A DNA stretch of 64,000 bases from Apostichopus japonicus (lineage: Eukaryota; Echinodermata; Holothuroidea; Aspidochirotida; Stichopodidae): assembly GCF_037975245.1 (NCBI RefSeq), contig NC_092563.1, positions 19,174,094 to 19,238,093 of the forward strand. Direction: 5' to 3'. The notes under the pieces are model-generated. The model saw nothing but the letters and a program-made list of their open reading frames with translations. It made no database searches and was not told the origin of the DNA. The stretch's first letter is position 1; each line of letters starts with the position of its first letter. Below are positions 1 through 64,000 of the stretch, in pieces. Position numbers and translations under genes: made by a program.

Positions 1-590
1 TTATTGTCTGTACTTGCAGAAATATGACATAAGTTCAATAATTGAATCATTGCTATTAGTGCAAATCAGCATACCAAATCTTATCTACCACCTATATCTA
101 ACATTAACATTAACAACTCTGTTAAACCATTCTTTTACATTCATAATTATGAATGCCTAAAACAAAAGTAATTTGGTCCTCAGTCAAAGGATATTCAGTT
201 CACCAGTCACTTGCCTGTTTACCAAAGTTGTTACAAATACAGAGAGGAAGAGGGATATGTCTTACTAAGATACTCTCCCAATGAAAAAGACAAAAGTTTA
301 ACAGCTGCTCAAAGGTAAAGCCTAAATTTCAGTTTTATAAATTGGCAACATAACCTGCTGCAATATACCACTTTTCATAATAATGTTTACCTTGCAATGA
401 CCTCAAAAAAAAAAAAAAAAAATTACAACATCTAAAAATAATATTGAAAAAAATGCAAGAGACTGCACTCTTTCCTAGTTCACACACTTTTGTAGAAAGA
501 AACCTTAAAATAAGTTAAAAATAAAACCTGAATACTATTGACAATGATAAAGTAACTTTTTGTATCCTAGCACACATGACATGAATATTT
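1..590. other. 3' flank of the unrecognised gene
   Basis: No open frame, RNA or repeat is recognisable here. The stretch lies downstream of a minus-strand stop codon, so part of it is probably that gene's 3' untranslated region. It contains a run of A near 405-421. Confidence 0.4.
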
Positions 591-3197
591 CTATCTAATA
601 TTGCATTGGTCGGCAGCATCGTGTACATCTATTGGAATGTTCAGATTTAACGGAATGACAGCCACCTGGTCCTCTCTCAGGTCAGTTAACCTCAAGTTTG
701 GAGCCATATATTCTCTCTCGTCCTTACATCCATTTTGACGGTAAGTGAAGCCATCACCTTTGAACAGTTCAAAGATTCTCAATTCGCAATAGAGGAAGCA
801 CCTCACTTGCCAAGCTCGAACCGGTCTCTCAAGCTGGGAGAACGTTGAGTAGCTCATAAACAGATTACCAGAAACGTTCTCCAAGGCCTTGATGAATTTG
901 AAACCGGCCACTTTTTCAAACGTTTCGATGGGAGTAGAGATGACAGTACCCCAGTGTTCAGTGACATCGTTCACTGCTAGTGGATAATACTGGAGTATAA
1001 AGTCTTTCAGCCCATCCCATGTAGCAGGAACAATGGAAGGCTTCGATGGGAGTCTGCAGGCATCATCTTCAAGATGCTTCAATAGGACCAACCAATAAGA
1101 CGCTTGTTGAACACATGCCTAAAAATGACAAAGGAGGAGGGGGCAAACATTTAGTTTTGAAGACACCGCCCAGTTGGTACTGTAGGTAACCTTCCATGCA
1201 AGGGCAGACTGAGGGTACAGAGGGGGTACAGAGGGGGCCGAGAGCAAGATGGGGCCAACTAGCCTCCACAAGATTAGTGAAGTTTTTAAATGTGCATTAC
1301 CCATCTGTTTAATGTTGAAGTAACTGCTTCTATATACAAACTCATGACAGTTACATGTTCTGCTTTTGTTTCCTATTCATTTCAGTGAATTAATTGTTTG
1401 ACTTGATTTATGGACGGATAAGACCATTGTTCTAGATATCATTGCAGGTCATATTTATAGGGTCTTTAAAATCTTCTCCGGGGGCCACATAAACAATGCA
1501 TACAGGTCGTATGTGACTCGTGGCCCATACTTTGCACGCCTACTCGATAAACGGATTCTTTCACCTTCAGTTGGGACTTTATCTTAGTTGTACTCTTTTT
1601 AACACAAAGTGGAAAGGATATTTTTTTTTCCTTCAAATTTTTAGTGTGTTGATATGAATTCATCACATATAAATATGATAAATTATTATGGACCTCTAAA
1701 AGAAGTTTGTTAAACAGAATTCACCATGGAAGACCACTCGTACATGGTTAATACTATTAAGACACACAAACGACAAACGACAAATTATATATTCGCAAAC
1801 AATATGGCTGTTTACGTCATGTCTAAGCACCTTAGTATACCTGAAATTAATCTATTCTTTTTTTCTTCTTCCCCCTTTCAACTTTCCATACACTGGCCTA
1901 CCATCAAAATCAATTCAATTACTATACTCTGTAACTCAAGTGATACCCTGTAGTAGATCAATGACACTATAAAGAAACTTTCCAAAACATTAAGCAAACA
2001 CAAGCATAACTTGATGGTATCAAGACCTATGAGACTGCAATCTTCAACTTTTGTCAGAACAGCAACAGTCTAGGACAAAGGTCATGTTAAAAGCTAAAAG
2101 TTATACATCACAGAGGTATGCTACAACTCACAAGGTAAATGATAGCATATCTGAGGCGATTAAACTGAGCACTTTTTCACCAATAGGGTATAATTTGAGA
2201 GCTCTCAAATTTCAAGTACCCATGTAGATAGGAGTTTGTTTTCAAGGATGATAGTAAAATTGAAGAGATGTACAACAGCTGGTTGAAAATTACAGCTACA
2301 AGTTTCAAAATGAAAAAATTTAATCAAGATTTAAAAAATATATAAAACTTTAAATGCAGCAAACTTGTACACTCTAGTCACAGCAGATTGTTGTGAGGAG
2401 AAATGTAAAGTAAGTTGGGAAGCAATGGTTTAACAGGAATTGTACTTCACATTTTTAAATCAAATTGTTAAATTTCCTTCAACAGATGTGGCACTGCAGG
2501 CAGTAAAAGATGGGGATGGGCAGGCTAGCACTTACCACATTTGAAAGCCTTTATGGGCAGACCTATGTTTGTGCAAGCAAAGTTGCTACAATTTTGAGGG
2601 GGTGTAAAAGAATTCAATCACCCGCATTTTGTTAATTTTGGGCAAACTGTTCCTGCTGACAAATCTAAATATTATACACTGTACTTTTCAAAATAAAATA
2701 AAACTGTTAGCAAACTGCTTATCCACTAGAGAGCCTGTGTAAGAGAATGTGTAATAGTAAGTTGGCCTGACGTTTCGATCCTAGCAGGATCTTCTGAAGT
2801 GTAAGTTTTTGTCCCTTCTGTTCCTGCTACTTGTCATTTAGCCTTTCAAGAAGATCCTGCTAAGATCGAAATGTCAGGCCAACTTACTTTTACACACACT
2901 GTACTTTTTATAGACTTTGAAACCAACCTTGAGGTGGATATATTCAGGTAAGAGACCAAGATGAATCAGAAGTTCGAAAGGTTCTTTCTCTGTAGCACTC
3001 TTGACCGTGTCAGCCCCGAACACAAATACCGTCTTTCTTTGAGGGTTGTCACTGAGATATGCAGGTCTGCTGTTGATTGACTCTGTCGTACAGATGCGGC
3101 CATAGATTGATCCTTTCCATCCGTCACCTCCACCCATGAATGTTTCCAAAGCAGTTTGAATCTCCATGGTATTCAATGATGCATTACTGTATATGTC
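591..3197 (-). CDS. C-terminal two exons of an unrecognised conserved-looking protein gene
   Basis: Two minus-strand exons join cleanly. The upstream exon is 3197-2928 (acceptor ctcctcacag before GACATATAC; donor AAG/GTTGGT) and encodes 90 residues. The last exon is 1118-591 (acceptor ttttag before GCATGTG) and encodes 175 residues and the stop. Both junctions are phase 0, so the visible C-terminal part is 265 residues. It looks like a globular, non-repetitive protein rich in aromatic residues, with the segments TVFVFGADTV, HLGLLPEYIHLK and VRAWQVRCFLYCELRIFELF. I do not recognise the family and see no signal peptide or clear membrane segment. The 5' exons must lie above 3197 and I could not identify them; an extra phase-0 exon inside 1119-2927 is also possible. 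It lies downstream of SF3B3 on the same strand. Open length, splice signals and amino-acid composition argue for a real gene; no function is inferred. Confidence 0.6.
2688..2890. repeat. Inverted copy of a dispersed repeat, Penelope-like in style
   Basis: The left half (about 2688-2800) is the reverse complement of the end of the repeat at 60812-60965. The right half (about 2806-2890) matches the beginning of that same repeat in forward orientation. The result is an inverted arrangement around the shared core GATCGAAACGTCAGGCC, with arms of about 70 bp. A shorter relative is at 51757-51850. Assignment to a Penelope-like element is a guess from the phrase style; only the repetition itself is seen. 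Confidence 0.6.
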
Positions 3198-4909
3198 CTG
3201 TGAGGAGGGGTTTAATATATATTTGGCTAAAAGCACTTCACAGTCGTAACCATCGTAACCGTATTACAATCAAGCTCAGATCATGAATAAACTGATTGAG
3301 AAATTGATTATTGGAGTTTGAATTTCTTGGTTTACATTTGACATTAACAATTTTTTTTTTAATGGTTTGTTTCATGATGAGAATATTCCTGGGCCTACTT
3401 CCTTTCCATTCCCTGCAATTTTGATCGACAGGAATCAATTCTTCTAACTTTTAACAAGGACCCTGTGGCATTGGTACCATGATGTAGTTCATAAAGGCTA
3501 CTGTAGCGATTGTTTTACTTTAAGACGCCCAGTTTCTGCTAATTGAAACAGTTATCTAACCAGCTAATTGAAACAGTTATCTATCGAGCAATGCTAACTA
3601 CATCAACTTTCATCAAGTTTTCTTGGGCGCACTGAAGGTTTGAAAATAATAGATAATGTAATTTTTCAATGGAGAATATCCTCAAACCCACAAAATTTCA
3701 TGCTGTTCTCGTACTCACAAGGCTCGTTCTCGGTCGCAACAAATGCGATCCATCGGGGGCTTTAAATGCAACCATGTGGAAACTACTGATGGGTTCAGTC
3801 TACAAATATCGGACTCGCCTGTTTTTAATTAGAAAATTAAGTGACAGACCTCCACTTCATAGCTAATTGATATACAACAAAGTTAGCGTGAACAACTTCT
3901 TAGTTTTTTGTTTCTTTAAGTAACAAAGTATTTAAATGCTTTAATATGTGTTAGAATTGCAAATAGTCAAAATAATCTATCATATGATTCATCTCTTGTA
4001 AGCTAAAAAGCGATAAATATTCTGAGAAAACTTAGTGTTTATGGTTATACTGACTAGGACGACGCTACTCTGTTGTGGGGAATACCGTACTGCACTATGA
4101 TACACACACAATGAACATTTTGCACGTCCATATACTAATTACGTGCAAAGTGTGCATGTACTGTACAATAAATCACACACCTACAGTAGGCTAGCATTAG
4201 AACATGCCATCGTACAGCGAGTTTGCCAAAGAAATGCAGTTGCTAATGCTATGGGGTTTGACAGTAGTTTGATCACTGAAAATATATATAACAAATGTCA
4301 CTGCAAGACACAGTAGCTGATGACACCTACTGTTATAATATGGTAAGTTGGTCAAGACAATGAATTTGGCATCATTTGAAACACATCTTAGACGATACTT
4401 ACATAGCCTAGCCTATCAGTACCATATGTAGCTATATACCTAAGGTTGGACTTAAGTAATATGGTACAGGATACTTTCTACTAGGATGGTGGTCAATCTA
4501 TTGTTGCGATAAAATCACTTAAAATGAGTAGTTTGTTGTAAATTAAGTTGAACATAAAATGAAAATAATAAGGAATAGTCACAGGGGCTTGACTGTGTAA
4601 AGATCGTACAGTGAGATGAGCAATGGATATTTACATAAACATAATGTCTGTAGAAACATCGTCCTTACACCCTTGACTAGAATGGAATGTCTTTATATGA
4701 ATGAGTTTGTATCGTAGAATCGTGATGTATGTATTGCATAATGTTTAATGCTAAAAATGCCCCGAAATGTTTCCATATGCATGTCCATTGCAATACTAGG
4801 CTATGGGAATTATTAGCTCAAGTGCTCAGCATTTAGCATAGTACTAGGCTAGTACTAGCCTTAGCAACGACCGAGAGCATCTTCTAATTAGTATTTGCTC
4901 TAATCTGAT
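3198..4909. other. Intergenic or intronic stretch, nothing recognised
   Basis: AT-rich sequence with only short open frames. A small direct duplication (agctaattgaaacagttatct) lies near 3537-3585. Upstream exons of the unrecognised minus-strand gene may be hidden here or farther right, but I could not support any of them. Confidence 0.3.
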
Positions 4910-5140
4910 TAAAAATATTGCACTTGTAACAATAGATATCACTCATCTCCTGGCCAAGAATTCATCTCATAAACAAACTACCCGCCAAGCACATGAACTG
5001 AATTATAATGTTATTAGACCAAACAAAGACTGCTACAGATTTTCATTGTACCCCCAGACAATTAAAACATAGAACGCCCTACCAGCCAGTACCAAAACAG
5101 CACCGGATGTGGCTACTTTTGAAAGCCTGATCAACGGCAA
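4910..5140 (+). pseudogene. Decayed non-LTR retrotransposon fragment (reverse transcriptase C-terminus)
   Basis: Read on the plus strand, the translation has the layout typical of the end of CR1/jockey-type LINE ORF2: a basic stretch (HKQTTRQAHELN), then YRFSLYPQTIKT, a stop codon where tryptophan normally stands (tag for tgg), NALPAS and a closing helix (VATFESLI). Only this C-terminal portion is left, with at least one nonsense mutation, so it is a dead fragment. It lies between the unrecognised gene and SF3B3. Confidence 0.6.
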
Positions 5141-7144
5141 CAGCTATAATAGCAAAATTTAATTTAGTTGCGAGCAGCGATGCATGACTGTTTGTTGATA
5201 GCCACTTCCAGGCGCTTAGTGCAGTAGCAGACAAGACAAGTAAAACCTCCCTAGTGTAACGGCAGTTCAATTGTCTTGAGATAGCATTGGTCTATCCTAG
5301 GCTTGGACTTGGCCTAGGTTAATGCAGATGCGTCGTATTATGTTTGAAAATTTGAGTGAAGCTTCATTGTCAGGCACCTCAGTTACAGTTCATTTGTTGA
5401 GAATATTGTTTGCAATATTTGAAAACACTATGTATACACTATACATTTCAAGGAAAGGGATCAATTTTGTTAAGTTTCAACTAAATACTTACTCTGCCTG
5501 AATCTTTGTTGTTGTTTCTGCACTGTAGATAGATTGCACAATGTTTCATGATTATTACCAAGGTTACCATTCAGGAATTACTTTTTACGCTAGATTAAAT
5601 ACGGCTAGGAGGAAATTTTCACTTATTTATAGAGCCACATCTGACATTACGTGCGAGATGAGGTATAGAAAGAATGTGAATATCCTCAGAACTAAGTACT
5701 ACATTATTTTCTAACTATGTACAAATAAGGATATTGAAAATCACTGAAAATTGATAAATGAAGTTAGCAAGATCACATAACTTTTTAGCTAGAACAGGAT
5801 TCAAATAAGTTCAGGTCAAAGGTGCCTCAGACATTCAAGTCAAGACCTGAGATAATTTACATTTTGCAGGATATTATATGGGCGTAAGTTTACCTATAAT
5901 CCTATATATTGTTTTTTGTTCTGAGCCCGAAGGCAACTCTTACGTGCGAAAATCCGGTTCTCTTGTCATATAGCTATAGACACCCGGAGAGCCAATTTGA
6001 AAATCGAAATTTCGATTTTATGTCAATAGTTCGAGAACATAAATCGTAAATTGGACGTGATATGACGTAAAATGCAACGCGAATTGATCATTTTATTGCC
6101 TGGCACTCTGCTAAAGCAAAGATTCAACCGAAAGATTAGGTACTGCCGTGGAGTGCATCCCCCAGTCGAATAAGTGAATTGAATTTTGTTTAATTGTATT
6201 ATATGCTTTCCTTTAACATTGACGCATCTGTCTCGCTTGACAATACTATTTCAGACCGGGTTCACGGAATGAGCGAATGTATGAAAGATAAAGCAGGTCG
6301 GATGAACTGTTCACGTTATGTAGCTTATGATATGTGAAAGTAGTGGACGGTTAACTTGTCAACTGCAAAAACCCCAGTTGTCTGTGAAATAAGACAAACT
6401 ATGGCATAGGGCATGTTGGCACTTATTCAATTCTTCATGCATAATCATGACTGGAAGTTATGATCTGCTGGTTAATTTTGTTGGAATGAATCCTTCCATC
6501 ACTCCCCCCACCCACCCTCCCCATATCCCCCCCCTCCAAGCACACAAGACCCTGGTTCAATGAATCCTCTATTGCTAAACCACTGCATATAGACCCCTCC
6601 ACTATGTAACTTCCTATAAAAACATTTCCAAATGCCACAATGTGTTACATAATAATCTTAAAAAAAGATATTTTTACTAATATCCAACAAACAAAATTAT
6701 ACACAAAAGATTGACAGACAAGATATGTGATGTTTATTTCAAATTGTTTCTCTTTTGTAGTCTCAAAATGAAGTATTTACAATATTCAATGTGCTCTGAA
6801 CAATGAAAAAAAAAGGTGTTGTTTTACATACGATAAACTTACAAAAGAAGAAAACTTGACAAAGAAATTTGTCATTGCCAATCTATTAACATTGAACAGT
6901 GATGAGTCACTGCTCAGTTCTTTATACATGATTAAAGGTCTGGTATTATACAAAGGCGTTAAGCGTCACTTTTTTTTCACCATGGATTCGGAGGATTTTG
7001 TCTTTGTTGTTACTACCCACAGTGCAGGTCAGGTCATTATCTTTTATCAGGTATTCCAACTTTTTGGGAGTAATATAAATTAAAATACCCCAAAACTGCA
7101 ACAGGGGTATCACTCTCGATATTAACACATCAAATAGTATAGTC
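5141..7144. other. Intergenic stretch, nothing recognised
   Basis: No supported exon. It contains CTAGGC/GGCCTAG motifs near 5290-5320 and a C-rich tract near 6500-6540. It could hold 5' exons or the promoter of the unrecognised minus-strand gene, but nothing visible proves it. Confidence 0.3.
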
Positions 7145-7422
7145 AGTATTGCGAAGTTCGGAACACTAAGAAGTTCGGACACCCCTAGGAAATACACGAT
7201 TTCACCATGACAACCTATAGCAACAGCCAATTTCACGAAAAACTACGAAGCTACAGATACTTTCTCTCCAAAATGACCCGTTCGCAAATAAGTACTTACA
7301 TATTTGTCAATAAAATGACGGAGATCTATGAAGTCTGTTATAACTACTGAAAGAGCAACTGCGCCACCAATTTTATCACTAGCGCCACACTGTGGGACCG
7401 AGTGTCCGAACTTCGCAATACT
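7145..7422. mobile_element. MITE with terminal inverted repeats
   Basis: The left end reads AGTATTGCGAAGTTCGGA and the right end TCCGAACTTCGCAATACT, an exact 18-bp inverted repeat 278 bp apart. TA dinucleotides lie a few bases outside both ends, which would suit a Tc1/mariner-type insertion. A partial related phrase (gaacttcgaagtgtcc) follows near 7611. There is no transposase frame, so the element is non-autonomous. Confidence 0.65.
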
Positions 7423-7622
7423 CTAGCAAAGAAATACCAGTTCCACAATCACGAAGAATCTTCTTGGAATACAACGTGAAAACAGTTTGCGGGAAAGAAA
7501 GTTTGGCCGTGTATCGTAAAATTACACACTTCTCCCACCATATCAAGTATATTTTCAGGTGATTTATACCAGAAGATAAAGTTTTGGGTTTTTTTATGGC
7601 TTAGGTGTCTGAACTTCGAAGT

Positions 7623-7921
7623 GTCCATGCTAGTAGTAGTATTAAGTTGAGTCTCGTCTATCCGACATGCTCAGTGATTAACCTCCGCCACATATCAAGA
7701 TCTTGCGCAAGGTTTATTGCTTCCTCGAAATTGTTAATATTAACGTCCTTAAATTGCGACTTTATTTTTCCAAGCAAGGTAGTCACGGGCCTTCCTACTG
7801 GTTTAGCAGTATGTCTCAATGCTTCTCTTAAAGCAACCTTTGCTGGAGCGTCCTCCTGGAGTCTTGCTACATGACCGAAAAATCTCAATCTTTTATGTGC
7901 AACTATGGATGACCACATCAA
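7623..7921 (-). mobile_element. LINE 3'-end fragment, copy 1
   Basis: The minus strand encodes the end of a LINE ORF2: RLRFFGHVARLQEDAPAK, then [12 protein letters not shown] and a C-terminal helix ending [10 protein letters not shown]. The RFFGHVAR block is a familiar tail motif of non-LTR retrotransposon proteins. The element is 5'-truncated at about 7921 and ends in an ACT-rich tail. A second, shorter copy lies at 59420-59616 inside NUP93. Confidence 0.7.
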
Positions 7922-9512
7922 ATAGCTACAATCTATTATTGGGTCTTCCCCTGATACATATGTTTATGGCTGTACAGCATTGTCAAAATAAATTTTTCCA
8001 GAATAATAAATTTGTATCTTCCAACCTAGAGCAAATTAGGAGTATAAAGTTACAAATCTCTACTTGGGTGGGGTGTGTTTCATCAATTTTTATATCTGCC
8101 ATCTGGCAATCAAGACATAGTTATATGAAGTCTAAGGAAAATCACACCAGAGAGAGATCATGGCAATGTAAACAAACCAAACCAACTTGACTGATATTGA
8201 TACATTCTCAGCCCCCGTTTCCGCTTACACTGTGTAGGATTAAAATACCCGTTGAATAGAGAACAAATAACACTGACTTACTCTTCTAGCTGAAATTATA
8301 TATCTAGGTATACGGTCATTGCACACATGTACCCCATACTCATTTACTGTGTGATATATAAATGCAGCTGCACTAATAGTCACTGTAGTTGCCATGTTAA
8401 AACGTCATAGTTGTGACATCTATTTTGAATGCAAGTTTTTATCTACAGAAACCTTCACAAAAACAACTTGAATCGATATGGTCAAAGGAGAAATACCAAT
8501 ATTGTAATTTCTTAGCATTTTCACTAAAAATTTATATATAACCAGATACCAGAATTATACAGCAAACTTTTTAATGCTTGTGGGAATTTAGAGAAATTTC
8601 AATTGCTTCGTAAATTTTCGTTCACAAGTATAAATCTATGCCATTCTGGCGTAATCTGATCATCAAAATGGAATAACGTAGTTGAAAGATAAAACTAAAG
8701 TGCTAAATCAGAGCAATTGTCATTACCGCCTACCTTTTTAAAGAACATCTGTGCTGGTAGCATCTTCAAATTACGACATAGCAACATATTAGATTCCTAA
8801 GATCTATGAAGCCTGATGTAGATATTGCAAATCCAGGACAACGGGCAGTGTTGAGGCTGGGGTGGCTGGAGGGGGGGGGTGGTAAGGACTTTTAAAATCC
8901 AGATTATTGGCAACTGAAGCCTAATTGCAATGGAACATATACACCAAAAAGTACAGGTAGTCAAGCCAATGCTTATGAAATCAATCCCGTCAATCGATCA
9001 CCTTCCAGTTTCTTATATCAAAGTCCTTGTCAAGCTTGTTATAATCGTTATCTTGCTAAAATTCCGAACCATTTGTCACAAGGCTTAGCATCTGCTCCCA
9101 GAAGTCTCCAATCTCGACGACCGATTACTTCTGTTAATATAACGCTGATGGGTGCAGAGGTGTAATGTTTCCTCCGACCAGCTGACCTCTTTGACACGTT
9201 GATGATGGGACAACCACATCTCAGTACAATCTGGAGGCTACTTTTGACTTTTGTATCTTGACGTCCAAACCGCAAAGACAGGGAATCCTTCTAAATTTAA
9301 ATCTTCTTGCAGTGGGATCTACAAAGCCAGCAATAGATGCCAGAAGAATTGTTTTCATATTCACCAACAATGCCTGTTTTACTGTTCTGTGTGATACACC
9401 TAAGACTCTGTCAAAACTCAGTCTCAGGTACAATGTGATGTTCTGAAGTAGATGACCCTCACAGATAATTGCAGTTCATTCTTCTTATTTCTGGGTTTCC
9501 ATGACAACCAAG
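7922..9512 (-). other. SF3B3 3' untranslated and downstream region
   Basis: Lies just after the SF3B3 stop codon. I see no AATAAA on the minus strand between 8300 and 9512. An ATTAAA on that strand at 8575-8570 is the best visible polyadenylation candidate, and it is weak. A 75-codon minus-strand open stretch at 9048-9275 has no splice or homology support. Confidence 0.35.
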
Positions 9513-12500
9513 TTAAAAGGCAAATCTTGTCCTGATGTCTTCCAGTTTCTTTGATACCTGCCACCAGAACAAAAAAACAGTTTAGAAAAGTAAATTAAAC
9601 AAAAAATATTGAAGAAATGTTTGGCCACTAGCATGTTGTTCGTCTACCATGTTTGTAAACTGGTGCACAAGCAGAGCTAACCAGCTAATTTTTATGTTAT
9701 AAGCAGTATTTTCAGGATGATTCTTAAATAAGAATATGTTGACAGGGATATCAAACTCAAGGGCACACATTTCAGGCTAATGATATGAACTAAGAGAAGA
9801 CAAGAAAACCACACTCATTCTTCATTATGCAATATCTGTCAAAATGATGAAATCAGGAATTAAATACTGATTTTGTTTTTGCTTTCAAAACTGCTTGGCA
9901 TACCACAAGTAACCATCATTGTAGCGAGTAGTTCACAAAATGGCCATAGCAATTTAGAGACCACCCGCATGACAGTGATCTATAAATGTACACCACCACA
10001 TTGCAAATGAGATGCCAACAGGTGCGGTCAGCTTGAATTAGATGTACATGAAAATATTTACGCAAACTGCGACATCCTCATTATAGGACCTTAAATATAT
10101 GCAAACAAGGTTTCCCAAATGCTTTGTTGTAAACCGGCTACTCTGCTTGACTGAATGCACCACAGATCAACTCAGCTGTCACAACATGGGAAACCATGGG
10201 AAATCGGGTAGTCTACTGAGCTTAAAGACTATGTCTTGATTTTTCCAGTTTTCCTGACAAAAGGCAGAGAAAACAGTCACTGCATGCCCTTATCGATCTT
10301 TGTTAGACTATAGGTCTTCACCACTACCAAACAATAGGTCAGAGTGGTCAAGCTGAGCCTATCGGAAATATCTGAATAGTTCACCTAAATACAACGGCAT
10401 GTGAACCGATAACATTTTGAAATCAGATAAACACACTACAATGTACAAACTGTAACCGATAATCTCTAATGTTCTATAAATGCTATTTGTTGATGTTTAC
10501 TATATATAGCTAACAAAACACAGCCTGAACGTATCTGTAAATGGATCAGAACTTTTACTCCAGTTCGACATCAGTTAATCTCAGATGAAGCGCGAATTGG
10601 AATTGGTTCATCATTTCCATCTACAAGTGGGCATGGAATACAGCTGAGAGGTTACCATGGTAACCAACCATCATCTATAATGATATACGATAACCTAGTC
10701 CTTGCCTTGACTGAAAACAGCTATAAATGTTTCAACTTGTGTAGACTCAAACTGTATAGAAATGTACACCACCACACTGTCTACTACATTTCTAAGGAGG
10801 ACATTTCTAAGGAGGACATTTCTAAGGAGGACATTTCTAAGGAGGACATTTCTAAGGTGGACATTTCTAAGGTGGACATTTCTCAGGAGGACATTTCTCA
10901 GGAGGACATTTCTCAGGAGGACATTTCTCAGGAGGACATTTCTTAGGAGGACATTTCTAAGGAGGACATTTGTAAGGTGGACATACCTCGCTGGGGTTCC
11001 GCTCCAGTTCTTCGGCCACGCTCTTTTGCTTCCCTGACTCCATAGAGTTAAACTGTTCACACAAATCACCATCGATCACATTCTGTGAAAGTAATATAAA
11101 TGTTAGTTTAGGAATGGAATATTTCCCCATCAATGACAGTTTTAGTGTGTTACAGCCAAGTACTGTTCCTCAAACTAAAGAGACAGATAAATAACAAATC
11201 GTTTTGACCCCTTTAAATGTTCACCAATGCGGAGATAGTTTTAATGAATGTTGAAAACGCAAACTCTGAAATTGTAGTGCTTTGGAGGTTGCCAAAGTGC
11301 AAAAATGGGCAGTACAAATTGTCCCCTTAGATATACTCACAAAGTTTCCTGTAGGCATAAATAAGTGTGTACAGATTACATTCAACTTTTCAAATTTATC
11401 TCAAAATTACAGGGTGTACAGGGTACACTGAATAGGTGGTCCACTTAAAAGACATGAATGGCCTGCATACCTGATTATAGCAAGAATGTGGGTGGAATTT
11501 GTTTTATTCATCAGCATGACTGCATCCTCCCCCCCACACCCCACGGCGGGATGTGGCTCACAGGGCTCTTATTGAAAACGTTCGATCTCTAATGCAATAA
11601 GTTGATTCACTTTACCAGCCCTCTGAAGAGTATTACATATAAGCAGTACAACTAACTTCAAAGATTAAAATTCAGCAAGACACTATTGGTCTATATTCTA
11701 GATACTAGAAATAGTGAGTATTTTCCTTTTCTTCAGAAATAATTTTCAATAAGTACACTTTTCCCTATTGCGGCAAACCCCACATGGGGCATCCACGATC
11801 TTAGCCATCAACCATATAAACTGAGGGAGGCTAAAGTTTCCTTCTTTGCTTAGAGGATGTCATTTGTTTCTCCTAGAGGTAGTGTTGGCGATAAACAAGT
11901 ACTTTCAACATGATATTCCTACTTATACAGATATAGTGTACTTATACCCCTATAGGTTAACAGGTATGTATCACTGCAATGATACTACACTCACCTTGAC
12001 AGGGAAGTAATATGACCGGTACGAGATGTGGTCTCGCCCGCAAAGAGGAGGGTATTCCGCTCTCATGTGCATCTCAAGATGCTGGAAGAAATCGTGATCC
12101 TACAGAGAGGAAAGGTTGATGACAGAAGTTATTTGCAGGGAACATTTAAACTACAGCCAATGACCATACGATTAAAGAAGACAAGAATTTATATTCATAA
12201 GGTACTGTAAATATAATCAATTTGATCGATCAATCAATCAATCATATTCATTAATTATTCATTCAATGACCATAGGGCTTCAAAGAGGCAATCTTACCTC
12301 ATGTGATGTGAAGGGGACTAAGATTCCAATAGCTCCTGAAAGTGTGGTGTACACAACCGACTCGGAACCACCTGGGATGAGGGTACACTTTTGTAGTGAC
12401 AGGACCGTCTCACCCACGTGGAAAGTGGCAATGGGGTCTGCCTTCTGAGATGCTCCACTCAGAACGCCTCGGTCCCAAAGGGCTTTGATGCCAGTTGGGT

Positions 12501-15500
12501 CCTCATCTACGCTGTCATTCACGCTGGACGTCAGACGGATCTGAGAGAAGACAAAACGATGTAAAAACCCTCTCGTCACTTGTCATCATTGTCAAATCAT
12601 TTAAAACAGTCTTCCTGTCAAACAAACCTTTCTACATACAAATGAACTCAAACATACAAATGAACTCAACAAATGAACTCAACAAATGAACTCAACACAT
12701 ACAAATGAACTCAAACATCTTCAAATGATTCATACAATCAAAAGCAGATTATATCGTCTTTTTTCTCCAAATCTAGTTACACCATGCTATAAGCACCCTG
12801 CAAATGAGATGGTAACAGGTTCGGTCAGCTTGAATTAGATGTACATGAAACAATTTTATGCAAACTGCAACATCCTCATCATTGGACCTTAAATACATGC
12901 AAACAAGTGGTTTCCTGGCAACTCTGCTCGACTGAATGCACCCCTGCTCAACTCAGCTGTCACAACATGGGAAATCGGGTAGTCAACTGAGCTTAAAGAC
13001 TATGTTTTGATTTTACCAGTTTTCCTGACAAAAGGCAGAGAAAACAGCCACTGGATGCCCTCATTAATTTCTGTTAGACTATAGGTCTTTCACCACTTCC
13101 AAACACACTACAATGTACAAACTGTGAACGATAATCTCGAATGTTCTATAAATGCTATTTGTTGATGTTTACTATGTATAGCTAACAAAACAAAGTCGGA
13201 ACGTATCTGTAAATGGATCAGAACTTTTAATCCAGTTCAACATCAGTTAATCTCAGATGAAGCGCGAATTGGAATTGGTTCATCATTTCCGTCTACAAGT
13301 GAGCATGGAATACAGCTGAGAGATTACCATGGTAACCAACCATCATCCGTAATGATTTACGATAACCTAGTCCTTGCCTTGACTGAAGCTGACAATAACT
13401 AAGGTATGTTTTTATGAAATTGATTAAGTGAAAACTGCTGCATATGTTGCAAACTTGTGTAGTACTTTGACTCAAAACTGTATAGGATCCTTCATCTTAC
13501 GGGACTCCTACATTGATGTACCCTACCACATTTCAACATGCAAGGATTCAAATCCTAGCTCGTCTGTTTATACATCACTTCTAGTATAAGGATCAACAGA
13601 TAATCACTTCTAGTATAAGGATCAACAGATAATCATGGATCCAAACATCCCATTCATAAAATTCTGCCATTTCCATTATTTACAAAGTTAATGCACAAAG
13701 GTTATTACTCACAGAGATAAATTTTCACTTATGAATATCTACCAGGAACAGGTTTTGCTTTAATTAATGTTCATAACTCATACTTTGCTATAATTATTCT
13801 ACATGATTCCAGAAGAATAATCAACACAACCCGGGGAAAAGTATGTCAATCAAATTTCAATGAAATCTATCAAAACAAATCTATTGCACCTATCTACTGA
13901 AATCTGCCTGCCTCTCTGTTTATCCATAGAGATCATTTGCTTTGTCGTACCACTGAAATATTGCCAAATTTGTCGGCACACATGACCGTGTCGTAGTCAA
14001 GGATGCAGGTAGCTGTAACCCATCTCGCGTACGTGTCATCCGCAAATATCACCAGACTGTTCTCCTGTCTCTTGTACCGGACAAAATGGAGGCTCTCCTG
14101 AACGTCGCTGACAACGATGCGTTGACCAACGGAGGTGACGTTGACGATGAAGTTTGGAATGTGCTGCAAAGAAGTTAAGATGGATACTAAGCCTCCTGAT
14201 AAAGTCATACAAATTCAGTATTAGTCCTACCAAGCATAATGAAACATTTATTTAATATTTGCCTGACACACAATAAAACCCAGTATAACTTTCAGAAATT
14301 TTGCTTCCTTGCCACCAAAATGGCAGGCACCTCCGACCAACCCCCCCCCCATCCCTACCTTCCACCATATCCATATCAAAGGAATTCCAGACTGTGGTAA
14401 AGGGAGATTGGGATTCCCCATTACCAAATGTGAAGCAAAATTAAAGAAAAGACCTATGTATTTTCTGTGTTATTTTTTACTTTTTTCGTCTTTTTATTGT
14501 CATTTTCAGGGTAACTAGCCACAACAAGGTTAGTGCCCTGGTTACTGGTGCTGTTCACCTTCAACATCATATGTCTAGTTTGGTTACTTATGTTAGAATG
14601 TCTAGAATTCAATGTCTAGATATACTGATAGCCATTAAGTCCTAGTTTGAGAGTTATCCATTTCTGATCGGTACGAGTGAGTGACGCTTGATGTCAACCA
14701 AGGTAGATAAATTCACTGATCAGAATCACAGCATCACTGTCATGACAATAATTAACATCATGACTGGGACCCACCCATCTTCAGAGGAGGCTACGATGCC
14801 CTCTACCCATTATCTGCCAGTAGTACAGAGTCCCAACCTTTCTGAGATTGGTAGAAAATCCTTGCACTTTCCACTTTCTATTTCCAATTGTTAGCCTCCC
14901 TTAAGGTTTAAGGTAGTCACATAACAACGAGTAATGTTCTGATATTCCACTTACCTTATTTTCACATTTTCTCAGCAGTTTCTTTTTGCCAAGGTCGTAT
15001 ATTCTCAGCAGCTTTCCGACCCCAATGAGTACTCTTCCTTGGAATGGACATATTGCAGCAGGAACGTCATCTACCAGAGTCTGCGAGAAAAAAAGACAAA
15101 GTTTGATTGAAAATGTTTTGGGTTCCTCATGAATGTGAAGTACAATGTCTTGAAGCAGTTATTTTCATAAAATCTTTGCTGTGAATCACTATGAAGATGG
15201 AGTAATAGAATGTAATGTATTGCCTGATATTCACTTCAGTTCCATATTTCCATCAAGTTTTCGCTAAATTTCTGTCACAGTTCAGAATATTTGTTTGTTT
15301 GATACTGCTATCGCCGATAATTCCTGGAGCTTGCTCAAACCGGCTACCTGCTTTTAGCTACAACTAAACACTTAAATGTTAAGAAAACCTAGTAAATAAT
15401 CAGCTATAACTTGTGTTTTCTATGGGTTCAATCACTACATGTTTAACTGGATGAACTTTACACCCATTCCTCCCCAAACCAACATTGAGCACTCCTCCCC

Positions 15501-18500
15501 CACCCCCCACCCCCAACCTTTCTGTAACTAAGCTTACATATCTTTCTTGTGACTTTACAATTTTAAACACTTGTGTCCTCAGTTTGTTTGAGTACAGATG
15601 TAATCAAGGACACAACTTCAACCAGACAGTGGATGTGATTCTCACACAAGGTGAGGTAATCGACACAGAGTCCCAACGTCAGGTAGTCAACAGTGAACAG
15701 CTGAAGAACTCGGCTGTCCATAGTTAGCAAACCCCAACGATTCGAAACTCCAGTCCACTGTTTAGAAGTAGCAGGTCCATTCAGCCCAAATGCCTGACCA
15801 TCATTGGACACGCTAAGATTGGAAAGAGTTTTATTACGATTCTTTTATGATATATATCACAAGTGTAAACTTAATTTTACCTGTGACACATAGACTTTGA
15901 ATCCATTAGCTAGGAGCATTGGTCCCAAAACACCTGAATAATGCTTGACTTTGTGTTTGGGTTTCCTATCACGATGCTCTGCATGATCTTGATGCAGCCA
16001 TGTTATTCCAAAACATTCCCAAACCATGAACCAAATTCACTGTTATATTACTCCTAATGAAGTTCCACTCAATTTGGCATGGTGGTACCAGTAGTTGATT
16101 ACTAGAAGTACATACAAGTTTGATAATAATTCCTAAAGAGGTCTCTCAAAACATGTGTGGAAATTTTCAGTCAGTGGCTTAAGCACCTTAAATGTTGGTG
16201 AAAAACTGCACAAGCTGGAACTTTTTTGAGTCAATCATGCTTTGTGTCTACATACAAATTCACCCGGGGGTATTTGTATGCTTCTGTGCACTCTTTGTGT
16301 TACTCTGATGTACTGCTATGTTACCTAGTTGATATAACAAACTGCTGAAATGAAAATGGAGACTGCATCACTGACCTTGTGTATAAGTTCAATCTCGTTG
16401 CCTTCCTCCTTGACCAAGTAGGTGTAAATGATACCTCCAGAACAGGTCCTGGGGCTCATGGTCAGATCCTTGGCTGTACCGATCAAGACGTACGTCTGGT
16501 CTGGGTGGTTGTTAAACTTACAGACCGACAGGCTGTGAACGAATCAAACATCACCTTATGCTATGGGAGTCACAGAAATCGAAAAAAGCGAGCTTACCGC
16601 TCGGAAGTTGTATATCATCTGCAAAAGGAGTTGAACCCTAAGCTTAAGCAGAGAGTGCCATTAGGGACAGTTGAAACAAGTGGTACTTGTTACACCAGTT
16701 TGCCTGCACTGGGTGCTCTGTGTACTACGTAGTATATATGGACATGATTAAGGAGGGTGGAGTTTTGTTATAGTTTGAACCTGGCACAACATACTTGTGG
16801 CGTAATACAGAAATACCAGCAAACAGCCAGTCTCATGACAAACATATACAAAAGCGTGCTTTAATATATTTTTCACAGGAAAAATTCAGTAAGGTTTCCT
16901 ACTATAACATACAATTGTACAAATACGAACACACACAAGAGAGTTAGAGCTATACAAACAATATTCTGAAAACATTATTCACCATTATGATTTAACTATT
17001 ATCAGTCTAGGAATAAGTACACACCCATTTTAATTCCAAACCTAGTCTCTTACCTAAAGGCAGCCTCATTCTGCTCCAGTCTGATCGTATCTAGGGTGTT
17101 TCCCTGGACGGGATTCAGTAGCCTGATCTGAGAGGCCCACATCCCGGCACCGGCCTTGGGAGATCCAAACTCGCTCTCTTGTTGGTCCTCCTTCAGGAAT
17201 GCTTCTGCCATCTCAGCTGCCAATTCTCTATCCTCTTCACCAGCAGCTTCTACCATTTCCTGGAAGTAAACAAAAAAGCAACAAATGTTGCCAACCATAT
17301 GACAACAAGCATACACATCTTTTCTTGTGACTTTAACATTTTAAACATTTGTGTCCTCAGTTTGTTTGAGTACAGATGTAATCAAGGACACAACTTCAAC
17401 CAGACAGCAGATGTGATTCTCACACGAGGTGAGGTAATCGACACAGAGTCCCAACGTCAGGTAGTGTTAACAGTGAACAGCTGAAGAACTCGGCTGTCCA
17501 TTGTCAACAAACCCCAACGATTGGAAACTCCAGTCCACTGTTTAGAAGTAGCAGGTCCATTCAGCCCAAATGCCTGACCATCATTGGACACGCTAAGATT
17601 GGAAGGAGTTTGTTTATTATTCTTCATGATATACATCGCAAATGTACAACTTAATTTAACCTGTCACACATAGACTTTGAATCAATTAGACAAAACAAGA
17701 AAAAAAAAAAAAAAAAAACACTTGTTGTCAACCATTTGACAACAAGGACACGTAACTGGCAGAACAAAATCTATTCCTAATAGCAACTTTGAATATTTAA
17801 TAGAAAATATCTTGTGCAAATTTGTGTTTTTTCCTCTGAATTTTTCATTCGCTCGATCTCGGCGAATGGGCCAAACGTTTGGAGAAAGAGCACATGTCAT
17901 GATTATGCGTACTTTCTACACACTACTTACTACCAACAAGAGATGGTTTAAACCATCCAGATTAAATAAGTAATGAGGCTTTAAGTTACAACAGACATTT
18001 AGTTGTTGCACAGGCCTATCTCCATCATAGAAAGTATACGTCTATAAAGTTGTACTTGGGACTCACTTCGGCCATCTGCTGTTTTCGCTGAGCCTTCGTG
18101 GTTTCTGTGTATGCATTGTGGTCCGTCTCTATGACGACTACATTACTGGAGTCTGGCAGGACTGCAAACTTCCTTGGACTGTACTTTAAAGGTGTCGAGA
18201 CCTGGTTGAATACTGCTCCTAACTTCTCCAGAGCCAAGATTCTTTAAAGCAAATAGTAAGTCAACAAGTCATCAAGACATCCTTGTTCTGATTCTACTAT
18301 GATATACAATACTGTTCCATACTCAAATCTACTAACAATTCAGTTCGTTAGCAGCAAGAATAGTCAATTTCTACATTGTCAAATCTAGAAATAGTAAAAA
18401 CAAACAAACTATTCGCATTCTGCATGGGATTAATACTTAATTTTGAATGAAAAACCTACCCAAGATATTTTCATTACAACACTGAAAAACACATTATTTT

Positions 18501-21500
18501 AATGTTTGGAATGTGCAGTCTACAGAGACCTGGAGGGGTCAAACTGGGTTGGTTTTGTGTGGTATGCAATCAGCACACAACAATATGCACAGCCATAGGA
18601 ACCATATCAAAGTATTTATAACTTCTGCCACACAGTAGATCATACACACCAGTAATCCCTGACTATTTGCTGGGACCATCAATCAATCATGACCAAAGAA
18701 GTCTTTGTGTGTTGATGCCACTCACCTCAGTGTGTTGGTAGAGATAGCTACGATGCCCTCTGGACACTGCTCCGAGGCAAAGCCGGAGGCGTACTCCAAC
18801 GTCTCATAAGAGAGTGGTGTCAGATGGAACCTGGACTGGTACCAGTAACTCAACCACGATCGACTGGACATGGCAAGCACCTACAGAAGGAAGGAAAAGA
18901 AATCAAAGCTAGTTGATGACAAATTCCAGCTAGCAGGTGCTTCACTTGAAATAGAGGGCAGCATACATCAACAAGAAGACTGGATGAAACTGATGATGAA
19001 ACTAAGGATCCATGTTATGAGTGCAGTTCAGATTTTAAAAAAGACACGATACTAATATCAGATTCGCTAAGATACATGTCTCCACCTACATGTCAGAGGA
19101 TGATGTTTTCACTTAGACAAAACAAGTGAAAAGCTGAAATTCCTTTGTGACCAAAGTAAGTGAACAAATCTTATCATCCCATTCCCTACAAGATCACCAA
19201 CCCCTCCCTTACATAAGTGATCATAAATAAGTAAATAGTTTCATCATTGAGTCAGAACAAAGCAAATACAAAACCATCTCCTATTTAGGATGAGGAAACC
19301 ATCACAGTTCATTCCTTCCCTCATCAACTCCCCTTCCATTTTACTACTCCACATTCCCTATCTCCTTTCCACTTCAAAGTTTCTCTTCAAATCTCTTCTT
19401 GCCCATCTCCCCCCCCCCCTCCCCTCCACATACAATAAAATTGAAATACCAAATCTCTGTCAAGAATAACTAAATACTCACAGCCTCTGACCCTTGCATA
19501 AATATTCTAAAGAGCTTGACAGGTCTTGAGCCGAGGTATCTTGTTCTCGTATCAGATAAGTCTCCGGTCACTGAATCTAAGACCATCCTCAACAAGACAC
19601 CATTCTGTAATAGGAAGATAAGAAATACTCAATACAGGGTATCCCCTCAGTCTATAGTCAGTAAAGTCTCTCTAACAATGAAGCCCACAGTTGCTGCACC
19701 ACACCCTGGGACAATAACATGATTCTTCTTAACTTAACCAACCAAAGTCTACCTTCATTGTATTGAAAATTGTATCGGATGCCAACCCCCCCCCCCCCCC
19801 TCCAGCACACAAAAAAATGTGAGTTTCTATCTTTTTTCTCTTTTAATAAACACAAATATAGTTGAGCACAATGTTAGATTTCATTTCAGAGTTGAGAATG
19901 TCTGTTGTAAAAGCACATGCAAGCATTTTTTTTTCATTTTTAATTATCTTTCTTTGGTTTCTATTCTCTTTTTTTTTCCATATTTTAGTTGTGCACTCAT
20001 CAGATGAAAATTTAACCCAATGTCTGACATTACACAGGATCAGAAACATGTTTCCATTTGGACATCAGTTTTCTCAGATGAAGCACGGATTGGAATGAGT
20101 CATCATATCCTGTAGAATGCACACACCATCTTCAAATACCTCCATCATGACCTCCTCTTCTGAAGTTAGGAACAGTGAAGAAATGGAGCTCTCCAGCATT
20201 TCTACGGAGAGTGCTCTCATACCGGTCGCAATGTAAGTGATTTTGACTAGATACTTTGAAAAAATGTTTCAAAAAGATCTCTTTCTCAATATCTCCAAAT
20301 AACTACAACTAGTAAAGTTTTCTGGAACCAGATAGGACCAATATGAAAGCACCCTCTGTTGTTTTAAGGCATGGCTGACGAGCCCCAATAGAACCAGATA
20401 GGACCAATATGAAAGCACCCTCTGTTGTTTTAAGGCATGGCTGACGAGCCCCAATAGAACCAGATAGGACCAATATGAAAGCACTCTCTGTTGTTTTAAG
20501 GCATGGCTGACAAGCCCCAATAGAACCAGATAGGACCAATATGAAAGCACCCTCTGTTGTTTCAAGGCATGGCTGACGAGCCCCAATAGAACCAAATAGG
20601 ACCAATATGAAAGCACCCTCTGTTGTTTTAAGGCATGGCTGGCGAGCCCCAATAGAACCAGATAGGACCAATATGAAAGCACCCTCTGTTGTTTTAAGGC
20701 ATGGCTGGCGAGCCCCAATAGAAATTCAACTTTGCAAGGTTGTAAAATGATTCTGTGCAACATACTTCACTACTTTCAGGCACATTTGCTTATTTACCTG
20801 TAAACCAATGTTCAGGAACAGACCCCCTGACGTCCCCCTGTCCTCGCCTCTTTCCTCCCTAGTATCGGACCCAGATCCCATCTCAACGATGCAGAGACTC
20901 TCGGCTGGAGCTGGTAAGGCTTGCATACTGAGTGGTTGCAAACAATCCTAGAGGTAAAGGAAAGCAAATGATCAAAAGTTCTGTTTCCATTTTAACAGCC
21001 ACCATAAATATTCATTATTCATTCCAAGGTATCATCACCGAGACTGATTCTCTATGAACTCATCTGTATATTGGAAACTTTTGTCAGTGTACAGCAAAAG
21101 CCAAAATTAGATACACATCATCAGCAAACATTTGCATCCAATTTATTTTCATTATATTTTATAATATTATTATTTTTTATTATGTTTTATTTTTTATATT
21201 TCCATTAATTGATTAAACATTCTTTAGAGCAATTACAAATCATATCAATACTTACATTTTGGTCCAGGGATATGATTCTGACAGTGTTATCATCCAGCCC
21301 GACCGCCAAGAAGCGAGCCCTCTGTTCACCTGACGGTACGCTAGCCAGACTCATGCACTTCACATCTGTGGACATCTCCTTCCTCTCTGTATACTCATTC
21401 AGCTGGCCGGTCTGTGAATAAAATAAATCACGATAGAGACATATTGAGTCACAGGTTCCACAACCATCCACATCATCAAAGTAAAGGTTTGGATCTTATC

Positions 21501-24500
21501 ATAGAGACTAATTGATTCGAAAAGTTGATTTTTTTTATATTAGCAACCAAACAGAGAATATATGTTAAATGCTAATCATAATTAATATATGCTAAAAATG
21601 AAAGAAATAATTTTACTCACTGGATCCATCTCAAAGTACACAAGTTCTCCGCCAGTCAAAGCAATCACAACCTGTGATGACAAAGGTAAAAAGTTGTTAC
21701 ACCACTACCACAGCTAACATTAATTACATTCCATTACTTAAATCAACAGTAAAATCAGCTCGGATCAGGAGATTCGTCATCAAGAGATCAGATAAAACCC
21801 GAAATATCTTCATCATTTCCAAGCCTCCTTTAACAAAATACAATCTGGATGGAGCTCTACGGGGTCTCTTTTTGGAAATCAAAATGAATATTCATGAGGA
21901 TCACTGACCAATAGGAATCCAGTGAAAGCTGAATACGTACGGTATTACATCTACAGCTTTATTACACCTTTAAACTGAACAGTTCGCTGGAAAACTCATC
22001 AACACCTACTGACTATTCATGAGTTCTTAAGTAAAAGCTGACAGGTCATGGCTCTCATAGTATCATTACTACAATTGCAATACAACATTGTAGCAAGCAG
22101 TGCACACTCTGCTCTGTTACAGCAATGGTCAACTCACAAACACCTGCTCTGCAGGTTGTACTCATACCTGTCTCTGGTTGACAGCACATTACTATAACAT
22201 TAATACAACATTGTAGCAAGCAGCGCACACTCTGCTCTGTTACAGCAATGGTCAACTCACAAACACCTGCTCTGCAGGTTGTACTCATACCTGTCTCTGT
22301 TGACAGCACATTACTATAACATTAATACAACATTGCAGCAAGCAGCGCACACTTTGCTCTGTTACAGCAATGGTCAACTCACAAACACCTGCTCTGCAGG
22401 CTGTACTCATACCTGTCTCTGGTTGACAGCACATTACTATAACATTAATACAACATTGCAGCAAGCAGCGCACACTTTGCTCTGTTACAGCAATGGTCAA
22501 CTCACAAACACCTGCTCTGCAGGCTGTACTCATACCTGTCTCTGGTTGACAGCACATTACTATAACATTAATACAACATTGTAGCAAGCAGCGCACACTT
22601 TGCTCTGTTACAGCAATGGTCAACTCACAAACACCTGCTCTGCAGGTTGTACTCATACCTGTCTCTGGTTAACAGCACATTACTATAACATTAATACAAC
22701 ATTGTAGCAAGCAGCGCACACTTTGCTCTGTTACAGCAATGGTCAACTCACAAACACCTGCTCTGCAGGCTGTACTCATACCTGTCTCTGTTGACAGCAC
22801 ATTACTATAACATTAATACAACATTGTAGCAAGCAGCGCACACTCTGCTCTGTTACAGCAATGGTCAACTCACAAACACCTGCTCTGCAGGCTGTACTCA
22901 TACCTGTCTTTGGTTGACAGCACATTACTATAACATTAATACAACATTGTAGCAAGCAGCGCACACTCTGCTCTGTTACAGCAATGGTCAACTCACAAAC
23001 ACCTGCTCTGCAGGCTGTACTCATACCTGTCTCTGGTTGACAGCACATTTGACGATGTTCTTCTTGCCGGGTGTCTTCCACTCGTTGACACGCTTATCAG
23101 CTCGAATATGCCTAATACCATCCGGATATATCTACAGGAAAGAAATCAAAGAAATTAATTGGATAACAAATCAATCAATGAATGCATCACACAGCTATTA
23201 AATTCATAACTTCACACTTGAGCATAGTGAGACTCACATGCACAGACAGACGATGTACAATCTTTTCTGGGGCCTGTGTCAAGGTTTGGAAAAACCCTGT
23301 TAATGCCACCGACCAAATATTTTGCAACGAACGACATTAAATATTTATACTTCGGTGAGTTTGAATAGAGGCCTAGGGCAAAGTTGTGAGATGGGATTTA
23401 AGGTAATAGATATACAATGCGTTGATGTGTTTTAAGTTCCCATGTAATTTACTTTTTCCTTCTTCTGTCATGGGAGTAGGTATGTCCCTGCCTGTTGTCT
23501 GCTTAGGTTAAAAAAATATCACTGTGGCCTACAAGATCACTTTTGTGCTAATCCCTGCATAACATAGATCAGGGTAAAATTACTTTTTACTCATTAAACA
23601 ACTTGTAATAACCTGTAGCCTCCTTAGACCAGCTGTGATAATTCACTGGATTTTTGTGACTTACTCTCTTAAAGCCATTGAAAGACAATTTGACAATGTG
23701 CATCAGAGTTATAGGTCGGAAAAACAACACAAATCATGGTCAAATGAGCTTGGATCAGGAAAACGTTCATCACGATTTTTGCCAGCCGGTTAATTGCTAT
23801 AAATTCATGATCTTATCCTTCTTTTTCATGTCCGAGATAAAATTATTACAAAAATAAACTTTCTTCCTCTCATCACCCTTTCCCCCCACCCCATTTTCTA
23901 GTTTTTAAAGATCCTTACCTGAAGAAGAGCGTCATCTCCTATGAGAGAGGATGAGAGTGTTGGTGTGGTTCCGAGAAACCCTGAATCTGTGACTTCTTCT
24001 ACGGTTTCACCGATAGAAAGGACCAGAGTAGCGTTCACGAAGGACACAATGATGTAAGCATCGTACTCCTCTGTAGGAACACAAAAGAAACAAGAGCATC
24101 AATGACGCAGTATCTCAATACTGGAAGTTTTAATTTTGATTCCTAATTTCAAATCTTTGCTCTGTCTCTACAATTATCAATATCAATCATGGTACAACGA
24201 ATATATAACTTGCATTTTTGCCACTAATAGTCTCTGCAGGTTACACTTTATCCTGCTAGTCTTGCCTTTAGCGCTCATTGCCTGTTAGTCGAAAGAACGA
24301 CATTGCAAGGTTTAGTAATGTCATAGAATATTTAAGAACTTGTTTTTTATGTGGTATCCTTCATCTTGGGTCAGTCTCTGTTGGACTTTTTGGTCATATA
24401 GTTTGACGTCAATCACAACGGCCAAATTAGAAGAGGCGAACAACTCGACCATATTCTTGATGCCTGCCTTGAGAGCTAGGCCTATTGACCTACTGTATGT

Positions 24501-27500
24501 TACTGTAGACTGTAGTGGTGACTACCATCAAAACTGTGTCCACTTCTAGATATCAAAACAACCCACGTTTTTCCATCTCAATTTTTCTGACATGAAGATT
24601 TCATGGATTTATGACTTGGAAAAAATAATGTAAAAGAAGATTACAAGTTTTTATATGCAAGTGATGGGTGGCCTCCTCCCCCCCCCCCCCTAATAGCCAC
24701 CTCAGTTCCTCTCCATTTTGTTATTTTATTTTAATTCCTTGTACAATTGATGTCAAACATTACAGGTTCAAAAGAAAGCTAAACATACGGCCATGGATAT
24801 TCTTACGACTAGTCGTAACAATTATTTATAAACTATTCTTACGACAAAGGGCGAATTCAAGCACAGTAAAGTAAATAAAGCAACTGCGCATGTAGTAGGG
24901 GTAACCCTAACTTTAACCCTAAACCCCAATCCTAACACTAACCCTAACCGGAAATTATTGTTACTCCTGGTCGTAAAAAATAGTACTCCTGTCATAAAAA
25001 TAGCAACTGCGCATGCGTAATCGGAAATTATTCTTACAAACAGTCGTAAGAATAGCCACTTTGTTCTTATAACCTTATACATCTTATATCCTTATAAATA
25101 AAACATAACCTTATACAATTTTTATAGTCTTATAAAAGTTGTGATGCTATGGCCGGCTCCTGTTTTATACGTACCCATCAAACAAACTTACCCTGGTCCT
25201 TCCTAGGAAAAGCTGTCTGAACACCAGTACAATGCTAATGTGGCTATCACTGAAAGCCTAATAGGCCTAGGGGGCCTAGGCCTATAGCCTATATATATAT
25301 TTTTTAAATGCACTAGGCCTACAGTAAGTAGTCTTCAGAAATACAAGAATGTGTATACGTAATTATACAAAATACATGAAGGGCACTCAAACAAACTTAT
25401 CATGGCCCTTGCTCTGAAAAGCTACCTGAACACCAGTACTATCCTTAAATGGATGCTACAAAAACGTAGAATTCAGCAGTACAGGCTGTGTATATGTAAT
25501 TAGCATGCAATACACACCTCGCGTACCTAACTACACTACAGAAAATTTGTCGCGAGGGTAGCCATTTTCCTATATAACATGTAGCTGTCATGAGTCATAG
25601 CCAATCTGCTACAAAACAGACTTGGGGGCGGGGCTTAATCATCAAAAACGGACCTTTTTACTAAAAGTAGGGGCGACAGCTCAGTGTTGTTTTAAGAAAG
25701 AAAAATCATTTAAACATCAAATAAAGCAAATAAAAGCCATAAAATGTCATATACAGCTAGTAAAATTCTTATTAATACCTACCTGTAAACAACAAATGAA
25801 AGTTTAATATGTTAATAAAACATATAATACATAGGACCCTACTTTAGACGATACCACTGTTGAAAGACAATTCTATTCTATTCTCTTTCATAAAACATAA
25901 GTTTTGGAGCGTGTGCAAAACAGGTCTGACAAAGTGTGTTTTCGGCCCGAATTGGCCCGATTTGGACATAAATCGGTGAAAAAGTCACAGAATGAGATAC
26001 AATTCTGGAATAAAAAATAGTAACTTTTGTTGGTCTATATGATATATTCTTGCTCTGGAAATTCCAGAGAAAAAGAACTTTGTTTGAAGACGCTGAAAAA
26101 TTTTTAAGAGAAGAGAGAGTCCCACTTACTGTTACAATATCTCTATACATGTAATGTATTGAGATAAAAATTGATTTTCTTTACAAGAGGAGGGGAAGAG
26201 TTGGTCTTTGCTAGATGCAAGTTTCCACTTGTTTGCTTTGCTGTTTTATTGACCTCTTAGGAGTAATATTCATCACCTAAATGAAAATGTTTTCCACTGA
26301 TTTTACCTTACTGTAAGAATTCTACTTACATAGCGTGAAGATATGCCAAAGGAGAAAATTGTATCAATTTAGCAATACACCTTAAGAACCGATTTGAACA
26401 GCAGTCTTTTCCGACAAACTGACAAATTTTTCTCAAACGAGTAGATATTTAGTACAGACTGTAAATTAGGTATACATGGAAGGTTGTCCAAAACATACTC
26501 TTGGACTTGAAAGTGGTCTAATTCTTGCCAACTTAATGTAAACAATTACACGACTGAACCATTTCTCCCCAACTGAATCTGGGAGGGCCATTAACTCCCC
26601 ACCCCTTATTGGAATTGTGCAAATCACTGGCTTTGAAAGTTGTTGAACATCAAAGACTTCAAACCAGTTTCCAAATTTTGATCCCATTTTTGCCTCTTTT
26701 TATTATTGCTCTGTTCAAGTTTCTTACATATCCACACACAATTCTTTTCTTACCGATCAACACTATCAGAGTTAGTATTTCAAAGTGTTGTATCATCATC
26801 TACACAATCACTTCAAGCTTTTGGCCACATATTGCATGACATTAAAATTCCTAGCAATTCCTAGCAATTTCATTACTTTAGCTCTCCAAAGAAACCAAAA
26901 TCAACAAATAATGATGGGCTTGGATCAGGAGATTCGTCATCAAGAGTATTGCAGATAAAACCCGAAATATCTTCATCATTTCCAAGACACTATTACTATT
27001 GTAATAATATCCCACCAAGCATATCCATTGTACTGACACTGTAGGGTTTACAACTGCATGCAGACTATACACGGTACTCAACTGCATAGCACAGAGTTCA
27101 ATACATACTATTGCTTGAGCCAATGTTTGTGTGAACACCAACTGTTTCCCAGCAATATGCAGCACTCAAAGGTTTGACTTCAAGCCAGAACAAAACAAGT
27201 ATCCCATCAAGTTAACTTTGTGAGCACCATTTACTGATATCATACCTTCTGCTTTACGCTTCACGGTCCAGACAGCGTTGGGGTTACCAGGCAACTCAGA
27301 CACCGCCATTTCTGAAACCTGAAAACAAACGCATAAAATTGAAAGATAATATTCACATCTTTATGGTAAAACAAAATGGGGAATGGGTGAAGTAAACTAA
27401 GACATTGAATGCTCCAAAGTGAACAGCAACAAGTTTTTTTTTACGGTATAAGCTGTATTATTTTACTGTAGACTTCCCCACGGCAGCAGATGTTGTAAGC

Positions 27501-30500
27501 ATTTATGTTTAACATCCATTCTGCAATTATTGAGCTGGGTTTGACAAAAAATGTAAGCATACACTGTTGTGAATCAGCATCAAAATAAGTCATCCTATGT
27601 ATATCTTGCAGACTAAAAAAAATCCAAGATTAAATACCAAGGAAATAGTGTTGAGAAATATTGTCATTGCATTAAATTCAAATTCAGCAATTACTAAGCC
27701 AGGTTTGAAACAAATTGGAATTATTCAATTTTAATTGTGATATCATTAAGGATTAGCTTGTCCTTTACAATATGTTACCATTGCAGAAGCATCATTGACA
27801 TATCATGTAAGAAGAGAAGGTTAATTAACACAATTACTGCTGAAGCATGAACAGTGATGAATCAACAGGAAAAACTCTGTCAGTAATTTTTGCAGACAGA
27901 AAGAAAGTCAAGATAGCAACCAAGAAATAAATGTTAAGATATATCGCCAATGGAATAAATAAATATCCACATAATATCAGCCAGACTTGTACTTGACAGC
28001 AAAATCATTAAGGGAATACTATATCTTTAAACCTTTGCACCTATTTCAGTACACAGGGTAAAAGTAAGAGTTGGGGACATTCACCTCCAAACCGTGCCTG
28101 AGAACCCTCATCGAGGACTTTGGTCCTCGTCCGCACGCTACATACAGCTGTGGAGTGTCCTCATTGGCCAAATCAGCAATCTGTGAAGTGAAAATCAAAC
28201 CACATTACTATAGTAGCATTCATAATAATTATTTGAATACTCCTCCTAGAACCACTACTAATGAATACTCAACTTTTTAACGTATATCTATTTATTATTT
28301 CACAAAATAAACTTAAAACTTGGACAGAAAACACCCTCAAATTAATATATATTTAAGGAGGTTCCTTCAATTAATATTTATTCATGAAAATCTGTCATGT
28401 GAGACTTGCAAAGTTCTCTCCAACAAATCTCTGAATTTAACAATGTTCTGTGATGTCTTGGACCACATGAACCCTGTGCTTACTTGAAGAGTTATCATTC
28501 TCTTAGATAAATATCATTAATTGTTACCTTACTAGGGCTGTGTCATTCCGGTCAATTCACTAACCGGTTAACCGTTTCTATTAACCGAACGGTTAACGTT
28601 TAAACGTAACCCGTGTTGTTGCCTCAAAATAAGAGCCGAAAATCAGAGTTATATAGCTCAGATTATAATTCCGAAAGAGCGCCACCACTTTTGATGCGGA
28701 AGTACATTCTCAAAATAGCGCTGCAAGTATCGTTTTTTCGTAACGCGTATGTCAAGAATTTGGTTGTATTTGCTTAGTTTTGACGATCGTTGCATTGAAA
28801 AAGACGAATCGCGCGTTTTCATGAAGTTTTCTCTTTCAGTTCATCGGTAACTGTTACAGAGATATTTGAAGCAAATATTTCTTCGTTAATTGCGTAGCCC
28901 CTACTGTAATAGCGCAGGCATTGTATGGCAGTTATAAGCCTAATATTACTAGGCCTACTTAATATTGGCATTGTGTATTGAAGTTCGCGATCATATGGAG
29001 TGTTAGACTACAAGGCCAGCTAGGCCAAGGTTAGGAATGTCGGTTGCTAGGAAGCGATTACTACAGAAGTGTACGGTAGTAGGGCTAGGCCTACGCAATT
29101 ACAAGTACAACAATGGGTCACAGATATATTGAATTTGTGCATTGTGGCGGGGTAGGCAGAGGGTAGGGGGTAAGTGTGGAAAACATTGTAAAATTTCCCG
29201 CGAACACCCTGTCGATTTCCCGGCGGAGTTCGCGCAGCAAACACAATTAGCACGCGTAGCATAATGGCGTGGGGTAGTCCCCCGGTGGGGTCATGTGGTG
29301 GAACCCCTTGTGGGGGTCCAGGGGTTAACGCCCCGGAAAATTTGGCGCGTCTGGCGATAAAATATTCGCAGCTGTGGATGCAAAATACTGACAACTTTTT
29401 TAATTTAAATTGTCACGAAACTGATGAAAATTTTGAAATGACAAGTTACAGTAGCCATATTTTGTTATAAAATGAAAAGAGATCTATCTGTCTTACAATC
29501 AGTGTTCGATTTTTCCGGTATCGCATCGCAAAATGCGATCCAACACGACAAACTTGCGAGACGTTTCCAAATCAGCATCGCACATTGTGCCGATTTGTGC
29601 GATACAATTTCCTAGTCAGATTTGGGAGCAAACACTCAAACCTTAACTTACGAACTGTCGATCACAATGTAGAAGTTATAATTTATTGAGTTTATACTCA
29701 ATGTACAACTTATTCACTTGACCGTATAGCGAAAAAAAAACCTGAAAAAATAATATCCTACCATAGTTAAGTGTAAAGCAAATAGCCTAACCACCTCGGC
29801 GGTTACGGATCTCACGTAACTAAAAGGTTCCCTGGCAACGTGCCAAAAAATGTTAACAAACAGGTGTTACACAGGGGATGAGCTCACAGTTGTTGGGAAG
29901 GTACCTGGGCAAATTCGCAGCACATGTACCGTGGTACAGTAGTTGGGTATAGGGTTAAACGCATAGTGCACGCTATTCATTGTTAGGCAGTCTAGAAACG
30001 GGGCTTTGCTGAACGTTGTTTGTTTCATAATATCGGAAGTTTTGTAAGTTGCACTTTTTAAAGATTGAAAGACAGATTAAATGTCTTTTCATTTTATAAC
30101 ATAATATAGCTACTTTAACTTGTGACTTTAAAATTTTCATCAGTTTCGTGACAATTTAAAAAAAAAAAAAGTTGTCAGTATTTTGCATCCTCAACTGCGA
30201 ATTTTTTCATCGCCAGACATCGCAAAAAATGACAACAATTTTCGGGGGCTTTCGCACTCAGGATCACGAGGGGTTCTCCCCCATGACCCCACCATAGCCC
30301 TAAGACGGGCCCCTGGACACCACGCCTTTATGCTCGCACGTAACGCGTGCTAGGTCGGCGAACACCGGCGGGAAATCGGCAGTGTGTTCGCGGGAAATTG
30401 AACAAGGTTTTCCAACACTGCTGAACTGTGCAGTTACTGTATGCATCATGTTCAAGGTCTTCACGGAGGCCTTTGAGGAAATGAATGGTTAGTACAGTGT

Positions 30501-33500
30501 ATATATGCTGCACTAATGCTGTGTGTAGGCCAAGGTTCACGAAGGTCATTGGTTATATTCGCGCTGTAGACGTGTTTTTAGATGTTACGGAGAGTCAGGT
30601 TTCCATGAATATTAATCGAAAATGAATCTGAGTTTAACTGACGCTAAAGAAATGGATCGTCTGGGGCAGATTAACAAATCATTGCAAGTATAAATAAGTA
30701 CAGGTAGCTCTGCTGTTAAAAAGAAAAGTTCAATATCGGTTTGCTGTTATCGGCAATTAGGCAAAATTTTACCGATACCGATATTCTGCCGATATTGCAA
30801 ATATCGGCCGATACCGATATTGAAAACGATTATCGTAGCAACACTAGTATAAATAATAATAATAAACAAAAATTTTCTAGTTAATACATTGATCGCCAAC
30901 ATTTGGTCCGTTTTGTGGTAATTTCAAAACTGCTATTCAATATTGGGGAACTGCTATGCAACAAAAATATTGTATAGCAAGTGTCGAAATTTGTTGCTAT
31001 GCAATTTTTTGGCCATAAGTCGAACACTGCTTACAATCATTAAAAAGTTAAACTTAAAAAAACATGCGATTTTATGAAACAACGTTCGGCAAAGCCCCAT
31101 TCCTAGACTGCCTAACAATTGCTTGCACTATACTACAACTACGGTAGGCTACATTTTCCAAGGTACCTTGCCAAACAACTGTGAGCTCATCCCCTGTCTA
31201 ACACCTGTTGTTAACAATTTTTTGGCATGTTGCCAAGGAACGTTTCATGGTCTAGAATTAATAAGGTCAGTCAGTAAAGGTTCGGTTAAGTTATGAGAAT
31301 TATTATCTTAGACGTTTAAGAAAAGTAGGTAAAATATGATCCCCGTAACAGCTAGGTAAGTAAAACAGGCAACTGACTCCTCCGCATGAACAAGACAATC
31401 TATTCCACATGATACATGAAAGTAAACCTTGTAATCACATGTTTAAGGCCACTTGGCATGATTAACTAAATGCTTAATATTGTTTCCATGTTCTTGTAGA
31501 AAACGTAAACTTCGCAATATACAATTAGTTGTGTTTTTGTAGTTACGTGAGATCCGTAACCGACGAGGTGGTTAGGCTATTTGCTATACACTAAACTATG
31601 GTAGGATATTATTTTCTCCGCAATTTTGGAAATTCTAGAAAATACTTTTTCGCCGCTTAACAGCAGATGTGTTCTTACGTTTTATTCATAATTGGGTGTA
31701 CTAGAGCCTTGTTTACATGACATTAGTTGCATTTAGCACGATATGCCAGTTTCGCTTGAATTTTTCGAAAGTTTTTTGCTCGATCTTTCGTCTAATTTGA
31801 AAGGTGTACCAACTTACTTTTCGTACACAATTGCTTATTTCTCTACTGAGTTTCAGAGTTTTTTTTACAGTCAAGTGTATACGTTGTGCATTGAGTATAA
31901 ACTTATCGCGAATGCAAGAAAACGATGCGGGGATTTCCAGCAGACAAATGTTTTGTGGGATTACTGAGTCTGTTGAATGGAATCCCGCACCTTAGAGGGA
32001 ACACTGAACTGAAATTACATCATAATAAAGAAAACGTTTACTGCTTAAATACAATATAAATTTGAAAGGATTAGATGCAGACTCGCCACGTTGTCGAACG
32101 GGGTAACAATAGGCGCTTCACGGGTCGCATACCGCTTGGTAATCCCTTCAATCGTACCGCCAATCTTAAAAAATTTTTGTATGGATGCGTGATAAAGTTT
32201 GCAAATTGTTACGTGATTTTCGGCAAGCAAATGTTGCGGTCTATTTCGGGAATAAAGTGATGTGAAGACGCGCCGTTGCGACTGCGTAATTGGCATTACA
32301 AAAACGGTTAAACTTATACGATGTACGGCGGACGTTTATCCGGCCGTTCGGTCGGTTAACCGGTTAACCGTTTAACCGTTACAGCCCTATACCTTACAGA
32401 TGTGAGTTCTACATAGTGTGTTGAGGCTATGGTAGTCATTAGTTTGATATCTGTCTTTTATTTGCTATCATAGACACATTTAAAATGTGACCATCACCAC
32501 ACTAACATGCCACATAGACACCACTTTTTTCATTCACAGCAGTCAAACTCCATTCATTCAAAGCCAAGGATAAGCAATTTTATCATCAAAAGTTTTGCAG
32601 GGATTGTCCACAATATTTCATCGTTTACTTTGTGCCAGCCATCGATGAGGGGTCTTGATTCATTCCTTATTTCCAGCCAATGAAAAAATGACACTTACGG
32701 TACAGTTGAGGATGGGTGACAAACTTTCCAGTTGATCAACTTCCACCAAATTTCTGAGAGGCCTGGGAGCAAAAAAGAAGGTTTCTCCTTCCTCGAGATG
32801 AGTGGCGCTGCTGAATTCTTGCTCGTCGTCGTCATCACCGAGATGAGCGATTTGGTAGAGGTAGCTGAGGGAAGGATTGAAGGGAAAGGATTAAAGGAAA
32901 GATTAAAGGAAAGGATTAAAGGGAAGGATTGAAGGAAAGGTTTAAAGGGAAGGATTAAAGGAAAGGATTAAAGGGGAAGGATTAAAGGAAAGGATTAAAG
33001 GGAAGGATTTAAGGAAAAGATTAAAGGGGAAGGATTAAAGGAAAGGATTGAAGGGAAGGATTTAAGGAAAGGATTAAAGGGGAAGGATTAAAGGGAAGGA
33101 TTGAAGGGAAGAATTTAAGGAAAGGATGAAAGGGAAGGATTGAAGGAAAGGATTAAAAGAAAGGATTAAATGGAAAGGATTAAGGGAAAGATTACAGTGG
33201 CTGAAGTTTTCTACATCTTTAGCTTAAAACCACATCCTCCACTTTTCTAAGATATATATGATTTTATCTAATTTCCGAGATATTTTGTGAATTGCAACAG
33301 CAGAACAAATGCCATCATTGCAATTGACCTCAAAAAAGTTTTTTGTTTTTGCCATACAATATTTTAATCATTATTACATAGATAAAAGTGATATTTCTAG
33401 CAAAAGCTTGATTTTTCTCTACAAGAGAAGAAAAATCTAACAATGGATGTTTCACACCATAAAAAATGTAATTGGTTTATTGAGAAATTTTGTAATGATT

Positions 33501-36500
33501 GCATGTTCTGCTAAATAGAGAATCACAAAATGAACAGATATTTATTTTCAAATAATATTCCTTATATCAAAAATATTAATCTACTGCCATACTTTCTGAC
33601 ATCGTAACATTAACTAACAATGCAAGACAAGCCCAACATTGAAATGCATCCATACAGGTATCTGTTCAAACCTACAATGGTGTCATACAACTATTGAAGT
33701 GCACTTCATCAAAGACTTCAAACCAGTTTCCAAATCTGATCCCATTTTGCCCCTTTTCATTATTGCTCTGCTCAATTTTCATACATATCCACACACCATT
33801 CTTTTCTTACCGATCAACACTATCAGAGTTAATATTTAAAAGTGTTGTATCATTATCTAAACAATCATCTACACAATCATCTACACAATCACAATCACGA
33901 GCTTTTGGCCACACATTGCATTCCTAGCGATTTCATTAACTTTAGCTCTCCAAAGAAAACAAAATCAACAAATCATGATGGGCTTGGATCAGGAGATTCG
34001 TCATCAAGAGTATTGCAGATAAAACCCGAAATATCTTCATCATTTCCAAGACACTATTGTAATAATATCCCACCAAGCATAACCATTGTACTGACACTGA
34101 CACTGCGTAGGGTTTACAACTGCATGCAGACTATACAAGATACTCAACTGTTTAGCACAGAGTTCAATACATACTATTGCTTGAGCCAATGTTTGTGTGA
34201 ATACCAACTGTTTCCCAGCAATATGCAGCACTCAAAGGTTTGACTTCAAGCCATAACAAATAAGTATCCCATCATCATTTGTTTTGCTTTACAAATATTT
34301 TAATCCTTAATACACAGATGCAAGTAATATTTCTAGCAAAATCTTGCTTTTTCTCATACAAGAGAAGAAAAATGTACCAATGGATGTTTCAAACCATCAG
34401 ATAATAAAAAAATTTTATTGGTTTATTGAGAAGTTTTGTAATGATTGCATGTTCTGCAAAAAAGAGAAACACAAAATGAACAGATATTTATTACCAAATA
34501 TTTATTACCAAATTTATTACATCAAAATGCATATTAACCAACTGTAATACTTTCTGACATTATAACATTAACTAACAACAGGGATGTAAGTGCAGCCAAA
34601 AAAAAAACCTGGAAAACTATTCGGAGAAAGCCGTCCTAACACATCCTACTCCTAGCTCTGAATACTTACGCACTATCGTTATGTTAGGCTAGCTCAAAAG
34701 TATTAGCGCTAACACATTCTACCCCTTGTTCTGACTACTTACACACTATCGTTATGTTAGGCTAGCTCCAAGTAACGAATACGTCGCAGCGAAATCCGGA
34801 ATAAAAAACAGTCTCACATTTGAAAGCGATCACGAATATCGACTATCATATGCGTATCCCGTAGATTTAGGCGCTCACAAATATCACAAGCGTTAATTCC
34901 AAAACTTATGTCGAGCACCAGCAGTTACGAATCAACGTGAATTAGGCAAGGTTTTTCAACGACAGAAATGAGCTATGGCGATTTGAAGTTCGCACGTACG
35001 CAACGATGTTCACATGGCACACACAATGTTGTACAGTGCAATGCGATGTGTAACAGGAAATGGTATTTTGCTTGATCGATGAGTGAAAATTGAAGTTAGC
35101 TTGCTACAACGGGCCAGGCATTTTTGCCGCGTTGTGTCTTCGATATTTGTACAATTTTGTGGAACTTTATCGGAATTAAAAAAAAAACAGATTTCCGTAA
35201 AAATACGGAAGACTTACATCCCTGTAACAAAGCAAGACAAGCCCGACATTGAAATGCACCCATAAAGGTATCTGTTCGAACCTATGATGGTGTCATACAA
35301 CTATTGTCTCTTTTGTACAACGGTGTTATCACATTCAGCTTTTCCCCTCATCCATACAAAACTACAAAATATTATCTTTAAAACTCAAAACCAAAAAATT
35401 GGTTCATTGTTCCATACACTGAAGTAATTAATGAAAAACAAGCTGAAATTATTCAAATATGATTCCTGTCACAGCTGTTGTACAATTCATGTCCATAAGT
35501 CTTCTTTAGCTAATAACAGATGGCTTTAGTTCAATCCTTACATAGATGCAGCATGTAATAACACAGAGTGGGTCACATTTAAATGGTATTGTAGGAATGA
35601 AGCTCACTACTTACTGATTGCCAAACTCTGCAGCAATGAAGAGGAACCCCGTCTTGAGTACATTCATGGTGGTCGCCACGGGCACCGTGTCAAAATACTT
35701 CATCCTCACCTCCGTGACCATGTCTTCATCCGTCTCCAAGGTGATTTTGAAGAGGTCTCCTTGCTCCGTTTGAGCCAGGAAGAAGAACATGGACTGAAAT
35801 AAAACATTAAAATTAGGTTAAGAACATCTTTTTCAACACAAAGTTCATCACCACCATTAGCTAATTCAAACGACCACGAGATCACTTGCAGCATCATGAA
35901 GATATATACTTTCAATTCTACGAACTGTCTAATTTCATGAAGAATGAGGGGGGAGGGGAGGAGAGGTAGGGATGTGATTATACGACCTGTAGTACTACCA
36001 AATGAAATGCATACATTTCCATAGAAAGGATGTTAATGACATATTTCTGCAGTTGGTTTCCATTGGTAACTGCTTCACTTGTCAAATATTTCATCAAGTC
36101 CTATGCATTATTTAAAATAAAGGAACAAAAGAATATTTTACATATTTAAATGACAAATGTCCCTGGCCAGGTTACCCTACTGGCCAGGTTATCCTAAGTG
36201 TGCCAGTAACCTTACCTTGGTTTTGTGAGTTGTGCTGCAGACAAATATCATACCCCTCTCTGGATCGTCTAGATCATTCTGTTTGAGAGAGGAAATGCCT
36301 TGAAACAATTACATGTGAAGAAACGAGAAAACAATCGACAAACTTCATCCCCAAGGGGAGAGATGGAACCATTTAATTTGATCCCATTATCAATTATTGA
36401 AACTTTTATGTGGTTTCATGTTCTTAATTAAATAAAGTCTATCCATCTACCAAGCTACAATTGATAAAGCCCCTTGAAGTAAACGATGCATGATTTGTAT

Positions 36501-39500
36501 GCTACTACTGTAGTCAAGTTACAAAACTCTTAGTACCTTAAAGAGGTAGCTACATTATTTATGATAACTGCTGTCTCAATGTGAAATCACTGTCTGCCAA
36601 GTTGGTCATTTTCTATCGTAACCAGCAATACCATGTATGCAAAGACAAAAGGATTCCTAATTACTTTGAACTTAATGTCTGGCGCAGGGAATCATTTAGA
36701 TTCCACATTTTGTGTAGCAGTTTTGAAGCCTCCAAGGTTCGTCTCTCATAACATACTATGGTTCCAGTTAAAACACGGATATACTTCTTTACTGTCCTTG
36801 AGAGAAAATCAACCAAATTTACCCTTCTTCTTGGAATTGGCATTCTTATATCCGGCTGGTCTCCAAGATTCTTGTATGTGATGTAATTCTCTGAACACAC
36901 CAGGACTCCACTTGGACCATCACTACCACCAGGAACTGCAAGGTTTGACGAGAAAAAAAAAATCCAAGGATCAGGTAAACCAGCTCCTTGGCTTGAAAAC
37001 TTGAGTTGTAACGAGGAAGTGACCCCTCTATTGGCAGACAATGTACAGATTTTTGGACGATATCAGAAAGGCATTGCAATGGGACATCTGTATGGAGCAA
37101 ACACTACATCATAACGGTACGAAGAAACAATTCAACAGGATTCTATACCTTGATGTTTGAATGAGATTCTTTCACTTCCATCTCCATCTAGGTTATTAGT
37201 ACAGACAGGCAGCCTGAAATATCTTGGTGTTCACATTTTGTGTAGAGGGTTTTCAAGGCTCTGGATTTATGTCTCTTACATAATAGTATGGTATCTGTTT
37301 ACAGAATCTGCTCATAAATCTTTGCACTTGTACAGAAATTGCTTGTATGGAAAGTGCTATGCGATGCTCCATAAATTATTACCTAGGCAGCTCTTGGATC
37401 AGAATTTATATTCCAGATTTACATCACTCTTATTCAGATGAAGCGCGAACTGGAAGTATTTCATCATGTCCAATTGCTTGAAGGAACGATTCTCAACTCC
37501 CATCGAGTTGTTGAAAGTTTACAAAATTAAGGCAAGACCTGTGCTACACTGCTAAGTGGCTGCCACTCTAATCCTGCCTGGGGTACTAACTGTTTTCAAT
37601 GGCTATTGTTTACCGAGCTCTTTCTTCTTTACTTTTGATGGAAACAACTTTCATGGATTAAGTAAGGTAATGCCCATTTCCGCATCTTACCTGCGATGAG
37701 GAAGTTTCCGTGTTCTTCTAAAGGCTCGCTGTACTTGCGGACGACGTGGTTGAGGCCGAGGTCCAGCTCGTAGTAGGTGAGCAGCTGAGAGGTGTTCTGT
37801 GCTCCTTCTCCTGTGGGATCACTGTCTGCCTCCTGCAAACAATAGCAAGCAGCATGAACAACAATAGATAAATTCAAACAATAGCAACCAGCATGAACAA
37901 CAATAGCAACCAGCATGAACAACAATAGATCAATTCAAATTATGCAAGACAGCAGCACATTTAGTTCTGAAACATTAACATGGTTCATGTGAGGTTTGCA
38001 CAGCAAAATGAAGACTGAATGTTCAGAAAACATGGAAGAAAAGGAAAACCAAGACTTTACAAGACTTAGTGAGGACCTACCACAAAATCAACTTGCATTC
38101 CATGCTGAAATTCAGAGTAACCTTTAGTGCCAATTTTGACAGGATTGACCGGTGGGCTATTAAATGCCCTTATTTCTCAAACTACTTTCTTCTGAAAACT
38201 CCCATCTGATTCAAAATAAGTAATCATCACACTTGTATTAACAAAACATATAGATGGAACAAAACTTGAAACTTGCCTCATAATCAAACTCGAGACAGGC
38301 GAACATGGGGTTCTCAAAACCAACATCGACTCCGACGATATGAAAAGAGAAAGTACTGGATTTGTGGGCTTCTAGAGGGGAAGATATGGTCAACCTGGCC
38401 TGGGCATCCCTGTTGAGGATGTACACAAGTTTCTGTTTCTCGATGGCACCGACCATGAAGGCACGACCCTTGGGGTCCACGGCTAGGAACTGACCAGGGA
38501 CGATTCTACGACAACCACTCTTCCCAAACGTCTCTTGATGTACCTGTCGGTCAGTGAAAACCATGATTATTGTTGCTAGAGCATATATACAGCCTTAATC
38601 AGTGAATGAAATTATCTGCCTAATTAATGTATGCAAGGATTTGAAAATGGAATACCCAAGTTATTCACTATTTTCTTTCCGTTTAAGCATAAGAACACTT
38701 AAAAGTAATCTGAAGGCTGAATGCAAAAAAAAATTAAATATTTAAGTGGTTGTGAAAGTTCCAGTTTAGAAACTCAATTATTTTTCAAGTGCCCTTACAC
38801 AGTGCTTTATGACTTTTAAAACAAGAGTAAGGTATCACTTGATCATACAGAAAATAAAATGATCGCTGAAATCTGATGTCGCAAAAGCCTCTACATAAAA
38901 GCAAAGTTGTTCAAAAAGGAGCCAGCAATACACAACCTTACTTGACCTCATTTACTTAAAAAAAAAAAAAAACTTATAAGGACAGATTGTGGACTTCAAG
39001 AAGAAACATACTTCTCTCTCATTCTTCATTAGTGGAAAAAGGCTCTTCTGTAGAAATGGGGCAGCTTACAATTAACTTAACGATACACCACCAATACTTG
39101 GATCAGAATTTATATTCCAGATTTACATCATTATTTTTCAGATGAAGCGCGAACTGGTAGTATTCATCATGTCCAAGGATATGGTATTTACCTCATTCTG
39201 TACTAAAGTAACCTCTTAATAAAACCTGAACTGATGAAGGGGAGGCGGGGGGGGGGAGGAGGAGATGACAGGAAAGACAGACAGAAAGACTGATCCATAA
39301 CCTTGGCAACATGCTACCAACAGCTCCTAGAGTTTAAACAAGACAAGATTATGGCCACCCACTCCGTGTGCTTCTGGACAGGGCGGTGATCCATCAAAGT
39401 GGTAGGTTGTGGTTGCCATTGGCCTGTACAAATCGACAATCCTCCTCATTTATTCCACAATGCATAAAACTTCATAACTTAAAATTCAAAGGCTAGTGCT

Positions 39501-41092
39501 TGCCTGTTTGGTACCTTTTGCTAGGACTGTTCCGGTCTCTTCACTTGACCATTGTCTTATTTTAGGATTGTTAGTACATGTCTTTATAATTAGGGATGCA
39601 CCGGATCCAAATTTTTGGATCCGGCCGGAACCGGATTTTGCCGGATAGTACATGAAATCCGGCCGGATAAAATCCGGCCGGGACGGATTTTTTCATTACA
39701 CAAAAGAAAATCATTAATAAGAAGTAGAAGTATGAAACAAGGAGCAAATGTTAGGTGAGGTATACGCATATTATAAAGAAGGGGAAATTAAGACCCCATT
39801 TAGTGGGTCAGACCATTGAGAAAATTATATTAAACATGTTAAACCTAATTTTTCCTTACTTTGAATGTTTTTATTATTTTTTGGAAATAGTTTCCATTGA
39901 TTTAAGTTAATACCAACACCTTTTTAAGGAATGATTCAGGCCAGATTTTGAAAAAGATCCGGCCAGATTTTGAAAAAGATCCGGCCAGATTTTGACAAAT
40001 ATCCGGCCGGAACCGGAACATTGCTCACTATCCGGCCGGATAGTCCGGCCGGATCGGATATCTGGTGCATCCCTATTTATAATTTTATATAATTTTGTAT
40101 ACGGTTTACCCTTTGTGGAGTAAATTGATGTTATCTTAACTTTTGCTAACTTGCATAGATTACTGTTACCTGAAAGCCCTAACCTCTCCCCCCTCCCCAA
40201 ACCCTCCCTTGCCATTTCTTAAAATAGAAAAATTCATGATATATATACTTTTGACTTTCAATTATATTGGTCTGTATTGTCTCTTTGAATAATTTTCTGT
40301 AGTCAAATCAAAGCCTGAGCTCATTCTCACCTTTTCAAAGGCATTTTTTGATGCTACATACTCCAAGATTACGATCCTTCCAGAATCTGATCCAACTACC
40401 ACATAGTCTATGGGAGGAAGCAAGCAGAGAGAAGAGGTTTAGAGACGTTATAATTCACATATCATTGCTGTGATACCACACACACAAACTCTAATGCATA
40501 AATTATTACAACAAGAGAGAGTTTCTTCTAGGTTGATTCTGATACAACCAAACTACTTATACTACTTACATATTATGTAGATGCCAAGCTGGACCTGCAA
40601 TGCTAAAGCATGTGATTTTAGACACAAGTGTTTACTTTACCTTGCTGCCTCCTAAAATTCCAACAAAAAAACAAATTAATCCCATCAAATAGATTGTACA
40701 CAAAATGCAACGCCTCTGCTAAAAGACTTTTTGCAATGGACACAGCTTTGTACAATTAAGTCAATGTCAAAATCACTGGGATATCTCGTAGGAAACAAGG
40801 AAAGTGTCTATTAATGTTAAAGTCTCAAAGTCTGTGATAACATCTTAAAGCTTCTACATAAGATACCTTTGTTGCCACCAGTGAGCCTAAAAGCCATGAT
40901 TGCCCTGATAACCCCAAAGACTTCATGACTGAGTAAGGTGTATATTTTCCCCGTGTTTGGGTCCAGCTTGATCAGTTCTAGGATTTTGCCACGAGCCACG
41001 ACAATCTGCTGTTGCTTGGAACCGTCAAAGTTGCCATGGATGGATTGGATGATGGCTGAAGCCCTCTGAAGGGTCAACGAGTACAGGAACAT
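9513..41092 (-). CDS. SF3B3: Splicing factor 3B subunit 3 (SF3b130/SAP130), complete, 26 coding exons
   Basis: SF3B3 is a scaffold of the SF3b complex in U2 snRNP, which recognises the intron branch site in the nucleus. The spliced product is 1219 residues, very close to the human length, and matches the family from [11 protein letters not shown] at the start to [14 protein letters not shown] at the end. The fold known for the family is three WD40-like beta-propellers plus a C-terminal helical part, as in DDB1 and CPSF160. Recognisable blocks include [47 protein letters not shown] and [13 protein letters not shown]. The start is the ATG at 41092-41090, matching the family N-terminus. All exon phases are consistent and total 3660 nt including the stop. 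Every intron is GT-AG except intron 3 (GC-AG). A plausible 3' splice site just upstream (AG at 41127-41126) suggests a non-coding first exon. Nine introns carry C/D snoRNA-like elements. The gene is divergent from NUP93. Confidence 0.96.
10005..10716. repeat. Intronic segmental duplication, copy 1 (SF3B3 intron 25)
   Basis: Matches 12801-13388 in the same orientation over most of its length, with an extra stretch of about 110 bp in this copy near 10330-10435. Both copies contain a C/D snoRNA-like element near their right end. Confidence 0.85.
10541..10620 (-). ncRNA. C/D box snoRNA-like element, type 1 (SF3B3 intron 25)
   Basis: On the SF3B3 sense strand, the 80-nt element has C box ATGATGA, guide GCGCTTCAT directly before D' box CTGA, C' box CTGATGT and D box CTGA. 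ATGGA at the 5' end pairs with TCCAT at the 3' end. Box order, spacing and terminal stem are those of intronic C/D snoRNAs, which are released from spliced introns and guide rRNA 2'-O-methylation. It shares its D' guide with the copies at 13213, 20034, 37394 and 39097. Confidence 0.7.
10786..10986 (-). repeat. 15-bp tandem array abutting the exon 25 donor
   Basis: Thirteen contiguous 15-bp units (plus-strand consensus ACATTTCTAAGGAGG) fill 10786-10980. They run straight into the 5' splice site of exon 25, whose gtatgt occupies the position of a fourteenth, diverged unit. On the sense strand each unit contains a pyrimidine run ending in TAG or GAG, resembling a minimal acceptor. The 15-bp period keeps frames open and creates spurious open frames on both strands. 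Confidence 0.9.
12640..12716. repeat. Small minisatellite, AAATGAACTCAACA-type
   Basis: Five imperfect copies of a 12- to 18-bp unit containing AAATGAACTCAA lie in SF3B3 intron 22. Confidence 0.7.
12801..13388. repeat. Intronic segmental duplication, copy 2 (SF3B3 intron 22)
   Basis: Counterpart of 10005-10716, in the same orientation and highly similar, with a few indels. It carries its own snoRNA-like copy. Confidence 0.85.
13213..13292 (-). ncRNA. C/D box snoRNA-like element, type 1 (SF3B3 intron 22)
   Basis: Boxes are as in the 10541 copy: ATGATGA, GCGCTTCAT plus CTGA, CTGATGT, CTGA. One pair of the terminal stem is broken (ACGGA against TCCAT). It is the paralogue of the intron 25 copy, within a duplicated segment of about 590 bp. 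Confidence 0.63.
15539..15912. repeat. Duplicated intronic unit, copy 1 (SF3B3 intron 20)
   Basis: About 374 bp matching 17317-17690 with few differences. On the SF3B3 sense strand it contains a possible hairpin with stem TTGTGTCCT/AGGACACAA and a second short hairpin ACAGC/GCTGT. The unit may be a plain duplication or a structured intronic RNA. Confidence 0.75.
17317..17690. repeat. Duplicated intronic unit, copy 2 (SF3B3 intron 18)
   Basis: Partner of 15539-15912 in the same orientation. Both candidate hairpin stems are preserved. It begins 58 bp from the 3' splice site of exon 19 and is followed by an A-run at 17701-17717. Confidence 0.75.
20034..20113 (-). ncRNA. C/D box snoRNA-like element, type 1 (SF3B3 intron 15)
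   Basis: The sense strand has C box ATGATGA, guide CGTGCTTCAT before D' CTGA, C' CTGATGT and D CTGA. The terminal stem is ACAGGAT/ATCCTGT, seven perfect pairs. Its stem sequence differs from the CTTGGA/TCCAAG stem of other copies but pairing is kept, which looks like compensatory change. The single C-to-T change in the guide still allows a G-U pair. Confidence 0.72.
20326..20721. repeat. 66-bp tandem array, six copies (SF3B3 intron 15)
   Basis: Units start at 20326, 20392, 20458, 20524, 20590 and 20656, with over 90% identity. The array lies about 77 bp downstream of the exon 15 donor. Because 66 is a multiple of three, both strands carry long repetitive open frames that are not genes. Confidence 0.93.
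21758..21824 (-). ncRNA. C/D box snoRNA-like element, type 2 (SF3B3 intron 12)
   Basis: The 67-nt sense-strand element has C box ATGATGA, a guide ending CGGGTTTTAT before D' CTGA, C' TTGATGA and D CTGA. The terminal stem is GCTTGGA/TCCGAGC, seven pairs including one G-U. It lies 86 nt upstream of the exon 13 acceptor. The guide differs from type 1, so the target should differ. The C'-D interval is short (8 nt), so only the D' guide looks usable. Confidence 0.68.
22055..23041 (-). repeat. 123-bp tandem array copying the exon 12 donor region
   Basis: Eight units of 122-123 bp, recognised by CACCTGCTCTGC at 22141, 22264, 22386, 22509, 22632, 22755, 22877 and 23000. Each unit carries the last ~24 nt of exon 12 (ending AACCAGAGACAG) together with its donor gtatgag. 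Only the rightmost copy, at 23027, joins the rest of the exon. Seven extra near-perfect decoy donors therefore follow the real one in intron 12. Use of any decoy would read through the real donor into TGA at the second codon. Confidence 0.93.
23747..23785 (-). ncRNA. Decayed partial C/D snoRNA-like copy (SF3B3 intron 11)
   Basis: Only the 3' half is clear on the sense strand: C' GTGATGA, D CTGA and the stem half TCCAAGCTC. A proper C box and 5' stem are missing. It is probably a dead copy of type 2. Confidence 0.25.
24798..25054. mobile_element. MITE with internal telomere-like repeats (SF3B3 intron 10)
   Basis: Ends TATTCTTACGAC and GTCGTAAGAATA form a 12-bp inverted repeat 257 bp apart. 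GCAACTGCGCATG occurs near both ends in the same orientation. Between them, about 24898-24952, is a degenerate TAACCC run (CCCTAACTTTAACCCTAA style) resembling the animal telomere repeat. There is no coding capacity. No target duplication is clear. Confidence 0.6.
26649..27209. repeat. Intronic segmental duplication B, copy 1 (SF3B3 intron 10)
   Basis: Matches 33707-34275 in the same orientation at roughly 90% or better. It includes a type 2 snoRNA-like element. Confidence 0.85.
26919..26986 (-). ncRNA. C/D box snoRNA-like element, type 2 (SF3B3 intron 10)
   Basis: Sense strand: ATGATGA, guide CGGGTTTTAT, a weakened D' (CTGC), C' TTGATGA, D CTGA, terminal stem CTTGGA/TCCAAG. It is near-identical to the intron 7 copy. 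Confidence 0.6.
28525..32397. mobile_element. hAT-type DNA transposon with 8-bp target duplication (SF3B3 intron 8)
   Basis: The element runs 28533-32389. It starts TAGGGCTGT and ends ACAGCCCTA, with subterminal GGTTAACCGGTTAACC-type repeats on both sides. It is flanked by perfect 8-bp direct repeats TACCTTAC at 28525-28532 and 32390-32397. An 8-bp duplication and TAGGGCTG-type ends are hallmarks of hAT elements. No transposase frame longer than about 115 codons is present, so it is non-autonomous or gutted. A second hAT element sits inside it at 29500-31029. It fills most of intron 8 of SF3B3. Confidence 0.9.
29492..31037. mobile_element. Second hAT element nested inside the first
   Basis: The element runs 29500-31029 (1530 bp), starting CAGTGTTCGA and ending TCGAACACTG. 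It is flanked by perfect 8-bp duplications CTTACAAT at 29492-29499 and 31030-31037. Its part 29730-30410 is the reverse complement of the host element's 29180-29490 joined directly to about 31040-31610, so the two elements share interior sequence. Near 30765-30845 it also contains a CCGATACCGATATTG-type tract that resembles the end of another hAT family. There is no transposase frame. Confidence 0.9.
32865..33195 (-). repeat. Pyrimidine-rich tandem array forming the exon 8 acceptor tract
   Basis: Plus strand: about 25 imperfect units of AAAGGAAAGGATT/AAGGGAAGGATT. On the SF3B3 sense strand this becomes hundreds of bases of CCTTTAATCCTTTCC-type sequence ending directly at the real acceptor ccctcag of exon 8. 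Each unit offers a TTTAAT motif compatible with the loose animal branch-point consensus plus a pyrimidine tract. Confidence 0.9.
33707..34275. repeat. Intronic segmental duplication B, copy 2 (SF3B3 intron 7)
   Basis: Partner of 26649-27209. It is bracketed by a second duplicated segment: 33340-33690 is repeated at 34275-34578 and continues at 35231-35305, interrupted by the element at 34579-35224. Confidence 0.85.
33982..34049 (-). ncRNA. C/D box snoRNA-like element, type 2 (SF3B3 intron 7)
   Basis: Same boxes and terminal stem CTTGGA/TCCAAG as the intron 10 copy, including the weakened D' (CTGC). It lies in duplicated segment B, and that segment's flanks are copied with it. Confidence 0.6.
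34573..35230. mobile_element. DNA transposon with CAGGGATGTAAGT ends (SF3B3 intron 7)
   Basis: The element runs 34579-35224 (646 bp), starting CAGGGATGTAAGT and ending ACTTACATCCCTG, an exact 13-bp inverted repeat. It is flanked by TAACAA on both sides (34573-34578 and 35225-35230). The paralogous segment near 33610-33630 reads CTAACAATGCAAGAC without the insertion and so serves as an empty site. The ends are hAT-like, but the visible duplication is 6 bp rather than 8. It has an internal direct duplication of about 70 bp near 34650-34770 and no transposase. Confidence 0.85.
37394..37473 (-). ncRNA. C/D box snoRNA-like element, type 1 (SF3B3 intron 4)
   Basis: Sense strand: stem TTGGA, C box ATGATGA, guide CGCGCTTCAT, D' CTGA, C' AGTGATGT, D CTGA, stem TCCAA. 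It is highly similar to the intron 2 copy across the whole element, but their flanks do not match. Confidence 0.74.
37833..37940 (-). repeat. Minisatellite at the exon 4 acceptor
   Basis: About four imperfect 22- to 24-bp units (plus strand CAATAGCAACCAGCATGAACAA type). On the sense strand the array ends in the real acceptor tattgtttgcag of exon 4, and an upstream unit carries the near-copy TGCTATTGTTTGAA. Confidence 0.8.
39097..39177 (-). ncRNA. C/D box snoRNA-like element, type 1, best copy (SF3B3 intron 2)
   Basis: An 81-nt element on the sense strand, 5' end at 39177. CTTGGA (39177-39172) pairs with TCCAAG (39102-39097). C box ATGATGA is at 39170-39164, D' CTGA at 39141-39138, C' TGATGT at 39130-39125 and D CTGA at 39106-39103. 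The ten nt before D' read CGCGCTTCAT. From memory, this is complementary to a conserved 28S rRNA segment AAUGAAGCGCGGGUAAACGG. Vertebrate SF3B3 also hosts C/D snoRNAs (SNORD111 family), though identity with those is not claimed. Confidence 0.78.
39583..40083. mobile_element. hAT MITE with 8-bp target duplication (SF3B3 intron 2)
   Basis: The element runs 39591-40075 (485 bp), starting TAGGGATGCACCGGATCC and ending TGGTGCATCCCTA, with GATCCGGCCGGA repeats just inside both ends. Perfect 8-bp direct repeats TTTATAAT flank it (39583-39590 and 40076-40083). Termini and duplication are typical of hAT. There is no coding capacity. Confidence 0.92.
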
Positions 41093-42429
41093 ATTGCTGT
41101 TCTTCTGTGTCCTTTAGGCGCCCACTGTCCATGAAAAAAAGAAAGTGTAATAATAAGCAATACATTGTTGGTCCTTGCAACAATCTATTGTTGCATATGA
41201 CATGTAAACACTACCAAACACCTAGCATAGCAGTTACACCTGCTGAAATTCACTAAAGTTCCTCAACTGTATCTATTAACTGACACTGACAAGTTAGGCC
41301 TATGTATGTTAGGCCTAACTTAGTTAGGCCTATGCATGACGGTTGAGCCTTTCCAACATTTTACATGAAGTACTAACATTGCAAAATACAACCTGCCAAA
41401 TTTACAACAAGTGTGTCTGTATGTCCAGCCGTATTGACGTGCGGTCTTTGACTTCATAAGTGCTTGCTGTTATTGAGGACTAACATTTAGGCCTAGGCTT
41501 AGACTAACGTTAGACCTATGCCTCATATGAAGATATGGTAAAAGCAACACACTGAAATGATACTTCATGAATGATAGCACATAATACTCGCGCAAATGGT
41601 TTATGAGGAACAGGCTATAGATAGAACATAAGGAAACATGCAACAGGTTTTTTAAGTTAGGCTTAAAATTTAAAAGCTTAATAGAGTCAAGTCGTTCTCA
41701 AAATTCATTTCAAATGCAATTTTGAATCTTTTACAACCAAACTGTGATACCTACTTGGGAAAAGTTCATGCCAAAAGCACGATTAAGTCGGATTCTGATT
41801 TCAACTCGCGTGCCCTTTCTGAACGTTCCCGCTACGTCCTGAGTCCTGACTGCATGTAACAACTCATGTGTGTAGCAAAGACTATTCCTGGGAAAGAAGG
41901 AGACTCTGCACGCGAATGCGTCTCCCTACATAAAACTAGAAAATGCTACGGCTGTTATATTTTGCTCACCGTTCTACTTATACGCTTTGTAGAGGCCGGT
42001 GCAATCACAGGAACGAATCGCTCATAAGCGTGATGAATAGTAAGAACCAGCGCATTTGGCAAAGAAAAAGTGGCCGATACGCCTTAATAAAGGCTAGGAA
42101 AGAAGTGACTCTCCAAAGAAAAAATGTTGGCGAGTTGTGCATTAAACAATATTGAATAGACCGAAGGTGTTTATTTTTTCGATAACTTGTACAGACGATA
42201 ACTTGTACAAACCATAAAAAAGGTACCACATAACTCTTCTACTTGTTTGCAGAGATAGCGAGGGGAACATGGAATCCAATTTCCATGGAAAAATATTTTA
42301 AAAATAAATAATAATTAACATGTAATAAAATTAAAATAAAACAGTACATATGTGTCTTTTAAGTGCCCAAAATTGACAATGGCATGACATATTTGTGAAT
42401 TTGTCATTGTTCATCATTATATACACGGT
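41093..42429. promoter_or_regulatory. SF3B3 5' region
   Basis: On the minus strand a plausible acceptor (ttttcatggacag) ends at 41126, so 41125-41093 would be the 5' leader of the first coding exon. A possible donor TAG/gtatca near 41751 would place a non-coding first exon around 41751-41950, in sequence with CG dinucleotides. TAGGCCTA motifs cluster at 41299-41340 and 41485-41520. The true start site cannot be seen. Confidence 0.35.
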
Positions 42430-44022
42430 TTGTCATCATTATTCAAATATACTAGATTTAAGAAAAGCATTCGACCTAGTAGATCATGATATCCTATTAG
42501 AAAAAATGAAAATTTACCAATGTTCAGATACATCAATTAAATGGTTTCAGACATATCTGCATAACAGAACACAAAGTGTATTTTCAAACGGGGAAAGATC
42601 AACCCCAATGTACGTTACAAGTGGTGTACCACAAGGTTCAATTCTTGGGCCACTCTTATTTTTACTTTATATTAATGATTTAGATTTATGTCTTGCACAT
42701 TGTTCTGCGGATATGTATGCAGATGATACTACATTTCATGTTAGTGATAAGAGTATTGATGAGCTTTCTATTAAATTAAATGAAGATGCTAAACATATAT
42801 ACAATTAGTGTCAGCAAAATAAGATGGTTATTAATACTGAGAAAACGAAAAGCATGTTAATATGTTCTAAACAGAAGCAAATTACTCTAAATTCCAACAA
42901 TCTAAATGTGATGATAAATAACGAGCTGCTAAGTAATACTTCATCAGAGAAGCTTCTAGGTGTCAGGATTGATGCAAATCTTACATGGAATGATCAAATT
43001 GATTTTGTTTGTAATACCATAAGTAGTAGAATAGCACTAAGAAGAATTAAATTAAACTATTTATCGACATCCCTACATGTGTGTTATACTATAATGGCTA
43101 TATTCAGCCATTCATGGATTATTGTAATCTTCAGTGGCGTAGGAAGGTACTTTTGAGTGGGGGGGGGCTGAAGACTGATGGCCGGCCTGAGGGAGGGGTC
43201 TAAGGGGAGGGGGTGTCCCCCTCCCCTTTGGAATTTTTTGCATTTCCAGGTGGCCTCAGATACAATTTGGTGCAATATAGCACACTTCAACACCCACTCC
43301 ATTTTGTAAACTTAATTTTGTATTTTCTGACTTGCGGAGCGGGGCCCGGCGGAATGATACTTCCGCCCTCCACATTTTTCACAAAGACTTGGATGGCATA
43401 CTTTCAATGAACGTCTTAATATGAAAAGGCTGGTTATGGTATATAAATCATTCCACGGACTTGCCCCGTCTTACATGAAAGAAATGTTTGAGTATACTCA
43501 TGATGTACATATTGCCTACGTTCAACTACATCATCTGGGCAGTCTTTCTAACTGGAGGAAAAACTGAATTCCACAGGAAAAGATTCCCCCACATTGCTGC
43601 AAAACAATGGAACGCACTACCAAATGAAATAAAAAATGCAAACAGCTTAAGTAGTTTTAAAAGATTAGTTCAACGTTTTATCAAGTAATGACATGTTTTA
43701 TTGCTCTCTTCGTTTTATTTGAAAGTTTTAGATCAGTAATTGTGTGATTTTGTTTTTATTGATTTTATACACATTGTTTAATTTTAATATTAATAATAAT
43801 ATTCTTGTTTCATTTTGATCGTAGTTTAAGAATCTTACTCGTTTATACTCATTCATAATTTCATACTTCACTTAGCATTTTTTAATTTGCAACATTTTAG
43901 TTTTATACTTATATATTTTACTTGATATTTATCTATGTTTGTATTGTACGAGGGCTTCGTGGAAGATTAGCTTCGGCTAAACGAGTTACCCTCTCAAAAT
44001 AAAGTTTAATAAATAAATAAAT
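42430..44022 (+). pseudogene. 5'-truncated, broken LINE (reverse transcriptase)
   Basis: The plus strand encodes a non-LTR reverse transcriptase: LDLRKAFDLVDHDILLEKM, SGVPQGSILGPLLFLLYIND, the catalytic YADDT box, then the thumb region (MVINTEKTKSM, KLLGVRIDANLTWNDQ). The body ends with the C-terminal block QWNALPNEIKN and FKRLVQRFIK before the stop near 43688. A 3' tail of AATAAATAAATAA lies at 44009-44021. A premature stop at 42806-42808, a frame change near 43100 and an insertion at 43133-43373 make it dead. The start is 5'-truncated. The type is CR1/jockey-like by motif style. It sits between the SF3B3 and NUP93 promoters. Confidence 0.85.
43133..43373. mobile_element. Short repeat inserted into the LINE
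   Basis: About 240 bp beginning AGTGGCGTAGGAAGG and ending CTTCCGCCCTCCAC interrupts the LINE frame. The ends are imperfect inverted repeats. The sequence is G-rich and then C-rich, with no coding frame. Its exact borders are approximate. Confidence 0.5.
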
Positions 44023-45641
44023 TCATTTTCAGGGCGGGTGGTATGGCGGTGAAGCAATGTATTGAGGTCAAAATTTACATTTCTGATGTGATATGTTGCG
44101 TTCTTCTGTCAGAATATATATTCATGCATTGTGATTGGCCTACGTACATGTACGTTCACTGCATGTTGGTAGCTTCTAGCTACAATCGATGATTATAATT
44201 TGAGAAGAGTTGATGTTGACGCTATTTTGCAAGACGACTGTTGAAATTTGCCAAAGTTGTACATACAGTAGTTGTTGAACAACTCCAAAGTTGTTCCTAC
44301 CAGGAGATAGTGGCGCACTTTCAATGAGAATTTATTTTGTCCGGTTAACTTTTTCGGGTAGTGTCTACTCTTCACTATTAGCCTGTATCAAGTCTTTTGT
44401 TATAGCTAGTACCTAGCTCCTAGTACTTGATCAAGTCCATCGCACGGCGCCATACACTAAATTTTGAATGTACTGATCCGAAAAGAAACAACAGTACAGG
44501 TTAGCGTTCTGTTTTGGAAAGGGTGATCAAAGTTTCTGTGTTTATTATTTTGGTGTTCATGTTTTACTTGTTAGATATATTGTTGGGCACAATCCAACGT
44601 TTTCCGTTTTGTATCTACATGATGTCTTGGCCTAAGGTTAGGTTTGAGACTATTGACATGATATAGACGTACTGCACATACTACTGGCCTAGGTTTACAT
44701 CCTTGCTACAGTGCACTTAGCCTAGGCATAGGACCTAGGCCAGAGTTAAGTAGCCTAACTAATATAACCAGCTAGCGTACACTGCGTTAACTTGGAACTG
44801 GTAGCTCCAATGTGGCCTGTTCCAGTGTGATAGTGGCAGTAAATGTCAATTCTTGTTCACTTGTCTTCCGAATCCAACTTGCAGTAGCCTAATGAATATT
44901 ACTGGCAGTGGTACTGTGGCCTATTACTAGCATCATCTTATCATGTGCTATCCAAGCCATAGCCAAGGCCTGGTCTAACTAAGTAGGGCTTATAAAGGCT
45001 ACATCCTGTAAACTGTAACTTAGCTAAGTATATTATGAGTTTGCCTGGAATTATAGCCAGCCTGACCCCCACCTAAGTGAAAATTGGCCAGTTAGTTTTG
45101 AGGAAGATTTCTTCTATTTTTACAGCAGTCATTGTTTTTTCTTATCATGTTCAGGAAGTGAGCTGACATTAATTTGAAGAAAGAAAAAGCTTAAAATGTG
45201 AATTCTCTTTTTTTCCAGTTGCAATATAATGTTACATTACATATTGCATTTTTCACTCATAAAACTGTCATGTTACCCTAAGCATATTGAACAAACTAAA
45301 GAACTACAACACAAGATAGAGCTAACACGATATTGATTCAAACTTGCAGTGTTTTTGAGCAACATGCAGATCATAGACTCTCTTTTGTTTGCTTATAGGA
45401 CTCCCTACTTCGGAGGAATATCTTATTTAAAGGTATAAAGTAGAAGAAGTCTACATTAAAGGGATGAACACTTAAAAGACCACAAACTTTTTTTTTTTTT
45501 TCATCCACATGTAATTGTGACAAACATCCTTTGTGGATCATGTTTTTTTTTTTTAAATGTACGATATTGTGCACATTAATTGCAAGATGAAATGTACAAG
45601 GTTATGACCTTTTTACAATAGAGTTCAAGTAGCTTGCTAAG
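44023..45641. promoter_or_regulatory. NUP93 5' region
   Basis: Upstream of the NUP93 ATG. A plausible 3' splice site (ttttacaatag) ends near 45620, just before the start codon, which suggests a non-coding first exon upstream. A possible donor CAGTACAG/gttagc lies near 44500. CCTAGGC motifs occur at 44700-44750. There is no supported coding frame. Confidence 0.35.
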
Positions 45642-48600
45642 ATGGATGAAATGGAAGGATTCGGAGACTTGCTCCGTAGTGCGGAGCAGCTTACAGCTGA
45701 TGTCGATACGGGAACAGAGCTCCCTCGGATTGAACAGAACCTCCATCAAATTATGGAAACGAGTCAACGTTTATGGACAAAAACAGCTCAGATCGGAGGA
45801 CAGGATGAAACAGATGTTAAAGCGTAAGTAAAGAGAGTGAAAATCAACTGCTAATATTGGCTTCATATTGCATTACTGTGTTCCTTTATCATAAATGAGC
45901 TGTTGATGGTAAGGGAAAACAAAATATGGCTCAAATATACTTCCAATATCTTTAAAACAAAAACTGTAAAGTACAGGTTTTTCATTGATTAGTTTACATC
46001 TATCATCAAAAGTTGACGTTTTTCTACCTTTGTTTTGGACAACCTAGTTTGATGATCGGACAACCAGATTGTAAGGGGTAGTTATCCGAGAGATTTATAA
46101 CCAGAAAAAAACTTACTTCCAAATTTGCCCTGTTTTCATTTTGTTATGCACTGCATATTATACGTGTTACCTCATATGGACAGTTACCTTTGCTATAAGT
46201 ACTCATCTTTCCATCTCTTTGCCATTTTTTTCAAAAGTCTGATCTTGTTAGGTTCCAAAGGCCTTGATGTTCCTCACATCTCACATCGTTTAGAATCCTT
46301 GAGCACTGCAAAAACATTTGAACCTTTGGAGCCTGTAGGAGACACAGACATTCAGGTAATTGTCAGAAAGAAGTCCACTGCTGGTATATTTGAAGCAACT
46401 TTGTATATATAATACTACTGCTGAATGTACACTAAAACCATAAGGATCTTCCAAGACATTTCTTCTTGCCCGAAATGTCTTTGGCAAAATTTGGCATGCC
46501 TAAAATGTTTTAAGTCATTTGTATTTTGTATAAAAACATTTTTGTAGCGCATCATTGTGTCATTGAAATGTGCGGCTATCACCCTCTGCTGCCACCTTCT
46601 ACTCGCAAAAAAAAAGAAGAAGATTAGCCGGCATAGAAAGGCCCAAAGTTGTGAGATACCTCTAAAACTTCTAAATTTGCTGCATATGAGTACAAGCAAG
46701 CTTCCTTTTCTGAACAATACATATAACAAATTGAAGATACATAAAGAAGGAAACAGACGAAGGGGGGGGGCAGCATGGGGGGCGGCAGCATGGGTCTGTA
46801 GCCTCAGAGAAACCTTTGATGGATATATTACATGCAGAAGTTGTGACCTTACCTTACTTTGTTTTCATCTTTCAGGGATTTCTAAGAAATGAAAGAGAAA
46901 ATAACCTTCTGGCAGTTATAGAAGAAACAAAACAGAATGTAAGTTTTTACTTAACATTCATGTATCAAAGAATTAAACGTATGTGCGAAGGGCAACAGAC
47001 GATCAGCAGCAATAACAAATTAATATCAGTGTCATTTTAGGAATTTTATCTTTTTTTTTTGTCATGAATGGAGAATCTGACTAGAGTCTGCTACATACAG
47101 GAAGATGGATTTAAAAATTGAGAAAGTAAAGATATCCAATGTACTGTTTGTGCAGTGTGTTGTTATACTGTAAGCTGTAAGCTGTTCTATAATTCCCATG
47201 GCTGTCTTCATGTTTCATCTTTTATCAAACAGTATTGTAGATGGAACTATAAACCCGAACCTTGTGCTGCATGTATTATCAGTGTGATGCTTGGGGGGGT
47301 CAGCCAAAATGTATCCTAACGTATGAAGTTCTGCTATCATGAAATAATAAGAAATTTGTACACTCGATGAATTGAAATCTGCTGAATGGTCAAGTAAGTC
47401 ACCCACTAATAGATGACCAACTCGAGAGCTAAGGCTCTCTATCGTTTTCCCAGAAGCAAGACACTGTATTTAAGAATTGTGATATGTACATATATGTTTG
47501 TAGTCCCTGTTCCTGACCTTAAACTAGGACTACTGTCCATAAGGACTGAGCCGTGACCCGTAAGATCCTCGCTACTCAGAAATATTGCTCATAATGCATC
47601 AAGGTTTGCATTGACTATGGTTATGTAAAAATTTAAAAAAAACTTGTTCGATATGGACAAGCACTTAAAACCGAAGACCAATTTTCTGACGTTCGGTAAA
47701 GACCAGTGACCCACAGAAACCCCAAATTGGGTCTCACCATATAGTTTAATGACTGTTCAACAAGTCCCAGATGCAAAGCCTGTTGTTATCATCAATCAGT
47801 GAACTGTTACATGTTTTCGTTTTGATTTAGTTAAAGTTTAGTATATTTGAAAGTTTCACGATCCTCAAAGTCATTTGATTCTCTTCACTACACATATATG
47901 TGATATTACAGTTTTGTAACAAACAATATTTCAATCCCACCTGACCCTGTCTAGTCGTTCCAGCAAGCCGAGCAGAGATTCTGGGACTCATTGCAGAGCG
48001 AGTGGGACCAGGAGAAACAGAGAATATTAGATACTTTAATTGGTTCCAGTCCTGATTTAATCGATGTCACAGCCGACTCCAGCAGCAGCATGATATCAGA
48101 CCGAGTACACATGGAAGGTCGCAGTAACCTTGACAACGTCGAGATGGCTTATGCCCGACAGGTAAGTCAAATTAGTCAGTAAATATATCAGTTGTGAGCT
48201 TATTAAATGACTCACGGAAACAAGTCAAACTTTTGCACCAGTTGTCTTTACTCAGACAAAGACGAATTGCTTTCAGTCGTCACCGTATTGTAGTGTCCAC
48301 ATTGCAATGTTAATATCTGCCAGTGATAACCTTCAGGACTGATTCAATCAGCAACTTTTCTCCTCTGACATCTTCAGAGAAAGTCCAGGTCTTCCCTTGA
48401 CCATCTAGCAGACTTTTAAATAGAAGATAGTCAATCCTGACATTGCTAATTTCCTTTATCTGATTGAAACGCATTCACAGGGGTTAGAGTTAAGAGTTTA
48501 TAAAATATGATTCAGTTTTTTGCAATTAATGTTGAAGAAAAGATTGTCATCTGTCAGGTATGATCATTGTCACTTAAAGGTATGCTGTATATTGGCCCCA

Positions 48601-50525
48601 AATATGCTAGATGTTCAAATATGGTCACCTTTGGTCAAAATGTTTAAACTGGGTTTATTACAACCTTCTAGGTAATTATCCTCACTGGGATATTCAGTCA
48701 TCTTGTGTGTTCCTTAAAAAATGCCTGAGAACAATTTTGAGAGTCAAGACCTCCAGGAAAATACTTTTTGAAAACTTCTAGAAATTATAGCGTGTCAAAA
48801 TTTGGGGCCTATACTGACTACCTTAAAACGTCTGTCAGCGAGTACACATGCTGTAAATACATTGATTAACATATATGGGCATTCCAAAGTTACTTTAGTG
48901 AAATTTTTTCTATATCTTCTATAAATATTCTTTTGTTCTGAGGCAAAAAGGAAGAAATGAGCGATGCAACTATTTTCATCTATTTGATATTGATTTTTCT
49001 TTGGCTTAATTCCTTACCTCAGGTGTACATTTATAATGATAGAGTGGTATCCAGAGGGGTCAGACCTAACCTTGTGGACCTCTTCAAAGAAGCCTCTGTG
49101 CAGTTTGAAAATAAAGTGAGTGATTTTAACTCACATAACAATTAAGAAAAGAGTATTTTAAAACAACTTCTCAGTTATTTTTATTTATTTATTGTTGATT
49201 TATTTTTTTATAAAACTCTTACATGGAATTGTTGTTGTGAGTTATTTTCATATTCTTATATTCTGGATGATTAAAGTTAATACCATCTCAATGTTATCTA
49301 TTTACCTCGTACCATGGCAGTTTGCTTCACGGATTTGGAAAAGAACAAATTAAGAAGAAATATTAAATTTAATGCTTCTTTTCTGTTGTCTGAAGAGATC
49401 ATTTGCTCTTCTTTTTTTCCTTTCATACATGTAGTGTCTTCATCATATTGTTTATCTGGCTAGTAACTGATTCAACCATATCTCAAAGTAGATCAATTAA
49501 ATTTCTTTGCTTCTCAATGGCTGCTTACTTTTGTTCGCTTTGTTTATTTTTGTTGTTATTAACCGGTGTGAGTTTGTTAGCTTGTGACTGGTCAGCTAGT
49601 GTAGTAGTTGTTTGTTTCTAGGTTTTGTTTTGAATGGCCATATCTGTACCGTTCCTTTCATAATTTATAATGTTACAACGACTGGCCTCTTGCTTACTTT
49701 GTTTATTTTGCTTGTTCTTAACCGGTGTTAGTTTGTAACTGGTCAGCTAGGGTAGAAGTTGTTTGTGTCTGTCTTGTTGATCCTTGTTTGCTAGATTTTG
49801 TTTAAAATGACCATATCTGTACTGTTCCCTTCTTCCATAGAATGTTACAGAGTTATGGACCATGGTTGGTGAGATGTCTTCAGTACCGGCCTGTGAGGGA
49901 TCTGATGTAGCTGACACCCGTAGTACATCCAGGGTACAGGCCAGTCTGATAGCACAAGCAAGGGGTTTCCTTGAAAGCTGGTAACAATTTTAGTCCTCTT
50001 CTCTGTAAGAGTCATGTGAGGGTTTAAAAACCTGCCTTTTTTTCCCAGAAATATCAATGTCAATGTTGGACAGTTAAATAGTGAGATAACAGTCAAGTTA
50101 GAAGACATTAAATGTCTCAATTGGTCTCTTCAGTTGTCAGGTGATAGTTGTTTAATACACTTCCACATCAGTGTCCAGTGAGGCATGAGCTCTAAGGGAA
50201 GCTGGTACCTGCAGCCACCCAAATTGCCACCCCCTCCAACGCCTTCCTCCCACAACACACAGATATTGATATAACTAATCATTTTGTCACCATAGAATTG
50301 TAATCGAACTTCCTACTCTGGATTATATTACGTCTCAAAACCATTGTAAATGCTTTATATTGAATTTCTTTCTGATCCCTTACTTTTTTCAGTTATGTGG
50401 AATACATCAGAAACATTGTGAGTTCCAACATGAGGCAGGCCATGTTAGGAGGTATACCAGGAACTTATCCTCTGGTCCAAGCCTTCCTGAAAATCAAATT
50501 ACCAGTCCAGCTGCCTGGACTAGAG
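45642..50525 (+). other. NUP93: NUP93 coding exons 1-7 (residues 1-312)
   Basis: Exons: 1, 45642-45823; 2, 46238-46355; 3, 46876-46938; 4, 47955-48161; 5, 49023-49115; 6, 49841-49980; 7, 50393-50525. They encode the N-terminal linker and the start of the solenoid. Exon 6 ([12 protein letters not shown] onward) is the least conserved against my memory of the human protein. Its acceptor is duplicated upstream, and the exon 7 donor is repeated downstream. Confidence 0.92.
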
Positions 50526-53500
50526 GTATCCATTTAATCCATTATTTATATATTAATATGTAATGAATGGTCCTACTGCCTGGACAATGGGTACCCAAGC
50601 TCAGTATCAAATTACCAGTCCAGTCGCCTGGACAAGAGGAATCCATATTATACATTATTGTGTATTAACATTAAATTATTATTCTTACTGCCTGGACTAA
50701 AGGTACCCAAGCTCAATATCAAATTACCAGTCCAGCTGCCTGGACTAGAGGTATCCATTTTATGTGTTGTTATTGTATATTAATATTAAATTAACGGTCC
50801 TACTGCCTGTAGTAGAAGTACCCAAGTTCAATATCAGATTACCAGATCAGCTGCCTGGACTAGAGGTATCCAAGTTATACAGTATTGTATATTAATATTA
50901 AATTTCCACTCCTACTGCCTGCAGTGCCTGGATTAGAAGGAACCCAAGTTCAACATCAAATTACCAATCCAGCTGTTTGGCCTAGTAGATAGGGAATATA
51001 GTCAATCAGTCGGGTTTCTGAGTTTGGTTCATTGCAATCTTATCTTGAGTAATCTAGGCAGGTTGGGCACAAGTGTTGACCAAAACACAGAAATCTGCTC
51101 TCAGATATTTCTGAAACAATTATGTGGCTTGAATTACAATTTACCAAATTTTCACAGGTAACGGAGATGATTTTATCTTTTACGTAATAATCCATTTCCA
51201 ATTTTTTTTTCTTCTTACAGGATGGTGAAGTGGACAACCTTCCGATATGGCCAATAATTTACTACTGTCTGAGGTGCGGCGATCTGGATGCCATAGCAAC
51301 AGCTGTGCGGAGTGCTTCGTAAGTGCTTCTGTTATCAAACAAGTTGTCCTTTACTGACCTGTGTTCATACATAGTCTGCATGATGTTTGTTGCTTTACTT
51401 AAGCTTTTCATCACAAATACCTAAAGATTGATATGGGGTATTGCTAACCTAAAACCTTGCCGTTTGGTTTGAAAACAGTGTGGCACCTCCTGTTCAGAGC
51501 AGAGATGGCTCAAGCCCAGGGTAGTGGTACTTAAAACTCCTGTTTAGTGTTTACTATGGTACAAGCACTTTTTCAGTAGAAGTCACATATAATGGGGGTA
51601 TTAACACCCTTGTTTTAGTGTGGTAGTTTATCCTGTCTATGACTGTAGAGGCTCCAGTCTAAGTTGTAGTAGCACACTTTTAGTCAAAGTACCACACTTA
51701 ACTGGGATATTGACACTCTTGTATATTTTATAAGCAGGTCATATTTATCAATATAAATAAAACTGTTAGCAAACTGCTTACCAACTAGAGAGCCTGTGTA
51801 AGAGAATGTGTAAAAGTAAATTGGCCTGACGTTTCGATCATAGCAGGTCATATTTATAGTAGTATAGGCTCTTGATTAGAGAAGGTAGGTGCATCACCTT
51901 TAGAGTAACAGTGCCACTTGCTGGGTTAGCAACACTTGAGTTTATTGTAGTAGCATTTCCAGTCTAGTGTAGCAATGCCATCTGTGTTCTTTATCTGCAT
52001 TCCATAGCATACAGCAGTAACATGCTCTAAGTCTGCAAGAGCCACTGTCTTACGCCATGTAAATGTTTACCATTAGGCTGTAGAAAGTATCCAAATGTTG
52101 TTCAAAGGGATACTTTTTAGTCTTTAACGTATCATTGTGCAGTTGTGTTTATTCAAGAAAGTCAAGGTTGTGTAAATTCAAATTTTATGTTAACAACCGA
52201 TTTAGTAACACCAGTATTAAACCAGCATTGTTGCCCTTTAAGAAGACAATACAATTTTTAGTAAGAAACCATTGACAGTTTTCTTGTTTTTAAAGTGGCA
52301 AAAGTAAGATATATGAAAATCAAAATTCCTCTTGGAGGGCAGATTTGCTACCTTAAAATGATTTGAATCAGTGAAACAGTCTTCAAGAAGCTTTAAACAA
52401 TTTAGAAAGATACTGTCTCAGATGATAAATAGCCTAAAACATAGATATTATTATGTCAATCTAACTAATATTTATCCTTTTGATCAACAGACAAGATTTA
52501 GGAGAGTTTGAAGAATTTCTACAAGAGTACATGGAGAATGAAGACAGAAGGTAATATATTCATGAACTTGAAATATCATAAGAACTGTGACTCTTTAGAA
52601 ACCTTTGGAGGTTTTTTTTATGCTAGCCAGTATCGAAATCCCCATTTGACATAGCTTATTTAATTCGACTCATCAAGTTTCAATTCAGAATTCATATTCT
52701 GAATTGAAACTTGATGAGTCGAACTAAGACTCAAATATATTAAACATTTATAATTTGCTTTTCTCATGCACTTATAAAGTAATGATACTTTATAGGTTTA
52801 GAATTTTTTTTCTTTCTCTTTTCCTGCTCCCCTACCTTTTTTCTTTGTTGATATTTGTTTTCTTGTTCCTTTAATACTTTTGACCTCATGATCATTCTGA
52901 GAATGAAGTGCTCAAGTTGTGTCTCCATTATTTCAGTCTGGTAATATTTCTCACATCACCCTTAAAGATTGTCCAGATTCCATGTTGTGTTTCTTCTCGC
53001 TATTGTGGTTTGTAAATCTATAACAATGGTGCCCTTTGTTTGTTTGTTTCCTCAGGCTCTCTCCAGGAATAGAAACCAAGCTGAGGTTACATTACAGGAG
53101 AGCTGTCAGAAACAGTTCTGATCCATTCAAGAGGTAAGAGGACTTCAGTAAATATAGAGAAAATAAATAAAACAGCTTAAAATATAAGTGAACCACTTTT
53201 GATATTTAGCTACTGAGGAAAAGTATGATGCAAATAGAACCATTATTTCACCTTCAGTTCTGATTTTGTTTGGTCTTTTTTGACTTAATTTACTGATGGC
53301 TTGCCATGGTACATGCTTAGGTTTTCACAACCAGACAGACTTATGTGATAATCTAATCAAAATTAATAATGAAACCATAGCTAAAATTATTGATCACTTT
53401 TTATGTCTGAAAATTTGTTTTTGTTTACTAATAACACCAGTACAGTATATTTTAAATGTTAAATTCACTAGTTTAAATTTTTTTTATTTACATTTTGATT

Positions 53501-56500
53501 TCAGAGCTGTGTACTGCATCATGGGTAAATGTGACATCAGCGATAACCATGTTGAGATTTGTGACAAGACAGAAGACTATCTTTGGCTAAAGGTGAGATG
53601 ACCTCTCTGTATCTTATATCATAAAACTGATTCAATTCCCATCAGTCTGTGTAGTCACTGTTTACTTTAACTGTAATGAATCTTAAAAAGCAAGATTTTT
53701 TTTTGGGGGGGGGGGTCACATTTTGCCATACTAAGACAGTCATTTGCTTACTTCTTAGAACTAAAAGATAAGAAAATTGGGATTGCAGCCTTTGAAGCTA
53801 GTAGAAGTCTTAATTATAATTCTGAAAACTTCCTACAAATATGACAGCATATTTAGTGTAGAAGTTCAAAAGCTCTTCACCAATGTGTGACCCAAAGGAG
53901 TGAACCATTGTAGCAACAGTGAAGAATTTAGTGCTCGAATCTTGTATAGCACTTCTGAAGCTTAAGCGTCGTAAATATAACTGCTGATTATTATTATTAT
54001 CTCTACCCCTTTGTATGAAAACTAACACACCTGTTCATTGTGAAGTAATTAACTCTGAATATTTGACAATACTTTAGTTGATCTAATACTGGATAATAAT
54101 TTCATTCTCACCCACAGCTCTGCCAGGTGTCCTTCCAGGACAAAACTCCCAGCTCTAGTCCCTCTGACCACCTCTCCTTACAGACCCTCCAGGTCACCCT
54201 CTGTGAGGAATACGGAGAGTCACACTTCAGCGCCCATCTCAATCCATTCCTCTATTTTAAAGTCCTCTTCCTGTCAGCTCAATTCGAGGCTGCCATAGAA
54301 TTCTTGTCGCGGACCGACTCGAATCTACGAAGCCACGCCGTTCACGCGGCCATAGCCCTACATGAGTTAGGGTTGCTCATTCTACCAGAAAATACTCAGA
54401 CACCAATTTGTGAGTATTTCTGTCAGATTTATGACTGTTCGAATGGAATTGTGGATTTGTCTGACGTAGTCTCCAATAAAGTAAAATAGGACGATGCATT
54501 TGAGGCCAATCTCAGAATAGCAGTATTTATACCAGTTATCAAAAGTCAAACTCAGTTAACAATATTGTTATGGCTATCCATGTTTCATACATGCAGCCAG
54601 TGATTTTTAAAATGACATCTGTTTATTAGGTAACTTTTTCATAGCCTCCATATGATCATAGTTGTTGTGTGTTAAAGTCTTTTCTTTCTTATTTCCTTCC
54701 CCAGACCCCCCCCCCCCAAAGTTTCCTGCCATTCCAACATGATAGTTATTACAAACTGTTAAAGAAAGAAACTGAATAAAAATATTGTTAAATAAGTAAA
54801 TAACATATAAAAAGGCTTAATTAACCCATGTTACTTTTCTGAAGTTTGGTGTAAAATATTGTTAACATATTCCCAACCCTCATCAGTTTGTATAAATACA
54901 GTTGTTCACAATAAAGACTACCCAACTCAATCTACAGACAGTGAAACTAAAGACACTTACCACACCTGCACACCATACCAATATATAAGGTCACTGTACA
55001 CTGTAGCCCATGCATTCTCCTGTTTCCTTGGCAACACTGTTGATAGTTGCACCAATTTCTTCCTCCATTACAATAATATTCAGAAGAGATTTGTTTATGA
55101 AATATGCTTTGAGTAATTTGTTGTAACATTAATATCAAATTATTTTTTAATATATCCTTTTATCCTTTAGTGAGCAGAAATCCAGAAGATCCCAGCCCTA
55201 TGCAGAGATTAAACTACACTAGACTCATCATTATGTATACAGCTAAGTTTGAGGCAACAGATTCAAGGGAAGCCTTGCAGTATTATTTCCTTCTAAGGTA
55301 AGGCTGTCCAAGTGGTGTTTCCTTTATCCAGAACATTTATTTTTGTCTGCATTTACTCTTAACATCAGTAGAGAATTCATAAATATGGAAACTTGTGAAA
55401 GAGAATTCAGCTGTTGTAAGATGCCACCCAGATTATGGATTAATCTTTTGAGATAAATATTGGAGTCACATTTAGTGAGACTTGGAGAATCTGCCAAATA
55501 TCCCCATTATGATGGTTAACGTATTTATTCCTGTGGTAGTATGGTCACCACATCAAATTAACTATCCTGTTGTACATTTGGCACTTGTGAGTATCAGTAG
55601 TACTAACATGGGGAAGTGCCATTCCTGTATGATAACAATTCAAAAAAATGATAACACAAAATAGGCCAATAAAGTTGATGGTTTATCTCGTAAACAAAAT
55701 AACATTCCCATCTTGTCCATGAACCTTATTATCTGGAATGTTAACCATACCTGAACCCAGAATCTTAACTTTAAGCAGCCTAATTGCTGTATTGATTATC
55801 GACACAAGGAGTTAAACTATGAAATGCTCTTTCTCAATCCTTCAGAAATATTCATGACACTCACGGAAAGAGCTACTTTGTGAAATGTCTCAGTGAACTT
55901 GTGGTGGAGACCAGGGAGTTTGAAACTTTACTAGGGAGGAGAGAGGCAGACGGGTCTCGGAGACAGGGCGCCATCGATAAATTTGGGGTGGATACTCAGA
56001 ACGTGATAGAGACAGTGGCAGACGACACAGAAAACAAAGGACTGTTTGAAGAAGCTGTTAAATTGTATGATCTCGGAGGGGTGAGTCTATGAATGGTGTC
56101 CTGTGCTTTGGTATTGTAAAATATAAAAAAAAAGGGAACGAAAAATACAAATTCAGATATATCTTTGGGTAAGGGTATATAAAAGGTGTTGGTCAGGAGT
56201 TGGATGTTCGTGAATCAGATAAGAATAGAAAACTAGTGAAAATGATACACTATTCATAATTTATAAATTGTAAATTGTTCTTTCCTGAAAAAGTGAAATT
56301 GAAAGTAACATGTGTAGAAAATATCTACAACTTTGCAAGTGAAAATACTTTTAAGATGGGTGTACCATTCTTACATTTACTCTCTTTCATAATTTGAGAG
56401 TTCTCTGTTAACCTTTCACTTTGCAAGTGAAATACCATTAAGGTGGGGGCACCATTCTTACATTTGCTCTCTTTCATAATTTGAGAGTTCTCTGTTAACC

Positions 56501-59500
56501 TTTCACTTTTCAGAACGTCAGTAAAGTATTGGAGATAATGAACCGTCTGCTGAGTCCTTTGGTTTCCATGGCGATGACTCCTCAGTCCAAGAGAGATCGC
56601 CTTCGGAGGCAAGCAGTGGCCCTAGCTGAGAGGTACCAGATGCAAGCTGTGACTGGAAGCAGGGCCAACACCCGTTCCTTCTATCTCCTCCTCGACCTGA
56701 TGACCTTCTTCGACCAGTACCACGCTCAGGAACACGACCAGGCTCTAGAAGTAAGTCTTCACCCGCGTCAGACTGGGTTCACATCTTAGGAAAAGAGGCC
56801 TGATGGAGGGGGGTGGGCGGGCACAGAGTCAATTAGGTGGCCTTGATAAACTTATGTTCATTTTCAAAATGTACCAAAGGCAAAATGAAGACTTCAATAT
56901 GGGGAGCCAGTGATATAGTTGTCATTACACCCCAACTAGCTCTTGACATCCCTGCATATAACCAACTTTATTATAAATTATTCTTGAAGCCATATTGTGT
57001 AGAGTTCAAAGGATCCAACATAAAGTGATAGCAGGCTAGGTATTATTTCATACCTGTTGATAGTTCATCAAACCATCTATCATTTTTATAACTGTTTGTA
57101 GAGGTATATGCAGATTACTGTGTACGACATTCAAACAAGGATCAATGCAAAATTTGAAAAACTTACTTCATTCCTTGTCTGTGTCATCATGGTAAAATCA
57201 AATATCTGAAACTTTTAGCATATTCGATACTTTTTAGTTTCCCTTTAATTCAAGTTCATTTTTTGGAAGGAGTCCCAAATTTTAAGATTGAGCAATACAT
57301 TGCATTCTCCAATTTTTTCTTGGCGATCATTTTTTTTTTTTTTCTTAATCATAATAATTTTTATCAAACACAAATCATGCGATGTTATGGAGCTAAATAT
57401 AACAAGTTACAGTTTAAGTTGGTGACCACAGAATTCCTGGGTTTGAACCATCATTTGAGATCACTTTGAACTGTTGACTTAATTAAATTCTTAATGAACA
57501 ATGTGACTTCTAGAACTGAGAAAAGACTTGTAAAATGATCAATCTTTGAATTATTTTTTTATATGATTTCATGGTAAAATGACATATTACAAATATATAA
57601 ACATTAAATATATTACATTGACTTAGCGCTCTGTTTATCGTACAAGTATACATTTTATGGTTCTTGCCGTACATATTTCTTATTATTCGTACTTTTTTAC
57701 ATCGTCACTTTTATCGCAATGTTTTTATACCATTGTCGATAGCCTACCGGTATTTATTACTCATGCAATATCACTTTTTATATGTGTTTCATCGTTTTGC
57801 GTTTCAATTTCATGTCTGTTTTAGAGCTCTTGTGTTTTGAACAATTTCCATTGTATTTTTATGCATGTGGCTGAATAAACCATCTATCTATCTATCTATA
57901 TGATTTCTAATGCCTATTAGAGTGATTGGGACAATTTTGTTCATAAGTGGCCGTAGACCTTTAACAAGTTTTTTTTTCTTTTTCAGACAATCAACAGACT
58001 CCAAGTAATAGCCTTAACACGTGACACTGTGGACGATCGAGTTACAAGTTTTAAGCAGTACACAGACGAGGTGAGTGACCGATGTTTTTGTATTCTTGAA
58101 CTTCTTTTCATCTGTCTAGGTGACCGTCAAGCTCTATGAAAGGACGTAACCCACAGGGAAGTGGGCTAATCAAGCTGAGCGTTGGTCAGTGTTGCATTTA
58201 TTCTGTATACAGAAGGCTGTACAAACTCAATAGATCATTATGTATAGTTTACAACATATTATCTCCTGGGCAGTAAATTTGATTTTTTTTTTCCCAGGGT
58301 TGGTAACCAAAGTAGGCTTAAACAAAATGTATGCAAAAATCAGCAGTGAAAGATCAGAACTGAATTTCAAAATTTAGGTGCATCAATTTCTTTTACCTTT
58401 TAGCAATACACTGAATAAGAATTAATTTGGCCTCAGTTGCTGGTGGAAATAATAAAAGATAATGAGTGAAAGTATTGTAAAGTAACTACCCAAAATAATT
58501 GGTAAAGATGATATTATATTTGAAATGAGCAACTTTCTTTTATCTCCTTCCTTTTCTAAAAATACTCAAGATTCGTCGGAATCTGCCGGATATTTTACTC
58601 GCCACGATGAACATCCTCTGCTCCAAGTACCGTTCGATTCGTTCAAATACCACTCAGAGTCCCAGAGGTAGGCTTGGATCACGGCCAGAGGACGGGGGTA
58701 AAGAAAGGGTAAGCTACACACGCACACAGTGAATGGTTATCTGATTGAAGGATGTAATTATGAATGGGGATGGTCATTGGGTATCATTTATATTTATTTC
58801 TTTCTTTCCCAATACTTTCCTTCGAATATATTTCAAGTAATTACCAAAGGCTGATCACTTTTTGTTCTTTTTGTTCTTGTTGTTACTATTTGTATTTAGG
58901 TTTTACATTTGTAAAGCATTATGAGCAGCTTCGCTGATTATGCACTATATAAATATTACTTATTATTATCACAAAAACTTCTACGAAACAGTTTGTATGT
59001 TTTGATAAAATCAGTCACCGCTGTAAGATGCTGCTCTCAATGCATTTTCCCTGTCTTTAACTGAAATGTTCCATCTCAATGCTGCAATATCAGAGTTACA
59101 TGTCCCCAGTTTGAGGCAATGATGCAAGTTTAACATTCCAGTAGAGGTCCCAATGCTTTTTGGACAAAAGAGTACCTGCATATGAAAGTTTGCTCATAAC
59201 GAAATGCATAGAGGACACGTTTATCATGTTTCGCACACTCAGTAACTCCTGATGTTTGACCAATGTTTTCGTATGTGCTGCATTTTTGCTGGTAATATAT
59301 ATTTCAATGATATAATATATCCAGTAGTTTTTTAAAATATCATTTGAGCAAGAGAAAAAGGAAGGGTGGCTAAAAAAGCATTTCAGTGCTACTTGGGCTT
59401 GCAATCTTTCAGTTCCTTAGTAGTAAGTAGTAAGTTGAGTATCCGACATGCTCAGTGATTAACCTCCGCCACGTATCACGATCTTGCGCAAGGTTTATTG

Positions 59501-59877
59501 CTTCCTCGAAATTGTTAATATTAACATCCTTAAATTGCGACTTTATTTTTCCTAGCAAGGTAGTCAAGGGCCTTCCTACTGGTTTAGCAGTATGTCTCAG
59601 TGCTTCTCTTAAAGCATTATGATCCATTATCAGTTCCTTGATGATGGATAATATTTTAAAAGACAAAGGTGGATATTTAAACTCCTATGGAAACATTCCT
59701 TTCATTGCTTTATACCCACCTGACATTTTTGTTTTTGTTTGTTTTGCCCTTCCACAGCATCAATCAAGCCTGAGAATGCAAGCCAAGTCACTGATCACAT
59801 TTGCTGGCATGTTGCCATACAGGTTACCAGGAGACACCAATGCTCGTTTAGTTCAGTTGGAAGTGCTCATGAACTAA
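45642..59877 (+). CDS. NUP93: Nucleoporin NUP93, complete, 18 coding exons
   Basis: NUP93 (Nic96 family) is the central linker of the inner ring of the nuclear pore, binding the NUP62 channel complex through its N-terminal region and NUP205/NUP188 and NUP35 through other parts. The spliced product is 830 residues (2493 nt including the stop), against about 819 in human. It matches along its length, from [11 protein letters not shown] at the start through [87 protein letters not shown] and [16 protein letters not shown] to [15 protein letters not shown]. About the first 170 residues are the helical/coiled linker; the rest is alpha-solenoid. The start ATG at 45642 gives the family N-terminus; a second ATG follows nine bases later. 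All introns are GT-AG. It is divergent from SF3B3. Confidence 0.96.
49520..49850 (+). repeat. Two-copy tandem duplication spanning the NUP93 exon 6 acceptor
   Basis: A unit of about 172 bp is present twice. Shared phrases include TTAACCGGTGT, ACTGGTCAGCTAG and CCATATCTGTAC. The second copy ends in the real acceptor ttccatag followed by AATGTTACAG. The first has the degenerate equivalent with AATGTTACA at 49669-49677 but no AG before it. The duplicated unit therefore included the exon start. Confidence 0.8.
50493..50992 (+). repeat. Tandem array copying the NUP93 exon 7 donor
   Basis: Units of 112-122 bp start at 50493, 50606, 50718, 50833 and 50955. The first is the real end of exon 7 (CTGCCTGGACTAGAG) with donor gtatcc. 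The copies at 50718 and 50833 retain GACTAGAG/gtatcc exactly, while those at 50606 and 50955 have lost the GT. Use of a downstream copy would read into an in-frame TAA four codons past the real donor. Confidence 0.9.
51757..51850. repeat. Dispersed repeat fragment (relative of 2688 and 60812)
   Basis: Shares AAACTGTTAGCAAACTGCTT and GGCCTGACGTTTCGATC with the copies near 2690 and 60900. It lies in NUP93 intron 8. Confidence 0.7.
52664..52723 (+). repeat. Perfect 28-bp inverted repeat with 4-nt loop (NUP93 intron 9)
   Basis: The arm at 52664-52691 is the exact reverse complement of 52696-52723. The arm starts TTCGACTCATCAAGTTTCAA. A hairpin this perfect could be a palindromic mobile-element remnant, a small-RNA precursor or an assembly artefact. 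No flanking duplication is clear. Confidence 0.85.
56335..56513 (+). repeat. Two-copy tandem duplication at the NUP93 exon 15 acceptor
   Basis: Units of about 88 bp start at 56335 and 56423. Both contain TTCTCTGTTAACCTTTCACTTT. The second ends in the real acceptor ttcag at 56513; the first has gcaag at the same place. Confidence 0.88.
59420..59616 (-). mobile_element. LINE 3'-end fragment, copy 2 (NUP93 intron 17)
   Basis: Nearly identical to the 3' part of 7623-7921, encoding [12 protein letters not shown] through [10 protein letters not shown]. It is shorter at its 5' end and has the same ACT-rich tail, as expected for independent 5'-truncated insertions of one LINE family. Confidence 0.72.
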
Positions 59878-60811
59878 ACCACGTTTACTTTTAAAGACCC
59901 ATTACAAATAGGTAGATGGATTTGCGATCCATAGCCGGGTAACAAAAGAAAATAGATGGGCATGGATAGTAAGAAGGAGTACCAAGTATTATTCATTGAT
60001 GATACAGAATAGTCACAAGAGCTGTTTTGTTCAATTGTGTCCCTTCATCAGGTTGATGGTGATCGGGAGCAACGCTTACACAGGGTGACACTAACAGAAG
60101 AGGGTTTGATTTGTAATCGAGAAATAAAACTTGGGACCTTAAACGTCCATGGACACATCTTGGCTAGAATAATCGATGTGTATAACTAAGTATAGTTTCT
60201 CCAGCTATCTGAGCGCATATTTAAACTTTTCCGTTCCTCATGAGTAGTAACTGGTCCGATACTTCACAATACAAGCTTAGTAGGATATGCCATGTATGTG
60301 TAAACAAGTTTTATAATTTTTTTTTTGTCACACTCTTTTGCATCTTAAAGTAGGTCATCCAATTATCTGTCGAAGAGTCCATTTGATAAGTGAACTAAAC
60401 AATGGAAAAACTGATGGGAAATAAAATAGAAAAATTCTAAAAAAACAGAGAAATTATTTGCCAGAACTTATGTGAAATGTTTAAAAGAGTGACGTCAGGA
60501 TTACAATCCTCAGGTCGGTCACTGGTTTGAATTTTTTTTTCAAATTTAAAAGTTCATTTTATAAGTAAGGATAATTTGAAAATATTTGACATTAATATAA
60601 AGAAGGTGTTTGACAGTAATGGTTGAAAGTTGTGTTGGTCTCAACAATTTTCAGAAAATCATGTTAAGAAAGTAATACAAGTAGTATGTCTCCTACCTCT
60701 CCTCTTCCCCTGTTGGTTTCTTTCTTTCTTCTCTCCATCCCTTGTCTACTAATCCCCTTACATCCATCTCTTTGTGTTCACCATGCTCATTAACCTGTCT
60801 GTATTCTGTGC
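59878..60811 (+). other. NUP93 3' untranslated region
   Basis: Follows the NUP93 stop. AATAAA hexamers at 60123-60128 and 60419-60424 are candidate polyadenylation signals. No other gene is visible. Confidence 0.4.
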
Positions 60812-60965
60812 ATGTTTTTGTCCCTTCTGTTACTGTTACTTGTCATTTAGCCTTTGAAGAAGATCCTGCTAGGATCGAAACGTCAGGCCAACTTACTTTT
60901 ACACAATCTCTTACACAGGCTCTCTAGTGGATAAGCAGTTTGCTAACAGTTTTAATTTATTTTGA
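60812..60965. repeat. Dispersed repeat, fullest copy
   Basis: Contains TTTTTGTCCCTTCTGTTACT, the core GATCGAAACGTCAGGCC and AAGCAGTTTGCTAACAG. It shares both halves with the inverted copy at 2688-2890 and its end with 51757-51850. Confidence 0.7.
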
Positions 60966-63900
60966 AGTAGTATGTAAGACAGAAGAAGAATTATCTCTGT
61001 ACTTCCTACATCAAAAAAATCAACAACAACAGTTTGATTTGTAACAGAAGTAATGACTTGCACAAAGAAATTGATTTCCTCTACATCTTAAAACTAAAAT
61101 TAGCATGATGAAGTGATGTTTTTTCCCCCCATCTCTGTTACTTTTAGCATATTCATATTTCTTATGTTAGTAGCATAAGCCTATGTAATTCAAACCTAAA
61201 ATTCCACAATTTAGCCACTTGCTAAAAATTTGCCACTGGCATTATCAATTACAACACACATAAATAGTTACTGTACAGGCATTTGAGAGCCCAATAATTG
61301 CTGATAAAAAGCCGAAACACAGGGCTTAAGTCCAGTACAGAAATCAGGCCGATGAGTTGAAGTTTGTAATGTCTGCTGCCAGAAAGTTGACAGTGCACTT
61401 CCCTTGTTACTGGCAAATGGCAACATTCACTGGCATTTAGCCATTAAATAGCCTGAACTTTCAGGCCTGTATCTAATCTTTTGTTTTCAGACTTTTTTTG
61501 GAAACCATTTATATTTGAGGATAATGAAGATATGTATTATGCATGAAGTAAAGCAGTAAAGAACAAGAGTAGTTTGTTTACAGATTAACTGCAAGGGGTG
61601 GGAGGGAGGGGGATCTTTCAAACCTTATGTAGGGCATAATGGGACAGTATATCATTTTTTTTGGGGGGGGGGGAGGGAGGGGAGGGTTTCCTAACACCCA
61701 CTTCCTCCCAATCTATCCACTAGCTGTACCATTGTTTAATCTACAAAAGTGAAATTCCTCTTCATATGTACTCTGTCATGTATTTACAGTTTCATTTACA
61801 AAATGATATGTAAAAGTCCAATAGAATTGGACAAACATGGAGTGAAAAATAGGCTCTGTAAATATCTACTGTTTGTTTTTCTACAAATTTCTATAAGCTC
61901 AGCAACAGTTCAGTTGCATCATGAGAATGACCTTTTTATTTTCAATTAGAAATAATAATAATACTTATTCAACGAGAGTTACCGTGGTTTTATTTTCTTT
62001 TCTTTCAATTTTCTGTTTTTTTTGTTGTCTGTAAAATGATACCCACAATGCTAAATTATGCAGCGTTAGTAATACTTTGGCAAGGTACTTTCCACGTTAT
62101 TTTCTGACAAAAAAGTTCATTAAAGTTCATTTAGTTGTGTGCTAGGAGTTAATTTTTATTGTCTTGAAGGGAGAAAAATGAAGTGTGTCTATAAATGAAG
62201 TGACATAAACATGTGCTAGCAACAGAATGTCTAGCAAATCTTTATGACCACTCCACTCCCTACCCTCAATCCACCCCCTCCTCCCCCCCCTGACCCCGTT
62301 CTCTAATTAGATAGAAATGTGATTACACAAAAGACTTATAGATAATGGTCCCTCTTTGAATTAGGGAGTTTTTGGCCTAACCCATGTTGATTTAAGCCAT
62401 TGCCATATGTGTTGTTTCTCGCCAGTTATTCTTGTGAAACTTGTCAGAATGATAACTTGACCATGCCAACCCATCATTTCAACTATCTTGTAAGTTCTAT
62501 AAATTGGAATGGTACAAATCATACCGTTCTAATTGACATAAACGATAGGGCACTTACACTTACAGAAAACTTGAAATGGGGAAAGGGCACTTCTTATTTA
62601 AGAAGAGGAAGCTTCAGAAATTTGCAATTTGGGGGTGGGAAGGTGAGGGAGGAAAAGTGCACCCCACCCCCTGCCTACTACACCCAATACTCCAGAATGA
62701 AACCAAGTTTGATTTAAATGAAATTCAAAATTAAAACAAATAAGCAAAATGACCAAACTCCTAAATCAAATAATAGGCATAAATCTAGATGATTAACAAA
62801 TGCACATTAATAAAGAAAGAAAGACAAGTGCATATTACTATTGACATTTGTATTTTATTATTTTTATTATCTCACAATAGAAACGAATATGAAGCATGGA
62901 AAATATTGACCAATTTCTCAAACCGAGTTATCTTTTAACAAAAGGAGTAATTTACTACCTTAACCACCTGATTAAAAAGTGTATTTGGATGTCTTCAATT
63001 GGTTCCAACAGCTCAATCATTTGATCTCTGACATTTTACCAGTCAAAGACAAAGAATATATATTTAGAAATTATTTATAATTAAGTATCATAGATTCTCG
63101 ATTTAGTAATTGAATCCTTTTCTTTCAGTTTCCATGTTTGTGTATTCTTCATTAACTGACCAAAAGAAAAAGAACAATGCATTTTCCCAACAATAGGCAA
63201 AGGAACAATAGCACCAATGCAGCTGCAAACAATGTCACCTTGTAAAGTCCAGGTATCAAGTGCAAACGGTTGAATTATGCTCTATCAACTGCTCTCAGTG
63301 GGGGAAGGATTAAAGTAAATTTTTAAATCTCATAGAAAATATCCCAAATTTGTTTTTACATTCATTTATATAATATTTCCATGCATAACACAATTTTCCA
63401 TTATCTGTAGTATAAGAGATAGAAACACTAGATCAGGGTGCTACCTTGAAGCAGTGCTGAATCATTCAATAGCTATAGAGGCAACTGCCTAGGGGTCCCT
63501 AGGATCAAGATGCCCCCAATGTCAGTCAAGAGGTCCTCCTCTGAAAATTTCCAGGTAAAACATGCTGTCTATTTTGGGGTGATCAATCATATGACTAGAC
63601 AAATTTATTTTTCTGTAGTTTATAATGGCTAAGGCTTGACGAAATAACAGCTACCAGCCACTTTTCTCTTTAAAGTGCAACATTTGCACCCTCAATTTGC
63701 CATACTCATCATTCATGCTTCAACAGCCTGCCATTCCCATTAAATCTTCCGGTAAACAATCTACATAACTCCTATATCCCATAAATGCACTAACAACAAA
63801 CTTTTGCAATCATACTTGGAAAACAAACACTAAGTCCTAGCACAGTGAAACCAGGCCTAATTTGAACCAAACATAACAGCTAGTATACCCCTCCATGATA

Positions 63901-64000
63901 CCCCTCCTCCCACCCTACCTCTCCCAAAAAGAAGAAGAAATGAAAATGAAAAAAAAAAAAAACAGAAAGGAGAATCTGATCAAGTTTGCACAATAATAGC
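60966..64000. other. Intergenic stretch, nothing recognised
   Basis: AT-rich with G-runs (61660-61690), C-runs (62270-62295) and A-runs. A 105-codon plus-strand open stretch at 62400-62717 has no splice context or family resemblance and ends in low-complexity sequence. Confidence 0.35.

What the first reader, a model, noticed from the sequence alone, without database searches (positions are those of the whole stretch)
10541..39177. SF3B3 is a multi-snoRNA host: nine introns each carry one C/D-like element
Copies at 10541, 13213, 20034, 21758, 23747 (decayed), 26919, 33982, 37394 and 39097 lie in introns 25, 22, 15, 12, 11, 10, 7, 4 and 2. All are on the SF3B3 sense strand and there is never more than one per intron, the classic layout of intron-processed snoRNAs. 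Eight have C, C' and D boxes and a terminal stem; D' is canonical in six and weakened to CTGC in two. Copies sharing a guide differ in stem sequence while keeping pairing.
Basis: partly seen in the sequence, partly recalled or inferred. Interest (0 to 1): 0.85.

Follow-up and report, generated by a model that had tools for sequence, protein, structure and literature searches.

The report
Guide-RNA family inside SF3B3 introns
Ten introns of a splicing-factor gene, apparently from a sea cucumber, each carry a small box C/D guide-RNA gene or its decayed remnant; eight look intact, five of them share a guide that fits one spot of the large ribosomal RNA, and this extends a known habit of the same host gene in flies and vertebrates.

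Summary
SF3B3 (26 exons, 1,219 aa) carries eight intact-looking box C/D snoRNA genes, one each in introns 2, 4, 7, 10, 12, 15, 22 and 25, all sense strand, plus a decayed copy in intron 11; I found a probable second decayed copy in intron 8. Two groups: A (five copies) shares a D' guide whose three versions each pair 13 contiguous bases with the 28S motif AUGAAGCGCGGGU; the predicted 2'-O-methylated base is an A 39 nt upstream of the R2 site. B (three copies) has a constant guide with no target found in the rRNA I could read. Genome searches found no copy outside this gene. Between most introns only the snoRNA aligns; boxes plus D' guide vary less than the rest; stems covary. There were no expression data, most of this genome's 28S is withheld, and two A copies pair about as well with an 18S site, so processing and target are inferred. 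SF3B3 is already known as a recurrent snoRNA host (SNORD111/111B in vertebrates; six C/D and three H/ACA in Drosophila), so this is a new, large member of a known kind, with guides unlike SNORD111.

The parts
9513..41092 (-). SF3B3 host gene, coding exons 1-26 (1,219 aa)
39097..39178 (-). Group A C/D snoRNA, intron 2 (D' guide AGTTCGCGCTTCAT, D' CTGA, stem CTTGGA/TCCAAG)
37394..37475 (-). Group A C/D snoRNA, intron 4
33982..34053 (-). Group B C/D snoRNA, intron 7 (D' weakened to CTGC)
32563..32631 (-).
   Evidence: 22.8 bits, E 0.0033; weaker support: 84 of 20,000 random windows of the gene, real copies included, score as high
26918..26989 (-). Group B C/D snoRNA, intron 10 (D' CTGC), in a 579-bp segment duplicated with intron 7
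23747..23822 (-). Decayed group-B-like copy, intron 11 (C and D' lost; C'-like GTGATGA and D CTGATCC kept)
   Evidence: 13.2 bits, E 0.74; 74% over 54 nt to B33982
21757..21826 (-). Group B C/D snoRNA, intron 12 (D' CTGA), 85 nt from the 3' splice site
   Evidence: through a neighbouring CTGA
20034..20117 (-). Group A C/D snoRNA, intron 15 (guide version AATCCGTGCTTCAT; stem TACAGGA/TCCTGTG)
13210..13294 (-). Group A C/D snoRNA, intron 22 (stem with one C/A mismatch)
   Evidence: missed by the descriptor
10538..10622 (-). Group A C/D snoRNA, intron 25, in a segment duplicated with intron 22

Best explanation
SF3B3 of this animal is a multi-snoRNA host gene. Its transcript is spliced; each debranched intron is trimmed back to the C/D RNP that forms on the terminal stem and boxes (inferred from the known intronic pathway). 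Group A snoRNAs (five copies) use their D' guide to pair 13 bp with 28S AUGAAGCGCGGGU and direct fibrillarin to 2'-O-methylate the A pairing with the fifth base upstream of D', 39 nt upstream of the R2 insertion site (I put this target at about 0.65). Group B (three copies) is a second C/D snoRNA with a constant guide of unknown target. Copies spread from intron to intron by duplication within the gene, some recently with their flanks, and some have decayed. Shown: anatomy, position, no match outside this gene, low variability of boxes and guide. Inferred: expression, processing, methylation.
For: Descriptor scan: 7 hits, all copies, 0 of 100 shuffles. Genome searches: a group A query 5 matches, a group B query 3, the guide-plus-box pattern 5 with 0 in its reversed control, all inside SF3B3. 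Outside two duplicated segments only 50-89 nt aligns between introns although 600 nt of flank were given. Group A columns: boxes plus D' guide 29 of 33 invariant (one of the four others is an alignment gap) versus 14 of 36 elsewhere between C and D, Fisher p 4.5e-5. Stem: 4 of 8 pairs changed on both sides, covariation score 0.425 reached by 3 of 500 shuffles, 0.175 at most when slid. The three guide versions each pair 13 contiguous bases with the 28S motif; best common run elsewhere in readable rRNA is 10; 11 of 4,000 joint column permutations reach 13 or more in 2,981 nt. Pairing of the 30-nt flanks, terminal stem included, is at or below the lowest 5.25% of 400 random intron controls in 6 of 8 copies.
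Against: No Rfam family reached its gathering score; permissive scanning gave 9 weak C/D rows, 29.2 bits or less, on 6 of the 8 intact copies and none on B26919, B33982 or the decayed ones. Most of this genome's 28S is withheld: 11 of the 13 target bases come from a stick-insect 28S string (PMC4370867, passage) and the first two (AU) are recalled. A39097 and A37394 pair as well or better with an 18S site when one mismatch is allowed (14 pairs; -19.9 against -18.2 kcal/mol). For one shuffled guide alone, a 13-base run arises in 52 of 4,000. In the two recent duplicate pairs substitutions are not significantly rarer inside the snoRNA: B 0 of 68 versus 22 of 464, p 0.095; A 3 of 86 versus 12 of 201, p 0.56. 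7 of 8 copies lie 429-2,847 nt from the 3' splice site, outside the 70-90 nt that I recall as preferred. Two of three group B copies have a weak D' box. I recall no methylation at the predicted base in human or yeast. No RNA data.
Confidence: 0.88

Rival explanations
1. A short interspersed repeat, or retroposed snoRNA pseudogenes, scattered through introns, with boxes kept only by recent spread.
For: Several copies, two decayed; two pairs sit in recent segmental duplications; selection tests on these pairs are not significant.
Against: No other match in 671 Mb (these searches score only best candidates); sense strand in 8 of 8; flanks unalignable between most introns while boxes and guide stay; stems covary.
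Confidence: 0.05
2. Real C/D snoRNA genes, but most are silent, unstable or non-guiding; only one or two copies (for example B21758 and A10541) yield RNA.
For: 7 of 8 lie far from the 3' splice site; A13213 has a damaged stem; group B has no convincing target in readable rRNA, U2 or U6.
Against: Strong flank pairing, which might replace the position requirement, in 6 of 8; all three guide versions keep the 28S pairing.
Confidence: 0.3
3. Group A targets 18S (position about 678 of the own 18S) rather than 28S.
For: A39097 and A37394: 14 pairs with one mismatch, -19.9 kcal/mol against -18.2 for the 28S motif; all three versions have a 10-base common run there.
Against: The other three copies pair less well with 18S (-14.8 to -14.9 kcal/mol against -19.8 to -20.7 for the 28S motif); the common run is 10 against 13.
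Confidence: 0.1
4. Group A is the echinoderm SNORD111 and targets 28S G3923 as in vertebrates.
For: Same host gene (PMC6124571, PMC2653536, passages).
Against: At most 7 pairs, with one mismatch, to the recalled G3923 site; spacers no more like the SNORD111 consensus than shuffled ones; RF00611 gave 6 weak matches in the genome, none in SF3B3 (64 of 174,826 candidates scored).
Confidence: 0.04

Closest known systems
SNORD111 / SNORD111B (HBII-82) in vertebrate SF3B3
   Same: Box C/D snoRNAs in separate introns of SF3B3, 28S target (human: PMC6124571; chicken introns 3 and 6, D' guide: PMC2653536; passages)
   Different: Two copies, not eight; guide for G3923; no spacer similarity; no RF00611 match in this gene
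Drosophila Sf3b3 (CG13900) snoRNA cluster
   Same: Large set of snoRNAs in introns of the same gene: six C/D plus three H/ACA, with suggested lineage-specific duplication (PMC12309372; nine snoRNAs in PMC4901365; passages)
   Different: Fly sequences were not compared here; the paper puts most fly C/D copies in another cluster than the expressed vertebrate ones
Multi-isoform intronic C/D snoRNA families (for example U58 in RPL17, HBII-99 with four isoforms in chicken)
   Same: Copies in different introns of one host by cis-duplication (PMC2653536, passages)
   Different: Five plus three intact copies of two guides in one protein-coding gene is a large case

Membership tests
Box C/D snoRNA | C (RUGAUGA) and D (CUGA) boxes at a terminal stem | tested here: met
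   Boxes 8 of 8; stem of 5 or more contiguous pairs in 7 of 8
Box C/D snoRNA | Internal C' and D' boxes | tested here: met
   C' TGATG 8 of 8; D' CTGA 6 of 8, CTGC 2 of 8
Box C/D snoRNA | Guide of 10 or more nt next to D or D' complementary to rRNA or snRNA | tested here: inconclusive
   Group A: 13 bp to a 28S motif taken from another animal plus two recalled bases, with a rival 18S site for two copies; group B: none convincing in readable own rRNA, U2, U6
Box C/D snoRNA | Intronic, sense strand, one per intron (animal layout) | tested here: met
Box C/D snoRNA | Stable processed RNA bound by 15.5K/NOP56/NOP58/fibrillarin | not testable with these tools
   no RNA data
Any Rfam C/D family | Score at or above gathering threshold | tested here: not met
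   0 matches in the window
SNORD111 (RF00611) | Guide complementary to the 28S G3923 site | tested here: not met
   (target string recalled)
SNORD111 (RF00611) | Located in an SF3B3 intron | tested here: met

The most novel reading that the evidence does not exclude
Five redundant group A snoRNAs methylate a 28S adenosine not modified in human or yeast (from memory), just 5' of the H69 region (from memory), and group B is a paralogue of A whose guide changed to a new target after duplication. Together with fly and vertebrate SF3B3 this makes the gene a place where unrelated guide RNAs repeatedly arise and multiply, possibly because hosting them in a splicing-factor gene couples splicing capacity to ribosome modification. 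The two unexplained structured 250-nt elements in introns 18 and 20 would be a third RNA family of the same host.
Probability: 0.3. Interest if true: 0.55.

Novelty: new member of a known kind. Interest (0 to 1): 0.4.

Why it matters
It adds an animal that looks like an echinoderm to the short list in which SF3B3 hosts snoRNAs, with more C/D copies than the six reported for the fly and with guides different from the vertebrate ones. A constant host with changing cargo makes it possible to ask why this gene keeps acquiring guide RNAs, and it predicts a specific, checkable 28S methylation.

Tried and rejected
Rfam gathering scan of the window: nothing. SNORD111 family search of the genome: 6 weak matches up to 34 bits, none in SF3B3; the best (L005) has poor C and D' boxes by eye and I treat it as chance. 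D guides of group A: no common target seen, and the C'-to-D spacer is variable (8 of 19 columns invariant). Group B target: runs of 11 in 18S and in the 5' part of 28S, which 813 of 2,000 shuffled guides equal; nothing convincing in U2 or U6. Group A on U6: 9 pairs at GTGAAGCGT, shorter than the 28S match. Group A and B as paralogues: spacer shuffles gave 22 and 99 of 2,000, suggestive only. Literature, this library only: no paper was listed with sea cucumber, snoRNA and SF3B3 together (15 of 73 papers listed, each with two of the three terms); searches with amphioxus, sea urchin, SF3B3 and CG13900 (listings) and passages of PMC8580430 gave no account of snoRNAs in an echinoderm SF3B3. PMC8393311 (passages), PMC9074282 (passages) and PMC13228274 (outline and passages) did not settle whether the predicted site is known. 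Two slips in my notebook: entry 1 says every copy had a weak Rfam match (6 of 8 did), and its yeast and human numbers for the predicted base are recalled counts that I no longer trust; the report uses the distance to the R2 site instead.
Full report
Setting. The window lies on contig C3 of a 671,581,487-base genome of 35 contigs. Size and contig number are close to the chromosome-level assembly of the sea cucumber Apostichopus japonicus (671.60 Mb, 34 scaffolds; PMC10344927, passages including the abstract). This identification is an inference. On the minus strand a 26-exon model gives a single open frame of 1,219 aa with the RSE1/DDB1/CPSF1 propellers and the CPSF_A region; its first 622 residues match PDB chains named SF3B3 at E=0.

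Observation. The nine positions fall in introns 2, 4, 7, 10, 11, 12, 15, 22 and 25, one each, all on the sense strand. Two alignments separate the eight intact ones: group A (39097, 37394, 20034, 13213, 10541) and group B (33982, 26919, 21758); 23747 is a decayed B-like copy (13.2 bits). The group B model also found a decayed copy in intron 8, about 32563-32631 (22.8 bits, E 0.0033). It is only probable: its alignment score against group B is reached by 84 of 20,000 random windows of the gene, real copies included. A descriptor (C, D', C', D, stem of 5 or more), written after seeing the copies, found seven places on both strands of the window, all among the copies, and none in 100 shuffles. 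A13213 misses on the stem (one C/A mismatch); B21758 is caught through a neighbouring CTGA.

Not a dispersed repeat. Genome searches with a group A copy gave five matches, with a group B copy three, and a pattern of C box, guide end, D' and C' gave five with none in the reversed control; every match lies in SF3B3 (four matches). These searches score only best candidates and some stretches are withheld, so 'no other copy' means none found.

History and selection. With 600-nt flanks, similarity between introns is confined to 50-89 nt at the snoRNA, except for two segmental duplications: introns 7 and 10 (579 bp, 88%) and introns 22 and 25 (287 bp at 95% and 334 bp at 83%). BLAST joined 9 of 10 group A pairs and 3 of 3 group B pairs. 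In group A, boxes plus D' guide are invariant at 29 of 33 columns (one of the four others is only an alignment gap) and the rest between C and D at 14 of 36 (p 4.5e-5; the rows share ancestry, so the p-value is only a guide). The terminal stem covaries: 4 of 8 pairs changed on both sides, score 0.425 against a mean of 0.136 in shuffles, reached by 3 of 500. Within the two recent duplicate pairs substitutions are not significantly rarer in the snoRNA than outside: 0 of 68 versus 22 of 464 (p 0.095; gap columns 0 versus 66) and 3 of 86 versus 12 of 201 (p 0.56). Selection is thus supported by the older copies, not by the youngest.

Target of group A. Counted from D', each of the three guide versions pairs 13 bases without interruption with 28S AUGAAGCGCGGGU. 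The intron-15 version turns one G-C into G-U and one G-U into G-C; the third variable position is U-G or U-A. Duplex energies are -18.2 to -20.7 kcal/mol. When guide columns were permuted jointly, 11 of 4,000 permutations gave a common run of 13 or more in 2,981 nt of own 18S, 5.8S and 5' 28S; with a full 28S this chance would about double. For a single shuffled guide a run of 13 or more arose in 52 of 4,000, so the joint test carries the weight. Eleven of the 13 target bases are printed as the 28S consensus upstream of the R2 site in a stick insect (PMC4370867, Table 3 passage); the first two (AU) are recalled; this species' own 28S core is withheld. By the fifth-base rule (recalled) the modified base is the A just before GCGCGGG, 39 nt upstream of the R2 site in the printed string. 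I recall no methylation there in human or yeast. Against this target: A39097 and A37394 also pair with an 18S site, 14 pairs with one mismatch, at -19.9 against -18.2 kcal/mol. The other three copies favour the 28S motif by about 5 kcal/mol or more, and the run common to all versions is 10 in 18S against 13 in 28S.

Group B. All three copies share an 18-nt D' guide and an 8-nt spacer before D, although B21758 shares no flank with the other two. No convincing target was found in readable rRNA, U2 or U6. Two of the three have D' CTGC. A model of group A scores the group B copies at 26.8-30.5 bits, and spacer shuffles of B reach the observed similarity to A in 22 and 99 of 2,000, so a common origin is plausible but unproven.

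Processing. B21758 lies 85 nt from the 3' splice site; the other seven lie 429-2,847 nt away. Pairing of the 30-nt flanks, terminal stem included, is at or below the lowest 5.25% of 400 random controls in 6 of 8 copies; B33982 (20%) and A13213 (32%) are ordinary. Such pairing could help processing away from the splice site (inference).

What is known. Human SNORD111 and SNORD111B lie in SF3B3 introns and SNORD111B depletion lowers 28S G3923 methylation (PMC6124571, passages); chicken has two copies in introns 3 and 6 (PMC2653536, Table 1 passage). The SnoBIRD paper uses SF3B3 as its case of a recurrent snoRNA host, with six C/D and three H/ACA in Drosophila, more snoRNAs than in the other species it considered, and separate clusters for most fly and the expressed vertebrate C/D snoRNAs (PMC12309372, passages). 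The copies here are not SNORD111: no family match in the gene, no spacer similarity, at most 7 pairs with one mismatch at the recalled G3923 site. The finding is a new member of a known kind, notable for number and for guides.

Noticed in passing
17349-17601 and 15571-15820, minus strand (introns 18 and 20 of SF3B3): A 250-nt element for which a genome search found only these two places (96% identical); each copy folds better than all 200 of its shuffles (z -3.81 and -3.49), but the reverse strand folds well too (z -3.07). No Rfam match worth the name. It may be another intronic RNA of this host; an 83-aa frame in one copy has no Pfam match and is broken in the other.
   Followed up: partly
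22079-23049 (start of intron 12): A 123-bp tandem array (7.9 copies, 98%) whose unit repeats the end of exon 12 and its 5' splice site; AGACAGGTATGAGTAC occurs 8 times, so seven copies of the splice site follow the first.
   Followed up: partly
20325-20723 (intron 15): A 66-bp tandem array, 6 copies, 97% matches.
   Followed up: no
G000 contig C16, 31.015-31.156 Mb: 42 of the 46 U2 snRNA matches scored lie here in an array, many spaced 645 bases apart; the true number may be higher.
   Followed up: no
G000 contig C5, 74-630 kb: All 40 scored 5.8S matches lie on this stretch in changing orientation; only 40 of 15,748 candidates were scored.
   Followed up: no
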